A stretch of DNA of 64,000 bases from Terrimonas sp. (GTDB lineage: Bacteria; Bacteroidota; Bacteroidia; Chitinophagales; Chitinophagaceae): NCBI GenBank assembly GCA_016125075.1, contig WGMO01000014.1, forward strand, positions 62,001 through 126,000, given 5' to 3'. The translations under genes and the position numbers were made by a program. Below the pieces are notes generated by a model, which was given only the letters and a program-made list of their open reading frames with translations, searched no databases and was not told the origin of the DNA. Below, piece by piece: positions 1 through 64,000 of this stretch; the first letter of the stretch is position 1, and the number at the start of each line of letters is the position of its first letter.

Positions 1-782
1 GGGGAATTGACTACCTGAAATATGACTGGCGGCTGGAACTGCCTTCAGCCATTCGCATGTCAGAATCCCTGAAGAACTCCGGAAGGGATATCCTGTACAG
101 CCTTTCTAATTCTGCATCCTTTGAATTTGCAAAAGACTGGGCAAGGATTTCAAATATGTGGCGAACCGGCCCGGATATCAGGGATAGCTGGACGAGTTTA
201 TATATATCTGCATTTACCATCGACAAATGGGCTCCTTTTGGTGGCCCCGGTCATTGGAATGATCCTGATATGCTGATTGTCGGGAATGTATCAACAGGAA
301 TGGCCCTGCATCCGACAAGATTAACTCCGGATGAGCAGTACAGTCATGTCAGTATTTATTGTTTACTGGCGGCACCCCTGATGATCGGTTGCCCTATTGA
401 ACAGTTGGACCCTTTTACGCTTAACCTTCTTACCAATGCCGAGATCATTGCAGTAGACCAGGACCCGCTTGGCCAACCGGGAAGACTGGTTTTGGAAGAA
501 AATGGCATACAGGTGTGGAGGAGGACATTGCAAGATGGATCTTTTGCTGTGGGCTTATTCAATACGGATGATTTTGGAAAGACCCCACAATCATTTTTCC
601 GGTGGGGAGATGAAAAGCCGAAAGAGTATGAGTTGGATTTTTCTGCATTGGGCCTACAGGGAAAATGGGATACCCGGGACCTCTGGCGGCAAAAAGACCT
701 GGGAGTTTTTTCCGGATCTTTTAAAACGGAGATTCCGCATCATGGCGTGGTGATGTTGAGGTTGTTTCCTGAAATAAATTGA
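1..782 (+). CDS. GH27 alpha-galactosidase, C-terminal part (cut by window edge)
   Basis: The reading frame is already open at base 3 and ends with TGA at 780-782, so this is the 3' part of a longer gene. It encodes the second half of a GH27 barrel and the C-terminal beta-sandwich. The nucleophile motif YLKYDW is read at the very start (Asp codon 24-26) and the acid/base motif RTGPDIRDSW follows (first Asp codon 174-176). The signature GGPGHWNDPDM is also present. The product should release alpha-linked galactose (or a related sugar) from oligosaccharides, probably in the periplasm. It is a close paralogue of the GH27 domain of the gene at 7166-9223, sharing long identical blocks. A GH106 gene follows after about 100 A/T-rich bases. 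Its N-terminal domains cannot be seen. Confidence 0.93.
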   Translation, partial: GIDYLKYDWRLELPSAIRMSESLKNSGRDILYSLSNSASFEFAKDWARISNMWRTGPDIRDSWTSLYISAFTIDKWAPFGGPGHWNDPDMLIVGNVSTGMALHPTRLTPDEQYSHVSIYCLLAAPLMIGCPIEQLDPFTLNLLTNAEIIAVDQDPLGQPGRLVLEENGIQVWRRTLQDGSFAVGLFNTDDFGKTPQSFFRWGDEKPKEYELDFSALGLQGKWDTRDLWRQKDLGVFSGSFKTEIPHHGVVMLRLFPEIN

Positions 783-881
783 TTGGCAATATTTAAATTA
801 ATTCAATAATATATATCTGATGATAGAGTTGAGTGATGAAAATAAAAATATCCTGAAAGAACAAAATAAAAGATATCAATC

Positions 882-3818
882 ATGAAATTTTCAACCTTAC
901 CCGGCATCTTTTTTTTACTATTGGTTTGTAGCAATACTTACTGCCAGCAAATTAGTACCGGGGCCAATTACACTTCCTTAAAAGAAAATTTCAAAAACCC
1001 TCCTTCAATTTATGGTACAAACTGTTGGTGGTGGTGGCTCAATAGCCATGTGAACAAAGCAGCCATCACTAAAGACCTGGAAGCCATGAAATCAAGGCAT
1101 TTCCAGGGAGCTATGATTTTTGATGCCGGTGGTCAAAATCAACGCGGCAATAAAGATATTCCCGGCGGTCCTTTGTTTGGGTCAGACAAGTGGAATGAAT
1201 TGTTTGTTTTTGCCCTTGACGAAGCAAAAAGGCTTGGACTGGAAATTGGATTTAATATACAAAGTGGCTGGAATTTGGGAGGCCCCCGTGTAACGCCACA
1301 ATACACGGCAAAGCAAATTGTGTATACCGAAACGAAAGTAAAGGGACCCCAAAGGATAACAACTAAAATAGAAAAACCGTCCGTGCGTTATGACTTTTAT
1401 AAAGACATTGCGGTACTGGCGTTTCCTGTTAAGGAGACTTCCAGGACAGATCAGGTAATTACGGATCTGAATTTAAAACTTGGATATTCGGAGCTCGGAG
1501 GTTCTGCACCTGACACCCGTTTTTTGCTGGAAAATACTGCTCCTGATGACAGGAATCCTGGAAAGGAAACTACTTATATTTTAAAGAAAGAAGAAATAGT
1601 CGAGCTGACTTCAAAGGTTGATAAGGAAGGGAATCTTCAGTGGGAGGTTCCGGAAGGCGAGTGGAGTATTTTGCGTATTGGTTATACCTGCACAGTATCA
1701 CATGTTTCTACTTCAAGTGGGGATTGGCAGGGCAACGTTTTGGATTACATGAGCAAAGCGGCTTTTGATTTTTATTGGAACGATGTGGTGGGGCCTATTT
1801 TTAAGGCAGCGGGTGATCATGTAGGCACTACACTGAAATACATGGAAACCGACAGCTGGGAATGTGGCGGCATGAACTGGACAGATAATTTTTCTGAAGA
1901 ATTTCAACACTACCGGGGATACGACCTAAAAAACTATTTGCCAATTGTTGCAGGGTATATAATTGACGACATTAAAAATTCCAATGCTTTTTTGGCCGAC
2001 TTTAGAAAAACATTGGGTGACCTGGTTGCCTATAATCATTACGCGCGTTTTCAGGAATATGCACATAAATATAATATGGGCATACTGCCCGAATCGGCCG
2101 GTCCTCATGCCGGTCCGATGGACGGGATAAAAAATTATGGTTTTAGTGATATTGTAATGAGTGAATTCTGGTCGCCTTCTCAACACCGCCCCCTTCCGGA
2201 AAACCGTTTCTTTTTAAAGCAAGCATCTTCAGCAGCACATATTTATGGAAAAAAAATTGTAGGTGCAGAATCATTTACCTCCATCGGGTCACATTGGAAA
2301 GATGAGCTTTGGCACGATCAAAAATCGGCATTTGACCATGAAATTTGTGCCGGATTGAACCGGATGTATTTTCACACTTTTACCAGTTCTCCTTCCGAAA
2401 TGGGCTTGCCGGGCCAGGAGTATTTTGCCGGAACGCATATAAATCCGCAGGTAACCTGGTGGAAACAGTCAGGACCATTTATTGATTACCTACATCGGAT
2501 CCAGTCAATCGTGCAGCAGGGTAAATTTGTTGCCGATGTGCTGTATTATTATGGTGACCATGTTCCCAATATTTTCCCTTATAAAAATGCAGATCCTGCC
2601 GGGGTGATGCCTGGTTTTGATTACGATGTAACAGACGAAACCGTATTTCTGCAATTACAAATGAAAGAGGGGAAAATAGTTGTTCCCGGAGGCATGGAAT
2701 ACCGTGTTTTAGTTTTGCCCGATCATAAAGTATTGTCTCTGGCAGTATTGGAAAAAGTGGAATCTCTCTTAAATCAAGGGGCTCATATAATCGGCTATAA
2801 ACCAGAAAGACTGGTTAGCCTCGCGGGGGGGGAAAAAGACCAAAAGCGGTTTCATGAACTGGCTGATAAGATCTGGGGGAACGAGATTTCAGCTAAAGGG
2901 GAAAAAAAATTCAATAAAGGACTATTATGTTGGGGCATTGCTGCAAGAGACTATCTTTTATCGAAAGATATACCTGCCGATTTTAATATCCTGGAGAACG
3001 ACAGCAAAACTGATTTTGATTACATTCATTATACCCTTGGCAAATCCGATATTTATTTTATCACCAATCAAACTACTGAAAGAAAAGAGATTAATTGTGT
3101 GTTCCGAGTGGCTGGCAAAGAGCCTGAATTGTGGGATGCACTATCAGGAGTGACCAGAAAAGCCTTTGCTTTTATACAAAAAAACGGGTTAACTACTGTT
3201 CCATTGTCCCTGGAACCATATGGTGCTATACTGGTGGTGTTTAATAACCGGATTAACAGGAATACCCAGGGTACAGCAAATAGTAATTATTTAAAGTATA
3301 AAAAAATACAGGAGATCAAAGGTGAATGGACCGTGAATTTCGATCCCAAATGGGGAGGGCCGGCTTCAGTCATATTTCCCGAGCTAACTGATTGGACCTT
3401 ACATGCCAATGAAGGAATTAAATACTATTCAGGCACTGCGGTTTATAACAAAAAATTCAATGTAAGTTTTGAACCACAAAAAGATGAAAAATATTTCCTT
3501 CAACTGGAAAGTGTAAAAGATGTTGGCATTGCTGAGATAAAAATCAATGGAAAAAATAAAGGTATTGTCTGGACCGCACCCTTTAGGGTTGAAATCAGTA
3601 ATGAACTGCAAAAGGGGGAGAATACATTGGAGATCAAAGTTATAAATTCCTGGTACAACCGGGTTGCAGGAGATGAGATATTTCCTGACAAAAAACATTA
3701 TACCCATACCAATATTGTGCTGATAAATGATTTCAGGGGAAGACCCAGAAAAGAGATACCGTTGGAACCCTCCGGGTTATTGGGGCCTGTTACGTTACAA
3801 GAGGCGTTGTTTGAATAA
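882..3818 (+). CDS. GH106-type alpha-L-rhamnosidase, secreted
   Basis: This 978-residue protein has an N-terminal signal peptide (about residues 1-21). It opens with the GH106-type start, a Trp-rich strand (NCWWWWLNSHVN) followed by a helix and a GAMIFDAGG strand. The motif VGAES (Glu463) is shared with the other two GH106-like proteins in this window and is a good candidate catalytic or metal-site glutamate. A C-terminal jelly-roll of the GH2 sugar-binding type covers about residues 810-960. The expected role is removal of terminal alpha-L-rhamnose from a complex polysaccharide. Family length (about 900-1100) fits. Base composition looks more A/T-rich than in neighbouring genes: several 60-base lines count near 30% G+C, which may point to separate acquisition. 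Substrate linkage cannot be told. Confidence 0.85.
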   Translation: MKFSTLPGIFFLLLVCSNTYCQQISTGANYTSLKENFKNPPSIYGTNCWWWWLNSHVNKAAITKDLEAMKSRHFQGAMIFDAGGQNQRGNKDIPGGPLFGSDKWNELFVFALDEAKRLGLEIGFNIQSGWNLGGPRVTPQYTAKQIVYTETKVKGPQRITTKIEKPSVRYDFYKDIAVLAFPVKETSRTDQVITDLNLKLGYSELGGSAPDTRFLLENTAPDDRNPGKETTYILKKEEIVELTSKVDKEGNLQWEVPEGEWSILRIGYTCTVSHVSTSSGDWQGNVLDYMSKAAFDFYWNDVVGPIFKAAGDHVGTTLKYMETDSWECGGMNWTDNFSEEFQHYRGYDLKNYLPIVAGYIIDDIKNSNAFLADFRKTLGDLVAYNHYARFQEYAHKYNMGILPESAGPHAGPMDGIKNYGFSDIVMSEFWSPSQHRPLPENRFFLKQASSAAHIYGKKIVGAESFTSIGSHWKDELWHDQKSAFDHEICAGLNRMYFHTFTSSPSEMGLPGQEYFAGTHINPQVTWWKQSGPFIDYLHRIQSIVQQGKFVADVLYYYGDHVPNIFPYKNADPAGVMPGFDYDVTDETVFLQLQMKEGKIVVPGGMEYRVLVLPDHKVLSLAVLEKVESLLNQGAHIIGYKPERLVSLAGGEKDQKRFHELADKIWGNEISAKGEKKFNKGLLCWGIAARDYLLSKDIPADFNILENDSKTDFDYIHYTLGKSDIYFITNQTTERKEINCVFRVAGKEPELWDALSGVTRKAFAFIQKNGLTTVPLSLEPYGAILVVFNNRINRNTQGTANSNYLKYKKIQEIKGEWTVNFDPKWGGPASVIFPELTDWTLHANEGIKYYSGTAVYNKKFNVSFEPQKDEKYFLQLESVKDVGIAEIKINGKNKGIVWTAPFRVEISNELQKGENTLEIKVINSWYNRVAGDEIFPDKKHYTHTNIVLINDFRGRPRKEIPLEPSGLLGPVTLQEALFE

Positions 3819-3911
3819 ACCTGAAATGCATAATTGATATTAATAAATGAAGAATACGATAAAATAAATCGCTTAAAAATCAAGAACAATGTTGTGGGAT
3901 AAAATATTGGT

Positions 3912-3968
3912 AAAATCGAAATTCCTAATCAGGGTGTTGTCTTGCTAAGGATGTTCCCAGTGCAGTAA
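3912..3968 (+). pseudogene. Relic of a GH27 C-terminus
   Basis: The 205-base gap between the GH106 gene and the next gene contains a short in-frame piece reading KIEIPNQGVVLLRMFPVQ and then TAA at 3966-3968. It lines up with the last residues of the two GH27 proteins here (KTEIPHHGVVMLRLFP and ETAIPFHGVVLLHM). A stop codon lies a few codons upstream in the same frame and no GH27 body precedes it. It is best read as the decayed tail of a third GH27 copy. The piece is short, so the call rests on the match to the local paralogues. Confidence 0.55.
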
Positions 3969-4023
3969 ACCGGGAGAAAGTTAGAAGACTCTTGTTTAAT
4001 AAAGTGAGATATAAAAATGAAAT

Positions 4024-5940
4024 ATGAAAAAAATATGCCAACTGTTTATCTTCTTGTCAGTATTCTGGTTCCAGGTACTTGCTCAAAACAATAATCGGTA
4101 CGCTATTCCTGAAATGCCAGACCCCGGTGCCCAAAAAACGGTCATGGAGCAGGATTGGCTGGCCCTTCAAAACACACCTCCCCGGATCAATGTCAGGGCC
4201 GGGTTTATGTTTTTACTGGATGCTCTCAATACGCATTTCTTAACTGCTGCACAAACCGAATGGTTGTTGAAAAAACTGAAGACAAGGGTCATTACCGATA
4301 AAACCTCTGAGCATTATGGCAACATGTATTGGGGATGGACGGAAGTGAATAATAATGTTGGGGATGGAAATAATGTACAGTTTAGTGTTCAATACGGGAT
4401 CCAAATAAAAATACTTTTTAATGACCGGTTGTCTGATCAGGCAAGAAAGACGCTGGATGAAATATTTCACCTGGCCCTGAACGGTGTCAGGAACCAGACC
4501 GTAAGGATCTCCTATACCAATATTCTGATCATGAAGATTTGGAACCTGGTGGCCCTGGGCCAGGTTTATCATGATCCAGCCGTGATCCGGGAAGGCCGTG
4601 CCCTTTTTGATCAATGGCTGCAACAAATTGCCCGCTACGGAAACAGGGAATATGACAGCCCCACCTATTGTGGAGTAGACCTGGAATCACTTTCGCTCCT
4701 GCATAAATATGCAGCCGATGAGGATATACGGGAAAGAGCCGCTGATGCATTACGGTTTTTCCTGACAGATATCAGTGCCCACTATCATGCAAGGGCCGGT
4801 ATTCTGGGTGGTGCCCATAGCCGTGATTATAACCGGGTTTTCAGCCGCGACCTCTTGGAAGAAAAATATATCAACCCCCTGCTAGGCGGGGAAAATCACA
4901 ATGATCACCTTTTTCACCAGGTTTGTTTTACAGCATTAAAAGAATTTGGCCTTACAAAAGAACAGAAATCCTTGATGCAGCAAAGCAACCGGTATATTGT
5001 ACAACGTTGGGATAGTTTACCCAATACCTATGCCAGCGAATATGTGGGAAATAAGTTTTCCATTGCTTCGTCCAACCAGGCCTATAGCCCGGATGATAAA
5101 CCATTCGTTATTTATCTCAGTAGCCCGGCAATACCGGCCATGCCGAATATTGCATACGTGGCAGAAGGAAGGGATGATCATTACGGTACCTGGTCGGCAG
5201 AGGGGAAAGGCGAAAAGATGAAAGCCCTGATGCCCCCCAATTATCCATCCAATGGAGGATGGAACAAGACCCGCCACTTGTCGCCGTTTATCCAAACGGC
5301 ACAAAACAGGAACGAGTTTGTGATGCTGGTATCGGGTACCAAGGATCATAACTGTATCTATGATTACCTGAATTCAACTATCATCCTGCCTAATACCTTT
5401 GATGAGATATGGCTGGGGAACCAGGAGACACCCGTCCCGGAAATAAACGGAAAGCAGGAATTGGATACCACCCAAACTTTTTTTGCCCGTTTTGAAGATG
5501 TAGCGATTGCTATCCGGCTGCTTTGGGATAATGCAGCAACGGGGGTTCGGCCTTTCCTCTATAATGACGGATTTGCCTATCATTCCGCAAGGGAATCCTT
5601 TGTGCTGAAAGATAACAAGGCACTCCGGATAACCTTAAGGCATCCCGATAATGGAAAGTTGGAAATGGCGATGTGGTGGAAAGTAGAGGAAGGGATAAAA
5701 ACGGAAGATGATTTTAAAAAGTTCCGGCAATCCATCCTGGAAACGCCGGTCAATATTTCCTATCAAAACGGGATTGCGGATATCGCTGTTATTACCCCGG
5801 CAGGGAAATTAGGCGTGAAGGCCGATCTCAAAAACAAAAAACGCCTGGACTATTATAACCCGGCTCCCGTACCACAGGACTTGCTATTCAATATTGATGG
5901 GGTGGATATCGGCAGGGCGATCATGAATAAATACAGGTAA
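4024..5940 (+). CDS. Secreted protein of unknown function, possible alpha/alpha-toroid lyase-like enzyme
   Basis: I do not recognise this 638-residue family. A clear signal peptide (about residues 1-20, ending VLAQ) is followed by a long helical region (about 30-330) with repeated aromatic and Gly motifs such as YGNMYWGWTEVNNN, REYDSPTYCGVD and GGAHSRDYNRVF. From about residue 340 the sequence becomes rich in beta strands. An alpha-toroid followed by a beta-sandwich is the layout of several polysaccharide lyase families, and His, Tyr, Asn and Arg in GGAHSRDYN could serve as active-site residues, but this is inference. It lies 74 bases before a GH105 gene, whose usual substrates are the unsaturated uronates released by lyases, which supports a lyase or hydrolase role. 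No known catalytic signature was identified. Confidence 0.8.
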   Translation: MKKICQLFIFLSVFWFQVLAQNNNRYAIPEMPDPGAQKTVMEQDWLALQNTPPRINVRAGFMFLLDALNTHFLTAAQTEWLLKKLKTRVITDKTSEHYGNMYWGWTEVNNNVGDGNNVQFSVQYGIQIKILFNDRLSDQARKTLDEIFHLALNGVRNQTVRISYTNILIMKIWNLVALGQVYHDPAVIREGRALFDQWLQQIARYGNREYDSPTYCGVDLESLSLLHKYAADEDIRERAADALRFFLTDISAHYHARAGILGGAHSRDYNRVFSRDLLEEKYINPLLGGENHNDHLFHQVCFTALKEFGLTKEQKSLMQQSNRYIVQRWDSLPNTYASEYVGNKFSIASSNQAYSPDDKPFVIYLSSPAIPAMPNIAYVAEGRDDHYGTWSAEGKGEKMKALMPPNYPSNGGWNKTRHLSPFIQTAQNRNEFVMLVSGTKDHNCIYDYLNSTIILPNTFDEIWLGNQETPVPEINGKQELDTTQTFFARFEDVAIAIRLLWDNAATGVRPFLYNDGFAYHSARESFVLKDNKALRITLRHPDNGKLEMAMWWKVEEGIKTEDDFKKFRQSILETPVNISYQNGIADIAVITPAGKLGVKADLKNKKRLDYYNPAPVPQDLLFNIDGVDIGRAIMNKYR

Positions 5941-6014
5941 CGAAGGGTAGAGACAGAAAATCATACCGGGTAAAATATTGTAATCAATTCAAGGCATCTT
6001 AAATACTAATACAA

Positions 6015-7166
6015 ATGGGACTGAGATTTAAAACGCTTATTACGGGAATGGGAATGTTGTTATCCCTTTCCCTTTTTTCGCAAAACTGGGTACATACCGT
6101 GGAAAGTTATGGAAGGGATGTTTTTATGCCCGCCGATAAGTATAAATGGGACTGGGGACAGGCTACCTTTTTGAATGCAGTTGTTCACCTGTATAATCAG
6201 GCACCAGCACAGGAAAAGGGAAAATACCTGGCCTATATTAAGACAGCGATGGATGCCACTTATGATGTGGCGAATGGCAAGCATCCCAATGCCGTGGCCT
6301 CAGGTCATGGGATGGCTTTCCTGGCCAGGGTAACAGGCGAAAAGAAATACCGCGATAAAGCGATGGCCATTTATGAAGATTACCTAAAAACACCCCGGGC
6401 GCCCAACGGCGGGATCTCGCACCGCGTGGAAACGGTAGAACTCTGGGACGACACCATCTATATGATCAGCATGTTCCTGCTGGAAATGTACCGGCTCACC
6501 GGGGATGAAAAATACATCGCCAGTTTTGTTGAACAGGTAAAAGCACACCGTGAAAAATTAGCTGATAACAAATGGGGGCTCTGGTATCACGGCTGGGATG
6601 CCGACAGTGAACCCTATGATGACAAATGCAGTATGTTGGGATGGCCCGACCCGGTTTCGCATCACAGCTCCCAGTTCTGGGGACGGGGTAATGGATGGGT
6701 GACGATGGCGCTCGCGGATGCTCTCCATACCATCCCCAAAAATTCGAAATACCGGAAAACACTCACAAAGGAATTTAAGAATATACTGATGAAACTCCCG
6801 GAGCTCCAGGATCCGAAAACCGGTCATTGGTTTCAGTTACCCATATACCCGGGCGACCCCGCAAATTTCCTGGAAAGTTCCTGTACCGCTATGTTTGGGT
6901 ACGCCATTACCTTGGGTCTTGATATGAAGCTGCTCAGGGAAGACAAATACAGACCTGTGGCCGACCTTGCCTATAAAGGCTTAGAGCAATACAGCCTGGT
7001 GAAAAAGACCGACAACTATTTTATTCCTGGCCAGGTATGCGGAGGCACCTGTATCGGCGATAAAAATTATTATTTCCAGCGGAAGATAACAGAAGGTACC
7101 CCATTTGGGATTGGTGCTTTTGTATTATTCGGATTAGCTTATCAACAATACAATAATCATAAGTAA
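6015..7166 (+). CDS. GH105 unsaturated rhamnogalacturonyl hydrolase-like protein
   Basis: This 383-residue protein has a signal peptide (about residues 1-22) and a single (alpha/alpha)6 domain typical of GH88/GH105. Diagnostic motifs are VELWDDTIYM, where Asp145/Asp146 match the catalytic Asp region of the family, and FWGRGNGWVTMALAD. These enzymes hydrate the 4,5-unsaturated uronic acid left by polysaccharide lyases and so release the next sugar, often rhamnose. Length is normal. Its stop codon overlaps the start of the following GH27 gene by one base (TAATG), so the two are probably translationally coupled. Because it is exported, it most likely works in the periplasm on oligosaccharides after lyase action. 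Confidence 0.9.
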   Translation: MGLRFKTLITGMGMLLSLSLFSQNWVHTVESYGRDVFMPADKYKWDWGQATFLNAVVHLYNQAPAQEKGKYLAYIKTAMDATYDVANGKHPNAVASGHGMAFLARVTGEKKYRDKAMAIYEDYLKTPRAPNGGISHRVETVELWDDTIYMISMFLLEMYRLTGDEKYIASFVEQVKAHREKLADNKWGLWYHGWDADSEPYDDKCSMLGWPDPVSHHSSQFWGRGNGWVTMALADALHTIPKNSKYRKTLTKEFKNILMKLPELQDPKTGHWFQLPIYPGDPANFLESSCTAMFGYAITLGLDMKLLREDKYRPVADLAYKGLEQYSLVKKTDNYFIPGQVCGGTCIGDKNYYFQRKITEGTPFGIGAFVLFGLAYQQYNNHK

Positions 7167-9223
7167 TGATGAACAAAATTTCCTTTACCAGCGCAGATGC
7201 CAGGCGGATGGCCTTTGGCTTTTTTCATACGTTGTTATTTCTTTGTTTGTTTCAAAACACAGAAGCCCAATCCCTGAAAAAAATATGGGTGGATGACCTG
7301 CCTGTCCAGGAATTTTCTTCGAGTATACGACCTGTGCAGGCAAAAACAAATTACACCCACGATTCCATCCTGATCGGCAGGGTTTATTATCCCCGGGGGA
7401 TTGGGGCGCAGTCGGTCTGTATCCTTTCCCTGCAACTCGACAGGCATGCAACCCGGTTTTCTGCCATGGTAGGGGCTGATGATAAAGGTAATACGGATAT
7501 ACCGATCCGGTTTTATGTGATCGGTGACCGGAAAATTCTTTTTGAAAGCGGGAAAATGAAAGTCGGTGATCCGGCAAGGAAAGTGGATGTGGATCTTACC
7601 GGAATTGTCCAGTTAGGACTACTGGTCACCGATGATATCGGGGGTATCAGGAATAAAAGAACGTATTGCAATTGGGCAAATGCCCAGTTAACCATGGAGG
7701 ACGACTATCAGCCTGGCCACCTGGCAAATGACGGTGAAAGGTATATCCTCACCCCGGCACCTGCCAGGACCCCGGTCATCAATGCTGCTTCCATATTCGG
7801 GGCAACACCGGGTAATCCATTTCTCTATACCATTGCCGCAACGGGAGAGCGCCCCATGAATTTTGATGCTGATGATCTGCCCGAAGGGCTTACGCTGGAT
7901 CACCAGACGGGTATCATCACCGGAAGGGTCATGCAAAGAGGCAATTATATAGCCACCATCAAAGCCAAAAATAATTTCGGCGAAGCCTCGAAAAGATTAA
8001 GGATTAAAATTGGTGATACCCTTGCGCTTACGCCACCCCTGGGCTGGAATGGATGGAATGCATTGGCAGGTATCCTGGATAAAGAGAAAGTAATGGTCTC
8101 TACCCATGCCATGGTGTCATCGGGTTTGATTAACCATGGGTGGTCCTATATCAATATTGACGATAGCTGGCAGGGAAAAAGGGAAGGACCCCTGAATGCC
8201 CTTCAACCCAACGAGAAATTTACTGATCTCAAAGGAATGGTCGATGAGATCCATGCCCTGGGATTAAAAGCCGGCATTTACTCCACTCCTTATATTTCCA
8301 GCTATGGAAGCTATCCCGGAGCTTCTTCGGACTTTCCCTATGGTGGAGAGACGCATGAGATCATTAAAAAAGACCGGCAATCCTTTATGCGTATCGGGAA
8401 ATACAGGTTTGAAAAAAACGATGCAAAACAAATGGCAGAATGGGGTTTTGATTTTTTAAAATATGACTGGCGGATCGATGTCAACTCTGCCGAGCGAATG
8501 TTTAATGCCCTGAAGCATTCGGGAAGGGATATGGTTTTCAGCTTATCCAACAATGCCCCTTTTGAACAGGTCAATGATTGGGTGCGGACTTCCAACATGT
8601 ACCGAACGGGGCCGGATATCCGGGATAGCTGGAACAGTCTTTATATGCTGGCTTTTACACTGGATAAATGGGGTCCTTATGGCGGACCCGGTCATTGGAA
8701 TGATCCCGACATGATGATCGTGGGCAATATGTCAACAGGTGCCAGTCTGCATCCCACCCGTTTGACCCCCGATGAACAATACAGCCATATCAGTATCTAC
8801 AGTTTGCTGGCCGCACCCATGCTGATCGGTTGCGAGCTTAATGATCTTGATTCTTTTACCCTGAATTTGCTTTCCAATGATGAAGTGATTATTGCCATCA
8901 ACCAGGATCCGCTTGGTAAACCCGCCAGGTTATTGGCGGAGGAGCAGGGCGTACAGGTTTGGGTAAAACCCCTTGAAGACGGATTCTATGCAGTCGGAAT
9001 GTTCAATACAGATAATTATGGCACAACACCTCAATCCTATTTCCGTTGGGGAGATGAAGCGCCAAAGCCATTCAAGTTGGATTTTAACAAGATCGGGTTA
9101 AAAGGAAAATGGAAACTGAGGGATGCCTGGCGACAAAAAGACCTGGGGGATTTTAATGGTAGATTCGAAACGGCCATTCCCTTTCATGGCGTGGTATTGC
9201 TCCACATGGAAAAATTACCGTAA
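7166..9223 (+). CDS. NPCBM - Ig-like - GH27 alpha-galactosidase
   Basis: This 685-residue protein has a signal peptide, an NPCBM-type carbohydrate-binding domain (about 38-155), a putative Ig/cadherin-like domain (about 195-285, with the pattern LPEGLTLDHQTGIITG) and then a GH27 catalytic domain starting at TPPLGWNGWNA (about 290). The nucleophile Asp434 lies in FLKYDW and the acid/base Asp484 in RTGPDIRDSW. A C-terminal beta-sandwich ends the protein. It should hydrolyse alpha-galactosides or a related linkage in the periplasm. It overlaps the GH105 gene by one base. Compared with the paralogue at 1-782 it carries one extra residue in the loop NDEVIIAINQD. That gene probably has the same upstream domains, which are out of view. 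Confidence 0.94.
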   Translation: MMNKISFTSADARRMAFGFFHTLLFLCLFQNTEAQSLKKIWVDDLPVQEFSSSIRPVQAKTNYTHDSILIGRVYYPRGIGAQSVCILSLQLDRHATRFSAMVGADDKGNTDIPIRFYVIGDRKILFESGKMKVGDPARKVDVDLTGIVQLGLLVTDDIGGIRNKRTYCNWANAQLTMEDDYQPGHLANDGERYILTPAPARTPVINAASIFGATPGNPFLYTIAATGERPMNFDADDLPEGLTLDHQTGIITGRVMQRGNYIATIKAKNNFGEASKRLRIKIGDTLALTPPLGWNGWNALAGILDKEKVMVSTHAMVSSGLINHGWSYINIDDSWQGKREGPLNALQPNEKFTDLKGMVDEIHALGLKAGIYSTPYISSYGSYPGASSDFPYGGETHEIIKKDRQSFMRIGKYRFEKNDAKQMAEWGFDFLKYDWRIDVNSAERMFNALKHSGRDMVFSLSNNAPFEQVNDWVRTSNMYRTGPDIRDSWNSLYMLAFTLDKWGPYGGPGHWNDPDMMIVGNMSTGASLHPTRLTPDEQYSHISIYSLLAAPMLIGCELNDLDSFTLNLLSNDEVIIAINQDPLGKPARLLAEEQGVQVWVKPLEDGFYAVGMFNTDNYGTTPQSYFRWGDEAPKPFKLDFNKIGLKGKWKLRDAWRQKDLGDFNGRFETAIPFHGVVLLHMEKLP

Positions 9224-9266
9224 GCACCGGTTTTTATTTATTGGGAATTGATAAATTGATCACATC

Positions 9267-11558
9267 ATGAAAAAATCAGCATACCTGTTTTGTTTTGTCT
9301 TCCTGCATTTGGCAGTACGATCCCAGCAGGACTTTACAAAATATGCTCTGCCTATCGTGGGTACGCAGAACGAATACCAGTTCTCCAATGGCAACCTGTA
9401 TCCCTGTATTGCACTTCCTTTTGCGATGAATCACTGGACACCTCAAACTGCGGTGAATGGGGAAAGGTGGCAGTATTCCTACAATGCCAACCAGATCACG
9501 GGTCTGAAAGAGACACACCAGCCCAGTCCCTGGGTGGGAGATTATGGTGTCTTATCCTTATTGCCCACGGTTGGAGAAAGGAAATTTTTAGAAAAGGACC
9601 GGCAAAGCTGGTTTTCGCATAAGGCGGAAGTGGCGGCTCCCAATTATTATAAAGTATACCTGGCTGATTATAATGTGACCGCAGAAATGACCCCCACGGA
9701 AAGAGCCTGCATGATGCAATTTACTTTTCCCGTAACTGACCAGGCCAATGTGGTGATTGACGCCTTTGACCAGGGTTCGCATGTTGAAATCATTCCGGGT
9801 GAAAACAAGGTCATCGGGTATACATCTCAAAAAAGCGGCGGGAAAAAATTATTACCGGAAAACTTCAGGAACTATTTTGTCATCATTTTTAATAAACCTT
9901 TTACCGGATTTTCAACCTGGAAAGATTCTTCTTTTGTAGGTGAAGACAAAAATGTAACAGGGAACCGTACGGGTGTCGTCTTAACCTTTTCCACAACAAA
10001 CGGCGAAAAGGTCCTGGCTAAGATTGCCTCTTCCTTTATCAGCCCTGAACAGGCGGAACTTAATTTGACTCGTGAGATCGGCAACAGCAGCTTTGCGCAG
10101 ATAAAGGCAAAAGGGACTGCAAAATGGAACGAATACCTCTCCAGGTTCAATATCAAAGATGATAAAGCGGGAGATCTCGATAATATAAGAATGTTCTATT
10201 CAGCATTATACAGGATGCTGCTTTATCCGAGGGAATTTTTTGAATATGATAGTAATCGTGCTATCGTGCATTATAGCCCCTATAATGGCAATATCTTACC
10301 CGGGCGGATGTATACGGACAATGGTTTTTGGGATACTTTCAGGGCCGAACATCCCTTTTTCACCCTCTTCTTTCCCGAACTGAGTGCACATATCCTAGAA
10401 GGCCTGGCCAATACCTATAAGGAAAGCGGATGGTTGCCGGAATGGGCATCACCGGGTCATATCAAGGTGATGATCGGGTCCAACTCAGCATCGGTGATTG
10501 CAGCTGCTTATTTGAATGGGGTGGAAGATGTTGATATCAATACCCTGTGGGATGCCCTCTATAAAAATGCCTATCATGTTCATCCCGTCTTGTCTTCAGT
10601 GGGAAGGGCCGGGGTGGATGCCTACAATGAATTGGGTTATGTTCCGAACGATGTGGTCAACGAAAGTGCGGCACGTACCCTGGAATATGCCTATGATGAT
10701 TATTGTCTGTACAAACTGGCACAACGGTTAAAAAAGGAGGATCAGGTGATCGCCACGTTCCGGGAAAGGGCTTTCAATTATAAAAACCTTTTTTATGAAA
10801 AATACAAACTCATGGCCGGCCGGGATTCAAAAGGTCATTTCCCTCCGGATTTCAACCCATTTGCCTGGGGCGGCGATTTTACCGAAGGGAATAGCTGGCA
10901 ATATACCTGGAGCGTGCTGCATGATCCATATGGACTGGAACAACTGATGGGGGGGCAAAAACAGTTTGTGGCCATGCTGGATTCCGTTTTTTCCCTGCCT
11001 CCTGTTTTCGACTATGCGCATTATGGCAAGGTGATCCATGAGATGCGGGAAATGCAAACCATGGATTTCGGACAATATGCCCATGGTAACCAGCCCATCC
11101 AGCACATGATCTACCTCTATGACTGGGCAGGGCAACCCTGGAAGACCCAATACTGGTCGCGGCAGGTGATGAAGAGGTTGTATCATCCAACCGCGGATGG
11201 TTATTGTGGGGACGAGGATAACGGGCAGACTTCTGCCTGGTATGTTTTTTCAGCACTCGGGTTTTATCCTGTATGCCCCGTAACTGGTGAGTTGGCGATC
11301 GGTTCCCCATTATTTCAGAACCTTGAGATAAAACTCAGTAATGGGAAAAAACTGGAACTGAAAGCAGACGAGAACAGTGATAAGAACGTATACCTGGATG
11401 GGATAACCGTAAACGGGAGGGAATACCACAAAAACTATTTCACCCTGCAACAAATACAGGGTGGCGGTACAATCCGGTATAAAATGTCGTCAGAACCCAA
11501 TCAAAAGAGGGGAGTGGATATCCAGGACATGCCATTTTCACTTTCTCGTCAAAAATGA
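9267..11558 (+). CDS. GH92 exo-alpha-mannosidase
   Basis: This 763-residue protein starts with a signal peptide (about 1-19) and then the GH92 N-terminal beta-sandwich and (alpha/alpha)6 domain. Family signatures are clear: GNLYPCIALPFAMNHWTPQ near the start, SGWLPEWASPGH, FTEGNSWQYTW with candidate acid Glu540, and GDEDNGQTSAWYVFSALGFYP, whose Asp649 and Asp651 match the base positions. GH92 enzymes are calcium-dependent inverting alpha-mannosidases acting on alpha-1,2, 1,3, 1,4 or 1,6 linkages. The linkage here cannot be predicted. It sits 43 bases after the GH27 gene and 43 bases before the heparinase-like gene, in one apparent operon, so it probably trims mannose from the same glycan or a glycoprotein. 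Confidence 0.95.
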   Translation: MKKSAYLFCFVFLHLAVRSQQDFTKYALPIVGTQNEYQFSNGNLYPCIALPFAMNHWTPQTAVNGERWQYSYNANQITGLKETHQPSPWVGDYGVLSLLPTVGERKFLEKDRQSWFSHKAEVAAPNYYKVYLADYNVTAEMTPTERACMMQFTFPVTDQANVVIDAFDQGSHVEIIPGENKVIGYTSQKSGGKKLLPENFRNYFVIIFNKPFTGFSTWKDSSFVGEDKNVTGNRTGVVLTFSTTNGEKVLAKIASSFISPEQAELNLTREIGNSSFAQIKAKGTAKWNEYLSRFNIKDDKAGDLDNIRMFYSALYRMLLYPREFFEYDSNRAIVHYSPYNGNILPGRMYTDNGFWDTFRAEHPFFTLFFPELSAHILEGLANTYKESGWLPEWASPGHIKVMIGSNSASVIAAAYLNGVEDVDINTLWDALYKNAYHVHPVLSSVGRAGVDAYNELGYVPNDVVNESAARTLEYAYDDYCLYKLAQRLKKEDQVIATFRERAFNYKNLFYEKYKLMAGRDSKGHFPPDFNPFAWGGDFTEGNSWQYTWSVLHDPYGLEQLMGGQKQFVAMLDSVFSLPPVFDYAHYGKVIHEMREMQTMDFGQYAHGNQPIQHMIYLYDWAGQPWKTQYWSRQVMKRLYHPTADGYCGDEDNGQTSAWYVFSALGFYPVCPVTGELAIGSPLFQNLEIKLSNGKKLELKADENSDKNVYLDGITVNGREYHKNYFTLQQIQGGGTIRYKMSSEPNQKRGVDIQDMPFSLSRQK

Positions 11559-11601
11559 TAATAAATAACAGGGTAATATTTTTTCACCAAAACAGGTTAC
11601 T

Positions 11602-13626
11602 ATGCTTCCCGGAAAATTTAAATTGATGGCCAGCTTAACAAGTATTTATTTGGTGTTTTTCTCCTGTCAGTTGGCCGCACAGGAATTCACGTCTACCCGT
11701 GACCGCTTTCCTAGACCGGACTACTCCTTCTTCTACCGCGATATCAACCTGCTTCGGACCCATTTCCCAAAAGAGAAGATCAATGCGATCATATTGCCAT
11801 CGGACCAATGGCACCCTTATCCCAAAGCCGGTGACCGGAAGGCCTGGCAAGACCTTTCACCTGATCTCCGGTCCAGGTATATAGCGCAGGCAGAAAAAAA
11901 TATTGATTTTGACTGGCCGGCTCTAAAGGCCACGGATTTTATGGAATATTCCATCAATGGTAACCGTTCTCATTACCAGGCTCATTCTTTTCAGCGGACC
12001 GATGTCCTCTACTACCTTGTCATGGCAGAATGTATCGAACATAAAGGCAGGTTCATGGATGCTATTGTAAATGGAATTTGGGCGATTTGTGAGGAATCAT
12101 TCTGGGGGGTCCCCGCTCATCTTTACCTCCAAAACAAAGGGCATACTTTTCTTCCCCTGGTCAATGACCCCGTTTGCGATCTGTTTGCGGCTGAAAAAGC
12201 AGCCTGCCTGGCCTGGACCTATTACCTGCTGGGCCATGAAATTGATAAAGTGACCCCGATCATCGGCCAACGAATTTATGATGAAGTGAACAGAAGGATA
12301 TTCCTGTCAACGATGGAGCATGATGACTGGCGCTGGACGGGTTTGAAAGCAAATATGGATCGGCGTGTCAATAACTGGGATCCCTGGATTTCCTCCAACT
12401 GGCTGGCCTGTATATTGATCCTTGAAAAAGATCCTCAAAAAAGATCAACCTACCTGAACAGATTGTTCCAGGTCCTGGACCAGTTTATCAATACACAACC
12501 GGAGGATGGTTCCTGTGAGGAAGGCCCCGGTTATTGGACAAGGGCAGGGGCTTCCTTATTTGAATGTCTTGAAATGCTGAACAGCGCCAGTGATGGAAAG
12601 GTGGACCTGGCAAAAATTCCGCTTATCCGGAATACGGGCAGCTACATTTACAAAGTAGATATCGGGCATCATTATTTTTTCAATTATGCAGATGCCGATC
12701 CGCAATATGACGGTCTGCCTGCCAACCTGATCTACCGGTATGGTATAGCTGCAGGTGATCCACAACTTGCACAATACGGTACCTGGCTGATGAAAGAGCA
12801 GGATCCCCGTAATCACATCATTCAAAACTCATTCCTGCGGGGTTTGCCTGAACTTTTCAAAACCCCCGATTATCAAAAGGCTGTGGTGAGTGAACCATTG
12901 CCCAGGGATTCCTGGTTTCCTTCCAACCAACTGATCTGCGCCCGTTCTCAGGAAGGGTCCGTATCCGGTCTCTTCCTCGCGGTGAAAGGGAATAACAACC
13001 TGGAAAGCCATAACCACAATGATGTTGGTAATTTTATTATTTATACAGACGGGTACCCGGCTATTATCGATGTGGGAAAAAGGGAATATACCGGTCCCGG
13101 CGATTCCAATCCCCTGAGGGAAATCTATAAGAATTCAGCCTATCATAACCTGCCACTCATTAATGGTATTGAACAGGGCAAAGGGGGACAATACCGAGCC
13201 ACCGATGTAACTTACAAGGAAGATGATGCAAAAGCTTTGATTGCCATGAATATTGCGGAGGCCTACCCGGCATCGGCGGGTGTGGTTTCCTGGAAGAGGA
13301 CCCTGGAATTGCAAAGGGGCAGGAAAATCCAATTGACGGAATCTTTTGAGCTGACCGCTGCAGCGCATAAAATTGATTTGATGCTTATGACCAACCGTAA
13401 TGCCGAGATACTGAAGCCCGGGCAAATGATACTGCGCGATCCCATGAACAAAAGTTCCGATCTGAAAATTTTCTATGACCCAAAGCAGTTGAAACCCGAA
13501 ATCGAAATGCTGGTTTGTGATGATGCAGCCCTTCAAAAGAATTGGGGACACCATATCAACCGGCTGGTTTTTCATTATCTGTCTGGGAGGAAAAAGGATA
13601 CGATAGCTATCAATTTTACACAATGA
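11602..13626 (+). CDS. Heparinase II/III-like polysaccharide lyase family protein
   Basis: This 674-residue secreted protein (signal peptide about 1-30, ending LAAQ) has the two-part layout of heparinase II/III-like lyases: a helical toroid (about 60-370) and a beta-sandwich (about 400-670). The motif SHNHNDVGNFIIYTDGYPAIIDVG, starting near residue 469, is the family's metal- and substrate-site strand with His470 and His472. Members cleave uronate-containing polysaccharides by beta-elimination. The specific substrate cannot be read from sequence. It is the last gene of the first run, 43 bases after GH92 and followed by a 352-base gap that carries an operator. With the nearby GH105 it forms a sensible lyase to unsaturated-uronate hydrolase pathway. 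Confidence 0.85.
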   Translation: MLPGKFKLMASLTSIYLVFFSCQLAAQEFTSTRDRFPRPDYSFFYRDINLLRTHFPKEKINAIILPSDQWHPYPKAGDRKAWQDLSPDLRSRYIAQAEKNIDFDWPALKATDFMEYSINGNRSHYQAHSFQRTDVLYYLVMAECIEHKGRFMDAIVNGIWAICEESFWGVPAHLYLQNKGHTFLPLVNDPVCDLFAAEKAACLAWTYYLLGHEIDKVTPIIGQRIYDEVNRRIFLSTMEHDDWRWTGLKANMDRRVNNWDPWISSNWLACILILEKDPQKRSTYLNRLFQVLDQFINTQPEDGSCEEGPGYWTRAGASLFECLEMLNSASDGKVDLAKIPLIRNTGSYIYKVDIGHHYFFNYADADPQYDGLPANLIYRYGIAAGDPQLAQYGTWLMKEQDPRNHIIQNSFLRGLPELFKTPDYQKAVVSEPLPRDSWFPSNQLICARSQEGSVSGLFLAVKGNNNLESHNHNDVGNFIIYTDGYPAIIDVGKREYTGPGDSNPLREIYKNSAYHNLPLINGIEQGKGGQYRATDVTYKEDDAKALIAMNIAEAYPASAGVVSWKRTLELQRGRKIQLTESFELTAAAHKIDLMLMTNRNAEILKPGQMILRDPMNKSSDLKIFYDPKQLKPEIEMLVCDDAALQKNWGHHINRLVFHYLSGRKKDTIAINFTQ

Positions 13627-13978
13627 GGTATAACCCTGTTGGTAAGGAGCTATATCGAATCAGGATCAATAATCCCCCTTCAAAAAAGGCAGTATATGTT
13701 TAAAGGAAACACGGAAACGTTTCCGTAAAAACAGGAAACTTTGTTTTCCTGAACTGCCATGGAATATTTTAATATTCTAACTTTAATTACAGGATCTGAC
13801 TCTATTGTAAGAATGCATCGAATGACTTTTCTTATTGGGAAAATTTTTCATTAATCAGTGTAGGCTTCATTGACCTTTTTGATAATCGTGGGTAATTCTG
13901 AAGAAGGATGGCATAAAACCTGTTTCTGTAAAGTACAATCATTAAATATAAGATCTTAACCATTGCAATTTGACCATT
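13627..13978. other. Intergenic regulatory stretch before the oxidoreductase gene
   Basis: No gene was seen in these 352 bases. They hold the 16-base perfect palindrome at 13711-13726, and copies of its half-site GGAAAC stand directly repeated on each side (13705-13710 and 13734-13739). A TTTG at 13740-13743 followed 21 bases later by TATTTTAA is a weak fit to the Bacteroidota -33/-7 promoter pattern. The downstream leader is A/T-rich. Confidence 0.6.
13711..13726. promoter_or_regulatory. LacI-type operator palindrome, site A
   Basis: The sequence ACGGAAACGTTTCCGT is a perfect 16-base inverted repeat with a central CG, the usual form of LacI-family operators. Its 14-base core is repeated exactly at 16805-16818 and 33910-33923. 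It lies 252 bases before the Gfo/Idh/MocA gene start. The function as an operator is inferred from symmetry, recurrence and position. No regulator gene lies in the window. Confidence 0.75.
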
Positions 13979-15394
13979 ATGAGAAGAAGAAATTTCATTA
14001 AACAGACAGCTTCAGCTGCTGCGGCTTTTGCCAGTTATTCTATTATTCCTGCTTCAGTGCTGGGAAAATCATTTGGACGGGTCGCACCCAGCGATAAAGT
14101 GAACCTGGCCTGTTGTGGCATTGGTAACAGGGGGGGCAGTATTACACAGTCCCTGCATAAGACCGGCCTGGCGAATATCGTTGCCTTATGTGATGTTGAT
14201 ATGGGAGCGCCGCATACGCTTGAGGTGCTGAAAATGTTCCCGGATGTGCCCCGGTTCCAGGATTTCAGGGAAATGTTTGATAAGATGGGGAATAAGATTG
14301 ATGCTGTGAGTGTGGGCACTCCCGATTTCTCCCATTTTCCCATTTCCATGCTGGCCATGTCATTGGGTAAGCATGTGTATTCGGAAAAACCAATGGCGCG
14401 CACTTTTAATGAAGTGCAGCTGATGATGAATGCTGCCAAGAAGTATCACGTGGTGACACAGATGGGTAACCAGGGGCATTCGGAAGCCAACTATTTCCAG
14501 TTCAAAGCCTGGAAAGAAGCCGGGATCATTAAGGATGTTACTGCCATCACGGCCCATATGAACGGAGGACGCCGTTGGCATAAATTCGATCCTGCCATGA
14601 CCAAATACCCTGATGGAGAACCGATCCCCAAAACACTGGATTGGGATACCTGGTTAGGCACAGCCCACCATCATGATTACCAGAAGGATTTTGTAAACGG
14701 GCAATGGCGTTGCTGGTATGAGTTTGGTATGGGAGCCTTAGGCGATTGGGGCGCACATATCATCGATACCGCCCACCAGTTCCTCGATCTGGGCTTACCC
14801 TATGAGATCGACCCTGTAAAACTGGAAGGGCATAATCCTTTCTTCTTTCCGATGGCCTCCACACTGGCTTTCAAATTTCCTGCCCGTGGTGATATGCCAC
14901 CCTGTGTGATTACATGGTATGACGGGGTTAAAAACCTGCCGCCCCTTCCAGAAGGGTATGGCAGTGCTGTTGTAGACCCGAATATCCCGCCACCAAGTGA
15001 TGGGAAATTGCAAATTGATAAATTGAGCCCCGGAAAAATTATCTATAGTAAGGAACTGACATTTAAAGGGGGATCGCATGCTTCCACCTTGACGATCATC
15101 CCTGAAAAAAAGGCGAAGGAAATGCAATCAAAATTGCCCGCCTATCCTGAAACACCCTCCAACCATTTTAAAAACTTTTTGCTGTCCTGTAAGGGTGAGG
15201 AAAAATGCCGGTCTTCTTTTGATATTGCAGGACCGCTAAGCCAGGTGTTTAACCTGGGGGTTTTGGCACAACGGCTCAATGCAAAACTGATTTTTGACCG
15301 CGACAAAAAAGAGATCACCAATAACCCCCTGGCCAACCAGTTGCTCGTTGGTGCGCCACCCCGAAAGGGTTGGGAGGAGTATTATACACTTTAA
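13979..15394 (+). CDS. Tat-exported Gfo/Idh/MocA family oxidoreductase
   Basis: I chose the ATG at 13979 because it directly begins the Tat motif MRRRNFIKQTASA; an in-frame TTG three codons earlier is also possible. After the Tat signal (about 1-30) comes a Rossmann domain with the dinucleotide motif GIGNRGG, then the family motif SEKPM (Glu136-Lys137-Pro138) and the C-terminal beta-sheet domain with GDWGAHIIDTAHQFLDLG. Such proteins use a tightly bound NAD(P) to oxidise or reduce sugars, and Tat export fits a cofactor loaded in the cytoplasm. Some relatives make 3-keto sugars, which would supply the DUF1080 protein at 32483-33859. This substrate is inferred. A 77-base gap leads to the enolase-superfamily gene, and operator site A lies upstream. 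Confidence 0.9.
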   Translation: MRRRNFIKQTASAAAAFASYSIIPASVLGKSFGRVAPSDKVNLACCGIGNRGGSITQSLHKTGLANIVALCDVDMGAPHTLEVLKMFPDVPRFQDFREMFDKMGNKIDAVSVGTPDFSHFPISMLAMSLGKHVYSEKPMARTFNEVQLMMNAAKKYHVVTQMGNQGHSEANYFQFKAWKEAGIIKDVTAITAHMNGGRRWHKFDPAMTKYPDGEPIPKTLDWDTWLGTAHHHDYQKDFVNGQWRCWYEFGMGALGDWGAHIIDTAHQFLDLGLPYEIDPVKLEGHNPFFFPMASTLAFKFPARGDMPPCVITWYDGVKNLPPLPEGYGSAVVDPNIPPPSDGKLQIDKLSPGKIIYSKELTFKGGSHASTLTIIPEKKAKEMQSKLPAYPETPSNHFKNFLLSCKGEEKCRSSFDIAGPLSQVFNLGVLAQRLNAKLIFDRDKKEITNNPLANQLLVGAPPRKGWEEYYTL

Positions 15395-15471
15395 GAAAAA
15401 AAGGGTATCGGGCTTCTTGCAAAAAACCGGGCCAATGGTTGGCATGCTATCCGTGATTTCAAATTTAATGT

Positions 15472-16695
15472 ATGTATCATAACAGGCGAGCATTTATCAA
15501 TCTGATGGGTTCCCTGGTTCCCGGAGTTTTCCTGAAAGCGCCTGTGAACGGTTTACTTTCGGGGCAAGACCCCCTTTTATCAGTGGAAGGCATTACCGTT
15601 TACCTGGTCAATGTTGATAAACCCAGGAACTTTAGTCATTCAACCTGGAATAACCGGCAGCATTTATTTTTCCAGGTCCAGGTGGGTCAGCACAAGGGCT
15701 GGTCAGAAGTGCTGGCCAATAAAAATGATCCGGGTTTTGATTTTGTCAAATGGGCGGAGTATCTAAAGGCGCTGAAAGGAATGCCGGTCATGAAGGCCAT
15801 TGATTATTGCCGGGAACAAGTGTTAACAGGCGAATGGGACCACCGAAAAGCGGAACCCGCCCTGATGGCGCTCTATGATATCATGGGAAAGGCTGTCAAT
15901 AAGCCGACCATTGAAATATGGGGGCTTTCCGGAAGGAACCCCGTCCCGGCAGCATTCTGCATTCTTGAAAACGAAGTTGACCAGGCCCTGGCACAGGCCG
16001 CCATCGCCAGAGAGCAGGGATTAACCCATTTTGTCAAACTCAAGTTATTTGGCATACCGGATACTGATCAGTCACTGGTTACGGCCTTACGAAAATATTT
16101 TGGACATGAAACTTTTTTAATGGCCGATGCCAACAGGGGCTATAAGAACTGGAAAGACCTGGATGAATTATCCCTGCATATGCACGCACTTCGAAAAGCC
16201 GGGTTAAATGCGATCGAAGATCCCGCTGATTTATCAAAAGAACAATGGATCGAATTACAAAAAAAGATCGGAGACCTTGCGCTGATCCCCGACTATCCTA
16301 TGCGTCCTGCCTTTATATCCATCGATCAGTTTGATCCTGCGATGGGAACATATTTCAATATCCATCCCGATACGATGGGTACATTCCGGGAAGTGATTGC
16401 TTTAGGAAAAAAAATCAGGGAAGATCAAAGAGGTTTGATGATTGGTGACAGCAGTTTTATTGGTCCTGCCTGTACCTGCTGGCAGCAACTGGCAATCGGG
16501 CTGGGAGCTTCCTGGGTGGAAGCTATTGAAAAGCCCCAGGAATCTGATATTTTTCAGCAATGTGTGCAGCGGTCCACAACGGCAATCAACAAAAAAGGGC
16601 TGGTGGAAATTAAAGTGTTGAACCCGGGTTTTGGGTTAGTCATGGATGAAGAAAAACTCAGGTCGAAGGCAGATCGGTTTGCAAAACTCGTTTGA
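15472..16695 (+). CDS. Tat-type exported enolase-superfamily (mandelate racemase/muconate lactonizing-like) protein
   Basis: This 407-residue protein begins with MYHNRRAFINLMGS, a Tat-like RRxFI motif and a hydrophobic stretch, which is unusual because most enolase-superfamily proteins stay in the cytoplasm. The barrel motifs are intact: Lys189 and Lys191 in FVKLKLFG, and metal ligands Asp219 (MADANRG), Glu249 (AIEDPADL) and Asp274 (LIPDYPM), spaced about 25-30 residues apart as in the family. These enzymes abstract a proton next to a carboxylate, so sugar acids such as uronates or aldonates are likely substrates for dehydration or epimerisation. It follows the Gfo/Idh/MocA gene by 77 bases, so the two may be cotranscribed. 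Exact reaction is unknown. Confidence 0.82.
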   Translation: MYHNRRAFINLMGSLVPGVFLKAPVNGLLSGQDPLLSVEGITVYLVNVDKPRNFSHSTWNNRQHLFFQVQVGQHKGWSEVLANKNDPGFDFVKWAEYLKALKGMPVMKAIDYCREQVLTGEWDHRKAEPALMALYDIMGKAVNKPTIEIWGLSGRNPVPAAFCILENEVDQALAQAAIAREQGLTHFVKLKLFGIPDTDQSLVTALRKYFGHETFLMADANRGYKNWKDLDELSLHMHALRKAGLNAIEDPADLSKEQWIELQKKIGDLALIPDYPMRPAFISIDQFDPAMGTYFNIHPDTMGTFREVIALGKKIREDQRGLMIGDSSFIGPACTCWQQLAIGLGASWVEAIEKPQESDIFQQCVQRSTTAINKKGLVEIKVLNPGFGLVMDEEKLRSKADRFAKLV

Positions 16696-17021
16696 AGAAA
16701 CAGTATCCTTTTGCCTGGCCGGGTTATATAAATGTAAGTGCTTTACTACCCCTGGAGCACCATTTTTACAATCGATCGGGGCACAGCAGCTTCCCTGCTG
16801 ATACCGGAAACGTTTCCGTAAAAATCCCTTATTGCCGTTTTCAAAAGGATCAAAAACGTTTTAAATAAATTAGCTTTATAAGAGGGATCAATTTTCAGTT
16901 CATAATAGCAGATCAGCTGTTTTAACGAAGGATCTTGGGTGTAATTCCCGGCCAGTGAATAAATATTGGGCTGTTGTTGGTGGGATCCTGCCTGTTTGAA
17001 TGCTTGTCAATTAATGAAAAA
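16696..17021. other. Intergenic regulatory stretch before the Tat-unknown operon
   Basis: These 326 bases hold no convincing gene. They include operator site B at 16805-16818. A small palindrome AAAACGTTTT lies at 16853-16862, and TAGCTTTA at 16871-16878 fits seven of eight positions of the Bacteroidota -7 element, although no good -33 element stands at the right distance. A long leader would follow. Confidence 0.55.
16805..16818. promoter_or_regulatory. LacI-type operator palindrome, site B
   Basis: CGGAAACGTTTCCG is a perfect 14-base palindrome identical to the cores of sites A and C, and like them it is followed by TA and an A-rich stretch. It lies 203 bases before the start at 17022, close to the spacing seen for the other plus-strand genes (252 and 264). 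The same regulator probably controls all three. Confidence 0.75.
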
Positions 17022-18737
17022 ATGGAAAGAAGGAAATTTCTAACATGGGGTGCTACAGGTCTTTCTGTATGGCCAGTGCTTGGTTTCAGGAATTTTGGGT
17101 TTTTTAAATACAATGAGCTTCCCGAAAAACCCGATTGGTTAATTAAACTCATACAGTTAAATGACCGTTCCATCGAACCACTGCTTTCCATGCAGGTCCT
17201 GGATAAAGCTTCTGCCTATTATGGTGGATGCATGGACAGTACGGAAATTGCCACCCCGCAAAATACCGGGAATTTTATTTCAAAGGCCGCATGTGCAATC
17301 GCGAGCGCCGAATCTTCTTATTTCCGGTCACCCCGTTTATTGGAAAAAGTCAAACTCGCTGTCGACTATTTATTAAGGGTGCAGCATAAAGACGGGACCA
17401 TTGACCTGTTGGAAACAAATTTTCATTCTCCCCCCGATACGGCCTTCAGTGTAGAAAAAATTGCGCCAGCCTATGGTTTGATCAAGGCTTCGGGGGTCAA
17501 CAATGCCGATGATGTTTTGAAGTCCATCCAGCAGTATCTGCAAAGGGCAGGAGAAGCCCTGATCGTGGGTGGCATCCATACTCCCAACCATCGCTGGGTG
17601 GTATCGGCGGCGCTCAACAGGATCAATGCACTTTGGCCGGATCGACGGTATTTACAAAGAGCGGAACAATGGTTGGCCGAACATATCGATATCGACCCCG
17701 ACGGCCAGTACACTGAAAAAAGTACGGGAGGATATACGCCATTGGTCGACCATGTTCTGATCACAATTTCGGATGGTATGCAGAAACCGGAAATACTTGA
17801 TGCGGTCAGGAAAAACCTTGATATGACAATGTACTATGTCCATCCCAACGGGGAAGTTGTGACGGAGGCTTCTAACCGGCAGGACAAGGGAAGGATCGGT
17901 ACGCTGGAAAGCTATTATTTTTCCTACCGATACCTCGCATTACTGGATAACAATAGCCAATACGCTGCCATGTGCAGGCTGATTGAAAAATCCTGTTTCT
18001 CCAAACTGGTAGGTTCCCTCGATGCATTGCTTGAAGATGCCTCCCTTTGGAAAGAATTACCAGCAGCCAGTCCACTCCCCATCAGTTATGCCCGGGCTTT
18101 CCCCTATTCCGGTGTGGTAAGGATCCGGAGAGACCGATGGGATGCAACCATACTGTCCAATAACGCCGGTTGGCTCACTTTTCACAAAGGGGATGCCGTT
18201 ATACAGGGTATCCGTATCGCCGCTTCCTTTTTTGGGAAAGGGCAGTTTCAATCATCCGATATCAGGAAAGTGGGCGAAAGCTGGATACTATATCAACAAC
18301 TGGAAGGTGTGTATTACCAGCCTTATCCCAAAGACCAGATAGACCCGGAGGGTGACCTGAGTAAAATGCCCCGCTCCAACAGATCCAAAAGTGAGATACA
18401 GCATCTGGAGACGGAAATAAAAATAACAGAAACGGCGAAGGGCATCAGTGTGGATATTGAAATGAAAGGAACCGATGCGGTACCGGTGACCCTGGAACTG
18501 ATCTTCCGTCCCGGCGGGGAATTTACAGGTGTTCAACCACATGCCACAAAGGAAAATGCCTTTCTTTTCAGCGGCCCATCCGGAACGTACACCCAGGGTA
18601 AGGATACCATTTATTTTGGAAAAGGGGTCCTGGCACATAAAGCTATCCAGTTAAGAGGTGCTTTGCCAGCCATGGAGGCACCGACTGTTTACCTGACCGG
18701 ATATACACCTTTCCATCACCACCTGGAATTATCCTGA
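17022..18737 (+). CDS. Tat-exported protein of unknown function, helical-toroid type
   Basis: I took the ATG at 17022 because it starts the Tat motif MERRKFLTWGATG; the frame stays open upstream with a TTG start at 16974. I do not recognise the 571-residue family. After the signal come repeated helical segments (about 60-330) with motifs such as AVDYLLRVQHKDGTID, GGIHTPNHRWVVSAALNRI and TGGYTPLVDHVL, then a beta-rich part to the end with RAFPYSGVVRIRRDRWDATI. The layout resembles heparinase II/III-like and related toroid enzymes, but the typical His-Asn-His strand was not found. It overlaps the beta-helix gene (TGATG) and lies behind operator site B. Its place in the oxidative module and its Tat export suggest a periplasmic carbohydrate enzyme, possibly with metal. 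Confidence 0.78.
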   Translation: MERRKFLTWGATGLSVWPVLGFRNFGFFKYNELPEKPDWLIKLIQLNDRSIEPLLSMQVLDKASAYYGGCMDSTEIATPQNTGNFISKAACAIASAESSYFRSPRLLEKVKLAVDYLLRVQHKDGTIDLLETNFHSPPDTAFSVEKIAPAYGLIKASGVNNADDVLKSIQQYLQRAGEALIVGGIHTPNHRWVVSAALNRINALWPDRRYLQRAEQWLAEHIDIDPDGQYTEKSTGGYTPLVDHVLITISDGMQKPEILDAVRKNLDMTMYYVHPNGEVVTEASNRQDKGRIGTLESYYFSYRYLALLDNNSQYAAMCRLIEKSCFSKLVGSLDALLEDASLWKELPAASPLPISYARAFPYSGVVRIRRDRWDATILSNNAGWLTFHKGDAVIQGIRIAASFFGKGQFQSSDIRKVGESWILYQQLEGVYYQPYPKDQIDPEGDLSKMPRSNRSKSEIQHLETEIKITETAKGISVDIEMKGTDAVPVTLELIFRPGGEFTGVQPHATKENAFLFSGPSGTYTQGKDTIYFGKGVLAHKAIQLRGALPAMEAPTVYLTGYTPFHHHLELS

Positions 18738-18775
18738 TGGAGGATCAAAAGGCAAGAACACAAACAAAAAGCTAT

Positions 18776-19951
18776 ATGAAAATATATTCATTGATTTTAC
18801 TGGTTCCCATCCTGGCGCCATCGCTTTCTTTCGCACAAAAGGATTTCCAGAAAAAAGTTCAAACCCAGATGATCCTCGCCGAGCCTGGTGCTGTCATTGA
18901 ATTACCCGAAGGGGTATTCACTCTTACCAATACATTATCGCTGGAAGGAAAAGAACGGATCACCATCAGGGGTAAGGGAATGGATAAAACCATTTTAAGT
19001 TTTAAAGACCAGACCGATGGTGCTGAGGGTATCAGGGTAAGTGACGGGACCGATATCCTGCTGGAAGGTTTCACCGTGCAGGATGCTAAAGGGGATGCCA
19101 TCAAAACCATGCATGTAAAAGGGATCACCTTTCAGTCTGTAAAAGCAGAGTGGACGGGTATTCCTGGCCCTGAAAATGGCGGCTATGGATTATATCCTGT
19201 GCAATGTAAGGGTGTCATCATTGATAACTGCGAAGCAATAGGGGCTTCAGATGCCGGCATATATGTCGGCCAGTCAAAAGATATTATCGTAAAAAACTCA
19301 AGGGCCTTTCATAATGTGGCCGGAATAGAAATCGAAAACTCCCTGAATGCCGAGGTATTTGATAATGAAGCCTGGGAAAATACCGGTGGCATACTGGTAT
19401 TTGACCTGCCCGACCTGGTAGAGAAAAAAGGTGGACAGGTGAAGGTTCATCATAATAAAATCCACGATAATAACTATGTAAATTTTGCCCCGGTGGGTAA
19501 TATTGTAGCCACGGTTCCCAGTGGTACAGGTTTAATGATCCTTGCAACCAAAGGGGTTGAAGTATATGAAAATGAAATGCTGAATAACCAGACTGCCGGT
19601 TCACTGATCCTGAGTTACCAGACAACGGGGAGGCCCATTAAGGACCAGGAATATGATCCATTTGCTTCTGATATCTCTATTCATGATAATGTGTTTGAAC
19701 GAAAAACCGGAGGACCGGCAGGAAAGGACCTCCTGGCTTCTTTGCTGGCCGGAAAGTTTGGCGATGCCATACCCAATATCCTTTTTGACGGTATCAGGAA
19801 TCCGGGCTTGCTGGATGAAAAGGGAAAATGGAAAGAAGGGCATTGTATTGTGATCATGAATAACCAGGGGCAATCCATTGCCAATCTTGACGCCCCCAAC
19901 GGTTTCAAGCATATCACCCGGGAAGACGATGCATTTAAATGTGATAACTGA
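18776..19951 (+). CDS. Secreted parallel beta-helix repeat protein
   Basis: The 391-residue form starts at the ATG at 18776, which begins a clean signal peptide (MKIYSLILLVPILAPSLSFAQ). An ATG at 18737 overlaps the previous stop as TGATG and would add 13 residues; it may be the coupled start. The body consists of right-handed beta-helix turns with repeated pieces such as GIRVSDGTDILLEGFTVQDA, GVIIDNCEAIGASDAGIYVG and GVEVYENEMLNNQT. Proteins of this kind often stand directly beside the diheme cytochrome family encoded by the next gene, and here the two are one base apart. The family is not a proven lyase; it may bind or cleave a glycan. Role inferred only from fold and partner. Confidence 0.85.
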   Translation: MKIYSLILLVPILAPSLSFAQKDFQKKVQTQMILAEPGAVIELPEGVFTLTNTLSLEGKERITIRGKGMDKTILSFKDQTDGAEGIRVSDGTDILLEGFTVQDAKGDAIKTMHVKGITFQSVKAEWTGIPGPENGGYGLYPVQCKGVIIDNCEAIGASDAGIYVGQSKDIIVKNSRAFHNVAGIEIENSLNAEVFDNEAWENTGGILVFDLPDLVEKKGGQVKVHHNKIHDNNYVNFAPVGNIVATVPSGTGLMILATKGVEVYENEMLNNQTAGSLILSYQTTGRPIKDQEYDPFASDISIHDNVFERKTGGPAGKDLLASLLAGKFGDAIPNILFDGIRNPGLLDEKGKWKEGHCIVIMNNQGQSIANLDAPNGFKHITREDDAFKCDN

Positions 19952-19952
19952 T

Positions 19953-20993
19953 ATGTTGAAAGTTTATATTATCGCTGTAATGTTTTTTTTGATGATGGTT
20001 TCTTTTGCCATACATCCCGGCTCCACTTACCCGGAAAAACTATCGGATTGGGGTATTTTCAAAGGAAAACTTGCCGATCTGAACCCCGAGGAAGGGGTGG
20101 TGCCCTATGGATTGAATACACCATTATATACTGATTATGCCGAGAAATTACGGTTTATAAAATTGCCAAAGGGGTCTTCAGTCAACTATGTTGCAGAAGG
20201 GATGCCGGATTTTCCCGTGGGGACGATCCTGGTCAAAACATTTTATTATTCAGCGGATTTCCGGAAACCCGGTATCAATAAGCAGATCATTGAAACCCGG
20301 TTACTGGTCAAAGAGGCCAGTGCCTGGAAAGCGCTTACCTATATTTGGAATGCTGAACAAACGGATGCGGACTGGGAAGTAGCCGGTGATGAAAAACAGG
20401 TTGCATTCATCGATAAGGAAGGGGTGAGTCAGTCTGTACGGTATGTAATTCCGAACCAAAACCAATGTAAAGGTTGTCATAACCGCGATGACCGGCTTTC
20501 CCCGATTGGTCCTTCTGTTTCCCAGTTAAATGGCGATTATGTGTATGCATCGGGCAAAAAGAATCAGTTGAAATACTGGAAACGGAAGGGTATGATGCTG
20601 CAGGTGCCAAAAATTTCATCCATTCCAAGAACGGCTGTTTGGAATGACCCGGCATCCGGTGATCTGAATGCAAGGGCCAGGGCCTACCTGGCTATCAATT
20701 GCGCGCATTGTCATAGCAAAACAGGACCTGCACAAAGTTCCGGTTTGTTTTTAACAGAGCATGAAAAGGATTCAACAGCCCTGGGATTCCTGAAAACCCC
20801 CGTTGCTGCGGGAAAAGGATCAGGCGGAAGATCTTTCGATATATTACCGGGTGATGCAGAATCTTCAATAATCTGGTATCGCATGCAAACCCGTAACCCC
20901 GGCGAAAGGATGCCGGAACTGGGGAGGAACCTGGTCCATAAAGAAGGGCTCGCGTTAATCAGGGAGTGGATAAATACTATGAAAAAGCAATAA
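19953..20993 (+). CDS. SO2930-type diheme cytochrome c
   Basis: The ATG at 19953, one base after the beta-helix stop, starts a signal peptide (about 1-22); a longer in-frame start at 19878 would lie inside the previous gene and is unlikely. The mature protein has an unusual N-terminal domain (SDWGIFKGKLADLNPEEGVVPYGLNTPLYTD region) and two heme c attachment motifs, CKGCH at Cys172/Cys175/His176 and CAHCH at Cys250/Cys253/His254. This matches the diheme family that is often paired with a beta-helix protein. It probably carries electrons in the periplasm, possibly from the sugar-oxidising protein encoded upstream. Tight spacing supports one operon from 17022 to 20993. Its true electron donor is unknown. 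Confidence 0.9.
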   Translation: MLKVYIIAVMFFLMMVSFAIHPGSTYPEKLSDWGIFKGKLADLNPEEGVVPYGLNTPLYTDYAEKLRFIKLPKGSSVNYVAEGMPDFPVGTILVKTFYYSADFRKPGINKQIIETRLLVKEASAWKALTYIWNAEQTDADWEVAGDEKQVAFIDKEGVSQSVRYVIPNQNQCKGCHNRDDRLSPIGPSVSQLNGDYVYASGKKNQLKYWKRKGMMLQVPKISSIPRTAVWNDPASGDLNARARAYLAINCAHCHSKTGPAQSSGLFLTEHEKDSTALGFLKTPVAAGKGSGGRSFDILPGDAESSIIWYRMQTRNPGERMPELGRNLVHKEGLALIREWINTMKKQ

Positions 20994-21191
20994 GGTGTAA
21001 TTTGTAAAAGATGGCTCCATGGCAGATGTATTCATATAAATCAGGGTGTAAGTAACAGTGTTCATTCGGTAATGTTGGATTTGCATAGAATAGCAGTTCA
21101 ATTGATTTGACAGTTCATCAAATATTCGATTATCATAAAAATTTATCAATATTTTTTTCTGTTTCCGATTTTTTCATCCTTAAAATTCCAT

Positions 21192-21968
21192 ATGACGAAA
21201 AATATTATTAGTAAACATTCAATTACATCATTCCTGCTGCTTTTATGTAGTGGTATTGGAGTGATGGCCGCCCAAAAGCCAAAGCCGGCGGTACTTGTAT
21301 TTTATAAGACAGCTGCATTCTATCACAAATCAATTCCTGCGGGACTGCGCGCTATCCAGGAACTGGGCCGTGAAAATAATTTCAGCGTGGATACTACCAA
21401 TGATGCCACTCAGATCAACCTGGTAAACCTGAAGCAGTATAAAGCTGTTATTTTCCTGAGCACAACCGGTGATATTTTGAATGATGGGCAACAGGAGGCA
21501 TTTAAACAATATATCCGGTCGGGTGGCGGCTTTATGGGTATTCATGCCGCCACAGATTGTGAATATGACTGGTCCTGGTACGGGCAACTGGTCGGCGCTT
21601 ATTTCGGCGGACACCCAGCCCAGCAAACGGCAACCCTGCATATTGCCGACAAACGACACCCTTCCACCCTCCATTTACCGGATCCCTGGATACGCAAAGA
21701 TGAATGGTATAGTTTTAAATGGATGGAACCAGGATTAAACATATTAGTTACCATTGATGAAAACAGCTATAGTTTGGGGAAACTAAAGCCGATGGGTGAG
21801 CATCCCATGGCCTGGTATCATGACTTTGACGGAGGGAGGGCATTTTATACGGAATTAGGGCATACGGAAGAATCTTTTTCCGAGCCCCTATACCTGCAAC
21901 ACCTCTTAGGGGGCATACAATATACCATGGGAAAGAAACATTTTAAGAAAATGAAAAGAAAAAATTGA
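21192..21968 (+). CDS. ThuA-like domain protein, secreted
   Basis: This 258-residue protein has a signal peptide (about 1-27, ending GVMAAQ) and a single ThuA-like glutamine-amidotransferase fold. Typical family features are VLVFYKTAAFYHKSIPAGL near the start, the AVIFLSTTGD strand, and GGFMGIHAATDCEYDWSWYGQLVGAYFGGHP. ThuA-like proteins are common beside sugar oxidoreductases and DUF1080 proteins, and some have been tied to 3-keto sugar or trehalose metabolism. The reaction here is not known. It lies 198 bases after the diheme cytochrome gene and 50 bases before the PVC-type heme protein. The half-site GTTTCCG at 21161-21167 lies just upstream but has no matching left arm. Confidence 0.92.
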   Translation: MTKNIISKHSITSFLLLLCSGIGVMAAQKPKPAVLVFYKTAAFYHKSIPAGLRAIQELGRENNFSVDTTNDATQINLVNLKQYKAVIFLSTTGDILNDGQQEAFKQYIRSGGGFMGIHAATDCEYDWSWYGQLVGAYFGGHPAQQTATLHIADKRHPSTLHLPDPWIRKDEWYSFKWMEPGLNILVTIDENSYSLGKLKPMGEHPMAWYHDFDGGRAFYTELGHTEESFSEPLYLQHLLGGIQYTMGKKHFKKMKRKN

Positions 21969-22018
21969 TTTGAAATCTTAGTCTCAGCTTTCAATAATAA
22001 ACTTACAAATAAGTCCAT

Positions 22019-24265
22019 ATGCGATCCCTGCAATTTCTTTGTTCCATCCTGCTGCTTGTTTTGCTGGTCACGAACTGCAATCTTAAAAAAGACAATAAAA
22101 AACCGGTATTCAACCCGCATCCTTCCACGGCATATTTATCACCTGAAGAAAGCCTGGCAACGATGTACCTGCCGGAAGGATACCATATGGAACTGGTAGC
22201 GAGTGAACCGATGATCCAGGATCCTGTTGCCATTACCTGGGATGGAAATGGAAGGATGTATGTTGCCGAAATGTTGACATATATGAAAGATGCAGATGCT
22301 ACGGGAGAACAGCTTCCTTATAGCCAGGTGGTCATGCTGGAGGATACGGATCATGATGGTAAGATGGACAAAAGTACGGTCTTTGTCGACAGCCTTCTGC
22401 TGCCCAGGATGATTCAAAGTGTCGGGAACGAATTACTCGTCAATGAAACGAATTCCATTACGATGACCAGTTATCGGGATACGGATAGTGATGGAAAAGC
22501 GGATCTGAAGAAAGTGGTGTATCAGGATGATCACTATGTTGCCAGTGATGCCAACATGGAACACCAGCGCAGTGGTTTGGATTGGAACCTTGATAACTGG
22601 ATGTACCTGACCTACGAGCCGGTAAGGTTCCGCTATACAGCTGGAAAAATGCGTGTCGACACCCTGGCCTCGGGGGGTAACGGCCAATGGGGGCTTACGC
22701 ATGATAACTACGGCCGCTTGTTTTATTCCAATGCAGGTGGTGAGGTTCCGGTATTGGGATTTCAGATCAATCCTGTCTATGGGCGGCTGGATTTTCCAGA
22801 CCAGTTTGACCCATCATTTCAGGAAGTTTGGCCAATCATCGCCACCCCGGATGTACAGGGAGGGAATCCAAGGCTACGCCCCAATAATACCCTCAACCAT
22901 TTTACGGCTTCCTGCGGTCAATCGATTTACAGGGGTGATGCTTTGCCCGGAGATATGGTCGGAGACTATATTGTCTGTGAACCGGTAGGCCGGTTGATCA
23001 GGAGGGCGAAAGTGCTCGATATAAACGGAAAGACCCAATTGAAAAATGCTTATGACAAAGAAGAGTTCATCGTTTCCTCCGATATGAATTTCCGGCCTGT
23101 GAATTCTGCCACGGGCCCCGACGGAGCTTTGTATATCGTGGATATGTACCGGGGGATCATTCAGCAGGCGAACTGGACAAAACCGGGCTCTTTTATCAGG
23201 AAGAAAATTGACAGCCTCGGTCTCGCAAAAAATATTGACCGGGGTCGCATCTACCGGGTAGTACACGATGGTATTCAACCCGGACCCGCACCCCATATGC
23301 TGGACGAACCAACGGCAGCACTAATTCCCTACCTGGGTCATCCCAATGGATGGTGGAGAGATAATGCTCAAAGAAATATCATCATCCGGGGGGACAAATC
23401 CGTGGTGCCTGCCTTAAGTTCCATCGTGATGCGGGAAAATGGGATCAGGGAAGCGGATAACGCGCTTGCCCGTCTGCATGCTTTGTGGACACTCGAAGGT
23501 TTGGAAGCGATCGATGAAGATATCCTTTCAGGGGCCCTGAACGATCAAGACCCTCAGGTCAGGAAATCGGCAGTTTGGATCAGTGAATCTTTTCTAAAAA
23601 AGAACCCGGACAGCAGGATCCTGGATGAACTGCTGCAACTTAAAAATGACCCCAGTTACGACGTAAGAATACAACTGATGATGACGATGTATACTATCCC
23701 ATCGGAAAAAGCCAAAAATGCTGTTCAGGAATTATTGGAGCAGAACAGGAAGAATGAAATGATTGTCGGGGTAAAAGATGCTTTGGATAAAAATGATCTG
23801 GTAAAAAAGCTTTCTACCCGTTTGGGTAATTTGAATGAAAAAGAGAAACGTACCGTGCTCAACGGGGCGGTGATCTTTAAGTCGGTCTGTGCCAATTGTC
23901 ATGGTGCTGATGGAAAAGGATTTGATGTTGGAAAGGGGGTCATGGCTGCTCCTTCCCTGATCGGCGTGAACCCTTTTGATGATCAGGAAAAGGACATGGC
24001 CATCAGGATACTGTTGAGCGGGTTGAAAGGACCTGTTGCCGGCAAGACCTATCCCAGTGAAATGCCTTCCCATTCGGAGAACAGGGATAGCTGGATTGCA
24101 ACTGTTTTGAGTTATGCCCGTTTTGAATTTGGCAATCATAAAAAGGATGGGAAAGATTATTCACCTGTCGTGAAAAACGATGAAGTAAAGAAACTCAGGG
24201 AAGAAAGTAAAAACAGAAAAGGACCCTGGACCCTCGAGGAACTCAGGCAATTAAAAAAAGACTAG
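22019..24265 (+). CDS. PVC-type beta-propeller/HEAT/cytochrome c protein, probable lipoprotein
   Basis: This 748-residue protein starts with a hydrophobic signal ending VTNC, a probable lipobox. Residues about 50-400 form a dehydrogenase-like beta-propeller of the type first noted in Verrucomicrobia and Planctomycetes (PVAITWDGNGRMYVAEM, TGPDGALYIVDMYRGII). Two DxDxDG pieces (DTDHDGKMD, DTDSDGKAD) look like calcium loops. HEAT-like repeats cover about 430-590 and a cytochrome c domain with CANCH (Cys624, Cys627, His628) covers about 610-705. A family role in sugar or alcohol oxidation is often proposed but is not proven. Close to the ThuA gene and other cytochrome genes, it may be part of an electron path for periplasmic sugar oxidation. 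It converges on the GH78 gene. Confidence 0.9.
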   Translation: MRSLQFLCSILLLVLLVTNCNLKKDNKKPVFNPHPSTAYLSPEESLATMYLPEGYHMELVASEPMIQDPVAITWDGNGRMYVAEMLTYMKDADATGEQLPYSQVVMLEDTDHDGKMDKSTVFVDSLLLPRMIQSVGNELLVNETNSITMTSYRDTDSDGKADLKKVVYQDDHYVASDANMEHQRSGLDWNLDNWMYLTYEPVRFRYTAGKMRVDTLASGGNGQWGLTHDNYGRLFYSNAGGEVPVLGFQINPVYGRLDFPDQFDPSFQEVWPIIATPDVQGGNPRLRPNNTLNHFTASCGQSIYRGDALPGDMVGDYIVCEPVGRLIRRAKVLDINGKTQLKNAYDKEEFIVSSDMNFRPVNSATGPDGALYIVDMYRGIIQQANWTKPGSFIRKKIDSLGLAKNIDRGRIYRVVHDGIQPGPAPHMLDEPTAALIPYLGHPNGWWRDNAQRNIIIRGDKSVVPALSSIVMRENGIREADNALARLHALWTLEGLEAIDEDILSGALNDQDPQVRKSAVWISESFLKKNPDSRILDELLQLKNDPSYDVRIQLMMTMYTIPSEKAKNAVQELLEQNRKNEMIVGVKDALDKNDLVKKLSTRLGNLNEKEKRTVLNGAVIFKSVCANCHGADGKGFDVGKGVMAAPSLIGVNPFDDQEKDMAIRILLSGLKGPVAGKTYPSEMPSHSENRDSWIATVLSYARFEFGNHKKDGKDYSPVVKNDEVKKLREESKNRKGPWTLEELRQLKKD

Positions 24266-24346
24266 CTGGTCCAAGTGCAATGCCGCTCGCTGAACGGAAC
24301 CCTCCGAATTTGGGATGTCACACCCTTGATAATGTTGACCGGATCT

Positions 24347-27061
24347 TTATTGAGCAATCCTGAATTGATAGGATCCCGAACCCAGTTGAATCATTATGTT
24401 GCCATCCCGGCTACCCTTGATCGTGATAGCAGGGATAGCGGATAGCGCAATGCCATTTTCCGTCACCTGCCCGGCTTCTTTTGCAGGCAGCACCACTTCG
24501 GCACGGGTGTTGGGCGGAACTGTTACTACGTAAACAACTGCCTTCTCCTCCTGCTTCCAATGGGAACGGACAAGCCCATAATAGGTTTCAAGGCTGGCAT
24601 TTACTTCCTGTAACCCTCCTCCCAAATGAGGATAAAGGATGATATGCTTATACCCTGGTCCGTCTTCATCAGTATCGATGCCTGCTATCACCCGGTACAT
24701 AAAATCTCCGATGGCGCCATAGGCATAATGGTTAAAAGAGTTCATATGCGGGTTCTGAAAACTACTGTCGGGTTTTTGTCCATCCCATCTTTCCCAAATC
24801 GTGGTGGCACCCATCTTCACCGGGTACAACCAGGAGGGATAGGTTTTTTGCATCAATAACCGGAAGGCCATATCGGTTTGGCCAAAGCGGGTCAGCACAT
24901 GACAGAGATAGGGAGTACCCAGAAAACCGGTAGTAAGATGGTTGTTGTAACTTTTAATATTATCGACCAGTCTTTGCGCGGCCTGTTCCCGGACTGTTTC
25001 CGGCAGCATGTCAAAATTCAGGGCGAGTACATAGGCGGTTTGTGTGCCAGAAACGAGTCGCCCGTTTGCGGTCACATATTCTTTTACAAAAGCATCCTTG
25101 ATTTTTTTAAGGAGTTCCGTGTATGCCGATACATCATCCGAAAAACCCAGCACCTGCGCTGTATTGATGAGTAATTGCGTGGAATGAGCATAGAAACACT
25201 GGGCGATTAAATATTTGTCAGTCACGGCAGCCCTTCCGCTATTGTCATCATCAGGCCGGTAAAACAACCAGTCGCCGAAATGAGAACCGGTATTCCACAA
25301 ATCGTTGATACTGACAGAACGGATATATTCAACCCAGGCTTTCATGCTGCTATATTGATCTGACAGCATTTTTTTATCACCGTAGGCCAGGTACATGTTC
25401 CAGGGAATGATGGTTGATACATCTGACCATCCGGCAGATCCTCCCGACTTGGGGCCGAGTACATTAGGAATAACATGGGGTACACTGCCATTGGCATATT
25501 GGTCAGCGGCCAGGTCTTTCAGCCATTTCGCGAAAAAATTATTCACGCCCATATTGAATGCGGCCGTCCTTGAAAAGACTTGGGCATCTCCGGTCCATCC
25601 TAGCCTTTCGTCGCGCTGGGGGCAATCCGTGGGCACGTCTAAGAAATTCCCTTTCTGGCCCCATTGGATATTATGCTGCAATTGGTTGATCAATGGGTCA
25701 GAAGAGGTGAAAGTCCCGGTGGGCTGCATATCGGAATAGAGGGCGACCGCCGTAAAATCATCCGGTCTTAGCGTTCCCCTGATTCCTTCCACTTTGATAT
25801 AACGGAAACCAAAAAAGGTGAAATGCGGTTCAAAAGTTTCTTCAGGATCCCCATTCAGGATATAAACAGCCGTTGCTTTGGCGGCCCGCAGGTTGTCGGT
25901 ATAAAAATTACCCTGCTTATCCAGCACTTCGGCATGTTGGATGGTAATCGAATCACCTGCCTTCCCCCTGGCTTTTAAGATCACCCATCCCACAAGGTTT
26001 TGACCAAAGTCGATTACATTTTCTCCTTTTGGAGTCACAAATATGCGTTGCGCTGTGAATGTTTCATGTTTTGTAATGGGTTCATTATAGGTGGCGATAA
26101 GATTTGAAAAAGGAAAATCACCTATCCTGACCCCGCTCCATCCTTGATCGTTGTAACCAATGCCTGTCCATCCCTTATTTTCTTTCCGGGCATCAATGGT
26201 TTCTCCATCATAGATTTCAGCACTGATGATACTCCCGGTATGGGATTTCCAGCTTTCGTCAGTGATGATGGTTTCATCATGGCCATCAGCGTAATGAATA
26301 TCAATCTGGAGTAACAGTGCGATATCTTTACCATAGATATCTTTATTTTCGACCCATCCCAGGTGCCCTCTGTACCAGCCACTGCCCAGGGTTACTCCCA
26401 ACACGTTATTTCCGTTTTGAAGGAGATCGGTTATATCATAGACCTGGTATGCTAAACGCTTATTATAACTGGTCCACCCGGGTGCCAGGTAAGCCTGGCC
26501 GATCCGTCGGCCATTGATCCGGGCTTCATACAGGCCATGAGCGGTGATATAGGCAGTAGCCCTGCTGATTTTATTCCTCGCCAGGAATTCTTTTCTGAAT
26601 AACGGGCTTGGACGATCGGATCCAGGTTCCGTATACCCCGGCATGATCCATTTTGCCTTCCAATCCGTGATGTTGAAAAATCCGGTTTGGAAGGAAGCGG
26701 AATTGCTCCAGGGAGAAACTTTGCCCAGCTGATCCCAAACCCTAACCTGCCAGGCGTATTGCTGACCGCTATGTAAAGCCTTTCCCTGGTACGGGATATT
26801 CACGGATTGGTCGGACATGATCTTTCCCGTATGCCAGACCGGTGCCTTCGTATGCCCTTTTGCGAATACTTTAATTTCGTAGGCTGTTTGAGTGAGATTC
26901 CTGCCCTCGCCTGAAAGTTTCCAGGTAAAATGAGGTTGCCGGATGTCCAGGCCAAGCGGGTTCATTCGATTTTCTGTAAGTTGTTCCCGGATAGTCATCT
27001 GTCCTTCACCCTGAAGAAACAGAAGCAGCAGACTGGTTAATAACAGATTCAATTTTCTCAT
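24347..27061 (-). CDS. GH78 alpha-L-rhamnosidase, secreted
   Basis: I chose the ATG at 27061 because it begins the signal peptide MRKLNLLLTSLLLLFLQGEGQ; the open frame continues to a TTG at 27157 without need. The 904-residue product has the GH78 order: an Ig-like N-terminal domain (about 25-130), a Bac_rhamnosid N-terminal carbohydrate-binding sandwich (about 150-330), a concanavalin-like domain, the (alpha/alpha)6 domain and a C-terminal beta-domain. The key motif TDCPQRDERLGWTGD gives Asp479, Glu485 and Asp492, the expected general acid region. It should release terminal alpha-L-rhamnose. It is the last gene of the minus-strand run, 113 bases after the second GH78 gene. Confidence 0.93.
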   Translation of the reverse strand: MRKLNLLLTSLLLLFLQGEGQMTIREQLTENRMNPLGLDIRQPHFTWKLSGEGRNLTQTAYEIKVFAKGHTKAPVWHTGKIMSDQSVNIPYQGKALHSGQQYAWQVRVWDQLGKVSPWSNSASFQTGFFNITDWKAKWIMPGYTEPGSDRPSPLFRKEFLARNKISRATAYITAHGLYEARINGRRIGQAYLAPGWTSYNKRLAYQVYDITDLLQNGNNVLGVTLGSGWYRGHLGWVENKDIYGKDIALLLQIDIHYADGHDETIITDESWKSHTGSIISAEIYDGETIDARKENKGWTGIGYNDQGWSGVRIGDFPFSNLIATYNEPITKHETFTAQRIFVTPKGENVIDFGQNLVGWVILKARGKAGDSITIQHAEVLDKQGNFYTDNLRAAKATAVYILNGDPEETFEPHFTFFGFRYIKVEGIRGTLRPDDFTAVALYSDMQPTGTFTSSDPLINQLQHNIQWGQKGNFLDVPTDCPQRDERLGWTGDAQVFSRTAAFNMGVNNFFAKWLKDLAADQYANGSVPHVIPNVLGPKSGGSAGWSDVSTIIPWNMYLAYGDKKMLSDQYSSMKAWVEYIRSVSINDLWNTGSHFGDWLFYRPDDDNSGRAAVTDKYLIAQCFYAHSTQLLINTAQVLGFSDDVSAYTELLKKIKDAFVKEYVTANGRLVSGTQTAYVLALNFDMLPETVREQAAQRLVDNIKSYNNHLTTGFLGTPYLCHVLTRFGQTDMAFRLLMQKTYPSWLYPVKMGATTIWERWDGQKPDSSFQNPHMNSFNHYAYGAIGDFMYRVIAGIDTDEDGPGYKHIILYPHLGGGLQEVNASLETYYGLVRSHWKQEEKAVVYVVTVPPNTRAEVVLPAKEAGQVTENGIALSAIPAITIKGSRDGNIMIQLGSGSYQFRIAQ

Positions 27062-27174
27062 GTCAAGCAATTGTATGATAAATGTACCTGGTTTTGAAAA
27101 TATTTTCAGTGTTGCTTTTACCCGTACAGGATTAAGCTGCACAGTATCGCCCTGCAAATCGGGGCCGGGCCGGT

Positions 27175-29502
27175 TTAACGGATGATCAATTTATGATGGC
27201 CTGCCGCCAGTTCCGGAACCACAAAAAATCCATTTTCCGGTTGACCCGTAAAAGGAATGTTATCGATATACAGCGTTGGTCTTTCCGGATGGTACTGCAG
27301 GATAACTTTTGCCCGGGTATTTCCCGGAATGAACAGTGAATAGCTTTCCTCCTTTTCCGTTCTTTTACAGGAAACGATTATTTCTCCTTTGATCGTTGTA
27401 GTCTTAACGGAAACCTCTTTCAATTCGCCCAATTGCGGTTTCACCCGGAACGTATTAAAACCAGGGGTAAGGGGTTCAATGCCCATCATTTTACGAACAA
27501 TGATATTGGCAGGTGCTGCACCCCAGGCATGGTTCCAGTCAAGATTGGGTTTATACAACTTGTCCCAGGCTTCCATGGTAATGGAAGAGCCGCTACGGAT
27601 CATGTTATACCAGCTTCTTTGCCCGGTTGAATTTAATAAAGAGAGCGCATAGCTCCCTTCCTGGTTATCATAAAGTGCCTCTAAAAGAAATTGAGCACCA
27701 TATACGCTGCAGGCCATTTTACGGGTCTTGATATATGCAATGACAGTTGGGATATCTTTTTCCCGGACCAATCCAAATACCAGGGCAAACATATTGGCAT
27801 GGAGGGAAGTGTGGGAACTGCTGTCCCCGTCCCGGATTAAACCTGTTTGAGGGTCTCTGAAGATTTGTTGGAATGCCGTATAGACTTCATCGGCTTTTCT
27901 TGTATACCATAAAGCGTCGTTATCATGGCCGGTTACGGATGCAATTTTAGCCATTAAGACAAGTGCACGGTAATAAAAGGCATTGACAACCGCGTTATAA
28001 TCCTGGTAAACATAACCATCTGTTTCACCTCCGAATTCTTTTTCTTTACCAATAAAATCCCCCTTCTGCGGCCAGTCAACATTATCCCGCAGGGCATCTT
28101 TGTTGTCAAAACTTTTCGGAAAATGGATAGAAGCCAGGAAATCCGGGGTCTGTTTCCCGGTTCTTGTACTGATCAAACCATTTTCCCCGGCCAGGGGCAT
28201 CAGTAACTTTTTCTGTAATTCAGTATAAAATTCTTTCAGAAATGAATCTTCTCCGGTATACATATAGTCGTTCCAGGCAAGCAGTATATTCTGTAAGCTC
28301 CATTCTGTTGGCCAGGTGGGATAATAGATGACAAAGGCCATTGACCTGCGGGCCATACTATATTCCGGATCCACTGCATAATGCGAAAGCTGGTTGATCA
28401 GCGCATCAGCTTCATAGGGGACCCTTTCCCTGTCGCCATCGACATAATATCCCGAAAAACTCGTGGCTTTCTCCGTATACTTGCAGAGGTCCCATACCTG
28501 ATTCAGCACAGTATCGTTTGATGAAAACCAGGAAGCACTATCCTCAAAAGGATAAAAGACCATTTTTCTTTGAACCGATTGCTGATCCAGTTTTCCTTTG
28601 AAATTCCTGATCATAACATAGCGGAAAGGAAATACCTCCCCGATATAATCCGGCATTAAAACAGGATTGTTCCGGCGGTTTCTTTTTTCATTGGGCGGCC
28701 ATTGAATTGCATAGTGATGGTCCCCTTTTTCAACGAGCAAACCGATTTTTGTATAACGGATATTCCCGGTGGAGGCCATCAGTTCATACGGTCTTACCAG
28801 GGCCTCTGCAACCTCAACCCAGATGGAATCGGTCACTTCGCTGTCCAGGTGCAGTTGCAATTGCCCGAACCCGTCTTTCCCAAAATCCAGGAACCAGGAA
28901 CCTGGATCCTTTTTTATCATTTCAAGCGGTGTTTGTAAATCGGCAGTTAATGGATAGTGGGAAAATGCCTGTGATGAATCCTTAGCTTTATAATAAAAAC
29001 TGTTAATGGCAGAGAAGGAAGACGGTTCATTATTTTCATTCCATACCTGTACTTTCCAGTAATAGATCTTGTCATTGCGGAGGGGCTTTCCATTGTATTG
29101 TATTGGATTGCCGGTTGATCCTGTTTTTTTGGAATCCCAGCAATCTGCCTGGTTCTTTTCCAATAGGCCGGGGGAGGAGGCCACCAGGATCCGGAATGCT
29201 TTTTCTGTAACTATCCTTTCTTTTACCTGCCAGCTGAATACGGGCTGCCTGGAAGTGATCATGGCAAACTGGTACGCGTTCTTTTTTTGGATTGCCACCG
29301 GGAGCGGAATATCAACGGCCCTTCCATTTTTACTCACCTGGCTGGTGTGGAGAAGAAAATCTGTTCGTAATCGGAATGGAGCAGGCAGGGATTGGCCATA
29401 CAGGCTACCGGTGACCTGGAATAAAAACAAAAAAAAGAGGGTTTTGCTCATATTTGATGACTGGTTTTCAGGACGGGTTCTTGTAATTAATCTGCTTGTC
29501 AT
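27175..29502 (-). CDS. GH78-like alpha-L-rhamnosidase with variant active-site motif
   Basis: The ATG at 29502 overlaps the stop of the GH2 gene by four bases (ATGA), suggesting translational coupling. A second ATG at 29451 would begin directly at the hydrophobic signal MSKTLFFLFLFQ and is also possible. The product resembles GH78: an Ig-like N-terminal part (TSRQPVFSWQVKERIVTEKAFRI region), a sandwich domain, then the (alpha/alpha)6 domain. In place of the common DCPQRDERLGWTGD it has VDGDRERVPYEADALINQ, which keeps the Asp, Arg-Glu-Arg, aromatic and Asp positions. This marks a distinct subfamily that probably keeps activity, perhaps with another linkage preference. Length of 775 is somewhat short for a GH78 protein. 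Confidence 0.87.
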   Translation of the reverse strand: MTSRLITRTRPENQSSNMSKTLFFLFLFQVTGSLYGQSLPAPFRLRTDFLLHTSQVSKNGRAVDIPLPVAIQKKNAYQFAMITSRQPVFSWQVKERIVTEKAFRILVASSPGLLEKNQADCWDSKKTGSTGNPIQYNGKPLRNDKIYYWKVQVWNENNEPSSFSAINSFYYKAKDSSQAFSHYPLTADLQTPLEMIKKDPGSWFLDFGKDGFGQLQLHLDSEVTDSIWVEVAEALVRPYELMASTGNIRYTKIGLLVEKGDHHYAIQWPPNEKRNRRNNPVLMPDYIGEVFPFRYVMIRNFKGKLDQQSVQRKMVFYPFEDSASWFSSNDTVLNQVWDLCKYTEKATSFSGYYVDGDRERVPYEADALINQLSHYAVDPEYSMARRSMAFVIYYPTWPTEWSLQNILLAWNDYMYTGEDSFLKEFYTELQKKLLMPLAGENGLISTRTGKQTPDFLASIHFPKSFDNKDALRDNVDWPQKGDFIGKEKEFGGETDGYVYQDYNAVVNAFYYRALVLMAKIASVTGHDNDALWYTRKADEVYTAFQQIFRDPQTGLIRDGDSSSHTSLHANMFALVFGLVREKDIPTVIAYIKTRKMACSVYGAQFLLEALYDNQEGSYALSLLNSTGQRSWYNMIRSGSSITMEAWDKLYKPNLDWNHAWGAAPANIIVRKMMGIEPLTPGFNTFRVKPQLGELKEVSVKTTTIKGEIIVSCKRTEKEESYSLFIPGNTRAKVILQYHPERPTLYIDNIPFTGQPENGFFVVPELAAGHHKLIIR

Positions 29503-32240
29503 TTGTTGATGACGATCTCGGGGCTGATGGGATACCTGCCAAAGGATTCACCATAGATGGCCAGTCCTCCCTCACCTTCAGTGGCAATCCGGATGCTGAT
29601 AAATCCCTGTTGCAGCGACTGTTTTAATTCATTCTTTGTGATGGGCAGTTTTATCAAATAACCATAGGAGCCTGCTTCCCGCAATTTCTTATCCTGTAAC
29701 TGGCTATGCCAGGATAAAACACCCCGGTGATCTGCCGGGTCATCGGGTAGTACCACTGTCTTTATTTTTTTTCCATTGACCGAAACCGTTATCGTGGAGG
29801 GAGCAGTCATTTCATCCGTCATGGGATAGGCGTTGGGATTCTTATGTGGGGAAACCCTGGCTCCCAACATATAATCCTGGTGCTTATCGAAAGCAAGGTC
29901 CCTGTCTTTGTCAAAAAGTTGTTTGGCGGAAGCCTCGAACAACAGGAACGCATTCCTGGCTTTCATAACCTGCATTTCCGCAGTAATGGGTATATGGTAT
30001 TCAAAATACCCCTTTCCGGCACCATTCATTTTGAGACCGTCCATCACTTCCCAGCTTTTTTGTGACCATTCGGATTTTGCCAACTGGTTGGGTTGTATGT
30101 CAAGGATTGTAGTATGATCCTTCACCTTTTTTGAAGCCACCACAAAATGCATGAAATTATGATGCAGGATATTGCCACCGTTGTCGGTCAGGGTTAGTTT
30201 AACAATACCCAATCCACCCCAACCGGGTGCCTTGATGGTTAAGGGTTGCAGCATTTTTTGCATCCAGGGATGATAATCGACGGGTATCTTTCCCGATCCT
30301 AATAACGTTGTTCCGCCCGTTTTATCCATGAATTCGATGCTATATTCAATGTTCAACCGGTCATCAGGTAGTGTTTTACCGGACATAACAGAGAGGTATA
30401 AAGGCAATTCCATCGACTCGTTCTCACCGAGGGATTTGCAGATTTCATTCCCGGTTGACAGATAGAAAGCCGAATGGAAATCTTTTTCGGTCATGCCGGG
30501 AAAAAGTTCAGCTAAGCCGGTGAATTTCTTCGTCCGGTCATATCGCCAGTAACCGTTCCATTCATTGATGACATCGTGGTGCTCGGTATATAACCAGCCG
30601 GCCACTTTTGGATATTTTCGAAAACTGTTCATCATGCGGTGATAATCCCAACTCCAGTCCACATCACCGGTACTGCCATCATATCCCCAAACATTACCAC
30701 ATTCTGAATTGATATTGGGCTGGTTTCCCTCCTGATAACCCGTTTCAAAATGATAGTTGCTGCCGGGAAAACTGTTTTTCACAATATCATTCAAATAGTC
30801 TTCCCATTCCCAGCCCGGGAGGTATTGGTGCCAGGAATTGATATCTGTTACCGTATGTCCCCGGCCGCAGCAAATAGAATTATCTTCAATTAAACGGGAC
30901 GGGTCAAGGGATTTGGCAAGATAGTACATGGACACCACCCAGTTTTGTGTAGCCGGTAAATAGACAGCGCCTGTTTTTTTGTCGTCGCTCACTTTGGTTT
31001 TCAGCCCCCAGGTTTCATTGAAAAGGATCCACGAAAAAATAGCGGGGTGGTTAAAATCTCTTTTGATCATTTCCCTTAAGGTATATTCCGATTCTTCCTG
31101 CATCCGTTCTCCGGGTTCCCCCCAGGAATTGGGCAGGTCCGACATCACCAGTAATCCCAATTTATCGGCCCAGTATAATTTCCGGGGGATATCGATCTTG
31201 ACATGGGTACGGATGCCATTCAGCCCGATGTCTTTACACAATTGGATTTCGTTTTTCATAAAGGCATCTGAAGGAAAAGTATAGTATCCGTCGGGGTGGT
31301 ATGATTGGTCCAGGGTTAGTTGCAGGTAAACGGGTTGGTTGTTCAGGGCAATATAGGGGATGCCGGTTCCCGGCAGGTTCATCACCGATATCTTACGCAT
31401 ACCGAAATAGGTTTTTACGGTATCCTCCTGCATCTTAACAACGGTCTCGTATAAATAGGGATCATCAAGATTCCATAACCTTGCCTGTGGTATAGACAGG
31501 TTGAATGTTGCATGGTCTGCACCTTTTTCCAGGTGCCTGCTGTATCGGAGGGTCGAATCGGGCGTCCTGATGTTGAAACTGATATCGGTCCCTGCTTCCA
31601 GGGGGTCCGAAAGCTTCAGGGTTGCACTGACTGTGTTTGAATTTATATCAGGTGTAAAATGAATGTAATCCAGGTAGGTCGTTCCCCTGGCCTCCAGGTA
31701 AATCGTTTGCCAGATGCCCCTGGCATTACCATAACCCTGTTTGCCATATAAGGTGAAATCGCGTCTTTTATCATCAACCCTTATCACTAATTCCTGTGGA
31801 CGGTCATATTGTATCCCGGTTAACTCAAATGAAAAGGGTGTATAGCCTCCCTGGTGCCTGCCCAGCAGCACACCGTCCAGCCATACGGTTGTTTCCCAGT
31901 CGGAAGCACCAATAGTAATAAATACCCGTTGCCCCGACCAGGATGAAGGGACCGTAATTTTTCTTTTATACCAGGCATAGTCTGCCTCATCTTTCACCCC
32001 TGATAATGGCGATCCCCAGGAAAATGGAACCTTGATCCGTTGCGAAAATGCAATAGTTCCCTTCTGCCATTTATTCTTCAACCCCATATTGAGGCTGTCA
32101 AATTCAAAATCCCAGGTGCCATTCAGGTTAATCCAGCGGGTGCGTTCAAAATCGGGTCGGGGATGCTCGGGCAAGGGAATGTCCTGTGAATAGGCTAACG
32201 TTGACAGGCAGGACAGGAACAGGAAGATTTTTATTTTCAT
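29499..32240 (-). CDS. GH2 family beta-glycosidase, secreted
   Basis: The ATG at 32240 starts a clear signal peptide (MKIKIFLFLSCLSTLAYSQ); upstream in-frame starts at 32264 and 32285 exist. The 913-residue product has the GH2 order: sugar-binding jelly-roll (about 25-190, WINLNGTWDFEFD and WLDGVLLGRHQGGYTPFSF), immunoglobulin-like domain, TIM barrel, then further beta domains. Candidate acid/base Glu409 lies in WILFNETWG and candidate nucleophile Glu513 in NINSECGN. GH2 enzymes include beta-galactosidases, glucuronidases and mannosidases; NETWG rather than the more common NEPW-type context prevents a firm choice. It overlaps the next GH78 gene by four bases. The upstream gap contains a strong hairpin, so this gene may start its own transcript. 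Confidence 0.9.
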   Translation of the reverse strand: MKIKIFLFLSCLSTLAYSQDIPLPEHPRPDFERTRWINLNGTWDFEFDSLNMGLKNKWQKGTIAFSQRIKVPFSWGSPLSGVKDEADYAWYKRKITVPSSWSGQRVFITIGASDWETTVWLDGVLLGRHQGGYTPFSFELTGIQYDRPQELVIRVDDKRRDFTLYGKQGYGNARGIWQTIYLEARGTTYLDYIHFTPDINSNTVSATLKLSDPLEAGTDISFNIRTPDSTLRYSRHLEKGADHATFNLSIPQARLWNLDDPYLYETVVKMQEDTVKTYFGMRKISVMNLPGTGIPYIALNNQPVYLQLTLDQSYHPDGYYTFPSDAFMKNEIQLCKDIGLNGIRTHVKIDIPRKLYWADKLGLLVMSDLPNSWGEPGERMQEESEYTLREMIKRDFNHPAIFSWILFNETWGLKTKVSDDKKTGAVYLPATQNWVVSMYYLAKSLDPSRLIEDNSICCGRGHTVTDINSWHQYLPGWEWEDYLNDIVKNSFPGSNYHFETGYQEGNQPNINSECGNVWGYDGSTGDVDWSWDYHRMMNSFRKYPKVAGWLYTEHHDVINEWNGYWRYDRTKKFTGLAELFPGMTEKDFHSAFYLSTGNEICKSLGENESMELPLYLSVMSGKTLPDDRLNIEYSIEFMDKTGGTTLLGSGKIPVDYHPWMQKMLQPLTIKAPGWGGLGIVKLTLTDNGGNILHHNFMHFVVASKKVKDHTTILDIQPNQLAKSEWSQKSWEVMDGLKMNGAGKGYFEYHIPITAEMQVMKARNAFLLFEASAKQLFDKDRDLAFDKHQDYMLGARVSPHKNPNAYPMTDEMTAPSTITVSVNGKKIKTVVLPDDPADHRGVLSWHSQLQDKKLREAGSYGYLIKLPITKNELKQSLQQGFISIRIATEGEGGLAIYGESFGRYPISPEIVINK

Positions 32241-32320
32241 AAAAGTATGCTTGTAAAACTTCATTTCGGTGGATGACCGGGACACAGGTTGATGATATTT
32301 TCAGTTGACAAAAAACTTAA

Positions 32321-32368
32321 AAAGTAAATAATAATCCCTGGCTTTCCGGCGGGATTATTATTTACTTT
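32321..32368 (-). terminator. Long perfect hairpin between DUF1080 and GH2 genes
   Basis: The 18-base arm AAAGTAAATAATAATCCC (32321-32338) and its exact complement (32351-32368) enclose a 12-base loop. Read on the minus strand, the stem is followed by TTAAGTTTTTTG, so it can serve as an intrinsic terminator 114 bases after the DUF1080 stop and before the GH2 gene. A protein-binding palindrome or mRNA stabiliser is the alternative. Confidence 0.6.
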
Positions 32369-32482
32369 CCGGGATAATGTCAATATCCGGTACTTTAAGT
32401 TAGGTAAAAAATCCATCATGGTCAGGCGGCCTGCCCACTACAGGCATTAATAACTGCTGACAGTCAGATGGAGGGAAACAGG

Positions 32483-33859
32483 TTACAAGGTCTTTATTTT
32501 TATGCTTCTGTAAGACACTTCATCACCATGGTCCTGGAGCAGGATATGGCCTTCATTCCACAAACCGAAATTTTTCCATTTGTTATACTTGCTGATCGCC
32601 ACAAGATCATTGAATTCCTTTGAACCTCTTGTATACTCCAGCACTTTATAGCCATTCAGCCAGTGTTCAACACGATTGTCGGGGTAAACAAGGATGCGTC
32701 CGTGGTTCCATTCACCGATGGGTTTTATAACTCCTTTTTCGCTCTTATTACTGGCCATCATGTCATATAAGGAAGCAAGGGTCCTGTTACCGTCGCGGCC
32801 TTTTTTGGCATCCGGATGTTTGTCGTCATCCAGTACCTGATATTCCAAACCGATCGCAGATGCACCATTCACGTCATAATTTTCCTTGACAAAATATTTG
32901 ATGCCACTATTGGCGACAGGGGTCAGTTTAAAATCAAATTCGAGGTCAAATGCATGGTATTCTTTTTCCGTAACGATATCACCCCCATTGCCTTCTTGCT
33001 GCCCGTTGGAAGCCTGTACCGTTAACACCCCATCATGAATACTCCAACCTTTGTCGGGAAATGTTTTTTTGTAGGCTCCCCTCCACCCATTGGTGGTTTT
33101 GCCATCCCATAACAGGGAAAAATTATTGTATCGTTCTTCATCTGATAGGGAATTGGGGATCAAATTGGCCACATAAATATGGTCAGGAGGACTGTCTTTC
33201 AGGTCATCGGTCTGTATCCTGATATTCTTCCAGCGGATGATCTTTCCGCCTTCTGCTTTATCACCGATTTTATGTACCTGCAAGGCGATAAAACCAGCCG
33301 GAGTCATGTCATCAAACAGGGATGAAGTATGAATACCGTTGACCCAAATCCGGATCGAGTGTCCGATACATTCTACATGGAGTTTGTTCCAGGCATCCTT
33401 TTTGAAAGCTTTCTGTCCTGCCGGGTTGTAGGTTAAGGGATAGAGCCATCCTCTCCGGGCTTCGTCATAGATACCACCGGTCCAGGCCCGGTCGGAAGGG
33501 TCGATCTCCACCTGGTAACCATGAACACGGCCATTATTATAGTCTTTACTGCTTTCACTCCTGATCTGTATTCCGGAATTCATATTACTTTCCACCTTGA
33601 ACTCAAGCTCCAGAATAAAATCACCATAAGTTGCATCACTGGCTAGGAATGAGTTGGGAGTGCCCGCAACAGTCCTGCCCACAATTTCACCGTTTTCGAC
33701 CGAGTATTCAGCTTTTCCATTCAGTTGGTGCCAGCCGGAAAGATCTTTGCCATTGAATATGGAGGTCCATTTTTGGGCGGTTGATGTTACCGGGAGCCCT
33801 ATTAAATATACCGGCAAAATGAGAAAGAGGCGAAACTTTGCAAGCGTTAGATATTTCAT
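32483..33859 (-). CDS. Tandem DUF1080 (3-keto-disaccharide hydrolase-type) protein
   Basis: This 458-residue secreted protein (signal peptide about 1-28) has two DUF1080 domains in a row: about 33-215, opening with [27 protein letters not shown], and about 247-455, opening with [31 protein letters not shown]. Both have the concanavalin-like pattern of this family (for example GIQIRSES and [11 protein letters not shown]). DUF1080 proteins have been linked to cleavage of 3-keto glycosides, so a partner oxidase such as the Gfo/Idh/MocA protein would be needed. Most single-domain members are about half this length. Operator site C lies 50 bases before the start codon, directly in the promoter region. 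Activity of each copy is unknown. Confidence 0.92.
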
Positions 33860-34187
33860 TTTTTATTTTAAAAGTAAGAATAGCTTTTAGTCAAATCGTA
33901 TTTTATTTTCGGAAACGTTTCCGTAGAAAATCGAAATCGGGTTTCAAAATGTTCTAATTTGTATTTGATATAACAAAGTGATTACGATTGATTAAGGTAA
34001 GTGAATCAACACCCGGTCATTTCAGATTATCCAGTTTATTGTGACGCATTTACCGGTAGGCAGAAATACAGCATGATGATCAGCAATCCGTGTTAAAAGG
34101 CATCATAGCTGAACAGGAATCAGGTATATATTTTAAAGAAGATTTCATTTCCAATAATTCGGTTGCACGAGTCATACAAAAAATGCC
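33860..34187. other. Divergent promoter region between DUF1080 and sulfatase genes
   Basis: No gene was seen in these 328 bases, which separate divergently read genes and must hold promoters for both. Operator site C (33910-33923) stands close to the DUF1080 gene and 264 bases from the sulfatase gene. A TAATTTG at 33955-33961 is one base short of the Bacteroidota -7 pattern, so no promoter is called. Confidence 0.6.
33910..33923. promoter_or_regulatory. LacI-type operator palindrome, site C
   Basis: CGGAAACGTTTCCG is again a perfect palindrome identical to sites A and B, with the same TA and A-rich right flank. It lies 50 bases before the DUF1080 start on the minus strand and 264 bases before the first sulfatase gene on the plus strand, so it may control both directions. 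Confidence 0.75.
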
Positions 34188-35639
34188 ATGATGAAAAGAA
34201 ATTATTTCCCGCTACTATTGTTTTTTATTTTTTCCCTGTTTTTTTTATCAGCCCGAAAACCGGTACCACCCCAATCGCCCAATTTTGTTTTCATTTTAAC
34301 GGATGACCAGGGATGGACCTGTGTTTCATCTTTAATGGATGATCGTTACCCGGAATCCAAAAGCGATTACTTTGAAACACCGAATATTGACAGGCTGGGT
34401 GATGAAGGAATGCGGTTTACGAATGGTTATGCTCCGGCGGCTTTATGTACCCCTTCCCGCAGAAGTATCCAGTTTGGTCAAACCCCGATCCACATCGGGA
34501 ATATCAACTTCAAAAAGAATTATCAGCCTACTGCCAAAAAATGGTTGACAATTCCCGGAATGCTGAAATCCATTGATCCCCGGTATAAAACAGCGCACTA
34601 TGGTAAATGGGATCTAAGGGCTGATATTTTTCCGGAGGACCTTGGTTATGACGAAAGTGATGGGAACACCGGCAATAACAATGGAGATGTGAATTCAAAC
34701 AAGAATAACAAATGGATAGAGACCTTTGTTAATAGTGACCCCAAAAGAACGGTTACCCTCACCAACCGTGCCCTGAATTTTATGGAACGCCAGGTAAAAG
34801 CAGGGAATCCTTTTTACCTGCAGGTTTCTTATTATGCCACACATGTCGATATACAAACCACCGAAAAGTCCTATCAGAAATACCAGGCAAAGGAAAAGGG
34901 TAAAAAACACGACAATCCTGGTTGGGCCGGTATGCTCGAAAATCTCGACATAGGCATTGGCCAGATCATGAACATGATCAACAAACTCCGGATTGAAGAC
35001 AATACCTATATCATACTGATGACCGATAACGGAGCTGCTGAATTTATCCCTCCCGTTAAGAATAAACTGGATCCCCCCGCTACTTTTAATAAACCGATGC
35101 GGAACTTTCCATTACGGGGCGGCAAGTGGGTGCTATATGAGGGGGGTATCCGCGTACCCTTTATCGTTAAGGGACCCGGCATCAAAGCGCATAGCTATTC
35201 GCATGTGCCGGTTACCGGCTATGATATCCTTCCTACACTCAGTGACCTGGCGCATAATAAAAAAGCGTTACCCGGATATTTGGATGGGGCAAGTTTTCGT
35301 CCTTTATTTCAAAACCCCGGTTCCGCAAAGATCAAAAGAAATGAAGACGCCCTCTATTTTCACCGCTACCAGGGCAGTTATGGGCATTCGGCCATTATCG
35401 ATGGAAATTATAAACTCATAAAGTTCTGGAATTCGGGCAAAGAAGAATTATACGACCTCGATAAAGATCTTGGCGAGATACATGATCTCGCAGCATCCCT
35501 GCCGGGCAAAGTGAAGGAACTGGATGCTAAACTGATGCTTTACCTGAAAAAAACAAATGCAGAAATCCTGGATCCCAGTTTGCCCAGGGGCAAGAAACCC
35601 AAAAAAGAAAGAACCGATGAAGATGAGGAAGATGATTGA
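34188..35639 (+). CDS. S1 family sulfatase, Cys-type, secreted
   Basis: This 483-residue protein has a signal peptide (about 1-22) and a single type I sulfatase domain. The start strand NFVFILTDDQGWTC supplies metal ligands, and Cys87 in LCTPSRRS is the residue to be turned into formylglycine. Asp-Asn of MTDNGAAEF complete the metal site. The C-terminus is very rich in Lys, Glu and Asp. Length is normal. It is the first gene of a long run that lies behind operator site C, and its end overlaps the start of the next gene by eight bases. It removes a sulfate ester from a sugar; position and substrate cannot be read. The FGE at 53872-54984 is the likely activator. Confidence 0.94.
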   Translation: MMKRNYFPLLLFFIFSLFFLSARKPVPPQSPNFVFILTDDQGWTCVSSLMDDRYPESKSDYFETPNIDRLGDEGMRFTNGYAPAALCTPSRRSIQFGQTPIHIGNINFKKNYQPTAKKWLTIPGMLKSIDPRYKTAHYGKWDLRADIFPEDLGYDESDGNTGNNNGDVNSNKNNKWIETFVNSDPKRTVTLTNRALNFMERQVKAGNPFYLQVSYYATHVDIQTTEKSYQKYQAKEKGKKHDNPGWAGMLENLDIGIGQIMNMINKLRIEDNTYIILMTDNGAAEFIPPVKNKLDPPATFNKPMRNFPLRGGKWVLYEGGIRVPFIVKGPGIKAHSYSHVPVTGYDILPTLSDLAHNKKALPGYLDGASFRPLFQNPGSAKIKRNEDALYFHRYQGSYGHSAIIDGNYKLIKFWNSGKEELYDLDKDLGEIHDLAASLPGKVKELDAKLMLYLKKTNAEILDPSLPRGKKPKKERTDEDEEDD

Positions 35640-38256
35640 TCAAATAGATTTTCAACCCTGTTGCACAGGCCGGTACAGGTTGTTACGAACAATTTGTTTT
35701 CGGGTAACCATGCTGTTGAGTTTACTGTCCCTATCAGTTATTGACTTTGCCCAAAACAGTCCCATACCTGCAGGTATGTCTTTTCCGGCTGACTACCCGG
35801 TTATCCACCCCCAGTTTCGGAAATGGGCAAGTCCCTCTTTACAGAACGAAGTTGGAATGGTTTCCCCTTCTTTACTATGGCCTGCCGATAAAAAAGCGGG
35901 CGGCTACGACATACGGCTATCTCCTGATTCCACTTTCCGGCGGGCGGGTACGATCAGCAGGGAAAACATTCCCTTTACCATCTTTAACCCGCACCAGTCT
36001 TTGCAGGCCGTTGAGTGGTATTGGCAATACAGGGTACATCAGGGAGAATGGTCGGCAGTACAGTCTTTTAAAATAAAGGCCGATGCCGTTCAGGAACTGC
36101 CTCCTCCGGTCGGGAAATTATATGACGCCATACCCGAATCACATCCAAGGGTATTGATCGACAAACAATCGGAAAAAAGTTTTTCACAGCAGGCTACGGG
36201 TAATCCGGATGCCAAAGCAATCCTGATTTCGGTGCGTAGATGGCTGAATACCCGGCCCCCGGATGAAAATGAAGGCGTCAGTAAGATCAGGGGCAGCTCA
36301 GAAGAAAAAACCTATAAGATCGCACAGACCACCAGTGAGATCGTCAGCAATAAAGTGTATAAAGCGGTTGACCTTTTCTGTAAGGCTTATGTACTTACCC
36401 GCGGGCAGCAATATGCAGACCGTGCCGTGCAATGGGCACTGGCTGTGGCAACATGGGATCCTGAAGGGGTTAGTGTATTGAGTGATTTTGGAGATGCCCG
36501 TTGTATGGTATCGATGGCATTGGTTTTTGACACTTTCTATGACCAGTTGAATGCCGGTCAGCGCAGCACCCTCCTGGATGCTATTCAAAAGCGGGCTCAG
36601 CACTTCTATAAGGATTGGATCAATGTTATCGATGCGAAAGTGCTGTCCAACCATGTTTGGCAATACATCCTTCATTATTTTTTTCAGACGGCGATTGCGG
36701 TATATGGTTCAACAGCAGATGCTCCAAAATGGATTGAATATGCCTACGAACTCTGGTTGGCAAGGGCTCCGGTTCTAGGAGGTAATGACGGTGGATGGTG
36801 TGAAGGGGCTTCTTATTTCAGGCTGAATATGGAAACCCTGCTGGATATGCCGATGATGATTAAGGAGTATACTGGTTTTGATTTTATACAATATAACAGT
36901 TGGTACAGGAAAAACCCATTTTGGATGCTTTACTCATTTCCACCGGCTTCAAATGCCGATGGATTTGGGGATGACATTGAAAAAGTACATTCACCCGGTA
37001 GAGATTATCTTGCTTATGCTGATGCGCTTTCAAAATTAACAGGAAACCAGGTTGCCGCCTGGTATGCTGCTGCCATTTCAAAAACAGAAAATTTACGGGT
37101 TGCGGATGCCGATATGTTACGTTGGTTCAGGATCCGTTACCTGATGGGCGTAAAGGGGCCTGACCCTGTGCTGCCTGATACATTGGCTGCTGCCATGGTT
37201 TTTCCCTATACAGGTGTTGCTGATATCCATTCGGCTATAACTGACCGTAAACATGACCTGATGATATCATTCCGTTCAAGCCCTTATGGCTCTTACGGGC
37301 ATTTATTGGCGGACCAGAATACCTTCAATGTTTTATATGGTGGTGAAAGGATATTTTATATGTCGGGGCATAAGGTGGCGATGCAGGATCCGCATCGCAT
37401 TGGCTGGTATAAGGCTACCGTTGGACATAACGGAATATTGATCGATGATGAGGGGCAGCCCTTTAATGTGGAGGCCTATGGCTTTATCCCCAGGCTTATT
37501 ACTGGTAAAAATCTAAGTTACCTGGTTGGAGACGCTTCGAGGGCCTACGCCAGCAAAACAGAAAAAAAACAGACGGGGCTTACAACATTCAGGCGTCATA
37601 TTCTATTCCTGCATCCGGATATCATATTGATATATGATGACCTGGCTGCCGATCATCCTGCTAAATGGTCATGGCTGATCCATAGCCCCAATAAAATGAC
37701 AGTTGATGCTGCGCAAAACCGGTTTTATGGTCATTCTGGTAAAGCAAATGCGCAAACCTCATTGCTGGCTTCACAAAGTTTAGCATGGAAGGTCACAGAC
37801 AGTTTTGGCGTTGCCGCCGTCAACTGGCTGGGACGCAGGGATGAGGAAGGGAATCTTATTGAATATCAAAATGACCAGTGGCATGTAACTGCTTCGACGA
37901 CTGAAAAATGTTCAGCTATGCGTTTCCTGGCGGTTATGCAGATCCAGCCAAACGGAACCGTAGAAAAAATGAGGATACCCAATAAACTCGACGGTCAAAA
38001 TGAATTGGTATTGGGTAATTGGACCATTAAAGCCGAACTGGATGCAACGAAACCACCCCTGCTGGAAGTCTGGAACAGAGAGAAACATGTTTCCTTCTCA
38101 TCAGGGGCAGCTAAGATCACCATCGACCAACAGCAATTTTCAGGCAAGACGCCCGGCAGCAGCAAATTAGTGGAACTGATCCAGGGGGAATATATATTTC
38201 AGGAAACAGGAGATGTTTACCCTGAAGCGATAAAAGATATCCCTGCGGGGAAATAA
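35632..38256 (+). CDS. DUF4962/heparinase II/III-like polysaccharide lyase candidate
   Basis: I chose the ATG at 35632, which overlaps the sulfatase stop by eight bases; the longer frame from 35557 lies inside the sulfatase, and an ATG at 35710 would begin closer to the signal hydrophobic core (MLLSLLSLSVIDFAQ). The roughly 874-residue product has an N-terminal DUF4962-type beta domain (PSLLWPADKKAGGYDIRLSPD), a helical toroid (about 180-520) and a heparinase II/III-type beta-sandwich with SYGHLLADQNTFNVLYGGERI and GHNGILIDDEGQ. This layout is known for large lyases acting on uronate-containing, often sulfated polymers. Position between sulfatase genes supports a sulfated substrate. The exact lyase family is not determined. 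Confidence 0.86.
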   Translation: MIDQIDFQPCCTGRYRLLRTICFRVTMLLSLLSLSVIDFAQNSPIPAGMSFPADYPVIHPQFRKWASPSLQNEVGMVSPSLLWPADKKAGGYDIRLSPDSTFRRAGTISRENIPFTIFNPHQSLQAVEWYWQYRVHQGEWSAVQSFKIKADAVQELPPPVGKLYDAIPESHPRVLIDKQSEKSFSQQATGNPDAKAILISVRRWLNTRPPDENEGVSKIRGSSEEKTYKIAQTTSEIVSNKVYKAVDLFCKAYVLTRGQQYADRAVQWALAVATWDPEGVSVLSDFGDARCMVSMALVFDTFYDQLNAGQRSTLLDAIQKRAQHFYKDWINVIDAKVLSNHVWQYILHYFFQTAIAVYGSTADAPKWIEYAYELWLARAPVLGGNDGGWCEGASYFRLNMETLLDMPMMIKEYTGFDFIQYNSWYRKNPFWMLYSFPPASNADGFGDDIEKVHSPGRDYLAYADALSKLTGNQVAAWYAAAISKTENLRVADADMLRWFRIRYLMGVKGPDPVLPDTLAAAMVFPYTGVADIHSAITDRKHDLMISFRSSPYGSYGHLLADQNTFNVLYGGERIFYMSGHKVAMQDPHRIGWYKATVGHNGILIDDEGQPFNVEAYGFIPRLITGKNLSYLVGDASRAYASKTEKKQTGLTTFRRHILFLHPDIILIYDDLAADHPAKWSWLIHSPNKMTVDAAQNRFYGHSGKANAQTSLLASQSLAWKVTDSFGVAAVNWLGRRDEEGNLIEYQNDQWHVTASTTEKCSAMRFLAVMQIQPNGTVEKMRIPNKLDGQNELVLGNWTIKAELDATKPPLLEVWNREKHVSFSSGAAKITIDQQQFSGKTPGSSKLVELIQGEYIFQETGDVYPEAIKDIPAGK

Positions 38257-38262
38257 AATTGG

Positions 38263-39897
38263 ATGCAAAGTATGAACAAACGGAAATTAATAGGGATGGG
38301 GTTGATACTCACTGCGGGGAGTATATTATTGGTCCTCTCCTGTAACTGGAATACGAAATCCCCTGAGAGTAAAAAAGCCAAAAGGCCTAATATACTTTTT
38401 GTCATTGCCGACGATCAGTCTTTTCCCTATGCTTCAGCTTATGGCGCCAGGGGGGTGAAGACTCCTGCATTTGACGGTATCGCGCAATCGGGCATCTTAT
38501 TCAATAATGCATTTGTCGCTGCCCCGCAATGCAGCCCTTCAAGGGCCGCCATCCTAACGGGAAAGAATATCTGGCAATTAGAAGAAGCAGGTACACATGG
38601 CAGTTATTTCCCTAAAAAATTCACAGTGTTTACGGACCTGCTTGAAAATGCCGGGTATTGGATTGGATTTACCGGTAAGCCCTGGGCCCCCGGGAACTGG
38701 AAGGGAGCCGGCTGGAAACGGAATCCCGTAGGTCCGGAATATAATGATAAAAAACTGGCACCACCTTATAAGGGTATCAGCAATATTGACTATTATGGGA
38801 ATTTTGTTGACTTCTATGATCAGCGAAAAGAAGATGAGCCCTTCTTTTTCTGGTTTGGGTCACATGAACCTCACCGGATATATGAAGAAGGTTCCGGTAA
38901 ACGTGCCGGCAAAAATATTGCCGATGCCCTGGTGCCCGGTTTTCTTCCCAATGATTCAGTCGTGCGCAGTGATATTGAAGACTATGCCCTGGAGATTGAA
39001 TGGTTTGACAGCCAACTCGGCAGGATGATTGAATTCTTACGCCAGAAAGGGGAGCTGGAGAATACGATGATCGTCGTTACCTCCGATAATGGTATGCCCT
39101 TCCCTTCTGCAAAAGCCAACTTATTGGAATATGGAACACATGTACCCCTGGCCATCAGTTGGCCATCGGCTATTCAAAAAGGGCAGGTCAGGAATGACCT
39201 GGTCAGCCTGGTTGACCTTGCCCCGACTTTTTTAAATATTGCCGGTGTTGACAATATACCTGCGATGACTGGAAAAAGCATGGTCAACATGTTACTAAAC
39301 AAAAATGACAGCAAGGATCCCTCACCGAAAAGGGATTTTGTTTTGACTGGCAGGGAAAGACATACCCATGCAAGACCGGATAATCTCGGTTATCCCTCCC
39401 GAGCCATCAGGACAGACCAGTACTTATTGATCCTGAATTTGAAACCTGAACGATGGCCGGCCGGCAATCCTCCGATCATCGAGGAAAAAGCTTTATCAGA
39501 AGAACCGGAAGCCGGTGATGGTGAATCCAAAGGGATTGGAATGGGGTATAATGATATTGATGATCCGTCGCCGACAAAATCATTTATGATCCGACATCAA
39601 AAAGACTGGCAGGCAATGTTCGATGAAGGTTTCTCCAAAAGACCGGCAGAGCAGCTTTTTGATATCCGGCTTGACCCGGGTTGTACCAACAACCTCGCTG
39701 CTAATCCGAAATATGATGCAATTCGAAATGAATTATCCGGCAGGCTGAAACAATTACTGACACAGCAGGGGGATCCCCGAATGCTGGGCTATGGCGATAT
39801 TTTTGAAAGTTACCCGCGTTTTGGTGCGATGCGGGATTGGCCGGGTTTTAAGGAAAGAGGTCAGTACAATAAGGCCTATGCACCTAAAAAAGATTAA
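38263..39897 (+). CDS. S1 family sulfatase, lipoprotein
   Basis: The 544-residue protein begins with a lipoprotein signal (LILTAGSILLVLSC), placing it on a membrane, probably the outer one. The sulfatase domain starts at RPNILFVIADDQSF, and Cys90 in QCSPSRAA (counted from 38263) is the formylglycine site. A second in-frame ATG lies at 38272. Further ligands are TSDNGMPFPSAKANLLEYG and GSHEPHR. It follows the lyase-like gene by six bases and precedes the next sulfatase by eight, so these genes are read together. It resembles heparan N-sulfatase-like and other large S1 groups in its long C-terminal part, but the substrate is not predicted. Confidence 0.94.
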   Translation: MQSMNKRKLIGMGLILTAGSILLVLSCNWNTKSPESKKAKRPNILFVIADDQSFPYASAYGARGVKTPAFDGIAQSGILFNNAFVAAPQCSPSRAAILTGKNIWQLEEAGTHGSYFPKKFTVFTDLLENAGYWIGFTGKPWAPGNWKGAGWKRNPVGPEYNDKKLAPPYKGISNIDYYGNFVDFYDQRKEDEPFFFWFGSHEPHRIYEEGSGKRAGKNIADALVPGFLPNDSVVRSDIEDYALEIEWFDSQLGRMIEFLRQKGELENTMIVVTSDNGMPFPSAKANLLEYGTHVPLAISWPSAIQKGQVRNDLVSLVDLAPTFLNIAGVDNIPAMTGKSMVNMLLNKNDSKDPSPKRDFVLTGRERHTHARPDNLGYPSRAIRTDQYLLILNLKPERWPAGNPPIIEEKALSEEPEAGDGESKGIGMGYNDIDDPSPTKSFMIRHQKDWQAMFDEGFSKRPAEQLFDIRLDPGCTNNLAANPKYDAIRNELSGRLKQLLTQQGDPRMLGYGDIFESYPRFGAMRDWPGFKERGQYNKAYAPKKD

Positions 39898-39905
39898 GGC
39901 AAACC

Positions 39906-41435
39906 ATGATCAGACAGTTAGGTTTATATATTGTTCTTTGGATGATCGTCCCATCCGTTTTTTCACAGGGAAAAAAGGTTCCGGTGATCATCATCATTTC
40001 CGATCAGCTTCGGCATGATGCGATAGGCCCTTTCACACCCCATATCAACCAATTGAAAAAAGATGGTGTCAGTTTTAACAGGACTTATTGTGCCAGTCCC
40101 TTATGTGTGCCATCCAGGGCTGCTTTTTTTACCGGTTTGTACCCGAACAACAATGGATCGCTGATCAATGGCTGGCAACCGGAAGATGAACATTTCCGGG
40201 AAGTGAAATCAGGAATACCCAATTTATACCAGTTAATGGAAAAAGACTGGGATAGCTGGCATGTGGGGAAACAACATTTCTTTACGCAGGATAAAATCGA
40301 TAAGGACCCTGCCTCCTTAACGAAATGGATCACCCCGCAAACCTATAAGCAATGGCTAAACTCAACGAAGGAAAAAGCCCCCGGGGGCTCACAATTCAAG
40401 GGATTCTCCCCGGAACTTATTTCGGGATCCTATACTGTGCTGAAAACGTACTCAATTCCCCGGTACGATGTGTATAAGCCCGGTATCCGGTATTTTGATG
40501 ATGAATACTATGCTAATCGATCCGTTGATATTATCAGGAACAGGAAATCGAAGAATCCCCTTTTATTAAACCTGATGTTCCTGTCTCCCCATCCACCCTA
40601 TGATATCCCGGAACCCTATTACAGTAAGTTTAAACCGGGCGACCTGGTGATTCCCGATAATGTAGGCAAATGGTATAACGGTCAGTCATCTTTACAACTG
40701 TATAATATTACCGGATTTATCGGTACCCGTTATTCCCGGAAAGAATGGTCGGATATCTGGCTCAAGTATTTTGGACTTGTAAGCCTGGTAGATGATGAAA
40801 TCGGTAAAGTGATCGATGCTTTGAAGAGCAGTGGCTTGTATGACAAAGCACTGATCATCTTCACGGCCGACCATGGAGAGATGCTGGGCAGTCATTCCCT
40901 ATGGCAGAAGATGTGCATGTATGAAGAATCTGCAAGGGTTCCCCTTATCATAAAATTTCCTGCTGATTTCAAACCGGCCATCCGGGAAACAGATGACCTG
41001 GTGAGCCTGGTCGATATATGGCCCACGTTAATGGATTACCTGGGTATCCCATCCGAAAATAAGACCGATGGTATATCCCTGATCCCGCTGCTAAAAGGGG
41101 AAAACCGATTACAGCAACCGGTTTTTATTCAATACGATGGCAATGGAGCTTATGGCAATAATCAAAGATGTATTGTGGAAGGCGATTATAAACTGATCAT
41201 CGATACGTTCAAGGATGAGATTTTCCTGGAACTTTACCAGGAGAAGACCGATCCACTTGAAACACAAAACCTGGTGATGGATCCCCAATATGCCTCCCGG
41301 GTCCATGACCTTCTGGAAAAACTTAGGAAACATATGACGGATACACATGACCTGTTGCATTTCACGGATCAGGTATATGAAAAATTTCTGCAAGAACATC
41401 AGCAGAAAACAAAGCGTTCCGGAGACAGTGATTGA
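39906..41435 (+). CDS. S1 family sulfatase, secreted
   Basis: This 509-residue sulfatase has a signal peptide (about 1-21, ending VFSQ), metal-binding opening VIIIISDQLRHDAIG and formylglycine site Cys67 in LCVPSRAAFFTG. ADHGEMLGSHSLWQK matches the metal-site strand of choline-sulfatase/iduronate-sulfatase-like groups, where the His after the Gly often helps catalysis. It is distinct from its neighbours, so the four nearest sulfatases do not look like recent copies. It lies eight bases after the previous sulfatase gene. The substrate is a sulfated sugar by context only. Confidence 0.94.
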   Translation: MIRQLGLYIVLWMIVPSVFSQGKKVPVIIIISDQLRHDAIGPFTPHINQLKKDGVSFNRTYCASPLCVPSRAAFFTGLYPNNNGSLINGWQPEDEHFREVKSGIPNLYQLMEKDWDSWHVGKQHFFTQDKIDKDPASLTKWITPQTYKQWLNSTKEKAPGGSQFKGFSPELISGSYTVLKTYSIPRYDVYKPGIRYFDDEYYANRSVDIIRNRKSKNPLLLNLMFLSPHPPYDIPEPYYSKFKPGDLVIPDNVGKWYNGQSSLQLYNITGFIGTRYSRKEWSDIWLKYFGLVSLVDDEIGKVIDALKSSGLYDKALIIFTADHGEMLGSHSLWQKMCMYEESARVPLIIKFPADFKPAIRETDDLVSLVDIWPTLMDYLGIPSENKTDGISLIPLLKGENRLQQPVFIQYDGNGAYGNNQRCIVEGDYKLIIDTFKDEIFLELYQEKTDPLETQNLVMDPQYASRVHDLLEKLRKHMTDTHDLLHFTDQVYEKFLQEHQQKTKRSGDSD

Positions 41436-41494
41436 TCCTGCAGAGAGATTGAACAGACGCTGATATAAATGTTAAGCGGATAAAAAAATATTAA

Positions 41495-43057
41495 ATGAAA
41501 TTCTGTATTATTTTCTCGGTTGCCACTATCTTTTTCTGCAGTTGCCAATCAACCGGCTCCAAGACGAAAGGTGTAAAGCAACAACAGTCGCTGCCCAATA
41601 TTGTATATATCCTTGCCGATGATCTTGGATATGGAGATGTTTCGATGTATAATCCTGATTCAAAAATCAAGACCCCGCATATCGATGCCCTTGCCCGGCA
41701 AAGTATGCGTTTCCTGGATGCACATGCCCCTTCGTCGGTTTGTACCCCTTCGCGGTACGGGATATTAACCGGTGATTATTGCTGGAGAAGCCGGCTGCCC
41801 CAGGGAGTACTGTCCGGGTATGGCCGGGCTTTGATAGAACAGGATCAACCCACCGTAGCTTCATTATTGAAAAATCATGACTACCAGACAGCGGTCATCG
41901 GAAAATGGCACCTCGGACTGAACTGGGTGGTTAAACCCGGTCATGAATCGGCACTTCAGGTACCGGTCAATGACCCTTCACAGGCAAGAATGGTGAGGGA
42001 TATGAATCCGGAAGACCTTGATTTGTCAAGGCCTCCGTTAAATGGTCCTTTACAACACGGGTTTGACTATTCATATATTCTACCGGCATCATTGGATATG
42101 GAGCCATATTGTTATCTTCAGAATGATACCCTGACGGCACCACTCAGCAAACGAACTGCGGGTAGTGAATTGCATCCAAAAGAAAGTCCTGATTATGCGA
42201 CCGGCGCATTTTGGCGACCCGGTTATATGTCTGCTGATTTTGATTTCAATGATGTATTGCCCCGGTTTACCCGTAAAGCCGTTGAATACATCAACAGGCA
42301 GGAACAGGGAGAAAAGCCATTCTTCCTTTATTTTCCCATGCCTGCACCGCATACGCCCTGGTTGCCTTCAAAAGAATTTATCGGTAAATCTAAAGCCGGT
42401 GCTTACGGAGATTATGTCGAAATGGTGGATGCCATGGTCGGTAAGGTCTTGCAGGCAATTGAAGAGAAGGGCCTTGCTTCCAATACCATTGTGATACTGA
42501 CCAGCGATAACGGGCCCTATTGGCGGCCGCAATTTGTTCAGCAATACGATCACCACGCCGCTTATATTTTCAGGGGAATGAAGGCGGACGCCTGGGAAGG
42601 AGGACATCGGGTACCCTTTATAGTTAGATGGCCGGGCCATATACAGGGGGGTACTGTCAGTAATGTAACCACAACCCTCACCAATCTCATGGCCACTTGC
42701 GCAGATCTGGTGGGTGAAGATAAAATGGCGCTTTCCCCGCTTGACAGTTACAGCATCTTATCGGTATTGCTGAACAAGACTGATACGGCTACCCTGAATA
42801 ATACCATCATGAGTGAGTCTTCGCATGGATTATTTGCGGTCCGCCAGGGTGATTGGAAACTGATTGAAGGCTGCGGTTCCGGTGGATTCAGTGATCCCGT
42901 TACCTACCAGCCCAAACCGGGTGAAGCCAGGGGGCAACTCTATGATATCAGGAAGGATCCTGCTGAGAAACAGAACCTTTATCTTGATTATCCCGAAAAG
43001 GTGAAAGCCTTGACCCGGATTATGGATAGTATTAAAAGTTTAACCCGTAAAAAGTGA
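41495..43057 (+). CDS. S1 family arylsulfatase A-like lipoprotein
   Basis: The 520-residue protein starts with a lipoprotein signal (TIFFCSC) and a sulfatase domain with PNIVYILADDLGYGDVSMY and formylglycine site Cys83 in VCTPSRYGILTG. The motif GKWHLGLNW is typical of arylsulfatase A-like and 6-sulfatase groups and TSDNGPYWRPQF provides metal ligands. A long insertion with PYCYLQNDTLTAPLSKR is also seen in such groups. It lies 59 bases after the previous sulfatase and 29 bases before the GH28 gene. It probably removes sulfate from an oligosaccharide at the cell surface; the position is unknown. Confidence 0.94.
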   Translation: MKFCIIFSVATIFFCSCQSTGSKTKGVKQQQSLPNIVYILADDLGYGDVSMYNPDSKIKTPHIDALARQSMRFLDAHAPSSVCTPSRYGILTGDYCWRSRLPQGVLSGYGRALIEQDQPTVASLLKNHDYQTAVIGKWHLGLNWVVKPGHESALQVPVNDPSQARMVRDMNPEDLDLSRPPLNGPLQHGFDYSYILPASLDMEPYCYLQNDTLTAPLSKRTAGSELHPKESPDYATGAFWRPGYMSADFDFNDVLPRFTRKAVEYINRQEQGEKPFFLYFPMPAPHTPWLPSKEFIGKSKAGAYGDYVEMVDAMVGKVLQAIEEKGLASNTIVILTSDNGPYWRPQFVQQYDHHAAYIFRGMKADAWEGGHRVPFIVRWPGHIQGGTVSNVTTTLTNLMATCADLVGEDKMALSPLDSYSILSVLLNKTDTATLNNTIMSESSHGLFAVRQGDWKLIEGCGSGGFSDPVTYQPKPGEARGQLYDIRKDPAEKQNLYLDYPEKVKALTRIMDSIKSLTRKK

Positions 43058-43086
43058 AATAATTTATTCAAAGAAAAAGAATAACT

Positions 43087-44625
43087 ATGAAGATTGCTTT
43101 GTTTCTATTCCTGCTTTCTGTATTCAATCCTTCATCACCGGGCACTACCGGTAAATACAATATTCTTGATTTTGGTGCCAAACCGGATGGAGTCACCCTT
43201 AATTCAGCGAGCATACAGGCGGCCATCGATAAGGCAGCGATGGATGGGGGAGGCCAGGTCACGGTACCGGCCGGGAGATTCCTCACAGGAACGATTGTTT
43301 TGAAGTCGGGCGTTGAACTGTACCTGGATCCGAAAGCTGTTTTGTTGGGCAGTACCAGCCCTTATGATTATCCTGCTTTTGAAAGTATCCTGGTTTCCAA
43401 TACTCCTTCTCCGCAATATCTCGGCGCACTGATAGAAGGAAAAGGCTTACAGGATATCGCCATATCCGGTAAGGGAACGATTGACGGACAGGGTCGAAAA
43501 CTGGCGCTCACGATTGACAGTTTATTTTATGCGGGAAAGTTGGACAGCAGCCACTATAATTTAAGAAGAAAAAGACCCGGCGCCCGCCCGGGAAATATCA
43601 AACTGGTGGAATGTAACCGCGTTAAAATTACCGGTGTCACCATCAAAGATGCGGCAGGGTGGGTGCAGACCTATGATCTCTGTACAGACCTTACATTAGA
43701 CCATATCCGGGTTGAGAGTGATGCCTACTGGAACAACGATGGAATCGATATTGTTGATTGTATGAATGTTCGGGTCACCAACAGTTATGTCAATGCCGCT
43801 GACGATGGCATCTGCCTGAAGTCGGAACACCCGGGAAAGACGAATGAGAATGTATTGATCGCCAATTGCACCGTGAGGTCCAGTGCCAGTGCTGTGAAAT
43901 TTGGAACAGCTTCGGTAGGTGGATTTAAAAATGTAGTGGTCAGGAATATCAAAGTGTTTGATACTTTCCGTTCAGCCATAGCCCTTGAATCTGTCGATGG
44001 GGGAATCCTTGAAAATATACTGGTAGATAGCATCAATGCAGTCAACACCGGGAATGCCATTTTTATCAAACTGGGCCATCGGAATAAAGAGGGGAAAATA
44101 GGTACCCTCCGGAATATCGTGGTCAGGAATGTGAAAGTGCAGGTGCCTTTTGGCAGGCCAGACCTTAACTATGACCTTCGGGGACCGGCATTGTCTTTTT
44201 TTCATAATACTTTCCCTTCTTCCATTACGGGGCTACCCGGGCACCCGGTTGAGAATGTCTTACTGGAGAATATTGAAATCAGTTATCCCGGAAGGGGTAA
44301 TGACGGTCTTGCCATCTTGCCGCTCTATCGTTTAAAGGATGTTCCGGAGGCTGCTGACCAGTATCCTGAATTTTCCATGTTTGGGGAATTGCCCGCCTGG
44401 GGTTTTTATGTCCGGCATGCAGAAGGGCTGATCTTTAAAAATGTAACTGTTATCGCCAGAGAAAAAGATTACCGTCCCGGGTACGTTTTTGATGATGTGA
44501 AGGGACTGAACCTGTCAAAGTGTTCGGCCAGGGAAAATGACAAGGGAAAGCAATTTATTATGTTTCATGTAAAAGATCCGGTATTGGGGGTTGATAAAAG
44601 CCTGGTACAGACGATTGCAGAATAA
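43087..44625 (+). CDS. GH28 family pectinase-like protein, divergent active site
   Basis: This 512-residue secreted protein (signal peptide about 1-20) has the GH28 opening YNILDFGAKPDGVTLNSASIQAAIDKA and a right-handed beta-helix. The catalytic region keeps WNNDGIDIVD (Asp218) and AADDGICLKS (Asp239/Asp240). The usual Gly-His-Gly strand is replaced by SSASAVKFGTAS, so the common catalytic-site His is missing, and I see no clear Arg-Ile-Lys motif. Rhamnogalacturonase-type and other distant GH28 members also vary here. It may therefore act on a galacturonate or rhamnogalacturonan-like chain, or on another uronate. It is cotranscribed with sulfatase genes, spaced 29 and 50 bases from its neighbours. 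Confidence 0.88.
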   Translation: MKIALFLFLLSVFNPSSPGTTGKYNILDFGAKPDGVTLNSASIQAAIDKAAMDGGGQVTVPAGRFLTGTIVLKSGVELYLDPKAVLLGSTSPYDYPAFESILVSNTPSPQYLGALIEGKGLQDIAISGKGTIDGQGRKLALTIDSLFYAGKLDSSHYNLRRKRPGARPGNIKLVECNRVKITGVTIKDAAGWVQTYDLCTDLTLDHIRVESDAYWNNDGIDIVDCMNVRVTNSYVNAADDGICLKSEHPGKTNENVLIANCTVRSSASAVKFGTASVGGFKNVVVRNIKVFDTFRSAIALESVDGGILENILVDSINAVNTGNAIFIKLGHRNKEGKIGTLRNIVVRNVKVQVPFGRPDLNYDLRGPALSFFHNTFPSSITGLPGHPVENVLLENIEISYPGRGNDGLAILPLYRLKDVPEAADQYPEFSMFGELPAWGFYVRHAEGLIFKNVTVIAREKDYRPGYVFDDVKGLNLSKCSARENDKGKQFIMFHVKDPVLGVDKSLVQTIAE

Positions 44626-44675
44626 GGGCATCACAATGATTAAATTATTTTTTGTACCTCTAATGTTTAATTGAT

Positions 44676-46211
44676 ATGTCACACAGAAGAAAATTCATCA
44701 AAGACTTTTCAATCGGATCCGCTGCGATTGCCATAGGAATCAAAGATCCTCAACATATCTTTCCTTTGGCGTCTTCAGGTAAGGGACCTTATATGGCAAC
44801 GGGTATTAAGATCGGGGAAGTGAGTGCCACGGAAGCCATTGTTTGGGTACGGCTCACAAAAAATAAAGAAAGGATTGATGATACGGCTCCTGAACCGGTG
44901 ATCTTATACAAAAATGACGCGACCGGTGAATTTCAAAAAAGGGATCATGGTGATAGCCGGCCCGACCTTGAACCCAGGGTCGAATATGTTAATGGTTCGG
45001 ATATTAATTCCATAGCCGGTGCTGTACCGGCTGGTGAAGGCGAAATGCGGGTTTTGTATAAAACAGCCAATGAACATAAATGGATGGAAACTTCCTGGGA
45101 AAAAGCGGGACTGGATCAGGATGGTATCCGCCAGTTTCAATTATCAGGGTTGCTGCCGGGAAAGGAATATGCTATAAGGGTTGAGTCAAGACCTTCCGGC
45201 ATGACGAATGCCGCCAATATGATGGAAGGGGGATTTAAAACGGCGCCTGCAAAAGATGATCATGCTGATATCCGGTTTATGGTCGTTACCTGCCAGGCCT
45301 ATCACGACCGGGATTACGGTAACAAGGGATTTAAGATCTATGAATCCATGTTAAAACAAAAGCCTGATTTTTTTGTGCATACCGGCGATATCATCTATTA
45401 TGACCAGCAGGCAAAGAACCTGGACCTGGCAAGGTGGCATTGGCAAAGGGTCTACAGTTTTCCAACATTGGTCGAATTTCATAAAAAGGTCAGCAGTTAT
45501 TTTATGAAGGATGATCATGATACCTGGATGAATGACTGCTGGCCCGACATGCAAACAAGGTTTATGGGTGATTTCACTTTCAAGCAGGGACAGCGATTGT
45601 TCCTGGAACAGGTACCGATGGGAGGTAAAACCTACCGCAGCTACCGGTGGGGAAAACATTTGCAGATCTGGATGGTGGAAGGCCGGGATTACAGGAGCGC
45701 CAATGATATGCCGGATGGCCCTGAAAAGACAATCTGGGGAAAGGAACAGATAAATTGGTTCAAACAAACTGTCGAAGGATCTGATGCAACATATAAGATA
45801 CTGATCAGCCCGACCCCGCTGGTGGGACCTGACCGGCCAAAAAAAAATGACAATTATGCCAACCAGGGTTTTTATCTTGAGGGGGAAATGCTGCGCAGGT
45901 TTGTGGAAGAGCATGATATGTTCGTGGTCAATGGCGACCGGCACTGGCAGTATGCTTCAAAAGATGCGGAAACGGGATTACTTGAATTTGGCTGCGGGCC
46001 GGTAAGCACGGAGCATGCCGGTGGATGGAACTCCAACGACAGGAAACCCGAACACCTGTATCTCAATGTGATTGGCGGTTACCTGGAAGTGAATATTAAA
46101 CATGCCGGTGGTCATCCGGAAGTCATATTTACTTTTCATGGGGTGGATGGGAAAATCCTGTACGAATATAAACACCAGGCATCAACCAATGTGAGGAATG
46201 ATCAGCAATAA
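44676..46211 (+). CDS. Tat-exported PhoD-like alkaline phosphatase/phosphodiesterase
   Basis: This 511-residue protein starts with a Tat signal (MSHRRKFIKDFSIGSAAIAIG). A beta-rich N-terminal domain (about 40-190) precedes the metallophosphatase domain with FMVVTCQAYHD, FVHTGDIIYYD, FMKDDHDTWMNDCW and MFVVNGDRHW, which hold the expected Asp and His metal ligands. PhoD-like enzymes split phosphate mono- or diesters and are Tat substrates because they fold with Ca/Fe. Presence in a sulfatase run is unusual: it may remove phosphate groups from the glycan, or its activity may have shifted to other esters. The gene end overlaps the following gene by 14 bases. Confidence 0.9.
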   Translation: MSHRRKFIKDFSIGSAAIAIGIKDPQHIFPLASSGKGPYMATGIKIGEVSATEAIVWVRLTKNKERIDDTAPEPVILYKNDATGEFQKRDHGDSRPDLEPRVEYVNGSDINSIAGAVPAGEGEMRVLYKTANEHKWMETSWEKAGLDQDGIRQFQLSGLLPGKEYAIRVESRPSGMTNAANMMEGGFKTAPAKDDHADIRFMVVTCQAYHDRDYGNKGFKIYESMLKQKPDFFVHTGDIIYYDQQAKNLDLARWHWQRVYSFPTLVEFHKKVSSYFMKDDHDTWMNDCWPDMQTRFMGDFTFKQGQRLFLEQVPMGGKTYRSYRWGKHLQIWMVEGRDYRSANDMPDGPEKTIWGKEQINWFKQTVEGSDATYKILISPTPLVGPDRPKKNDNYANQGFYLEGEMLRRFVEEHDMFVVNGDRHWQYASKDAETGLLEFGCGPVSTEHAGGWNSNDRKPEHLYLNVIGGYLEVNIKHAGGHPEVIFTFHGVDGKILYEYKHQASTNVRNDQQ

Positions 46212-49200
46212 AAAATACCGGGTACGACATCATCTTCATTTCGTTTCATTGTTAATGGGAGGGTTACTGGTAGCAGTAATTTCCCTTTCCTTTAGAGATC
46301 CGTTCTTCCGGGAATCAGTAAATGATAAATATGCACTGGAAGATTCGCTTCCGTTGCAATTCAAAAACCCTCCGCCTGCATACAGTATTCTCCCCTTTTG
46401 GTCATGGAATAACACACTTGATACGACTACCCTGCAATGGCAGATGGACCAAATGCTGGAAAAGGGGGTTAATGGCGCTTTTATGCATGCCCGGGATGGG
46501 CTCGATCAGAGTGCTACACCTTATTTTTCTGAGGGTTGGTGGACAGCGATTGAATCCACAGTTCGGTATGCGCATAAAAGTGGGTTTCAGACGCTACTGT
46601 ATGATGAAGATAAGTGGCCCAGTGGCAGTGCCGGAGGTCGGACGCTAAAAGTCAACCCGGAAAGGAATATCAAGAAAATATTAAGTTATACGCAATTCGA
46701 ATTCCCCGGAAATCAAACGATCCAGGTCAATTTTACAAACAACCCCCTGGCTATTTTTGCCGGCAAAATTTCCAATCAGGGTACTTATGATTTTTCAAGT
46801 CAATTGGACATCACCCGGTTTGCCGGAAATTCATGGGCAATCCCTTCCGGAAGATGGGCCATCATTGCCTTTACTGTGCTCACAGATCCTCAGCAACAGA
46901 TCAATTACCTGGATTCCGCAACGGTAGCAGATTTTCTTCATACCACGCATGATGAATACTATCGGCGTTTGGGGAGTTATTTTGGCAACACCATTCCTGG
47001 TGTTTTTTTCGACGAGATTTATGCGAACGGGAGTGACAGGAATAATAAAATATTTTGGTCTGATGATTTCCTGGACAAATTCCAGTCCACCAAGGGATAT
47101 GACCTGAAACCATTTCTACCTTTGCTGATCTTGAATGATCCGCGTCATGCTTTCCCCGTCCGGTATGATTATTTCGACCTTGTAAGGGAATTATATAAGA
47201 AGGCCTGGTTCCGGCAATATGACCAATGGACTCGTGATCATCATATCTGGGTAACTGGACATACCACAGAACTCATGGGTCAGTTCAACCGGCAGGCCGA
47301 TTATTTTAATACCATGGGACAATTGCAGGTGCCCTGCACCGATAATGAGGATTTTCGTTACGGTTACCCCCGGCAGATAGATTGGTATGCTCCCAAACAG
47401 ATGAGTTCAATAGCGCATATTTATGGTAAAAAAAGAGTAGCCGCCGAATCGATGGGGAGCGGGGGGTATACCATACCGCTTGAGGAATACAGGAATGGCT
47501 TTGCTATGTTGGGTGTATATGGGATCAATTTATTTATCCCGCACCTTTTTCATTACTCCATGGAGAGGCCGGAGAACCAGGCCGACTGGCCGCCCAGCTG
47601 GTTTTACCGCAATCCCTATTGGAAATATTTTAAACCCCTGGCTGTGTATGCGAAGCGTATTTCCTTCATGATATCCCAGGGGAAACATGTTAGTCATGTC
47701 GCCATCCTGTATCCCCTGACCCAACTTTGGTTAAAAGGATATGGGGCAACAGTTGATGATACCTATTACAAAGAGGTGCAAAGAATATTGCAGCAGCAAC
47801 ATATTGACTATGATATACTCGATCCGTCGTCAGTTATGAAAGCCGACTGCGACAGTAACGGGTTGTTGCTCGCCGATGAGCAATATAAAATAATTGTGCT
47901 ACCCGATTTGCTGGCCACCACATCCGGGGTCATGCAAAAACTGTCTGCGTTTACTGCGAAAGGAGGGATTGTCATCGGGTTGAATGACCTTCCTTCGATC
48001 ACTGAAAAAGGAAACCCGGGTGACCCGGTATTGGATAGCATGCTTATCCGCCTTTTCGGTTTTCGGCACGAAACGCTTAAGCAGCATGAATATTATACGA
48101 TAGATTACAAGGGTCAGGAAGATTTCCTTGTCCATCCCCTGGAAAAGGGTAAAGGTATTTTTACCCGATATGCAGACCGGTTACCGGCTATAATCAAACA
48201 GAACATTCCCGAAGATATAAGGATTGAAGGAAAGGATGATGAATGGTTGAAAGTCCAGCACCGTAAGGCCGGCAAACGGGATATCTTCTTTTTTGTCAAT
48301 GGGCATAAAGAGAAGGAACAGTATAAAGTGAGTCTACAGAATATCGGTAAACCCTATCGCTGGCATCCGGAAACGGGCGATATCACAGAACTGTCCAATT
48401 ATCGGGTCATCAGGGGGCGACTTGAATTGTCCCTCACCTTTGAACCCAATGAAGCTTATTTTATCGTTTTGGAACCTTTATGGGATAGGAATTCCGGATC
48501 GGGTCAAAATTTACTGATCCGTCAAACGGGATTGATACAACCTGAATGGATCATCGAAGAGGGAAAACTTCAGTTACAGGGATGGACATCCGGAGAGACT
48601 GAACATCAATTGGAATATTGGAAAGGAGAAAACCTGGTGGAAAGAAACTGGAAAGGGAAAGCCGCACCCGCCCCGATACAGATTGAAGGGGATTGGGATT
48701 TTCAACTGAGCCCTCATGCACTGGACTACCAATGGAGTGCGGTATTGGACGTGGATACAGTTGATCTTCCAGTTATGAAATTTAATTGGGAAACATCAAT
48801 CGCGAAAAATAATTATTACCAGGCAGCACAATTGGATGATCAGGCCTGGAAGCAAATAAAAGTTGAGGATCCGTTTAGCAATGTCCGGGGCTGTCAACGT
48901 TACCTGAGTAGTTGGAGAGGGTCATGGATCAGCTACTATGATCAGTCGGTACACTTGCCCGATATCCGGGGAGGCAGAAAATATTTTCGAAAAATTTTCA
49001 GAACCGACGGAACGGTCAAAGAGGCTTACCTTGACATTACGGCCGATAAGAAATATCAGTTATTTATCAATGGACAATTATGGGGTGATGCTCAAAATTG
49101 GGAACGGCCGGATCATTATGACATCAAAAAGGCCTTGTTGCCGGGTTATAATATCCTCTTTGTCGTTACAGAGGATACCCATGGTTTATTGGTGGATGGG

Positions 49201-50043
49201 GATTGCCAGTTCAGCAATGGTAAAGTTTATTCATTACAGTCAAATGATTCATGGGAGGCTTCAAACGATAAAGTTAACTGGTTACCTGCTTTTTGCTATG
49301 CTGATCCGCCATTAGGTTCCTGGGGCAATCTGTACCGCCCGGGGCATTCCATTCAGTTTCCACTCATCGCCTGGTATCGGCAGGTGTTGCCACCCGGCGC
49401 AAGGTCAATTATCAGGCCGGATATCATAGGTCCCTATGAAATGTATATAAATGGAAAAAGAATAGATCCCGGTACTGCTTCCCAAACGGAAATCACAAAA
49501 TGGTTATCCTCCGGTAAAAATATCCTTGCTATAAAAGTCAAAGTGAGCAAGGGTCAGGAAGGACTTCAAAAGCCGGTGCGTATTGTTTGTGGTAAAACAA
49601 GAACCCCGTTAGTGCCCTGGGGAGAAATGGGATTGGGTTGGTATTCCGGCAGGGCTGTATACAGGCATACACTTTCAATACCTTCTTCCATCATCAACCC
49701 GCAAACTAAATTAATGATTAACCTGGGTACGGTCGATCATTTTGCAGAGATATGGATCAATGACAAACTGGTCAGTTATCACCCCTGGGCCCCATTCGAA
49801 GCTGATATTTCAAAATTTGTGCGTCCGGGTATCAATACAGTAACGGTAGTGGCGGCCAACTTACTGGCCAATGAGGCGAGCTGGAATTTGATGGATGCCA
49901 ATATTGATAATCCACCGGCTCGCTGGTGGCATTTTGGAAGTATATTACGGGAAAAGGAAAAACTCAGGGCAGGTTTACTTGGCCCTGTCAGGGTTACAAT
50001 TTATGTGAGGGACTCATTGACCCTAAGCCTGGATGATTTGTAA
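46198..50043 (+). CDS. Very large GH106-like glycoside hydrolase with extra jelly-roll domains
   Basis: At 1281 residues this is the largest product. The N-terminus has a hydrophobic signal (about 15-30) and then the GH106-type start ILPFWSWNNTLDTTTLQWQM with GVNGAFMHARDG and LLYDEDKWPSGSAGG. Glu417 in RVAAESMGSGG matches the AES glutamate of the two other GH106-like proteins here. The C-terminal half carries at least two GH2-type sugar-binding jelly-rolls (about 835-1020 and 1120-1240; GTVDHFAEIWINDKLVSYHPWAPFEADI is clear). It is probably an alpha-L-rhamnosidase or related exo-enzyme acting on a bulky substrate. The start overlaps the PhoD gene by 14 bases. Sequence is distant from typical GH106, so the family call is cautious. 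Confidence 0.8.
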   Translation: MISNKKYRVRHHLHFVSLLMGGLLVAVISLSFRDPFFRESVNDKYALEDSLPLQFKNPPPAYSILPFWSWNNTLDTTTLQWQMDQMLEKGVNGAFMHARDGLDQSATPYFSEGWWTAIESTVRYAHKSGFQTLLYDEDKWPSGSAGGRTLKVNPERNIKKILSYTQFEFPGNQTIQVNFTNNPLAIFAGKISNQGTYDFSSQLDITRFAGNSWAIPSGRWAIIAFTVLTDPQQQINYLDSATVADFLHTTHDEYYRRLGSYFGNTIPGVFFDEIYANGSDRNNKIFWSDDFLDKFQSTKGYDLKPFLPLLILNDPRHAFPVRYDYFDLVRELYKKAWFRQYDQWTRDHHIWVTGHTTELMGQFNRQADYFNTMGQLQVPCTDNEDFRYGYPRQIDWYAPKQMSSIAHIYGKKRVAAESMGSGGYTIPLEEYRNGFAMLGVYGINLFIPHLFHYSMERPENQADWPPSWFYRNPYWKYFKPLAVYAKRISFMISQGKHVSHVAILYPLTQLWLKGYGATVDDTYYKEVQRILQQQHIDYDILDPSSVMKADCDSNGLLLADEQYKIIVLPDLLATTSGVMQKLSAFTAKGGIVIGLNDLPSITEKGNPGDPVLDSMLIRLFGFRHETLKQHEYYTIDYKGQEDFLVHPLEKGKGIFTRYADRLPAIIKQNIPEDIRIEGKDDEWLKVQHRKAGKRDIFFFVNGHKEKEQYKVSLQNIGKPYRWHPETGDITELSNYRVIRGRLELSLTFEPNEAYFIVLEPLWDRNSGSGQNLLIRQTGLIQPEWIIEEGKLQLQGWTSGETEHQLEYWKGENLVERNWKGKAAPAPIQIEGDWDFQLSPHALDYQWSAVLDVDTVDLPVMKFNWETSIAKNNYYQAAQLDDQAWKQIKVEDPFSNVRGCQRYLSSWRGSWISYYDQSVHLPDIRGGRKYFRKIFRTDGTVKEAYLDITADKKYQLFINGQLWGDAQNWERPDHYDIKKALLPGYNILFVVTEDTHGLLVDGDCQFSNGKVYSLQSNDSWEASNDKVNWLPAFCYADPPLGSWGNLYRPGHSIQFPLIAWYRQVLPPGARSIIRPDIIGPYEMYINGKRIDPGTASQTEITKWLSSGKNILAIKVKVSKGQEGLQKPVRIVCGKTRTPLVPWGEMGLGWYSGRAVYRHTLSIPSSIINPQTKLMINLGTVDHFAEIWINDKLVSYHPWAPFEADISKFVRPGINTVTVVAANLLANEASWNLMDANIDNPPARWWHFGSILREKEKLRAGLLGPVRVTIYVRDSLTLSLDDL

Positions 50044-50055
50044 TATAAATATAGT

Positions 50056-52152
50056 ATGATGGGATTAATAATCAGTTCGGGGTATAAAAAAACGGGCAGG
50101 TTTGGTAAAGCGGCTTTCCTGAAGCAATTTCTTGCTTTAGGTATGATGTTCCTGATCTTGTCTTCATTTCAACCCGGAAAAAAATATACAATCTACCAGG
50201 GAAAGGAAAGTTCGGCGGTCGAGAAAGCCACCTGCCGGGATCTTAAGCTGGATGTAGAAAAGGTTACCGGTGCACAGGTTCTTATTGCCGAAGAGCCAGC
50301 TGCTGTTACGGGAAATGGTTATCATATCCTGGTGGGGTCACCAACCAGCAGCCATTTGATTGCTGACTATGCCAAACGGGGGTTGATATCCGTCAGTAAT
50401 AGGTATCCGGGCCCCCGGGGAGGCGTCATCCAGGTGATTAGTGAGGGTCAGCAAAAAGTACTGGTACTGGCCGGTTCTGATGATGAAGGTGTGCAGAATA
50501 CGGTATATGCTTTTAGCCACGGGCAACTGGCTGTAGATCCGCTTTCCTACTGGACAGGCATTCCCCAAAAGAAGAAAACCGGGTTTGATCCGTATGCCAC
50601 TCCAGCAAAGGTGATCAAACCACCTGCCGTACCGGTCATCTGTTATTTCGAAAATGATGTGGATGAACTGGCCAATCTCAAACAGCCCTACCTGGAATAT
50701 GATATGGAGACCTGGAAGGCCATGATCAACAGCTTACGCAGGATGCATTACAATGCCATTCAGTTATTCGACATGCTGGGCCGGCCCGAATTTTTTATCA
50801 GGGAACCCTATAAAAAATTGCGACCCGGCTATCATGCAAACATGGCATTGGTGGATTCGTTTATCGACTACGCTCATCTCAAGGGAATGAAGGTGCAGGT
50901 TGACCTGAGCCTGGGTTATGAAATCAAATCTATCACCGACCAGGAAGCCTTGTGCTGGTCACAATACAAGGGCAAATGGATTTCCACCTGGATTTACTAT
51001 CTTACCGAAACCCCACTGGGGAAGGCTGATATTTATTCCCTAAGGCCCAGGAACCAGGTTTGGGACAGGGCCTATGTCAGCAGTTGCGGAGAACAGAAAG
51101 AAACAGTGTTTAACGAGGTTTTTGCATCAGTCGACAGTATATTGAATCTATATAAGCCCGGGGCACAAAAGATTTGTATCTGTTATGATGATGGCATGGA
51201 AATATTCAATCAAAATTTTCGGCCCCCAAAAGATTTCACCCTTGTGTGGTCGGATAACGGTTATGGACAGTTCAGTACCTTGCCTTTGGATACCCGCGGG
51301 TATGATTTTGGCACTTATATGCATGCCGGGTTTTGGAAAAATCATTCTGTACAGGACCCTTATCCCGAAAGGATTGATTCTGTTATGAATTTTATGGCGA
51401 AAAATTTTAAGGCTACCCGTTATTTACAGGTGAATGGACAGACCTTCCGGCCTTTCCTGCTCAATCTCCAGGCATTCAGTCAATGGGCATATGACCCGGT
51501 ATCTTTTAACGGGGAAGATTTTTATCACCAGTGGGCGGAACACTATTTTGGCACTGAAGCGGCACCCTTTGCCGTCGCTTCCATGAAAGCCCTGCACCTG
51601 GCCCAGTTTGACAGAAACGGGTATGTTCAAAACCTCTCTGAAATAAGAGGCCTGATCAATTTCCTTCAGGAAGTGAATAATGAAAGCCCTTCCCGGTTTA
51701 CAAAACTGTTTGGCGAAAAACTGGTGCCAACAGAACTGCAGGAAAGACGCCGATATGTAAAACAATCGCTGGATGAAGCATCAAAGGGAATGGCAAGGGT
51801 CAGGACCCATCCGGCCTTTTATTATGATTATGTGTATCTGCCTGCAAAAATGTATTTTCAATTACTGGAATTTGAAAACACCTTGCTGGAACTTGCCTTA
51901 TTTGAAAAAAAGGAAATAACAGGGCCTTTACATCAATCAGCGTCTAGCAAAGCAAAGGAATTGCTCTCGCAGGCAGCCAGCCAGCTGCAAATAATTTATA
52001 AGACTTTTCAGGAAGGGAATCAGGAATCAAAATTCAAAAACTGGTATGACCCCGCCAGGCGGAGACCCAATAATGGGTTTCCGGATATGGAAATGATCCA
52101 AAAGATCCGGGAACATTTGATAGCTCAGGAAAAAGATTCACAAAATAAATAA
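50056..52152 (+). CDS. GH67/GH115-like (alpha-glucuronidase-like) secreted protein
   Basis: This 698-residue protein has an N-terminal hydrophobic signal (about 24-38), a GH67/GH115-type N-terminal alpha-beta domain (about 45-175; YHILVGSPTSSHLI, VLVLAGSDDEGVQNTVYAF) and a TIM-barrel-like part with INSLRRMHYNAIQLFDMLGRPEF, KICICYDDGMEIF, LVWSDNGYGQF and ATRYLQVNGQTFRPF. These are reminiscent of GH115 alpha-glucuronidases, but I cannot name the catalytic residues. A helical C-terminus (about 560-690) is present. Removal of glucuronate or a similar uronic acid would fit a sulfated glucuronorhamnan-like substrate. It lies 12 bases after the GH106-like gene and six bases before a sulfatase gene. 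Confidence 0.7.
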   Translation: MMGLIISSGYKKTGRFGKAAFLKQFLALGMMFLILSSFQPGKKYTIYQGKESSAVEKATCRDLKLDVEKVTGAQVLIAEEPAAVTGNGYHILVGSPTSSHLIADYAKRGLISVSNRYPGPRGGVIQVISEGQQKVLVLAGSDDEGVQNTVYAFSHGQLAVDPLSYWTGIPQKKKTGFDPYATPAKVIKPPAVPVICYFENDVDELANLKQPYLEYDMETWKAMINSLRRMHYNAIQLFDMLGRPEFFIREPYKKLRPGYHANMALVDSFIDYAHLKGMKVQVDLSLGYEIKSITDQEALCWSQYKGKWISTWIYYLTETPLGKADIYSLRPRNQVWDRAYVSSCGEQKETVFNEVFASVDSILNLYKPGAQKICICYDDGMEIFNQNFRPPKDFTLVWSDNGYGQFSTLPLDTRGYDFGTYMHAGFWKNHSVQDPYPERIDSVMNFMAKNFKATRYLQVNGQTFRPFLLNLQAFSQWAYDPVSFNGEDFYHQWAEHYFGTEAAPFAVASMKALHLAQFDRNGYVQNLSEIRGLINFLQEVNNESPSRFTKLFGEKLVPTELQERRRYVKQSLDEASKGMARVRTHPAFYYDYVYLPAKMYFQLLEFENTLLELALFEKKEITGPLHQSASSKAKELLSQAASQLQIIYKTFQEGNQESKFKNWYDPARRRPNNGFPDMEMIQKIREHLIAQEKDSQNK

Positions 52153-52158
52153 AGCGAT

Positions 52159-53766
52159 ATGAAGACGTTTATGCTCCTTTTGTTGATGTTTGGAATGACC
52201 GGTGCGGGTTATAAAACGCCAGCACCCCATCAGCGGGAACGGCCCAATATTGTGATCATCATGGCCGATGATATGGGCTTTTCGGATATTGGTTGTTATG
52301 GCGGCGAGATCAGTACGCCAAATATTGACCGATTGGCCAGCGAAGGCATTCGCTTCACGCGTATGTATAATAATGCCTGGTGTTCGCCCTCCAGGGCTTC
52401 CTTAATGACCGGGTTATATCCCCAACAGGCAGGTCTCGGTGTATTGGCGAATCCCCGCACCGGCCCCGAGGGGCCCTACCAGGGATACCTGAGTGACCAG
52501 TGTGTTACCCTGGCGGAAGTGCTTAAACCATCCGGGTATACTACGGCACTTTCAGGGAAATGGCACCTGGGGGAAGCAAAACCACACTGGCCATCCGACA
52601 GGGGATTTGACCATCATTTTGGTTTGATCAGTGGTGCTGCGAATTATTTTGATATCACAAAAACAAAAAGCCCCACTGTTGTCAGAACAATGGCATTGGA
52701 CGGGCAGCCTTATACGCCACCGAAAGAAGGTTTTTATATGACAGATGCGATCACAGATTATGCGGTGAAGACACTGGAAGACAAAAAACAGCAGCAACAA
52801 CCTTTTTTTCTTTATGTTGCTTATACAGCCCCGCACTGGCCCCTGCATGCTTTACCGGAAGATATTGCCAAATATGAAGGGAAATACGACCTGGGTTGGG
52901 ATTCCTTAAGAGTGCAGCGTTACCGAAAATTATTGGCAATGGGGATGCTGGGTGATGAAACAAAATTATCTCCCCGGGATGCAGAAGTCCAGCCATGGAA
53001 TACGCTTTCGGCCAGGCAAAAAAAGGAAATGTCCAGGAAGATGGCCGTATATGCTGCGCAGATCGACAGGCTGGACCAGGGTGTGGGAAAGATATTGGAT
53101 AAACTCAATGAAATCGGGAAAAGAGAAAACACGATAGTTGTCTTTTTATCAGATAATGGTGGTTGTGCCGAAACCGGTATCTGGGGATTTGACAGGAGAA
53201 ACAATGGTCTCGAACCGGGTGGGGTTGATTCCTATATGAGTTATGGGCAATCATGGGCCAATGCCAGTAATACACCTTTCCGGTATTTTAAAAAATGGTT
53301 GCATGAAGGTGGTATTGCCACTCCGCTCATTGTAAACTGGCCGGCTGCAATCACCAAAGAAAGAAGGGGACAGATTGTTAACCAGGTGGCGCATATCACC
53401 GATATCATGCCAACCGTATGTGCCATAAGCGGAGCCAGCTATCCAAAGACATTTCATGGTCATGATATCTTGCCCATGGAAGGCCAAAGCCTTTTACCGG
53501 AAATAATGAGTGGCAGGACGATGGACCATAAGCCGATATATTGGTCACTCAACGGGCATAAGGCCATTATCAAGGATAATTTCAAACTGGAAGCCGTCAG
53601 CGAAGATGCCCCCTGGGAACTGTATAATATAGCAACAGACAGGGCTGAGTTGCACGACCTTTCCGGACAGGACCCGGGAATAGTAAAACACTTGTCGGAT
53701 TTATGGAAGAAATGGGCGGACAAGGTGGGTGTTTATAAAGACCCGCCTTCCAACCAAAATGAATAA
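52159..53766 (+). CDS. S1 family arylsulfatase, secreted
   Basis: This 535-residue sulfatase has a signal peptide (about 1-20), the opening RPNIVIIMADDMGFSDIGCYGGEI and formylglycine site Cys75 in WCSPSRASLMTG. The motifs SGKWHLGE and SDNGGCAE, and an extended C-terminal region with IKDNFKLEAVSEDAPWELY, match the large arylsulfatase group often called AslA or AtsA-like. It is the fifth sulfatase of the window and the last gene before the formylglycine-generating enzyme gene, which follows after 105 bases. It lies six bases after the GH115-like gene, so it is cotranscribed with the glycosidases. Substrate unknown. Confidence 0.95.
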   Translation: MKTFMLLLLMFGMTGAGYKTPAPHQRERPNIVIIMADDMGFSDIGCYGGEISTPNIDRLASEGIRFTRMYNNAWCSPSRASLMTGLYPQQAGLGVLANPRTGPEGPYQGYLSDQCVTLAEVLKPSGYTTALSGKWHLGEAKPHWPSDRGFDHHFGLISGAANYFDITKTKSPTVVRTMALDGQPYTPPKEGFYMTDAITDYAVKTLEDKKQQQQPFFLYVAYTAPHWPLHALPEDIAKYEGKYDLGWDSLRVQRYRKLLAMGMLGDETKLSPRDAEVQPWNTLSARQKKEMSRKMAVYAAQIDRLDQGVGKILDKLNEIGKRENTIVVFLSDNGGCAETGIWGFDRRNNGLEPGGVDSYMSYGQSWANASNTPFRYFKKWLHEGGIATPLIVNWPAAITKERRGQIVNQVAHITDIMPTVCAISGASYPKTFHGHDILPMEGQSLLPEIMSGRTMDHKPIYWSLNGHKAIIKDNFKLEAVSEDAPWELYNIATDRAELHDLSGQDPGIVKHLSDLWKKWADKVGVYKDPPSNQNE

Positions 53767-53871
53767 TGCCGGAAGATGTTATTGTAAACAATTAGTAATT
53801 TCATGCTTTATTAGTGAAGTCATTTTTTAATTTTTCATATACTGTTGATGCCTGTAAGAAATAATCATAAA

Positions 53872-54984
53872 ATGAAAAGAAGTATCACAGGGCTTTTCGT
53901 GATTTGCTGTACAATCTATTCCTGTCAGAACGCAACCAGGAACCCGGAAGCCGATGCGCATGCCGACAGTATTTCCTGCAGTTCAAATTTACCCGCCCGT
54001 TTTCCCGTGGCCGGTCATGATTCCCTGTCCATGAAAACGGAAAAGCTTTCTCATGCGGGTATGGTATGGATACCCGGTGGAGCTTTCAATATGGGGAGCA
54101 GTGACGGGGAAGGCAGACAGGACGAATATCCCGTCCATCGGGTGCAACTACCCGGGTTCTGGATAGATGCCCATGAAGTCACCAACGCTCAGTTCAGGGA
54201 ATTTGTAGAAGCCACCGGTTATGTGACCACTGCCGAACAAGTGCCGGATTGGGAAGAATTAAAAAAACAATTGCCTCCGGGAACTCCCAAACCTGCAGAC
54301 AGCCTGCTGGTTGCTTCCTCATTGGTATTTACCCCTCCCGATCATCCCGTTCCGTTGAACAATGTATCGTTATGGTGGAGTTGGGTAAAAGGAGCTGACT
54401 GGAAACATCCCAGCGGTCCCGGGAGCAGTATCACCGGTAAAGATAATTATCCGGTAGTACAGGTAAGCTGGTATGACGCAGAAGCCTATGCTAAATGGGC
54501 CGGTAAGCGTTTGCCTACCGAAGCAGAGTGGGAATTTGCAGCAAGAGGTGGACTTGAAAATGAATCTTATTCCTGGGGAAACGAACCCATTGATAAAGGC
54601 AGACCTAAGGCAAATACCTGGCAGGGTAATTTTCCCAACTATAATTCAGACTGGGATGGTTACAATGGTCTTGCCCCTGTACAGTCTTTCCAACCCAATA
54701 AGTATCAACTCTATGATATGGCAGGTAATGTATGGGAATGGTGCATGGACTGGTATTCCCCCGATTATTATGCAACACTCACTGGAAAGACCAGCCTTAG
54801 CCCGGCGGGTCCGGAACAAAGTTATGACCCCATGGAACCAACCGTTCCGAAACGCGTAACAAGGGGGGGCTCTTTTATGTGTAATGCCGCTTATTGTAAG
54901 GGATACAGGGTTTCTTCAAGAATGAAGTCCTCTCCCGACTCAGGTCTGGAAAATGTGGGATTCCGCTGCGTTGCTTCGAACTGA
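53872..54984 (+). CDS. Formylglycine-generating enzyme (sulfatase-modifying factor), lipoprotein
   Basis: The ATG at 53872 begins a lipoprotein signal ending in IYSC; an ATG at 53848 and a TTG at 53845 extend it without need. The 370-residue product is a complete FGE: MVWIPGGAFNMGSSDGEGRQDEYPVH, GFWIDAHEVTNAQFREFV, AKWAGKRLPTEAEWEFAARGG and NVWEWCMDWYSPDYY. The active-site strand GGSFMCNAAYCKGYR has both Cys337 and Cys342, the copper-binding pair of true aerobic FGE, followed by SRMKSSPDSGLENVGFRC. It oxidises the Cys of C-x-P-S-R motifs to formylglycine. All five sulfatases here carry that motif. Export of the FGE itself means activation probably happens in the periplasm, on unfolded substrate. 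Confidence 0.96.
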   Translation: MKRSITGLFVICCTIYSCQNATRNPEADAHADSISCSSNLPARFPVAGHDSLSMKTEKLSHAGMVWIPGGAFNMGSSDGEGRQDEYPVHRVQLPGFWIDAHEVTNAQFREFVEATGYVTTAEQVPDWEELKKQLPPGTPKPADSLLVASSLVFTPPDHPVPLNNVSLWWSWVKGADWKHPSGPGSSITGKDNYPVVQVSWYDAEAYAKWAGKRLPTEAEWEFAARGGLENESYSWGNEPIDKGRPKANTWQGNFPNYNSDWDGYNGLAPVQSFQPNKYQLYDMAGNVWEWCMDWYSPDYYATLTGKTSLSPAGPEQSYDPMEPTVPKRVTRGGSFMCNAAYCKGYRVSSRMKSSPDSGLENVGFRCVASN

Positions 54985-55060
54985 TTCTTCACTGCGGGTT
55001 ATTACTTTTTAATCCATCCTGTTGCACTGGTCTTTTCATGCACCTGATCTGTAATACCTC

Positions 55061-55074
55061 CGGAATCGTTTGCA
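55061..55074. promoter_or_regulatory. Degenerate operator-like site D
   Basis: CGGAATCGTTTGCA matches eleven of fourteen positions of the palindrome found at sites A to C and lies 94 bases before the start of the next gene. The symmetry is only partial, so this may be a weak binding site or chance. Confidence 0.35.
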
Positions 55075-55168
55075 AAGAAAACTGCAATAATCTAAAGGCC
55101 TATTGTTAATTTGGAAAGGGTATTGTCTATTGAAACCGGATTTGTTTTCCAGCGATTAAAAAATAAAG

Positions 55169-57331
55169 ATGAAGAATTGTATTGGATGGCTGCTATTGTA
55201 TTGCCTGATCACCTCCGGGTTTTCATTGTCGGCACAGTCAAAAGAAATGATCAGTGTCAGCGTACATCCGGAAAATGGGTCTTACCAGGTGAGTTTCACC
55301 GCCCTCCAAAAAACCTTTACCGGCAGCCTGGGACAGCCACTTCATGATCTGCATACAAGAATGGGAAAGGATGCGATCGGTGCGTATTCATCGGTAACAT
55401 TTACCTGGAAAGACAGGATACAATATGAAGGCCGGATCCGCTGGTATACCTATCAGCCGGTTGTGATCTTTGACCTCACCCTGCCGGAAGGCGCGCGGGA
55501 ACATCCCATGGCATTCCCCGTTTTTGATATGCCGGACCTGCCTTATCATTTCAGTTATCATAACCGCATTTTCCCGCTGGCCCAGTTTTTCCTCGAAGAA
55601 ACATCCACCCCCTGGTTATTGTATAATGAAAAGGCCGATGCCTGTATTATATCACCAGCCTCTGATTTTATTGTATCCATGATGACCCATAACGACTCTA
55701 CGGTGATCAGCAGCGGATTGAACCCCGAGGTAAAGAACCTTCCTTCGCATTTTACACATTCAACCATCATGGTGATGGAGAATGGGATCAGGAAATCCTG
55801 GGACCGCTGGGGGGATGCCCTCAGGGCCCTTTATCAAAGAAGCAGACCGGCTAATGATGCAGATGCAGTCCTTAATTTTTTTGGGTACTGGACTGATAAC
55901 GGGGCCGATTATTATTACGACTATGACACGGCAAAAGGTTATGCAGGCACTTTGCTGGCAGTACGGGAACATTATAATCAGCGGGGAATTCCTCTGGGCT
56001 ACATGCAACTCGACAGTTGGTGGTATCAAAAATCATTATACAATATCGAGAATAAAAAAGGGGCACCCCAAAAAAAGAAGGAATATCCAGCCGGACCCTG
56101 GAACCGGTCGGGGGGCATGATGGAATACAAGGCCGACACTTTTTTATTCCCGGAGGGACTGGCAGCCTTTCAGAAAAAACTGGGATTACCCCTGATCACC
56201 CATAACCGCTGGATGGATTCCTCCAGCCCCTACCATGAAAAATATAAGATTTCCGGTTATACAGCCATCGATCCTGCTTTCTGGGATCATATCATGGCCT
56301 ATCTTAAACAATCAGGGGTCATCAATTATGAACAGGACTGGATGAATTATATGTATACCAGGAATCCCGAGATGATTGCAGATGTTAGTATTGGAAACGC
56401 TTTTACCGATGGTATGGCCCAGGCAGCCAAAAAATATGGAATTAATATGCAGTATTGTATGGCCTTGCCGAGATATTTTATGCAGGGTGTCAAATACAAT
56501 AACCTCACAACGATCAGGGCCAGTGGCGACGGATTCATGCCCAAAAGATGGAAGTACTTCATTTTTACTTCCCAACTCGCTTATGCCATGGGGATATGGC
56601 CCTGGTCTGATGTTTTTAAAAGCTATGAAACCGGTAATATGATCTTGTCGGTTCTTTCAGCTGGCCCGGTCGGAACGGGAGATGCACTGGGGCTGGAAGA
56701 CAAGGCCAATATCCTGATGGCCTGCCGGGATGACGGGGTACTGGTCAAACCGGATTTACCAATGTTGCCACTGGACATTAATTATCTGCAAATGGCCAGG
56801 GGAGAGGAAAAACCTATCCTCGGCGCTACCTATACGCTCCATGGGGAAATCAAAACGGGATATGTTTTTGTATTTGCCGAAGAGGCAACAAAGATCAGCC
56901 GTTTTGCATTTCGTCCAATGGATATTGGTATCGATGATGATGCCGTTGTTTTTGACCCCCTGCGAAACAAATTGCAGGTTGTAAAAAAAGGGGATGCATT
57001 CCGGGATGAATTACCAGCAGACCGGTACACCTATTTTATAGTGGCTCCTGTCACTTCGTCGGGTATTGCTTTCCTGGGGGATGCCGGAAAGATAACGGCT
57101 ACCGGTAAGAAAAGAATTTCCCAAATCAGCTGCCAGGAAAATCAACTGACCATCAGTGTGGTATTTGCCGAGGGAGAAACTGCTGTTACACTTCGTGGAT
57201 ATGCAAAAAAACCGTTACAGTCTGATAAGGGAAAATTGCATTGGGACCCTGCCAGTCATTTGTTCACATTGGTTGTGCCGGCTCCTCAATCGGGAAAAAC
57301 CGTAACACTGAATTTGAACAGTATGCAATAA
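55169..57331 (+). CDS. Clan GH-D-like TIM-barrel glycosidase of unassigned family, secreted
   Basis: This 720-residue protein has a signal peptide (about 1-23). An N-terminal beta-rich domain (about 25-225) is followed by a barrel with LNFFGYWTDNGADYYYDY, GIPLGYMQLDSWWYQKS, VINYEQDWMNYMY and TTIRASGDGFMPKRW. Asp390 in YEQDWM and Asp454 in RASGDG stand where the nucleophile and acid/base of GH27/GH36-like clan GH-D enzymes would be. A beta-rich C-terminus ends the protein. It is not similar enough to the GH27 proteins of this window to be the same family. An alpha-galactosidase or related retaining activity is a reasonable guess. It begins after a 184-base gap and may have its own promoter near site D. 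Confidence 0.72.
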   Translation: MKNCIGWLLLYCLITSGFSLSAQSKEMISVSVHPENGSYQVSFTALQKTFTGSLGQPLHDLHTRMGKDAIGAYSSVTFTWKDRIQYEGRIRWYTYQPVVIFDLTLPEGAREHPMAFPVFDMPDLPYHFSYHNRIFPLAQFFLEETSTPWLLYNEKADACIISPASDFIVSMMTHNDSTVISSGLNPEVKNLPSHFTHSTIMVMENGIRKSWDRWGDALRALYQRSRPANDADAVLNFFGYWTDNGADYYYDYDTAKGYAGTLLAVREHYNQRGIPLGYMQLDSWWYQKSLYNIENKKGAPQKKKEYPAGPWNRSGGMMEYKADTFLFPEGLAAFQKKLGLPLITHNRWMDSSSPYHEKYKISGYTAIDPAFWDHIMAYLKQSGVINYEQDWMNYMYTRNPEMIADVSIGNAFTDGMAQAAKKYGINMQYCMALPRYFMQGVKYNNLTTIRASGDGFMPKRWKYFIFTSQLAYAMGIWPWSDVFKSYETGNMILSVLSAGPVGTGDALGLEDKANILMACRDDGVLVKPDLPMLPLDINYLQMARGEEKPILGATYTLHGEIKTGYVFVFAEEATKISRFAFRPMDIGIDDDAVVFDPLRNKLQVVKKGDAFRDELPADRYTYFIVAPVTSSGIAFLGDAGKITATGKKRISQISCQENQLTISVVFAEGETAVTLRGYAKKPLQSDKGKLHWDPASHLFTLVVPAPQSGKTVTLNLNSMQ

Positions 57332-57416
57332 TGTATCCGGCACGCTTATGATCAGGCCGGCAACATTGATGAATAAGCGAAATGGATTAACCTGTATTTG
57401 CAATCAATTTTTCGAT

Positions 57417-60317
57417 ATGAGAAAAATAGCTGCACGGCTTTTATTGAAAAATTATTTTCTTTTTTTCCTGGTGTTTTCCAGTTGGCAGGCAGTTGCACAG
57501 GTTGAATGGCCGCCCGTAAGCCAAACGACAAAACCCTGGACGCGTTGGTGGTGGGAAGGAAGTGCTGTTGACTCCATTAATTTGAGTTGGAATTTGGAGC
57601 AGTATAAAAATGCAGGCCTGGGGGGTGTTGAATTATCGCCTATTTATGGCGTAAAAGGAAATGAAGACCGGTTTATTGATTTTCTTTCACCCCGCTGGAT
57701 GCAGCTGTTTCAGTTTACTTTGCAGGAGTCGCATCGTCTGGGTTTAGGGGTGGATCTGGCGAATGGAACCGGCTGGCCATTTGGCGGACCCTGGGTATCA
57801 CCGGAAGATGCCAGCAAGACCCTCTATGTAAAAACCTACCCGTTGCAGGAAGGCGGACAATTAAAAGAACCCCTGCTCTTTTTTCGCCCGGCTTTATTAA
57901 GAACAGCGAATCGGAAGAACCCGGATATCAAAAAGATTGTACAACCGATCGGATCCAATCAGGATTTACAACAACTGGCATTAGACCAGGTTCAGTTTCC
58001 GGGAAACCTCCCCCTGGTGGCCATTTCAGCGTTCAATGAAAAAAATGCTTCTATCGACCTGATAGAAAAAGTGGATTCATCCGGGATCTTACACTGGACA
58101 GCACCACCCGGGAAATGGACCTTGTATGCCTTGTTTCAGGGCCTGCATGGTAAAATGGTGGAGAGGGCTGCGCCGGGCGGAGAGGGATATGCGATCGATC
58201 ATTTTTCAGCCGGTGCAGTGAAGCATTATTTTCAACGATTCGATTCCGCATTCCGGGGATACGATCTTTCTTATTTACGGGCTTTCTTCAACGATTCTTA
58301 TGAAGTGGACGATGCAAAAGGGCAGGCCAACTGGACACCCGGGTTTTTTGAAGACTTCAGCAAGATAAAAGGCTATGACCTCAAAAAATTTCTCCCGGCC
58401 CTTTGGGGATATGATATTCCGGAAAGGAATAGTCGGGTGATCTATGATTACCGTTCCGTTATGGATCAGTTAATATACCAACATTTCACAGCGCAGTGGA
58501 AAGCATGGGCCGGCAAAAGGGATAAACTGGTCAGGAACCAATCACATGGTTCACCGGCCAATATCCTGGATCTGTACAGTCTTGTTGATATCCCGGAAAC
58601 AGAAGGGAACGATGTGCTGCGGTTTAAATTCGCAAGCTCTGCTGCACATGTTTCCGGCAAACCCCTGGTGTCTGCCGAATCTGCTACCTGGCTGCAGGAA
58701 CATTTTCAAAGTTCATGGGGCGATGTTAAAAAGGGGATTGATTTGTATTTCCTGGGTGGGGTCAATCATATTTTCTATCATGGCACGGCTTATTCACCAA
58801 AAGAAGCACCATGGCCGGGTTGGCTTTTTTATGCCTCCGTGCATTTTCAACCCACCAATCCGCAATGGGAGGATTTTTCCGCATTAAACAATTATATCAC
58901 CCGGGTACAGTCATTCCTGCAATCCGGCAAACCGGTCAATGATATCCTTCTTTATTTTCCCATCAATGACCGTTGGGCAGAACCCGGAAAAAATTTACTC
59001 CAGCATTTTGATGGCATGAAAGATAATTTCGAGAACACCGATTTTGCCACAGTTGCCAGCTGGCTCCTCGAAAAGGGATACAATTTCGATTTTATTTCTG
59101 ACCGCCAGATTCAGCAGCTGACTGTTGATGAAAAAAAATTGCAAACAGCAGGGAACAACTACCAAACTATTCTAATCCCAGCTATTCACACGATCCCTTT
59201 GAACACGATGGAAAAACTGGTGACCCTCGCTGAACAGGGTGCAACGGTCCTGTTTTATAAAGATTTGCCGGCTGATGTACCGGGTCTTTCCCGGCTGGAA
59301 GAAAGAAGAAAAGACTTTAATACCTGTAAAAACCATTTACATTTTCATCCGGTCGATAAGGCTTTGCCAGGAGAAGTTATGCAAGAAAAAATAATGAAAG
59401 CTGAGGCCGGGAAGGGAAGGATTTATACCAGCGATGATATCCGTCTTTTACTGGGGCAAACAGTTGTGAAACCGGAAACCATGGTGGATAAAGGGTTGGA
59501 TTTTGTAAAAAGGGTCAATAAAGACGGGGTGATGTATTTTATCACCAACCGCAACAACCGGCGATATGATAATTGGCTAACCCTCGAAACCAATGCTGTT
59601 GAAGCAGCCCTCTTCGATCCTATGACAGGCGTCAAGGGTCTGGCAATGCTGAACAAGCAGGGACCCGGCGATTCAATAGAGATTTATCTCCAGTTGGAGC
59701 CCTATCAATCTCTCATTGTTCAGACTTACCAGGCGCCTCTTAAAACAGATTATTATCCTTACTATAAGTTCGCGGGCAGGTCAACTAGCCCCCAGGGTCC
59801 CTGGAAACTGGAATTTCTGCAGGGTGGACCCGCTATTCCTGCTAAGCGTGTGATGAAGCAACCCCGGTTTTGGACAGACCTGGAAGGGGATACCATCAAT
59901 GATTTTTCGGGGAGGGCATGTTATTCAGTGATATTTGATAAACCCAAAGGGAAAGCCACTTTTTACTTGCTTGACCTGGGATCGGTTCATGCCACCGCAG
60001 AAGTTTTTTTGAATGACAGGAAACTCGCTACCCTGATTGGACCCCAATTTACGACCATCATCCCTTCCTCTTTTTTTCAAAAGAAACATAACAAACTCCA
60101 AATTGTAGTCGCGAATCTCATGGCCAACCGTATCGCTTATATGGATAGGAAATCATTGCCCTGGAAGACCTTCTATAATATCAATATGGCAGCCAAAGAA
60201 CCGGCCAATCAATTAAACGGCTTATTCAATGCATCCCGTTGGAAGCCTTTGCCATCAGGTTTGTCGGGTCCGGTAACACTCACACCCGTAAAAGGGATGG
60301 GGCCTTCTGTAAAATGA
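57417..60317 (+). CDS. GH106-type alpha-L-rhamnosidase, secreted
   Basis: I chose the ATG at 57417 because it begins MRKIAARLLLKNYF and the signal peptide; the frame is open upstream with ATGs at 57348 and 57369. The 966-residue product has the GH106-type opening PWTRWWWEGSAVD and GLGGVELSPIYG, the helix-barrel sequence HRLGLGVDLANGTGWPFGGP, and Glu421 in LVSAESATW that matches the AES Glu of the paralogues at 882-3818 and 46198-50043. A jelly-roll domain (about 800-950) ends it. It should remove terminal alpha-L-rhamnose. It is the last plus-strand gene of the cluster and converges with the DUF6807 gene, with only eight bases between the two stop codons. Confidence 0.9.
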   Translation: MRKIAARLLLKNYFLFFLVFSSWQAVAQVEWPPVSQTTKPWTRWWWEGSAVDSINLSWNLEQYKNAGLGGVELSPIYGVKGNEDRFIDFLSPRWMQLFQFTLQESHRLGLGVDLANGTGWPFGGPWVSPEDASKTLYVKTYPLQEGGQLKEPLLFFRPALLRTANRKNPDIKKIVQPIGSNQDLQQLALDQVQFPGNLPLVAISAFNEKNASIDLIEKVDSSGILHWTAPPGKWTLYALFQGLHGKMVERAAPGGEGYAIDHFSAGAVKHYFQRFDSAFRGYDLSYLRAFFNDSYEVDDAKGQANWTPGFFEDFSKIKGYDLKKFLPALWGYDIPERNSRVIYDYRSVMDQLIYQHFTAQWKAWAGKRDKLVRNQSHGSPANILDLYSLVDIPETEGNDVLRFKFASSAAHVSGKPLVSAESATWLQEHFQSSWGDVKKGIDLYFLGGVNHIFYHGTAYSPKEAPWPGWLFYASVHFQPTNPQWEDFSALNNYITRVQSFLQSGKPVNDILLYFPINDRWAEPGKNLLQHFDGMKDNFENTDFATVASWLLEKGYNFDFISDRQIQQLTVDEKKLQTAGNNYQTILIPAIHTIPLNTMEKLVTLAEQGATVLFYKDLPADVPGLSRLEERRKDFNTCKNHLHFHPVDKALPGEVMQEKIMKAEAGKGRIYTSDDIRLLLGQTVVKPETMVDKGLDFVKRVNKDGVMYFITNRNNRRYDNWLTLETNAVEAALFDPMTGVKGLAMLNKQGPGDSIEIYLQLEPYQSLIVQTYQAPLKTDYYPYYKFAGRSTSPQGPWKLEFLQGGPAIPAKRVMKQPRFWTDLEGDTINDFSGRACYSVIFDKPKGKATFYLLDLGSVHATAEVFLNDRKLATLIGPQFTTIIPSSFFQKKHNKLQIVVANLMANRIAYMDRKSLPWKTFYNINMAAKEPANQLNGLFNASRWKPLPSGLSGPVTLTPVKGMGPSVK

Positions 60318-60325
60318 AGGTGGTA

Positions 60326-61429
60326 TCATTGCGCAAGGGCGGCCGGGTCTTTCGCAGCAAATTGCGTGGCCAATTTATTGATTGCTGCGGTGCTGATCAC
60401 GGTTTTTCCGTCTTCTATTACGATCCGGTAATAAAATCGTACGGAATCCCCTTTCGACAGGTGAAGATTTTTTTCACTTTTTCCATTGGTGAATATTTTT
60501 TCTCCCAGTGGGTTGACGGCAAATAGTCCATATCCCCGCGCGTGCCAGAATGCAGGGTAATTTGGATTGCCCGGATGATCCATGATGATCACGGAAACCG
60601 AATCATTCCCCATTTTCCCATACGCCATACACCAGGCGGCCCTCGTACTCCAGGCATCATCTCCTGTTTTGCCGGTGCTGGTCAGGTAATTCCCGGTGGC
60701 TATTTTGTCTTTTGTTGCTTTAACGATTGTCACATTGCCCTTATCATCTTTAAAGGATTGGTCCTGTACGGCAGGAATTTGTAATTCATGTGCCAGCCGG
60801 ATGCCGAGCATGCCGTCTTTTGCATCTTTGAAGGTCACCGCTGTATTGGCTTTTAAAACCGTAACCCTGTCAATGATTCGCTGATGATCATGGCCTGAGA
60901 ATTCATAGGTGGTGGTTTCTTCCAGCAGTATATCGTTTTGTTGATTGGTCCAGTTGGCATGATAAGTAAGTTTCCCGGTGGGGCCATTTTTTGTTTCCAG
61001 GATCCGGTCCGTTTTTATCCAGCCATATAAATGTTTTTTTTCGGAAGGGATCGCATAGGAATTATTCCAGAAATCAAGGCCATTGACATTTTCAAAGTTC
61101 AGCCAGAGACCCAAGTGGTGCGGATGGTCGGTTGGTTCTTCAGGAAGGGGATGGATAGGAAATCCACGGGTAACTATTTGCCCGTCTGCTGCAATGAGGG
61201 GGTATAAAACCGGTTTTTCGAGTGTATCCGGGAATAGAAAACTGGTAAAGGGTTTACCCCCCATCAGGACATCGATTTTTTCCCCGGATTTATCTTTTAT
61301 AAACTGAACAGGCTCATTTTTTTGTGCCCTTGAAAGACCTGGTAAAAAAATACCAAGGAAAAAAAATCCAATAGCGGCTTGAAAGCTTTTAAAATGGAAT
61401 CGTTTGTTCGGAGTAGCAGCTATAGTCAT
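60326..61429 (-). CDS. DUF6807 (PmoA-like annotated) secreted protein
   Basis: This 367-residue protein has a signal peptide (about 15-36). It contains the DUF6807 domain with PVLYPLIAADGQIVTRGFPIHPLPEEPTDHPHHLGLWLNFENVN, where the cluster DHPHHLG gives three His residues near the start. The database name PmoA refers to an old and misleading link to methane oxygenase; no such role fits. Such proteins often lie beside Gfo/Idh/MocA, ThuA and DUF1080 genes, which suggests a place in sugar modification. It faces the GH106 gene and is read from its own promoter in the 328-base gap to its right. Function unknown. Confidence 0.9.
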   Translation of the reverse strand: MTIAATPNKRFHFKSFQAAIGFFFLGIFLPGLSRAQKNEPVQFIKDKSGEKIDVLMGGKPFTSFLFPDTLEKPVLYPLIAADGQIVTRGFPIHPLPEEPTDHPHHLGLWLNFENVNGLDFWNNSYAIPSEKKHLYGWIKTDRILETKNGPTGKLTYHANWTNQQNDILLEETTTYEFSGHDHQRIIDRVTVLKANTAVTFKDAKDGMLGIRLAHELQIPAVQDQSFKDDKGNVTIVKATKDKIATGNYLTSTGKTGDDAWSTRAAWCMAYGKMGNDSVSVIIMDHPGNPNYPAFWHARGYGLFAVNPLGEKIFTNGKSEKNLHLSKGDSVRFYYRIVIEDGKTVISTAAINKLATQFAAKDPAALAQ

Positions 61430-61757
61430 AATAAATGAATGAGGGGTGATGGGTCGCTTCTTTTTGGATGCGTTTTTATTTAAATAAATATATGAATTTA
61501 ATAAAGAACCGGCTCATTCACTTTCAGGGTGATATAGGGTATTTCTGCTAAATGCTTCATCAAAATTCTTTTGAAAGAGGATGATCAAACTAATGGAAAA
61601 CGAAGCGGGAATCCGGATAAGAACGAATAGCATGGAAAGTTTTACTGCACTTTAAAATCGGGTAGGCCTTTGGTTGTCTGTGCCCGGAACGAGACTGAAA
61701 ATTGATATAACATTAACCGGTGAGGTCAGGAGTCATTCTTTCCTGTTGCAAAAGTAT
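61430..61757. other. Intergenic stretch at the locus border
   Basis: No gene was seen in these 328 bases. It should carry the promoter of the minus-strand DUF6807 gene. A 14-base A/T palindrome TTTATTTAAATAAA lies at 61476-61489, about 50 bases before that start codon. Copies of the CGGAAACGTTTCCG operator are absent. The stretch separates the accessory locus from apparently housekeeping genes. Confidence 0.5.
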
Positions 61758-62105
61758 TTAATCATGCATAGCGCTGGTGACGGATAATTCACAGATTTCA
61801 TCCATTGAAATACCCAGGTGACTTTCTTCATACACACATGCTCCTTTGATGATGAGGATGACCTGGGGACTTTCATGATAAACGTCTAAAGCATCTGCAA
61901 TGGTATTCGATAATTCCCGGTGCCGGAAAATGTCTAAATAATGGAAGTCGATCGGGGCATGGCAGGTGGCATTTTCAAGCCGGCGCATGGCTACTGAACT
62001 GATGGAACAGCGGGTGCTGTGTTTGAAAATGACCTGTGGCTTTTCATGCGAAAGCCTTATAATTTCATTGAATTTGCCTTCATCGGTCAGGGGAATCCAT
62101 GTCAT
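61758..62105 (-). CDS. ytxJ: YtxJ-type monothiol bacilliredoxin
   Basis: This 115-residue cytoplasmic protein has a thioredoxin-like fold with the single active-site Cys33 in FKHSTRCSISSVAM, the signature of YtxJ. The later strand ESPQVILII contains the cis-Pro region. In bacillithiol-using bacteria YtxJ is linked to removal of bacillithiol from oxidised protein thiols. It shows no export signal and does not belong to the glycan locus. A tiny lipoprotein gene lies just upstream on the same strand, 14 bases away, so the two may be cotranscribed. Length is normal for the family. Confidence 0.9.
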   Translation of the reverse strand: MTWIPLTDEGKFNEIIRLSHEKPQVIFKHSTRCSISSVAMRRLENATCHAPIDFHYLDIFRHRELSNTIADALDVYHESPQVILIIKGACVYEESHLGISMDEICELSVTSAMHD

Positions 62106-62119
62106 ATGGGAATAACAAT

Positions 62120-62248
62120 CTAGGCCCTGAAGGGTTTGCTTGAGTTATTCATATTGGCAGGGCAACCTGTCTTACGTGAAGAGTAACAGGAACTTATGAT
62201 AATTGCCGTTGAAAAAAGAAAGATAATTGCCAGGACAGTTTTTTTCAT
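62120..62248 (-). CDS. Small lipoprotein of unknown function
   Basis: The ATG at 62248 begins a 42-residue product with a clear lipoprotein signal (MKKTVLAIIFLFSTAIIISSC) and a mature part of about 22 residues containing SSRKTGCPAN. The open frame runs back to 62341, but the added 31 residues are not signal-like. Similar tiny Cys-containing lipoproteins are seen in Bacteroidota; I know no function. It is 14 bases from the bacilliredoxin gene and is probably read with it, which might tie it to thiol homeostasis, but this is a guess. Confidence 0.6.
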   Translation of the reverse strand: MKKTVLAIIFLFSTAIIISSCYSSRKTGCPANMNNSSKPFRA

Positions 62249-62389
62249 TATTCGGATTTTTGTTCTAAAACGGTTGAAAATCAGAATTATTATGCAAATA
62301 TAATGCAAGAATTTGTGCTGTTTGGTTATTATTGGAGCCAAACAAAAACTTACCTTTACCGCCCTAACAAAAAGAAATAATAAAATCTG

Positions 62390-63157
62390 ATGCTGAACCT
62401 AAAGAAACCACTGGCTTTTATCGACCTTGAAACGACAGGAATTAACCTCGGAATCGACCGGATTGTAGAAATTGCCATCGTTAAACTGCTCCCGGATGGC
62501 AACCGCAGTACGAAAAGGAAACTGATTAACCCTGAAATGCCAATACCGCCCCAGGCGAGTGAAATTCATGGAATCACCAATGAAATGGTTAAAGATGCCC
62601 CCACCTTTAAACAGGTGGCCCAGGAATTAAAACAGATGCTCGATGGCTGTGATATCGGGGGTTATAATTCCAACCGTTTTGATATACCCCTCCTGATGGA
62701 AGAGTTTATCAGGGTGGAAGTGGATTTTGATATGAAAGGCAGGCGCCTCCTGGACGTGCAGAAAATTTATCATCTTATGGAGCCCCGCACCCTCAGTGCT
62801 GCCTATAAGTTCTATTGCCAGAAAGATCTTGATAATGCGCATAGTGCAGAAGCGGATGCATCTGCCACTGCCGAAATTCTCGAAGCACAACTGGAAAAGT
62901 ATAAAGAATTGGGAGATTCAGTCGAATCGGTACTCAAGGTTATTGGTGAAGAAGTAATTGTTGACTTTGCCAGGCGTTTCGGGTTTGAAAACGGCACCGA
63001 GGTCTTCAATTTCGGAAAACATAAAGGGCGACCTGTATCCGATGTGCTGAAATCTGAACCCCAGTATTACGACTGGATGATGAAAGGGGATTTTCCACGT
63101 CATACCAAGCAGAAACTCACTGAGATATACACCCGGACCCTGCTGAAAAAAAATTAA
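62390..63157 (+). CDS. DnaQ-like 3'-5' exonuclease
   Basis: This 255-residue cytoplasmic protein has an N-terminal DEDDh exonuclease domain: Asp12 and Glu14 in FIDLETTG, NSNRFDIPLL with the next Asp, and HSAEADASAT with the His and final Asp. This is the fold of DNA polymerase III epsilon. The C-terminal part with VFNFGKHKGRPVSDVL and YYDWMMKGDFP is a small extra domain common in Bacteroidota versions and resembles the DUF3820-type. It is probably a DNA repair or proofreading nuclease rather than the main replicative subunit. It is divergent from the lipoprotein gene to its left and followed by a mannosyltransferase gene. Confidence 0.92.
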   Translation: MLNLKKPLAFIDLETTGINLGIDRIVEIAIVKLLPDGNRSTKRKLINPEMPIPPQASEIHGITNEMVKDAPTFKQVAQELKQMLDGCDIGGYNSNRFDIPLLMEEFIRVEVDFDMKGRRLLDVQKIYHLMEPRTLSAAYKFYCQKDLDNAHSAEADASATAEILEAQLEKYKELGDSVESVLKVIGEEVIVDFARRFGFENGTEVFNFGKHKGRPVSDVLKSEPQYYDWMMKGDFPRHTKQKLTEIYTRTLLKKN

Positions 63158-63227
63158 CATTTGCGGTATAAAATTTGTTAGTTTACTGTATCAATTATTG
63201 TAAATTCGTTATCCCGCAATGCTCTGA

Positions 63228-64000
63228 TTGGAAAAGCTTGTTATTATACCGACCTATAACGAAAAGGATAATATCTCTACTATTCTCCTCGCTATCTTTT
63301 CTTTGGATCAGGGTTTTCACGTCCTGGTCATCGATGACAATTCCCCCGATGGTACAGCCGATATAGTTAGGAAGTTACAGGTTAAATATCCCGGTCTGCT
63401 TTATCTCGAAGAGCGGAAAGGGAAATTGGGACTCGGCACCGCCTATATCCATGGATTTAAATGGGGTCTTGAAAAAGGCTATCAATATATCTTTGAAATG
63501 GATGCCGATTTTTCCCATAATCCCGGTGACCTGCAAAGGCTATATGAGGTCTGTAAATATGAAGAGGCCGATGTTGTTGTTGGTTCCCGCTATGTATATG
63601 GAGGGGGATTTGTTGATTGGCCAAGAAACAGGATCGCCCTTTCTAAAGGGGCCTCTTTGTATGCCAGGATGATATTATGGATGCCCGTAAAAGATACCAC
63701 GGCCGGATTTGTTTGCTATCACCGAAGAGTGCTCGATGCCATCAATATGGACCAGATCCGCTTTGTCGGTTATGCCTTCCAGATCGAAATGAAATTTGTT
63801 GCCTGGAAGCTGGGCTTCCGGATCAAGGAAGTGCCGATCATTTTCAGGGACCGTACAAACGGTACTTCCAAAATGAATAAGGGCATTGTGAAAGAAGGTA
63901 TCCTGGGTGTATTGAAATTAAGGTTATACTCCATTTTCACCCATTACCGGAAAAGGGTAAAAAAAACGGTTAGCTATACCATGCAGCATGATCAGTTAAC
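63228..64000 (+). CDS. Polyprenol-phosphate mannose synthase (GT2), cut by window edge, TTG start
   Basis: The frame has a stop at 63225-63227 and then TTG at 63228, so translation must start at this TTG or later. The next in-frame ATG lies inside the nucleotide-binding domain, which makes TTG the likely start. The 257 visible residues are a complete GT2 domain of the dolichol/polyprenol monophosphomannose synthase type: EKLVIIPTYNEKDNI, VLVIDDNSPDGTADIV, GLGTAYIHGFKWGL, FEMDADFSHNP with the DxD-like metal motif, VVGSRYV and FRDRTNGTSKM. It moves mannose from GDP-mannose to a polyprenyl phosphate for protein or lipid glycosylation. The frame is open at the window end. Confidence 0.9.
   Translation, partial: MEKLVIIPTYNEKDNISTILLAIFSLDQGFHVLVIDDNSPDGTADIVRKLQVKYPGLLYLEERKGKLGLGTAYIHGFKWGLEKGYQYIFEMDADFSHNPGDLQRLYEVCKYEEADVVVGSRYVYGGGFVDWPRNRIALSKGASLYARMILWMPVKDTTAGFVCYHRRVLDAINMDQIRFVGYAFQIEMKFVAWKLGFRIKEVPIIFRDRTNGTSKMNKGIVKEGILGVLKLRLYSIFTHYRKRVKKTVSYTMQHDQL

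Follow-up and report, generated by a model that had tools for sequence, protein, structure and literature searches.

The 14-base palindrome CGGAAACGTTTCCG is very likely the operator of a LacI-family regulator encoded at C5:23901–24911, whether that protein acts as an activator or as a repressor (probability of about 0.85, judged from sequence comparisons). Several sugar-digestion gene groups of a ~90-kb cluster are probably switched together by this one LacI-type protein. The analysed stretch of 64 kb, referred to as the window, corresponded to C5:62001–126000, and contig C5 was covered to base 165,000 of 227,833. Four things were read directly from the DNA: where the sites lie, that they are confined to the cluster, that they are conserved along with an orthologous regulator, and that many of the promoters share one distance to a −7-like box.

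The whole genome (3,924,743 bases searched) contained three exact copies of the 14-mer, all inside the window, at positions 13712–13725 (site A), 16805–16818 (site B), and 33910–33923 (site C), and no copy of its reversed control word. Site A extended to a 16-base palindrome, ACGGAAACGTTTCCGT (13711–13726). An earlier sequence-only reading had given these three positions and the extension, and the genome-wide search added no fourth copy. The wide spread through coding DNA that it had named as a refutation was absent, each copy lying between open reading frames (ORFs). The bases right after the 14-mer were TAAAAA at sites A and B and TAGAAA at site C, in agreement with the TA and A-rich DNA described before. 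When the flanks of the three sites were compared by eye, they had this TA and A-rich DNA in common and nothing more. The distances from the 14-mer to the likely ATG were 253 bases for site A (ATG 13979), 203 for site B (17022), and 264 for site C (34188), and site C was located 50 bases from the divergent DUF1080 gene, all within one base of the 252, 203, 264, and 50 bases reported earlier. The exact 14-mer was not found in the literature searched.

The genes behind site A, both on the plus strand, encoded a glycoside 3-dehydrogenase-like Gfo/Idh/MocA dehydrogenase (13979–15394; PF01408, PF19051; NF058561 BT_2158_fam at 292 bits, below the cut-off of 750) and an enolase-superfamily protein (15472–16695; PF13378). 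Site B preceded a protein without a known family (17022–18737, plus strand), which had no counterpart in Pfam, NCBIfam, or the PDB under the thresholds applied (E up to 0.01 for the PDB). Further plus-strand genes encoded a parallel β-helix protein (18737–19951; PF13229, TIGR03805), a protein weakly similar to planctomycete cytochrome c (PSCyt1) (19878–20993; PF07635 at 20.3 bits, below the cut-off of 22), a ThuA-like protein (21192–21968; PF06283), and a DUF7133, HEAT, and cytochrome c protein (22019–24265; PF23500, PF13646, PF00034). An imperfect second site, CAAAAACGTTTTAA (16851–16864), was intergenic, lay 46 bases past site B, and had the same AAACGTTT core as site B; it may be due to chance. 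Site C separated the divergent DUF1080 gene of the 3-keto-disaccharide hydrolase family (32483–33859, minus strand; PF06439) from a plus-strand run (34188–54984) of sulfatase, DUF4962/heparinase II/III-like, GH28, PhoD-like, GH106, GH115-like, and FGE-type genes assigned by Pfam. When three mismatches were allowed, the window gained one weak site, CGGAATCGTTTGCA (55061–55074), ahead of the ORF at 55169; taken alone it was within chance, as was the total of four sites, which was reached in 28 of 100 shuffles.

No LacI-family gene was present within the window, and a Pfam scan of 33 of its 35 ORFs of at least 150 aa, the remaining two being antisense to larger ORFs, matched no regulator family; a few of the scanned ORFs matched no family. 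One of the six LacI-family genes of the genome, C5:23901–24911, was located on the contig and strand of the window, starting 38 kb upstream of it, and headed a SusC/SusD polysaccharide cluster that continued into the window. The sequence-only reading had correctly found the window free of a regulator and had placed the regulator elsewhere, but the candidate was not remote, being at the head of the same cluster. The encoded protein had an N-terminal LacI helix-turn-helix (PF00356, 35.5 bits against a cut-off of 27) and a C-terminal periplasmic-binding-protein-like sugar sensor (PF13377 and PF00532, above their cut-offs), and the solved structure closest to it by sequence was that of CcpA (1rzr). 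The lacI gene was followed by a short-chain dehydrogenase, assigned to D-mannonate oxidoreductase by a subfamily model (NF006132, 320.6 bits against 281) and referred to as uxuB-like, and then by SusC, SusD, and the genes leading to the window. From susCD to the window, the plus-strand genes were GH92, GH2, Gfo/Idh/MocA, GH95, GH88, esterase, sulfatase, heparinase II/III-like, and GH28 genes, so that the cluster, with its SusC/SusD pair and carbohydrate enzymes, is a polysaccharide utilisation locus. Near-matches of the 14-mer were found at C5:23820, 67 bases 5′ of lacI, at the overlapping positions C5:25082 and 25094 ahead of the uxuB-like dehydrogenase, and at C5:26255 ahead of susC. The weak site at window position 55061 was 93 kb away from lacI. 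By its letters alone, the 14-mer has the even, central-CG palindromic form of a LacI-type operator, which the C5 protein would bind.

With at most two mismatches, the 14-mer occurred at 26 places in the whole genome and the reversed control at 31; the count of near-matches alone was therefore uninformative, whereas their placement was informative. All six places in the cluster were intergenic, compared with 2 of the 20 elsewhere (Fisher p = 0.00012). One of these two, on contig C20, fell in the gap that separates a different LacI gene from the gene divergent to it, and the other 18 places outside the cluster were inside ORFs of at least 100 aa. The two-mismatch sites across the genome were rejected as additional regulon members, given these 18 and a total no higher than that of the control. 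In the 165 kb of C5, of which 9.4% lay outside the ORFs kept, all seven AAACGTTT words were intergenic. The earlier proposal of a regulon joining oxidation with desulfation is supported by good intergenic sites that were nearly all in the cluster and by sites at the position of site C in two relatives, and the regulon appears to extend beyond its three units to lacI, the uxuB-like gene, and susCD.

When 294 genomes of the Chitinophagaceae were searched with the regulator, matches at E up to 1e-60 were found in 176. The closest were those of G045 (Ginsengibacter hankyongi, 78% identity), G245 (same genus group, 77%), and G007 (Parafilimonas terrae, 72%), and the Segetibacter match had 75% identity. 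The cluster, the regulator (72–78% identical), and the sites were kept together in Ginsengibacter, G245, and Parafilimonas, with many orthologues common to the three clusters, and in Segetibacter the head of the cluster was kept. The sites listed for G045, G245, and G007 (7, 5, and 4, respectively) were intergenic in 16 of 16 cases. In G045 and G245 a site was located ahead of each of lacI, the dehydrogenase, and susC, and the ThuA-like orthologue of G045 had its own site. Parafilimonas had sites ahead of lacI and the dehydrogenase, with none ahead of susC among the sites listed, and Segetibacter had sites ahead of the dehydrogenase and susC, with none ahead of lacI among those listed. Site C had a counterpart in G007 between a DUF1080 gene and a sulfatase run starting with a DUF1961-type gene, and another in G245 between the corresponding run and a divergent GH78-like gene. 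Searches of G007, G021, G045, and G245 with the site A protein gave only matches of at most 42% identity (E up to 1e-60), and those with the site B protein gave no match at E up to 1e-40; on this ground, the operons of sites A and B look like lineage-specific additions with perfect operators.

A site matching at least 11 of 14 positions within 250 bases upstream was present at 18 of the 30 nearest LacI loci, the own gene counted, while 0.5% of shuffled upstream regions reached this level. The 16-mer was found in 14 of 294 genomes against 5 of 294 for its reversed control, and its surroundings were examined in 5 of the 13 other genomes (G045, G060, G106, G228, and G245). The LacI type of operator proposed by the sequence-only reading is supported by LacI orthologues in more than one genus, whose genes and gene neighbours are preceded by similar sites. 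Among the 30 nearest loci, which encode proteins related to each other and include one VSK region only 50 bases long, the upstream site accompanied the recognition helix ST(V/I)SR in 16 of 18 cases and VSK in 2 of 12 (p = 0.00012). A recognition-helix code (SR against SK) fitted these loci but failed on the paralogues of the genome itself, where other LacI proteins with an SR helix had different palindromes upstream or none; the motif cannot be predicted from the helix alone.

As the genome encodes six LacI-family proteins, the main binder of sites A–C might be another of them, such as either C20 paralogue. Both C20 proteins carry SISTVSRAL, as does the C5 protein, so that cross-binding is possible, and one of them has CGAAAACGTTTGCG upstream. 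Such a main binder is nevertheless quite unlikely, since the good sites gathered around the C5 regulator gene and since in relatives the C5 orthologue and the sites accompanied the cluster. The word is short and its near-match count in the genome was at background, as would be expected if the three copies were a matter of chance or of a dispersed repeat without a regulatory role. This is improbable in the extreme: the 14-mer was the sole repeated 14-base palindrome in the window, and a palindromic 14-mer appeared three times in 0 of 300 dinucleotide shuffles and twice in 1 of 300, which, together with the genome-wide search, led to the rejection of a chance origin of the three copies. The sites upstream of orthologous regulators and the intergenic placement in this genome and its relatives likewise argue against both, as do the flanks, alike by eye only in TA and A-rich DNA.

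The −7 consensus of Bacteroidota promoters is TAnnTTTG. In a partly homologous promoter set from four genomes, of which G045 and G245 belong to a common genus, 15 of the 29 promoter directions had a −7-like box with at least 5 of 6 consensus positions that started 31–33 bases past the operator, and 24 of 29 had one with at least 4 of 6; the overlapping tandem site at 25082 was excluded, and the set had 30 directions with it. Because the spacing had been seen before it was tested, the cyclic-shift control scored the best window anywhere in the shifted sequences, and at 5 of 6 positions its 300 runs gave a mean of 4.9 and a maximum of 8 of 29 directions. When each operon class was represented by a single promoter, the box was found at 31–33 bases in 7 of 16 classes (5 of 6 positions) and 12 of 16 (4 of 6), which 0 and 1 of 1000 controls reached, respectively. 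Site C was flanked by candidate −7 boxes on both sides, TAATTTGT for the sulfatase run (33955–33962, plus strand; 31 bases past the site, 4 of 6 positions) and TACTTTTA for the DUF1080 gene (33869–33876, minus strand; 33 bases, 5 of 6), and the weak site was followed by TAATTTGG (55107–55114, plus strand; 32 bases, 5 of 6). The classes without a box at this distance were site A, site B, G000 lacI, and one more. The earlier reading took the start-codon gaps as a consistent geometry, but the telling distance was that from operator to −7 box, and sites A and B were off it. A scan for a canonical −33 box (TTG 17–23 bases from the −7-like box) gave a candidate in only 4 of 30 directions. At 62 other loci, Segetibacter included, 6 of 58 directions had the 31–33 spacing (control mean 2.4, maximum 7), and at 18 loci of closer homologues plus Segetibacter, which was counted in both sets, 2 of 29 had it at 5 of 6 positions (control mean 1.1) and 7 of 29 at 4 of 6 (mean 4.3). 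A general spacing rule for Bacteroidota was thus unsupported, and the weak or absent spacing in distant homologues marks it as a property of close orthologues.

If the −7 box is placed as in Bacteroides, the operator centre falls at about −53, immediately 5′ of the −33 region. One spacing common to unrelated operons points to contact with RNA polymerase, and the fixed distance suggests activation from about −53. The regulator has roughly an even chance of being an activator; counting against this are sites A and B, which lack such a box, the shorter gap at G000 lacI, and the weak or absent spacing in the other homologues. A plain LacI-type repressor, bound beside the promoter and released by a uronate-type ligand, would differ from it in sign only and overlap with the operator assignment made here; it is a substantial prospect, though one with the odds against it. 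Most LacI-family factors in one survey bind DNA without a ligand (PMC4052901), and at G000 lacI the −7-like TATATATTG was ~20 bases past the operator, so that autorepression is plausible there. However, a blocking repressor needs no single fixed distance, and the 31–33 bases between operator end and −7-like box at many promoters of unrelated operons count against it.

In the proposed mechanism, the regulator encoded at C5:23901–24911 would bind the 14-mer sites of its own SusC/SusD cluster, probably sense a uronate-type breakdown intermediate, and probably coordinate its own gene, the uxuB-like gene, susCD, the glycoside-oxidising genes (sites A and B and DUF1080), and the sulfatase run behind site C. 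At most promoters it may act from a position immediately 5′ of the −33 region, where activation appears somewhat likelier than the blocking of RNA polymerase. With the glycoside 3-dehydrogenase-like gene at site A and the DUF1080 gene at site C, C3 oxidation, hydrolysis, desulfation, and uronate catabolism would come under one control; the characterised members of the DUF1080 family include the 3-ketotrehalose hydrolase BT2157 (PMC9007349). The full picture, a LacI activator of the whole ~90-kb polysaccharide cluster docked at about −53 at no fewer than seven operon classes in four genomes, with the lineage-specific operons A and B wired in by perfect operators, is tentative and falls a little short of an even chance. 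A likely switch is thereby named for a large sulfated-glycan cluster, and one regulator would connect its desulfation, glycoside oxidation, and uronate catabolism. Should the activator geometry hold true, the targets of this regulator in Chitinophagaceae could be predicted in a simple way, and the LacI family, which habitually represses, would have a testable exception. No paper in the literature searched joined LacI, activator, Bacteroidetes, TonB-dependent, promoter, and sulfatase.

The operators of CcpA and PurR are palindromes that have a central CG and arms of AA and TT, and the 14-mer is alike in both respects; those proteins are characterised as global or purine regulators, whereas the C5 regulator appears confined to one cluster. 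In a survey of LacI-family regulons, the operators of 1173 of 1303 factors were even palindromes with a central CG, 72% of the regulators studied were autoregulated, and more than 75% of the sites were 30–140 bases 5′ of the start codon (PMC4052901). The present system shares with local LacI-family regulons the even central-CG palindrome and the site ahead of its own gene, but sites A–C were farther away, 203–264 bases 5′ of the plus-strand genes, and the common spacing from operator to −7-like box suggests activation here. Some β-1,4-xylan systems are described as run by LacI-family regulators, and the same source describes a regulator that combines a LacI-type sensor with the DNA-binding domain of AraC (PMC12125979). 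In the light of those xylan systems, LacI control of polysaccharide clusters is not new in kind. The LacI-family uronate regulators described for Bacteroides are UxuR, UxaR, KdgR, and UxmR, with the gene order uxuRBA (PMC3878776), and they have the LacI family, the Bacteroidota, and uronate catabolism in common with the C5 regulator. A D-mannonate oxidoreductase-like gene was next to the regulator in both, a likeness of family and gene neighbourhood. However, the regulator–uxuB–uxuA order was not found here, the third gene being susC, and the C5 regulator gene stands first in an extensive cluster of SusCD and sulfatase genes.

The gene behind site B, one of the three exact intergenic copies of the palindromic putative operator, encoded a protein of 571 residues (window 17022-18737, + strand), for which Pfam, NCBIfam, and PDB searches gave no match at the thresholds used. 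Its N-terminus resembled, by eye, a Tat signal. The sole other match of this protein in its own genome, L202 (G000:C18:22867-24426), shared 42% identity with it. A LacI paralogue (G000:C18:31644-32651), 47% identical to the C5 regulator, the candidate binder of the operator, was separated from L202 by ~7 kb. This proximity hints that the site-B-type protein and this type of regulator travel together.

The divergent Gfo/Idh/MocA gene C5:22105-23463 had TATAAACGTTTTCA 110 bases before it (L023:3574-3587; C5:23574), which is possibly a further weak operator site. The C20 locus (L028:6826-12888), in which CGAAAACGTTTGCG was located between a second LacI gene and a divergent 1003-residue ORF followed by a 544-residue ORF, is probably another local cluster run by a LacI protein. 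By length, these ORFs were typical of SusC and SusD.

In the lacI promoters of two more distant homologues (L184:2966 and L185:16067), the operator was followed 16 bases on by a TATATTTG box, and these regulators look as if they would block their own promoter.
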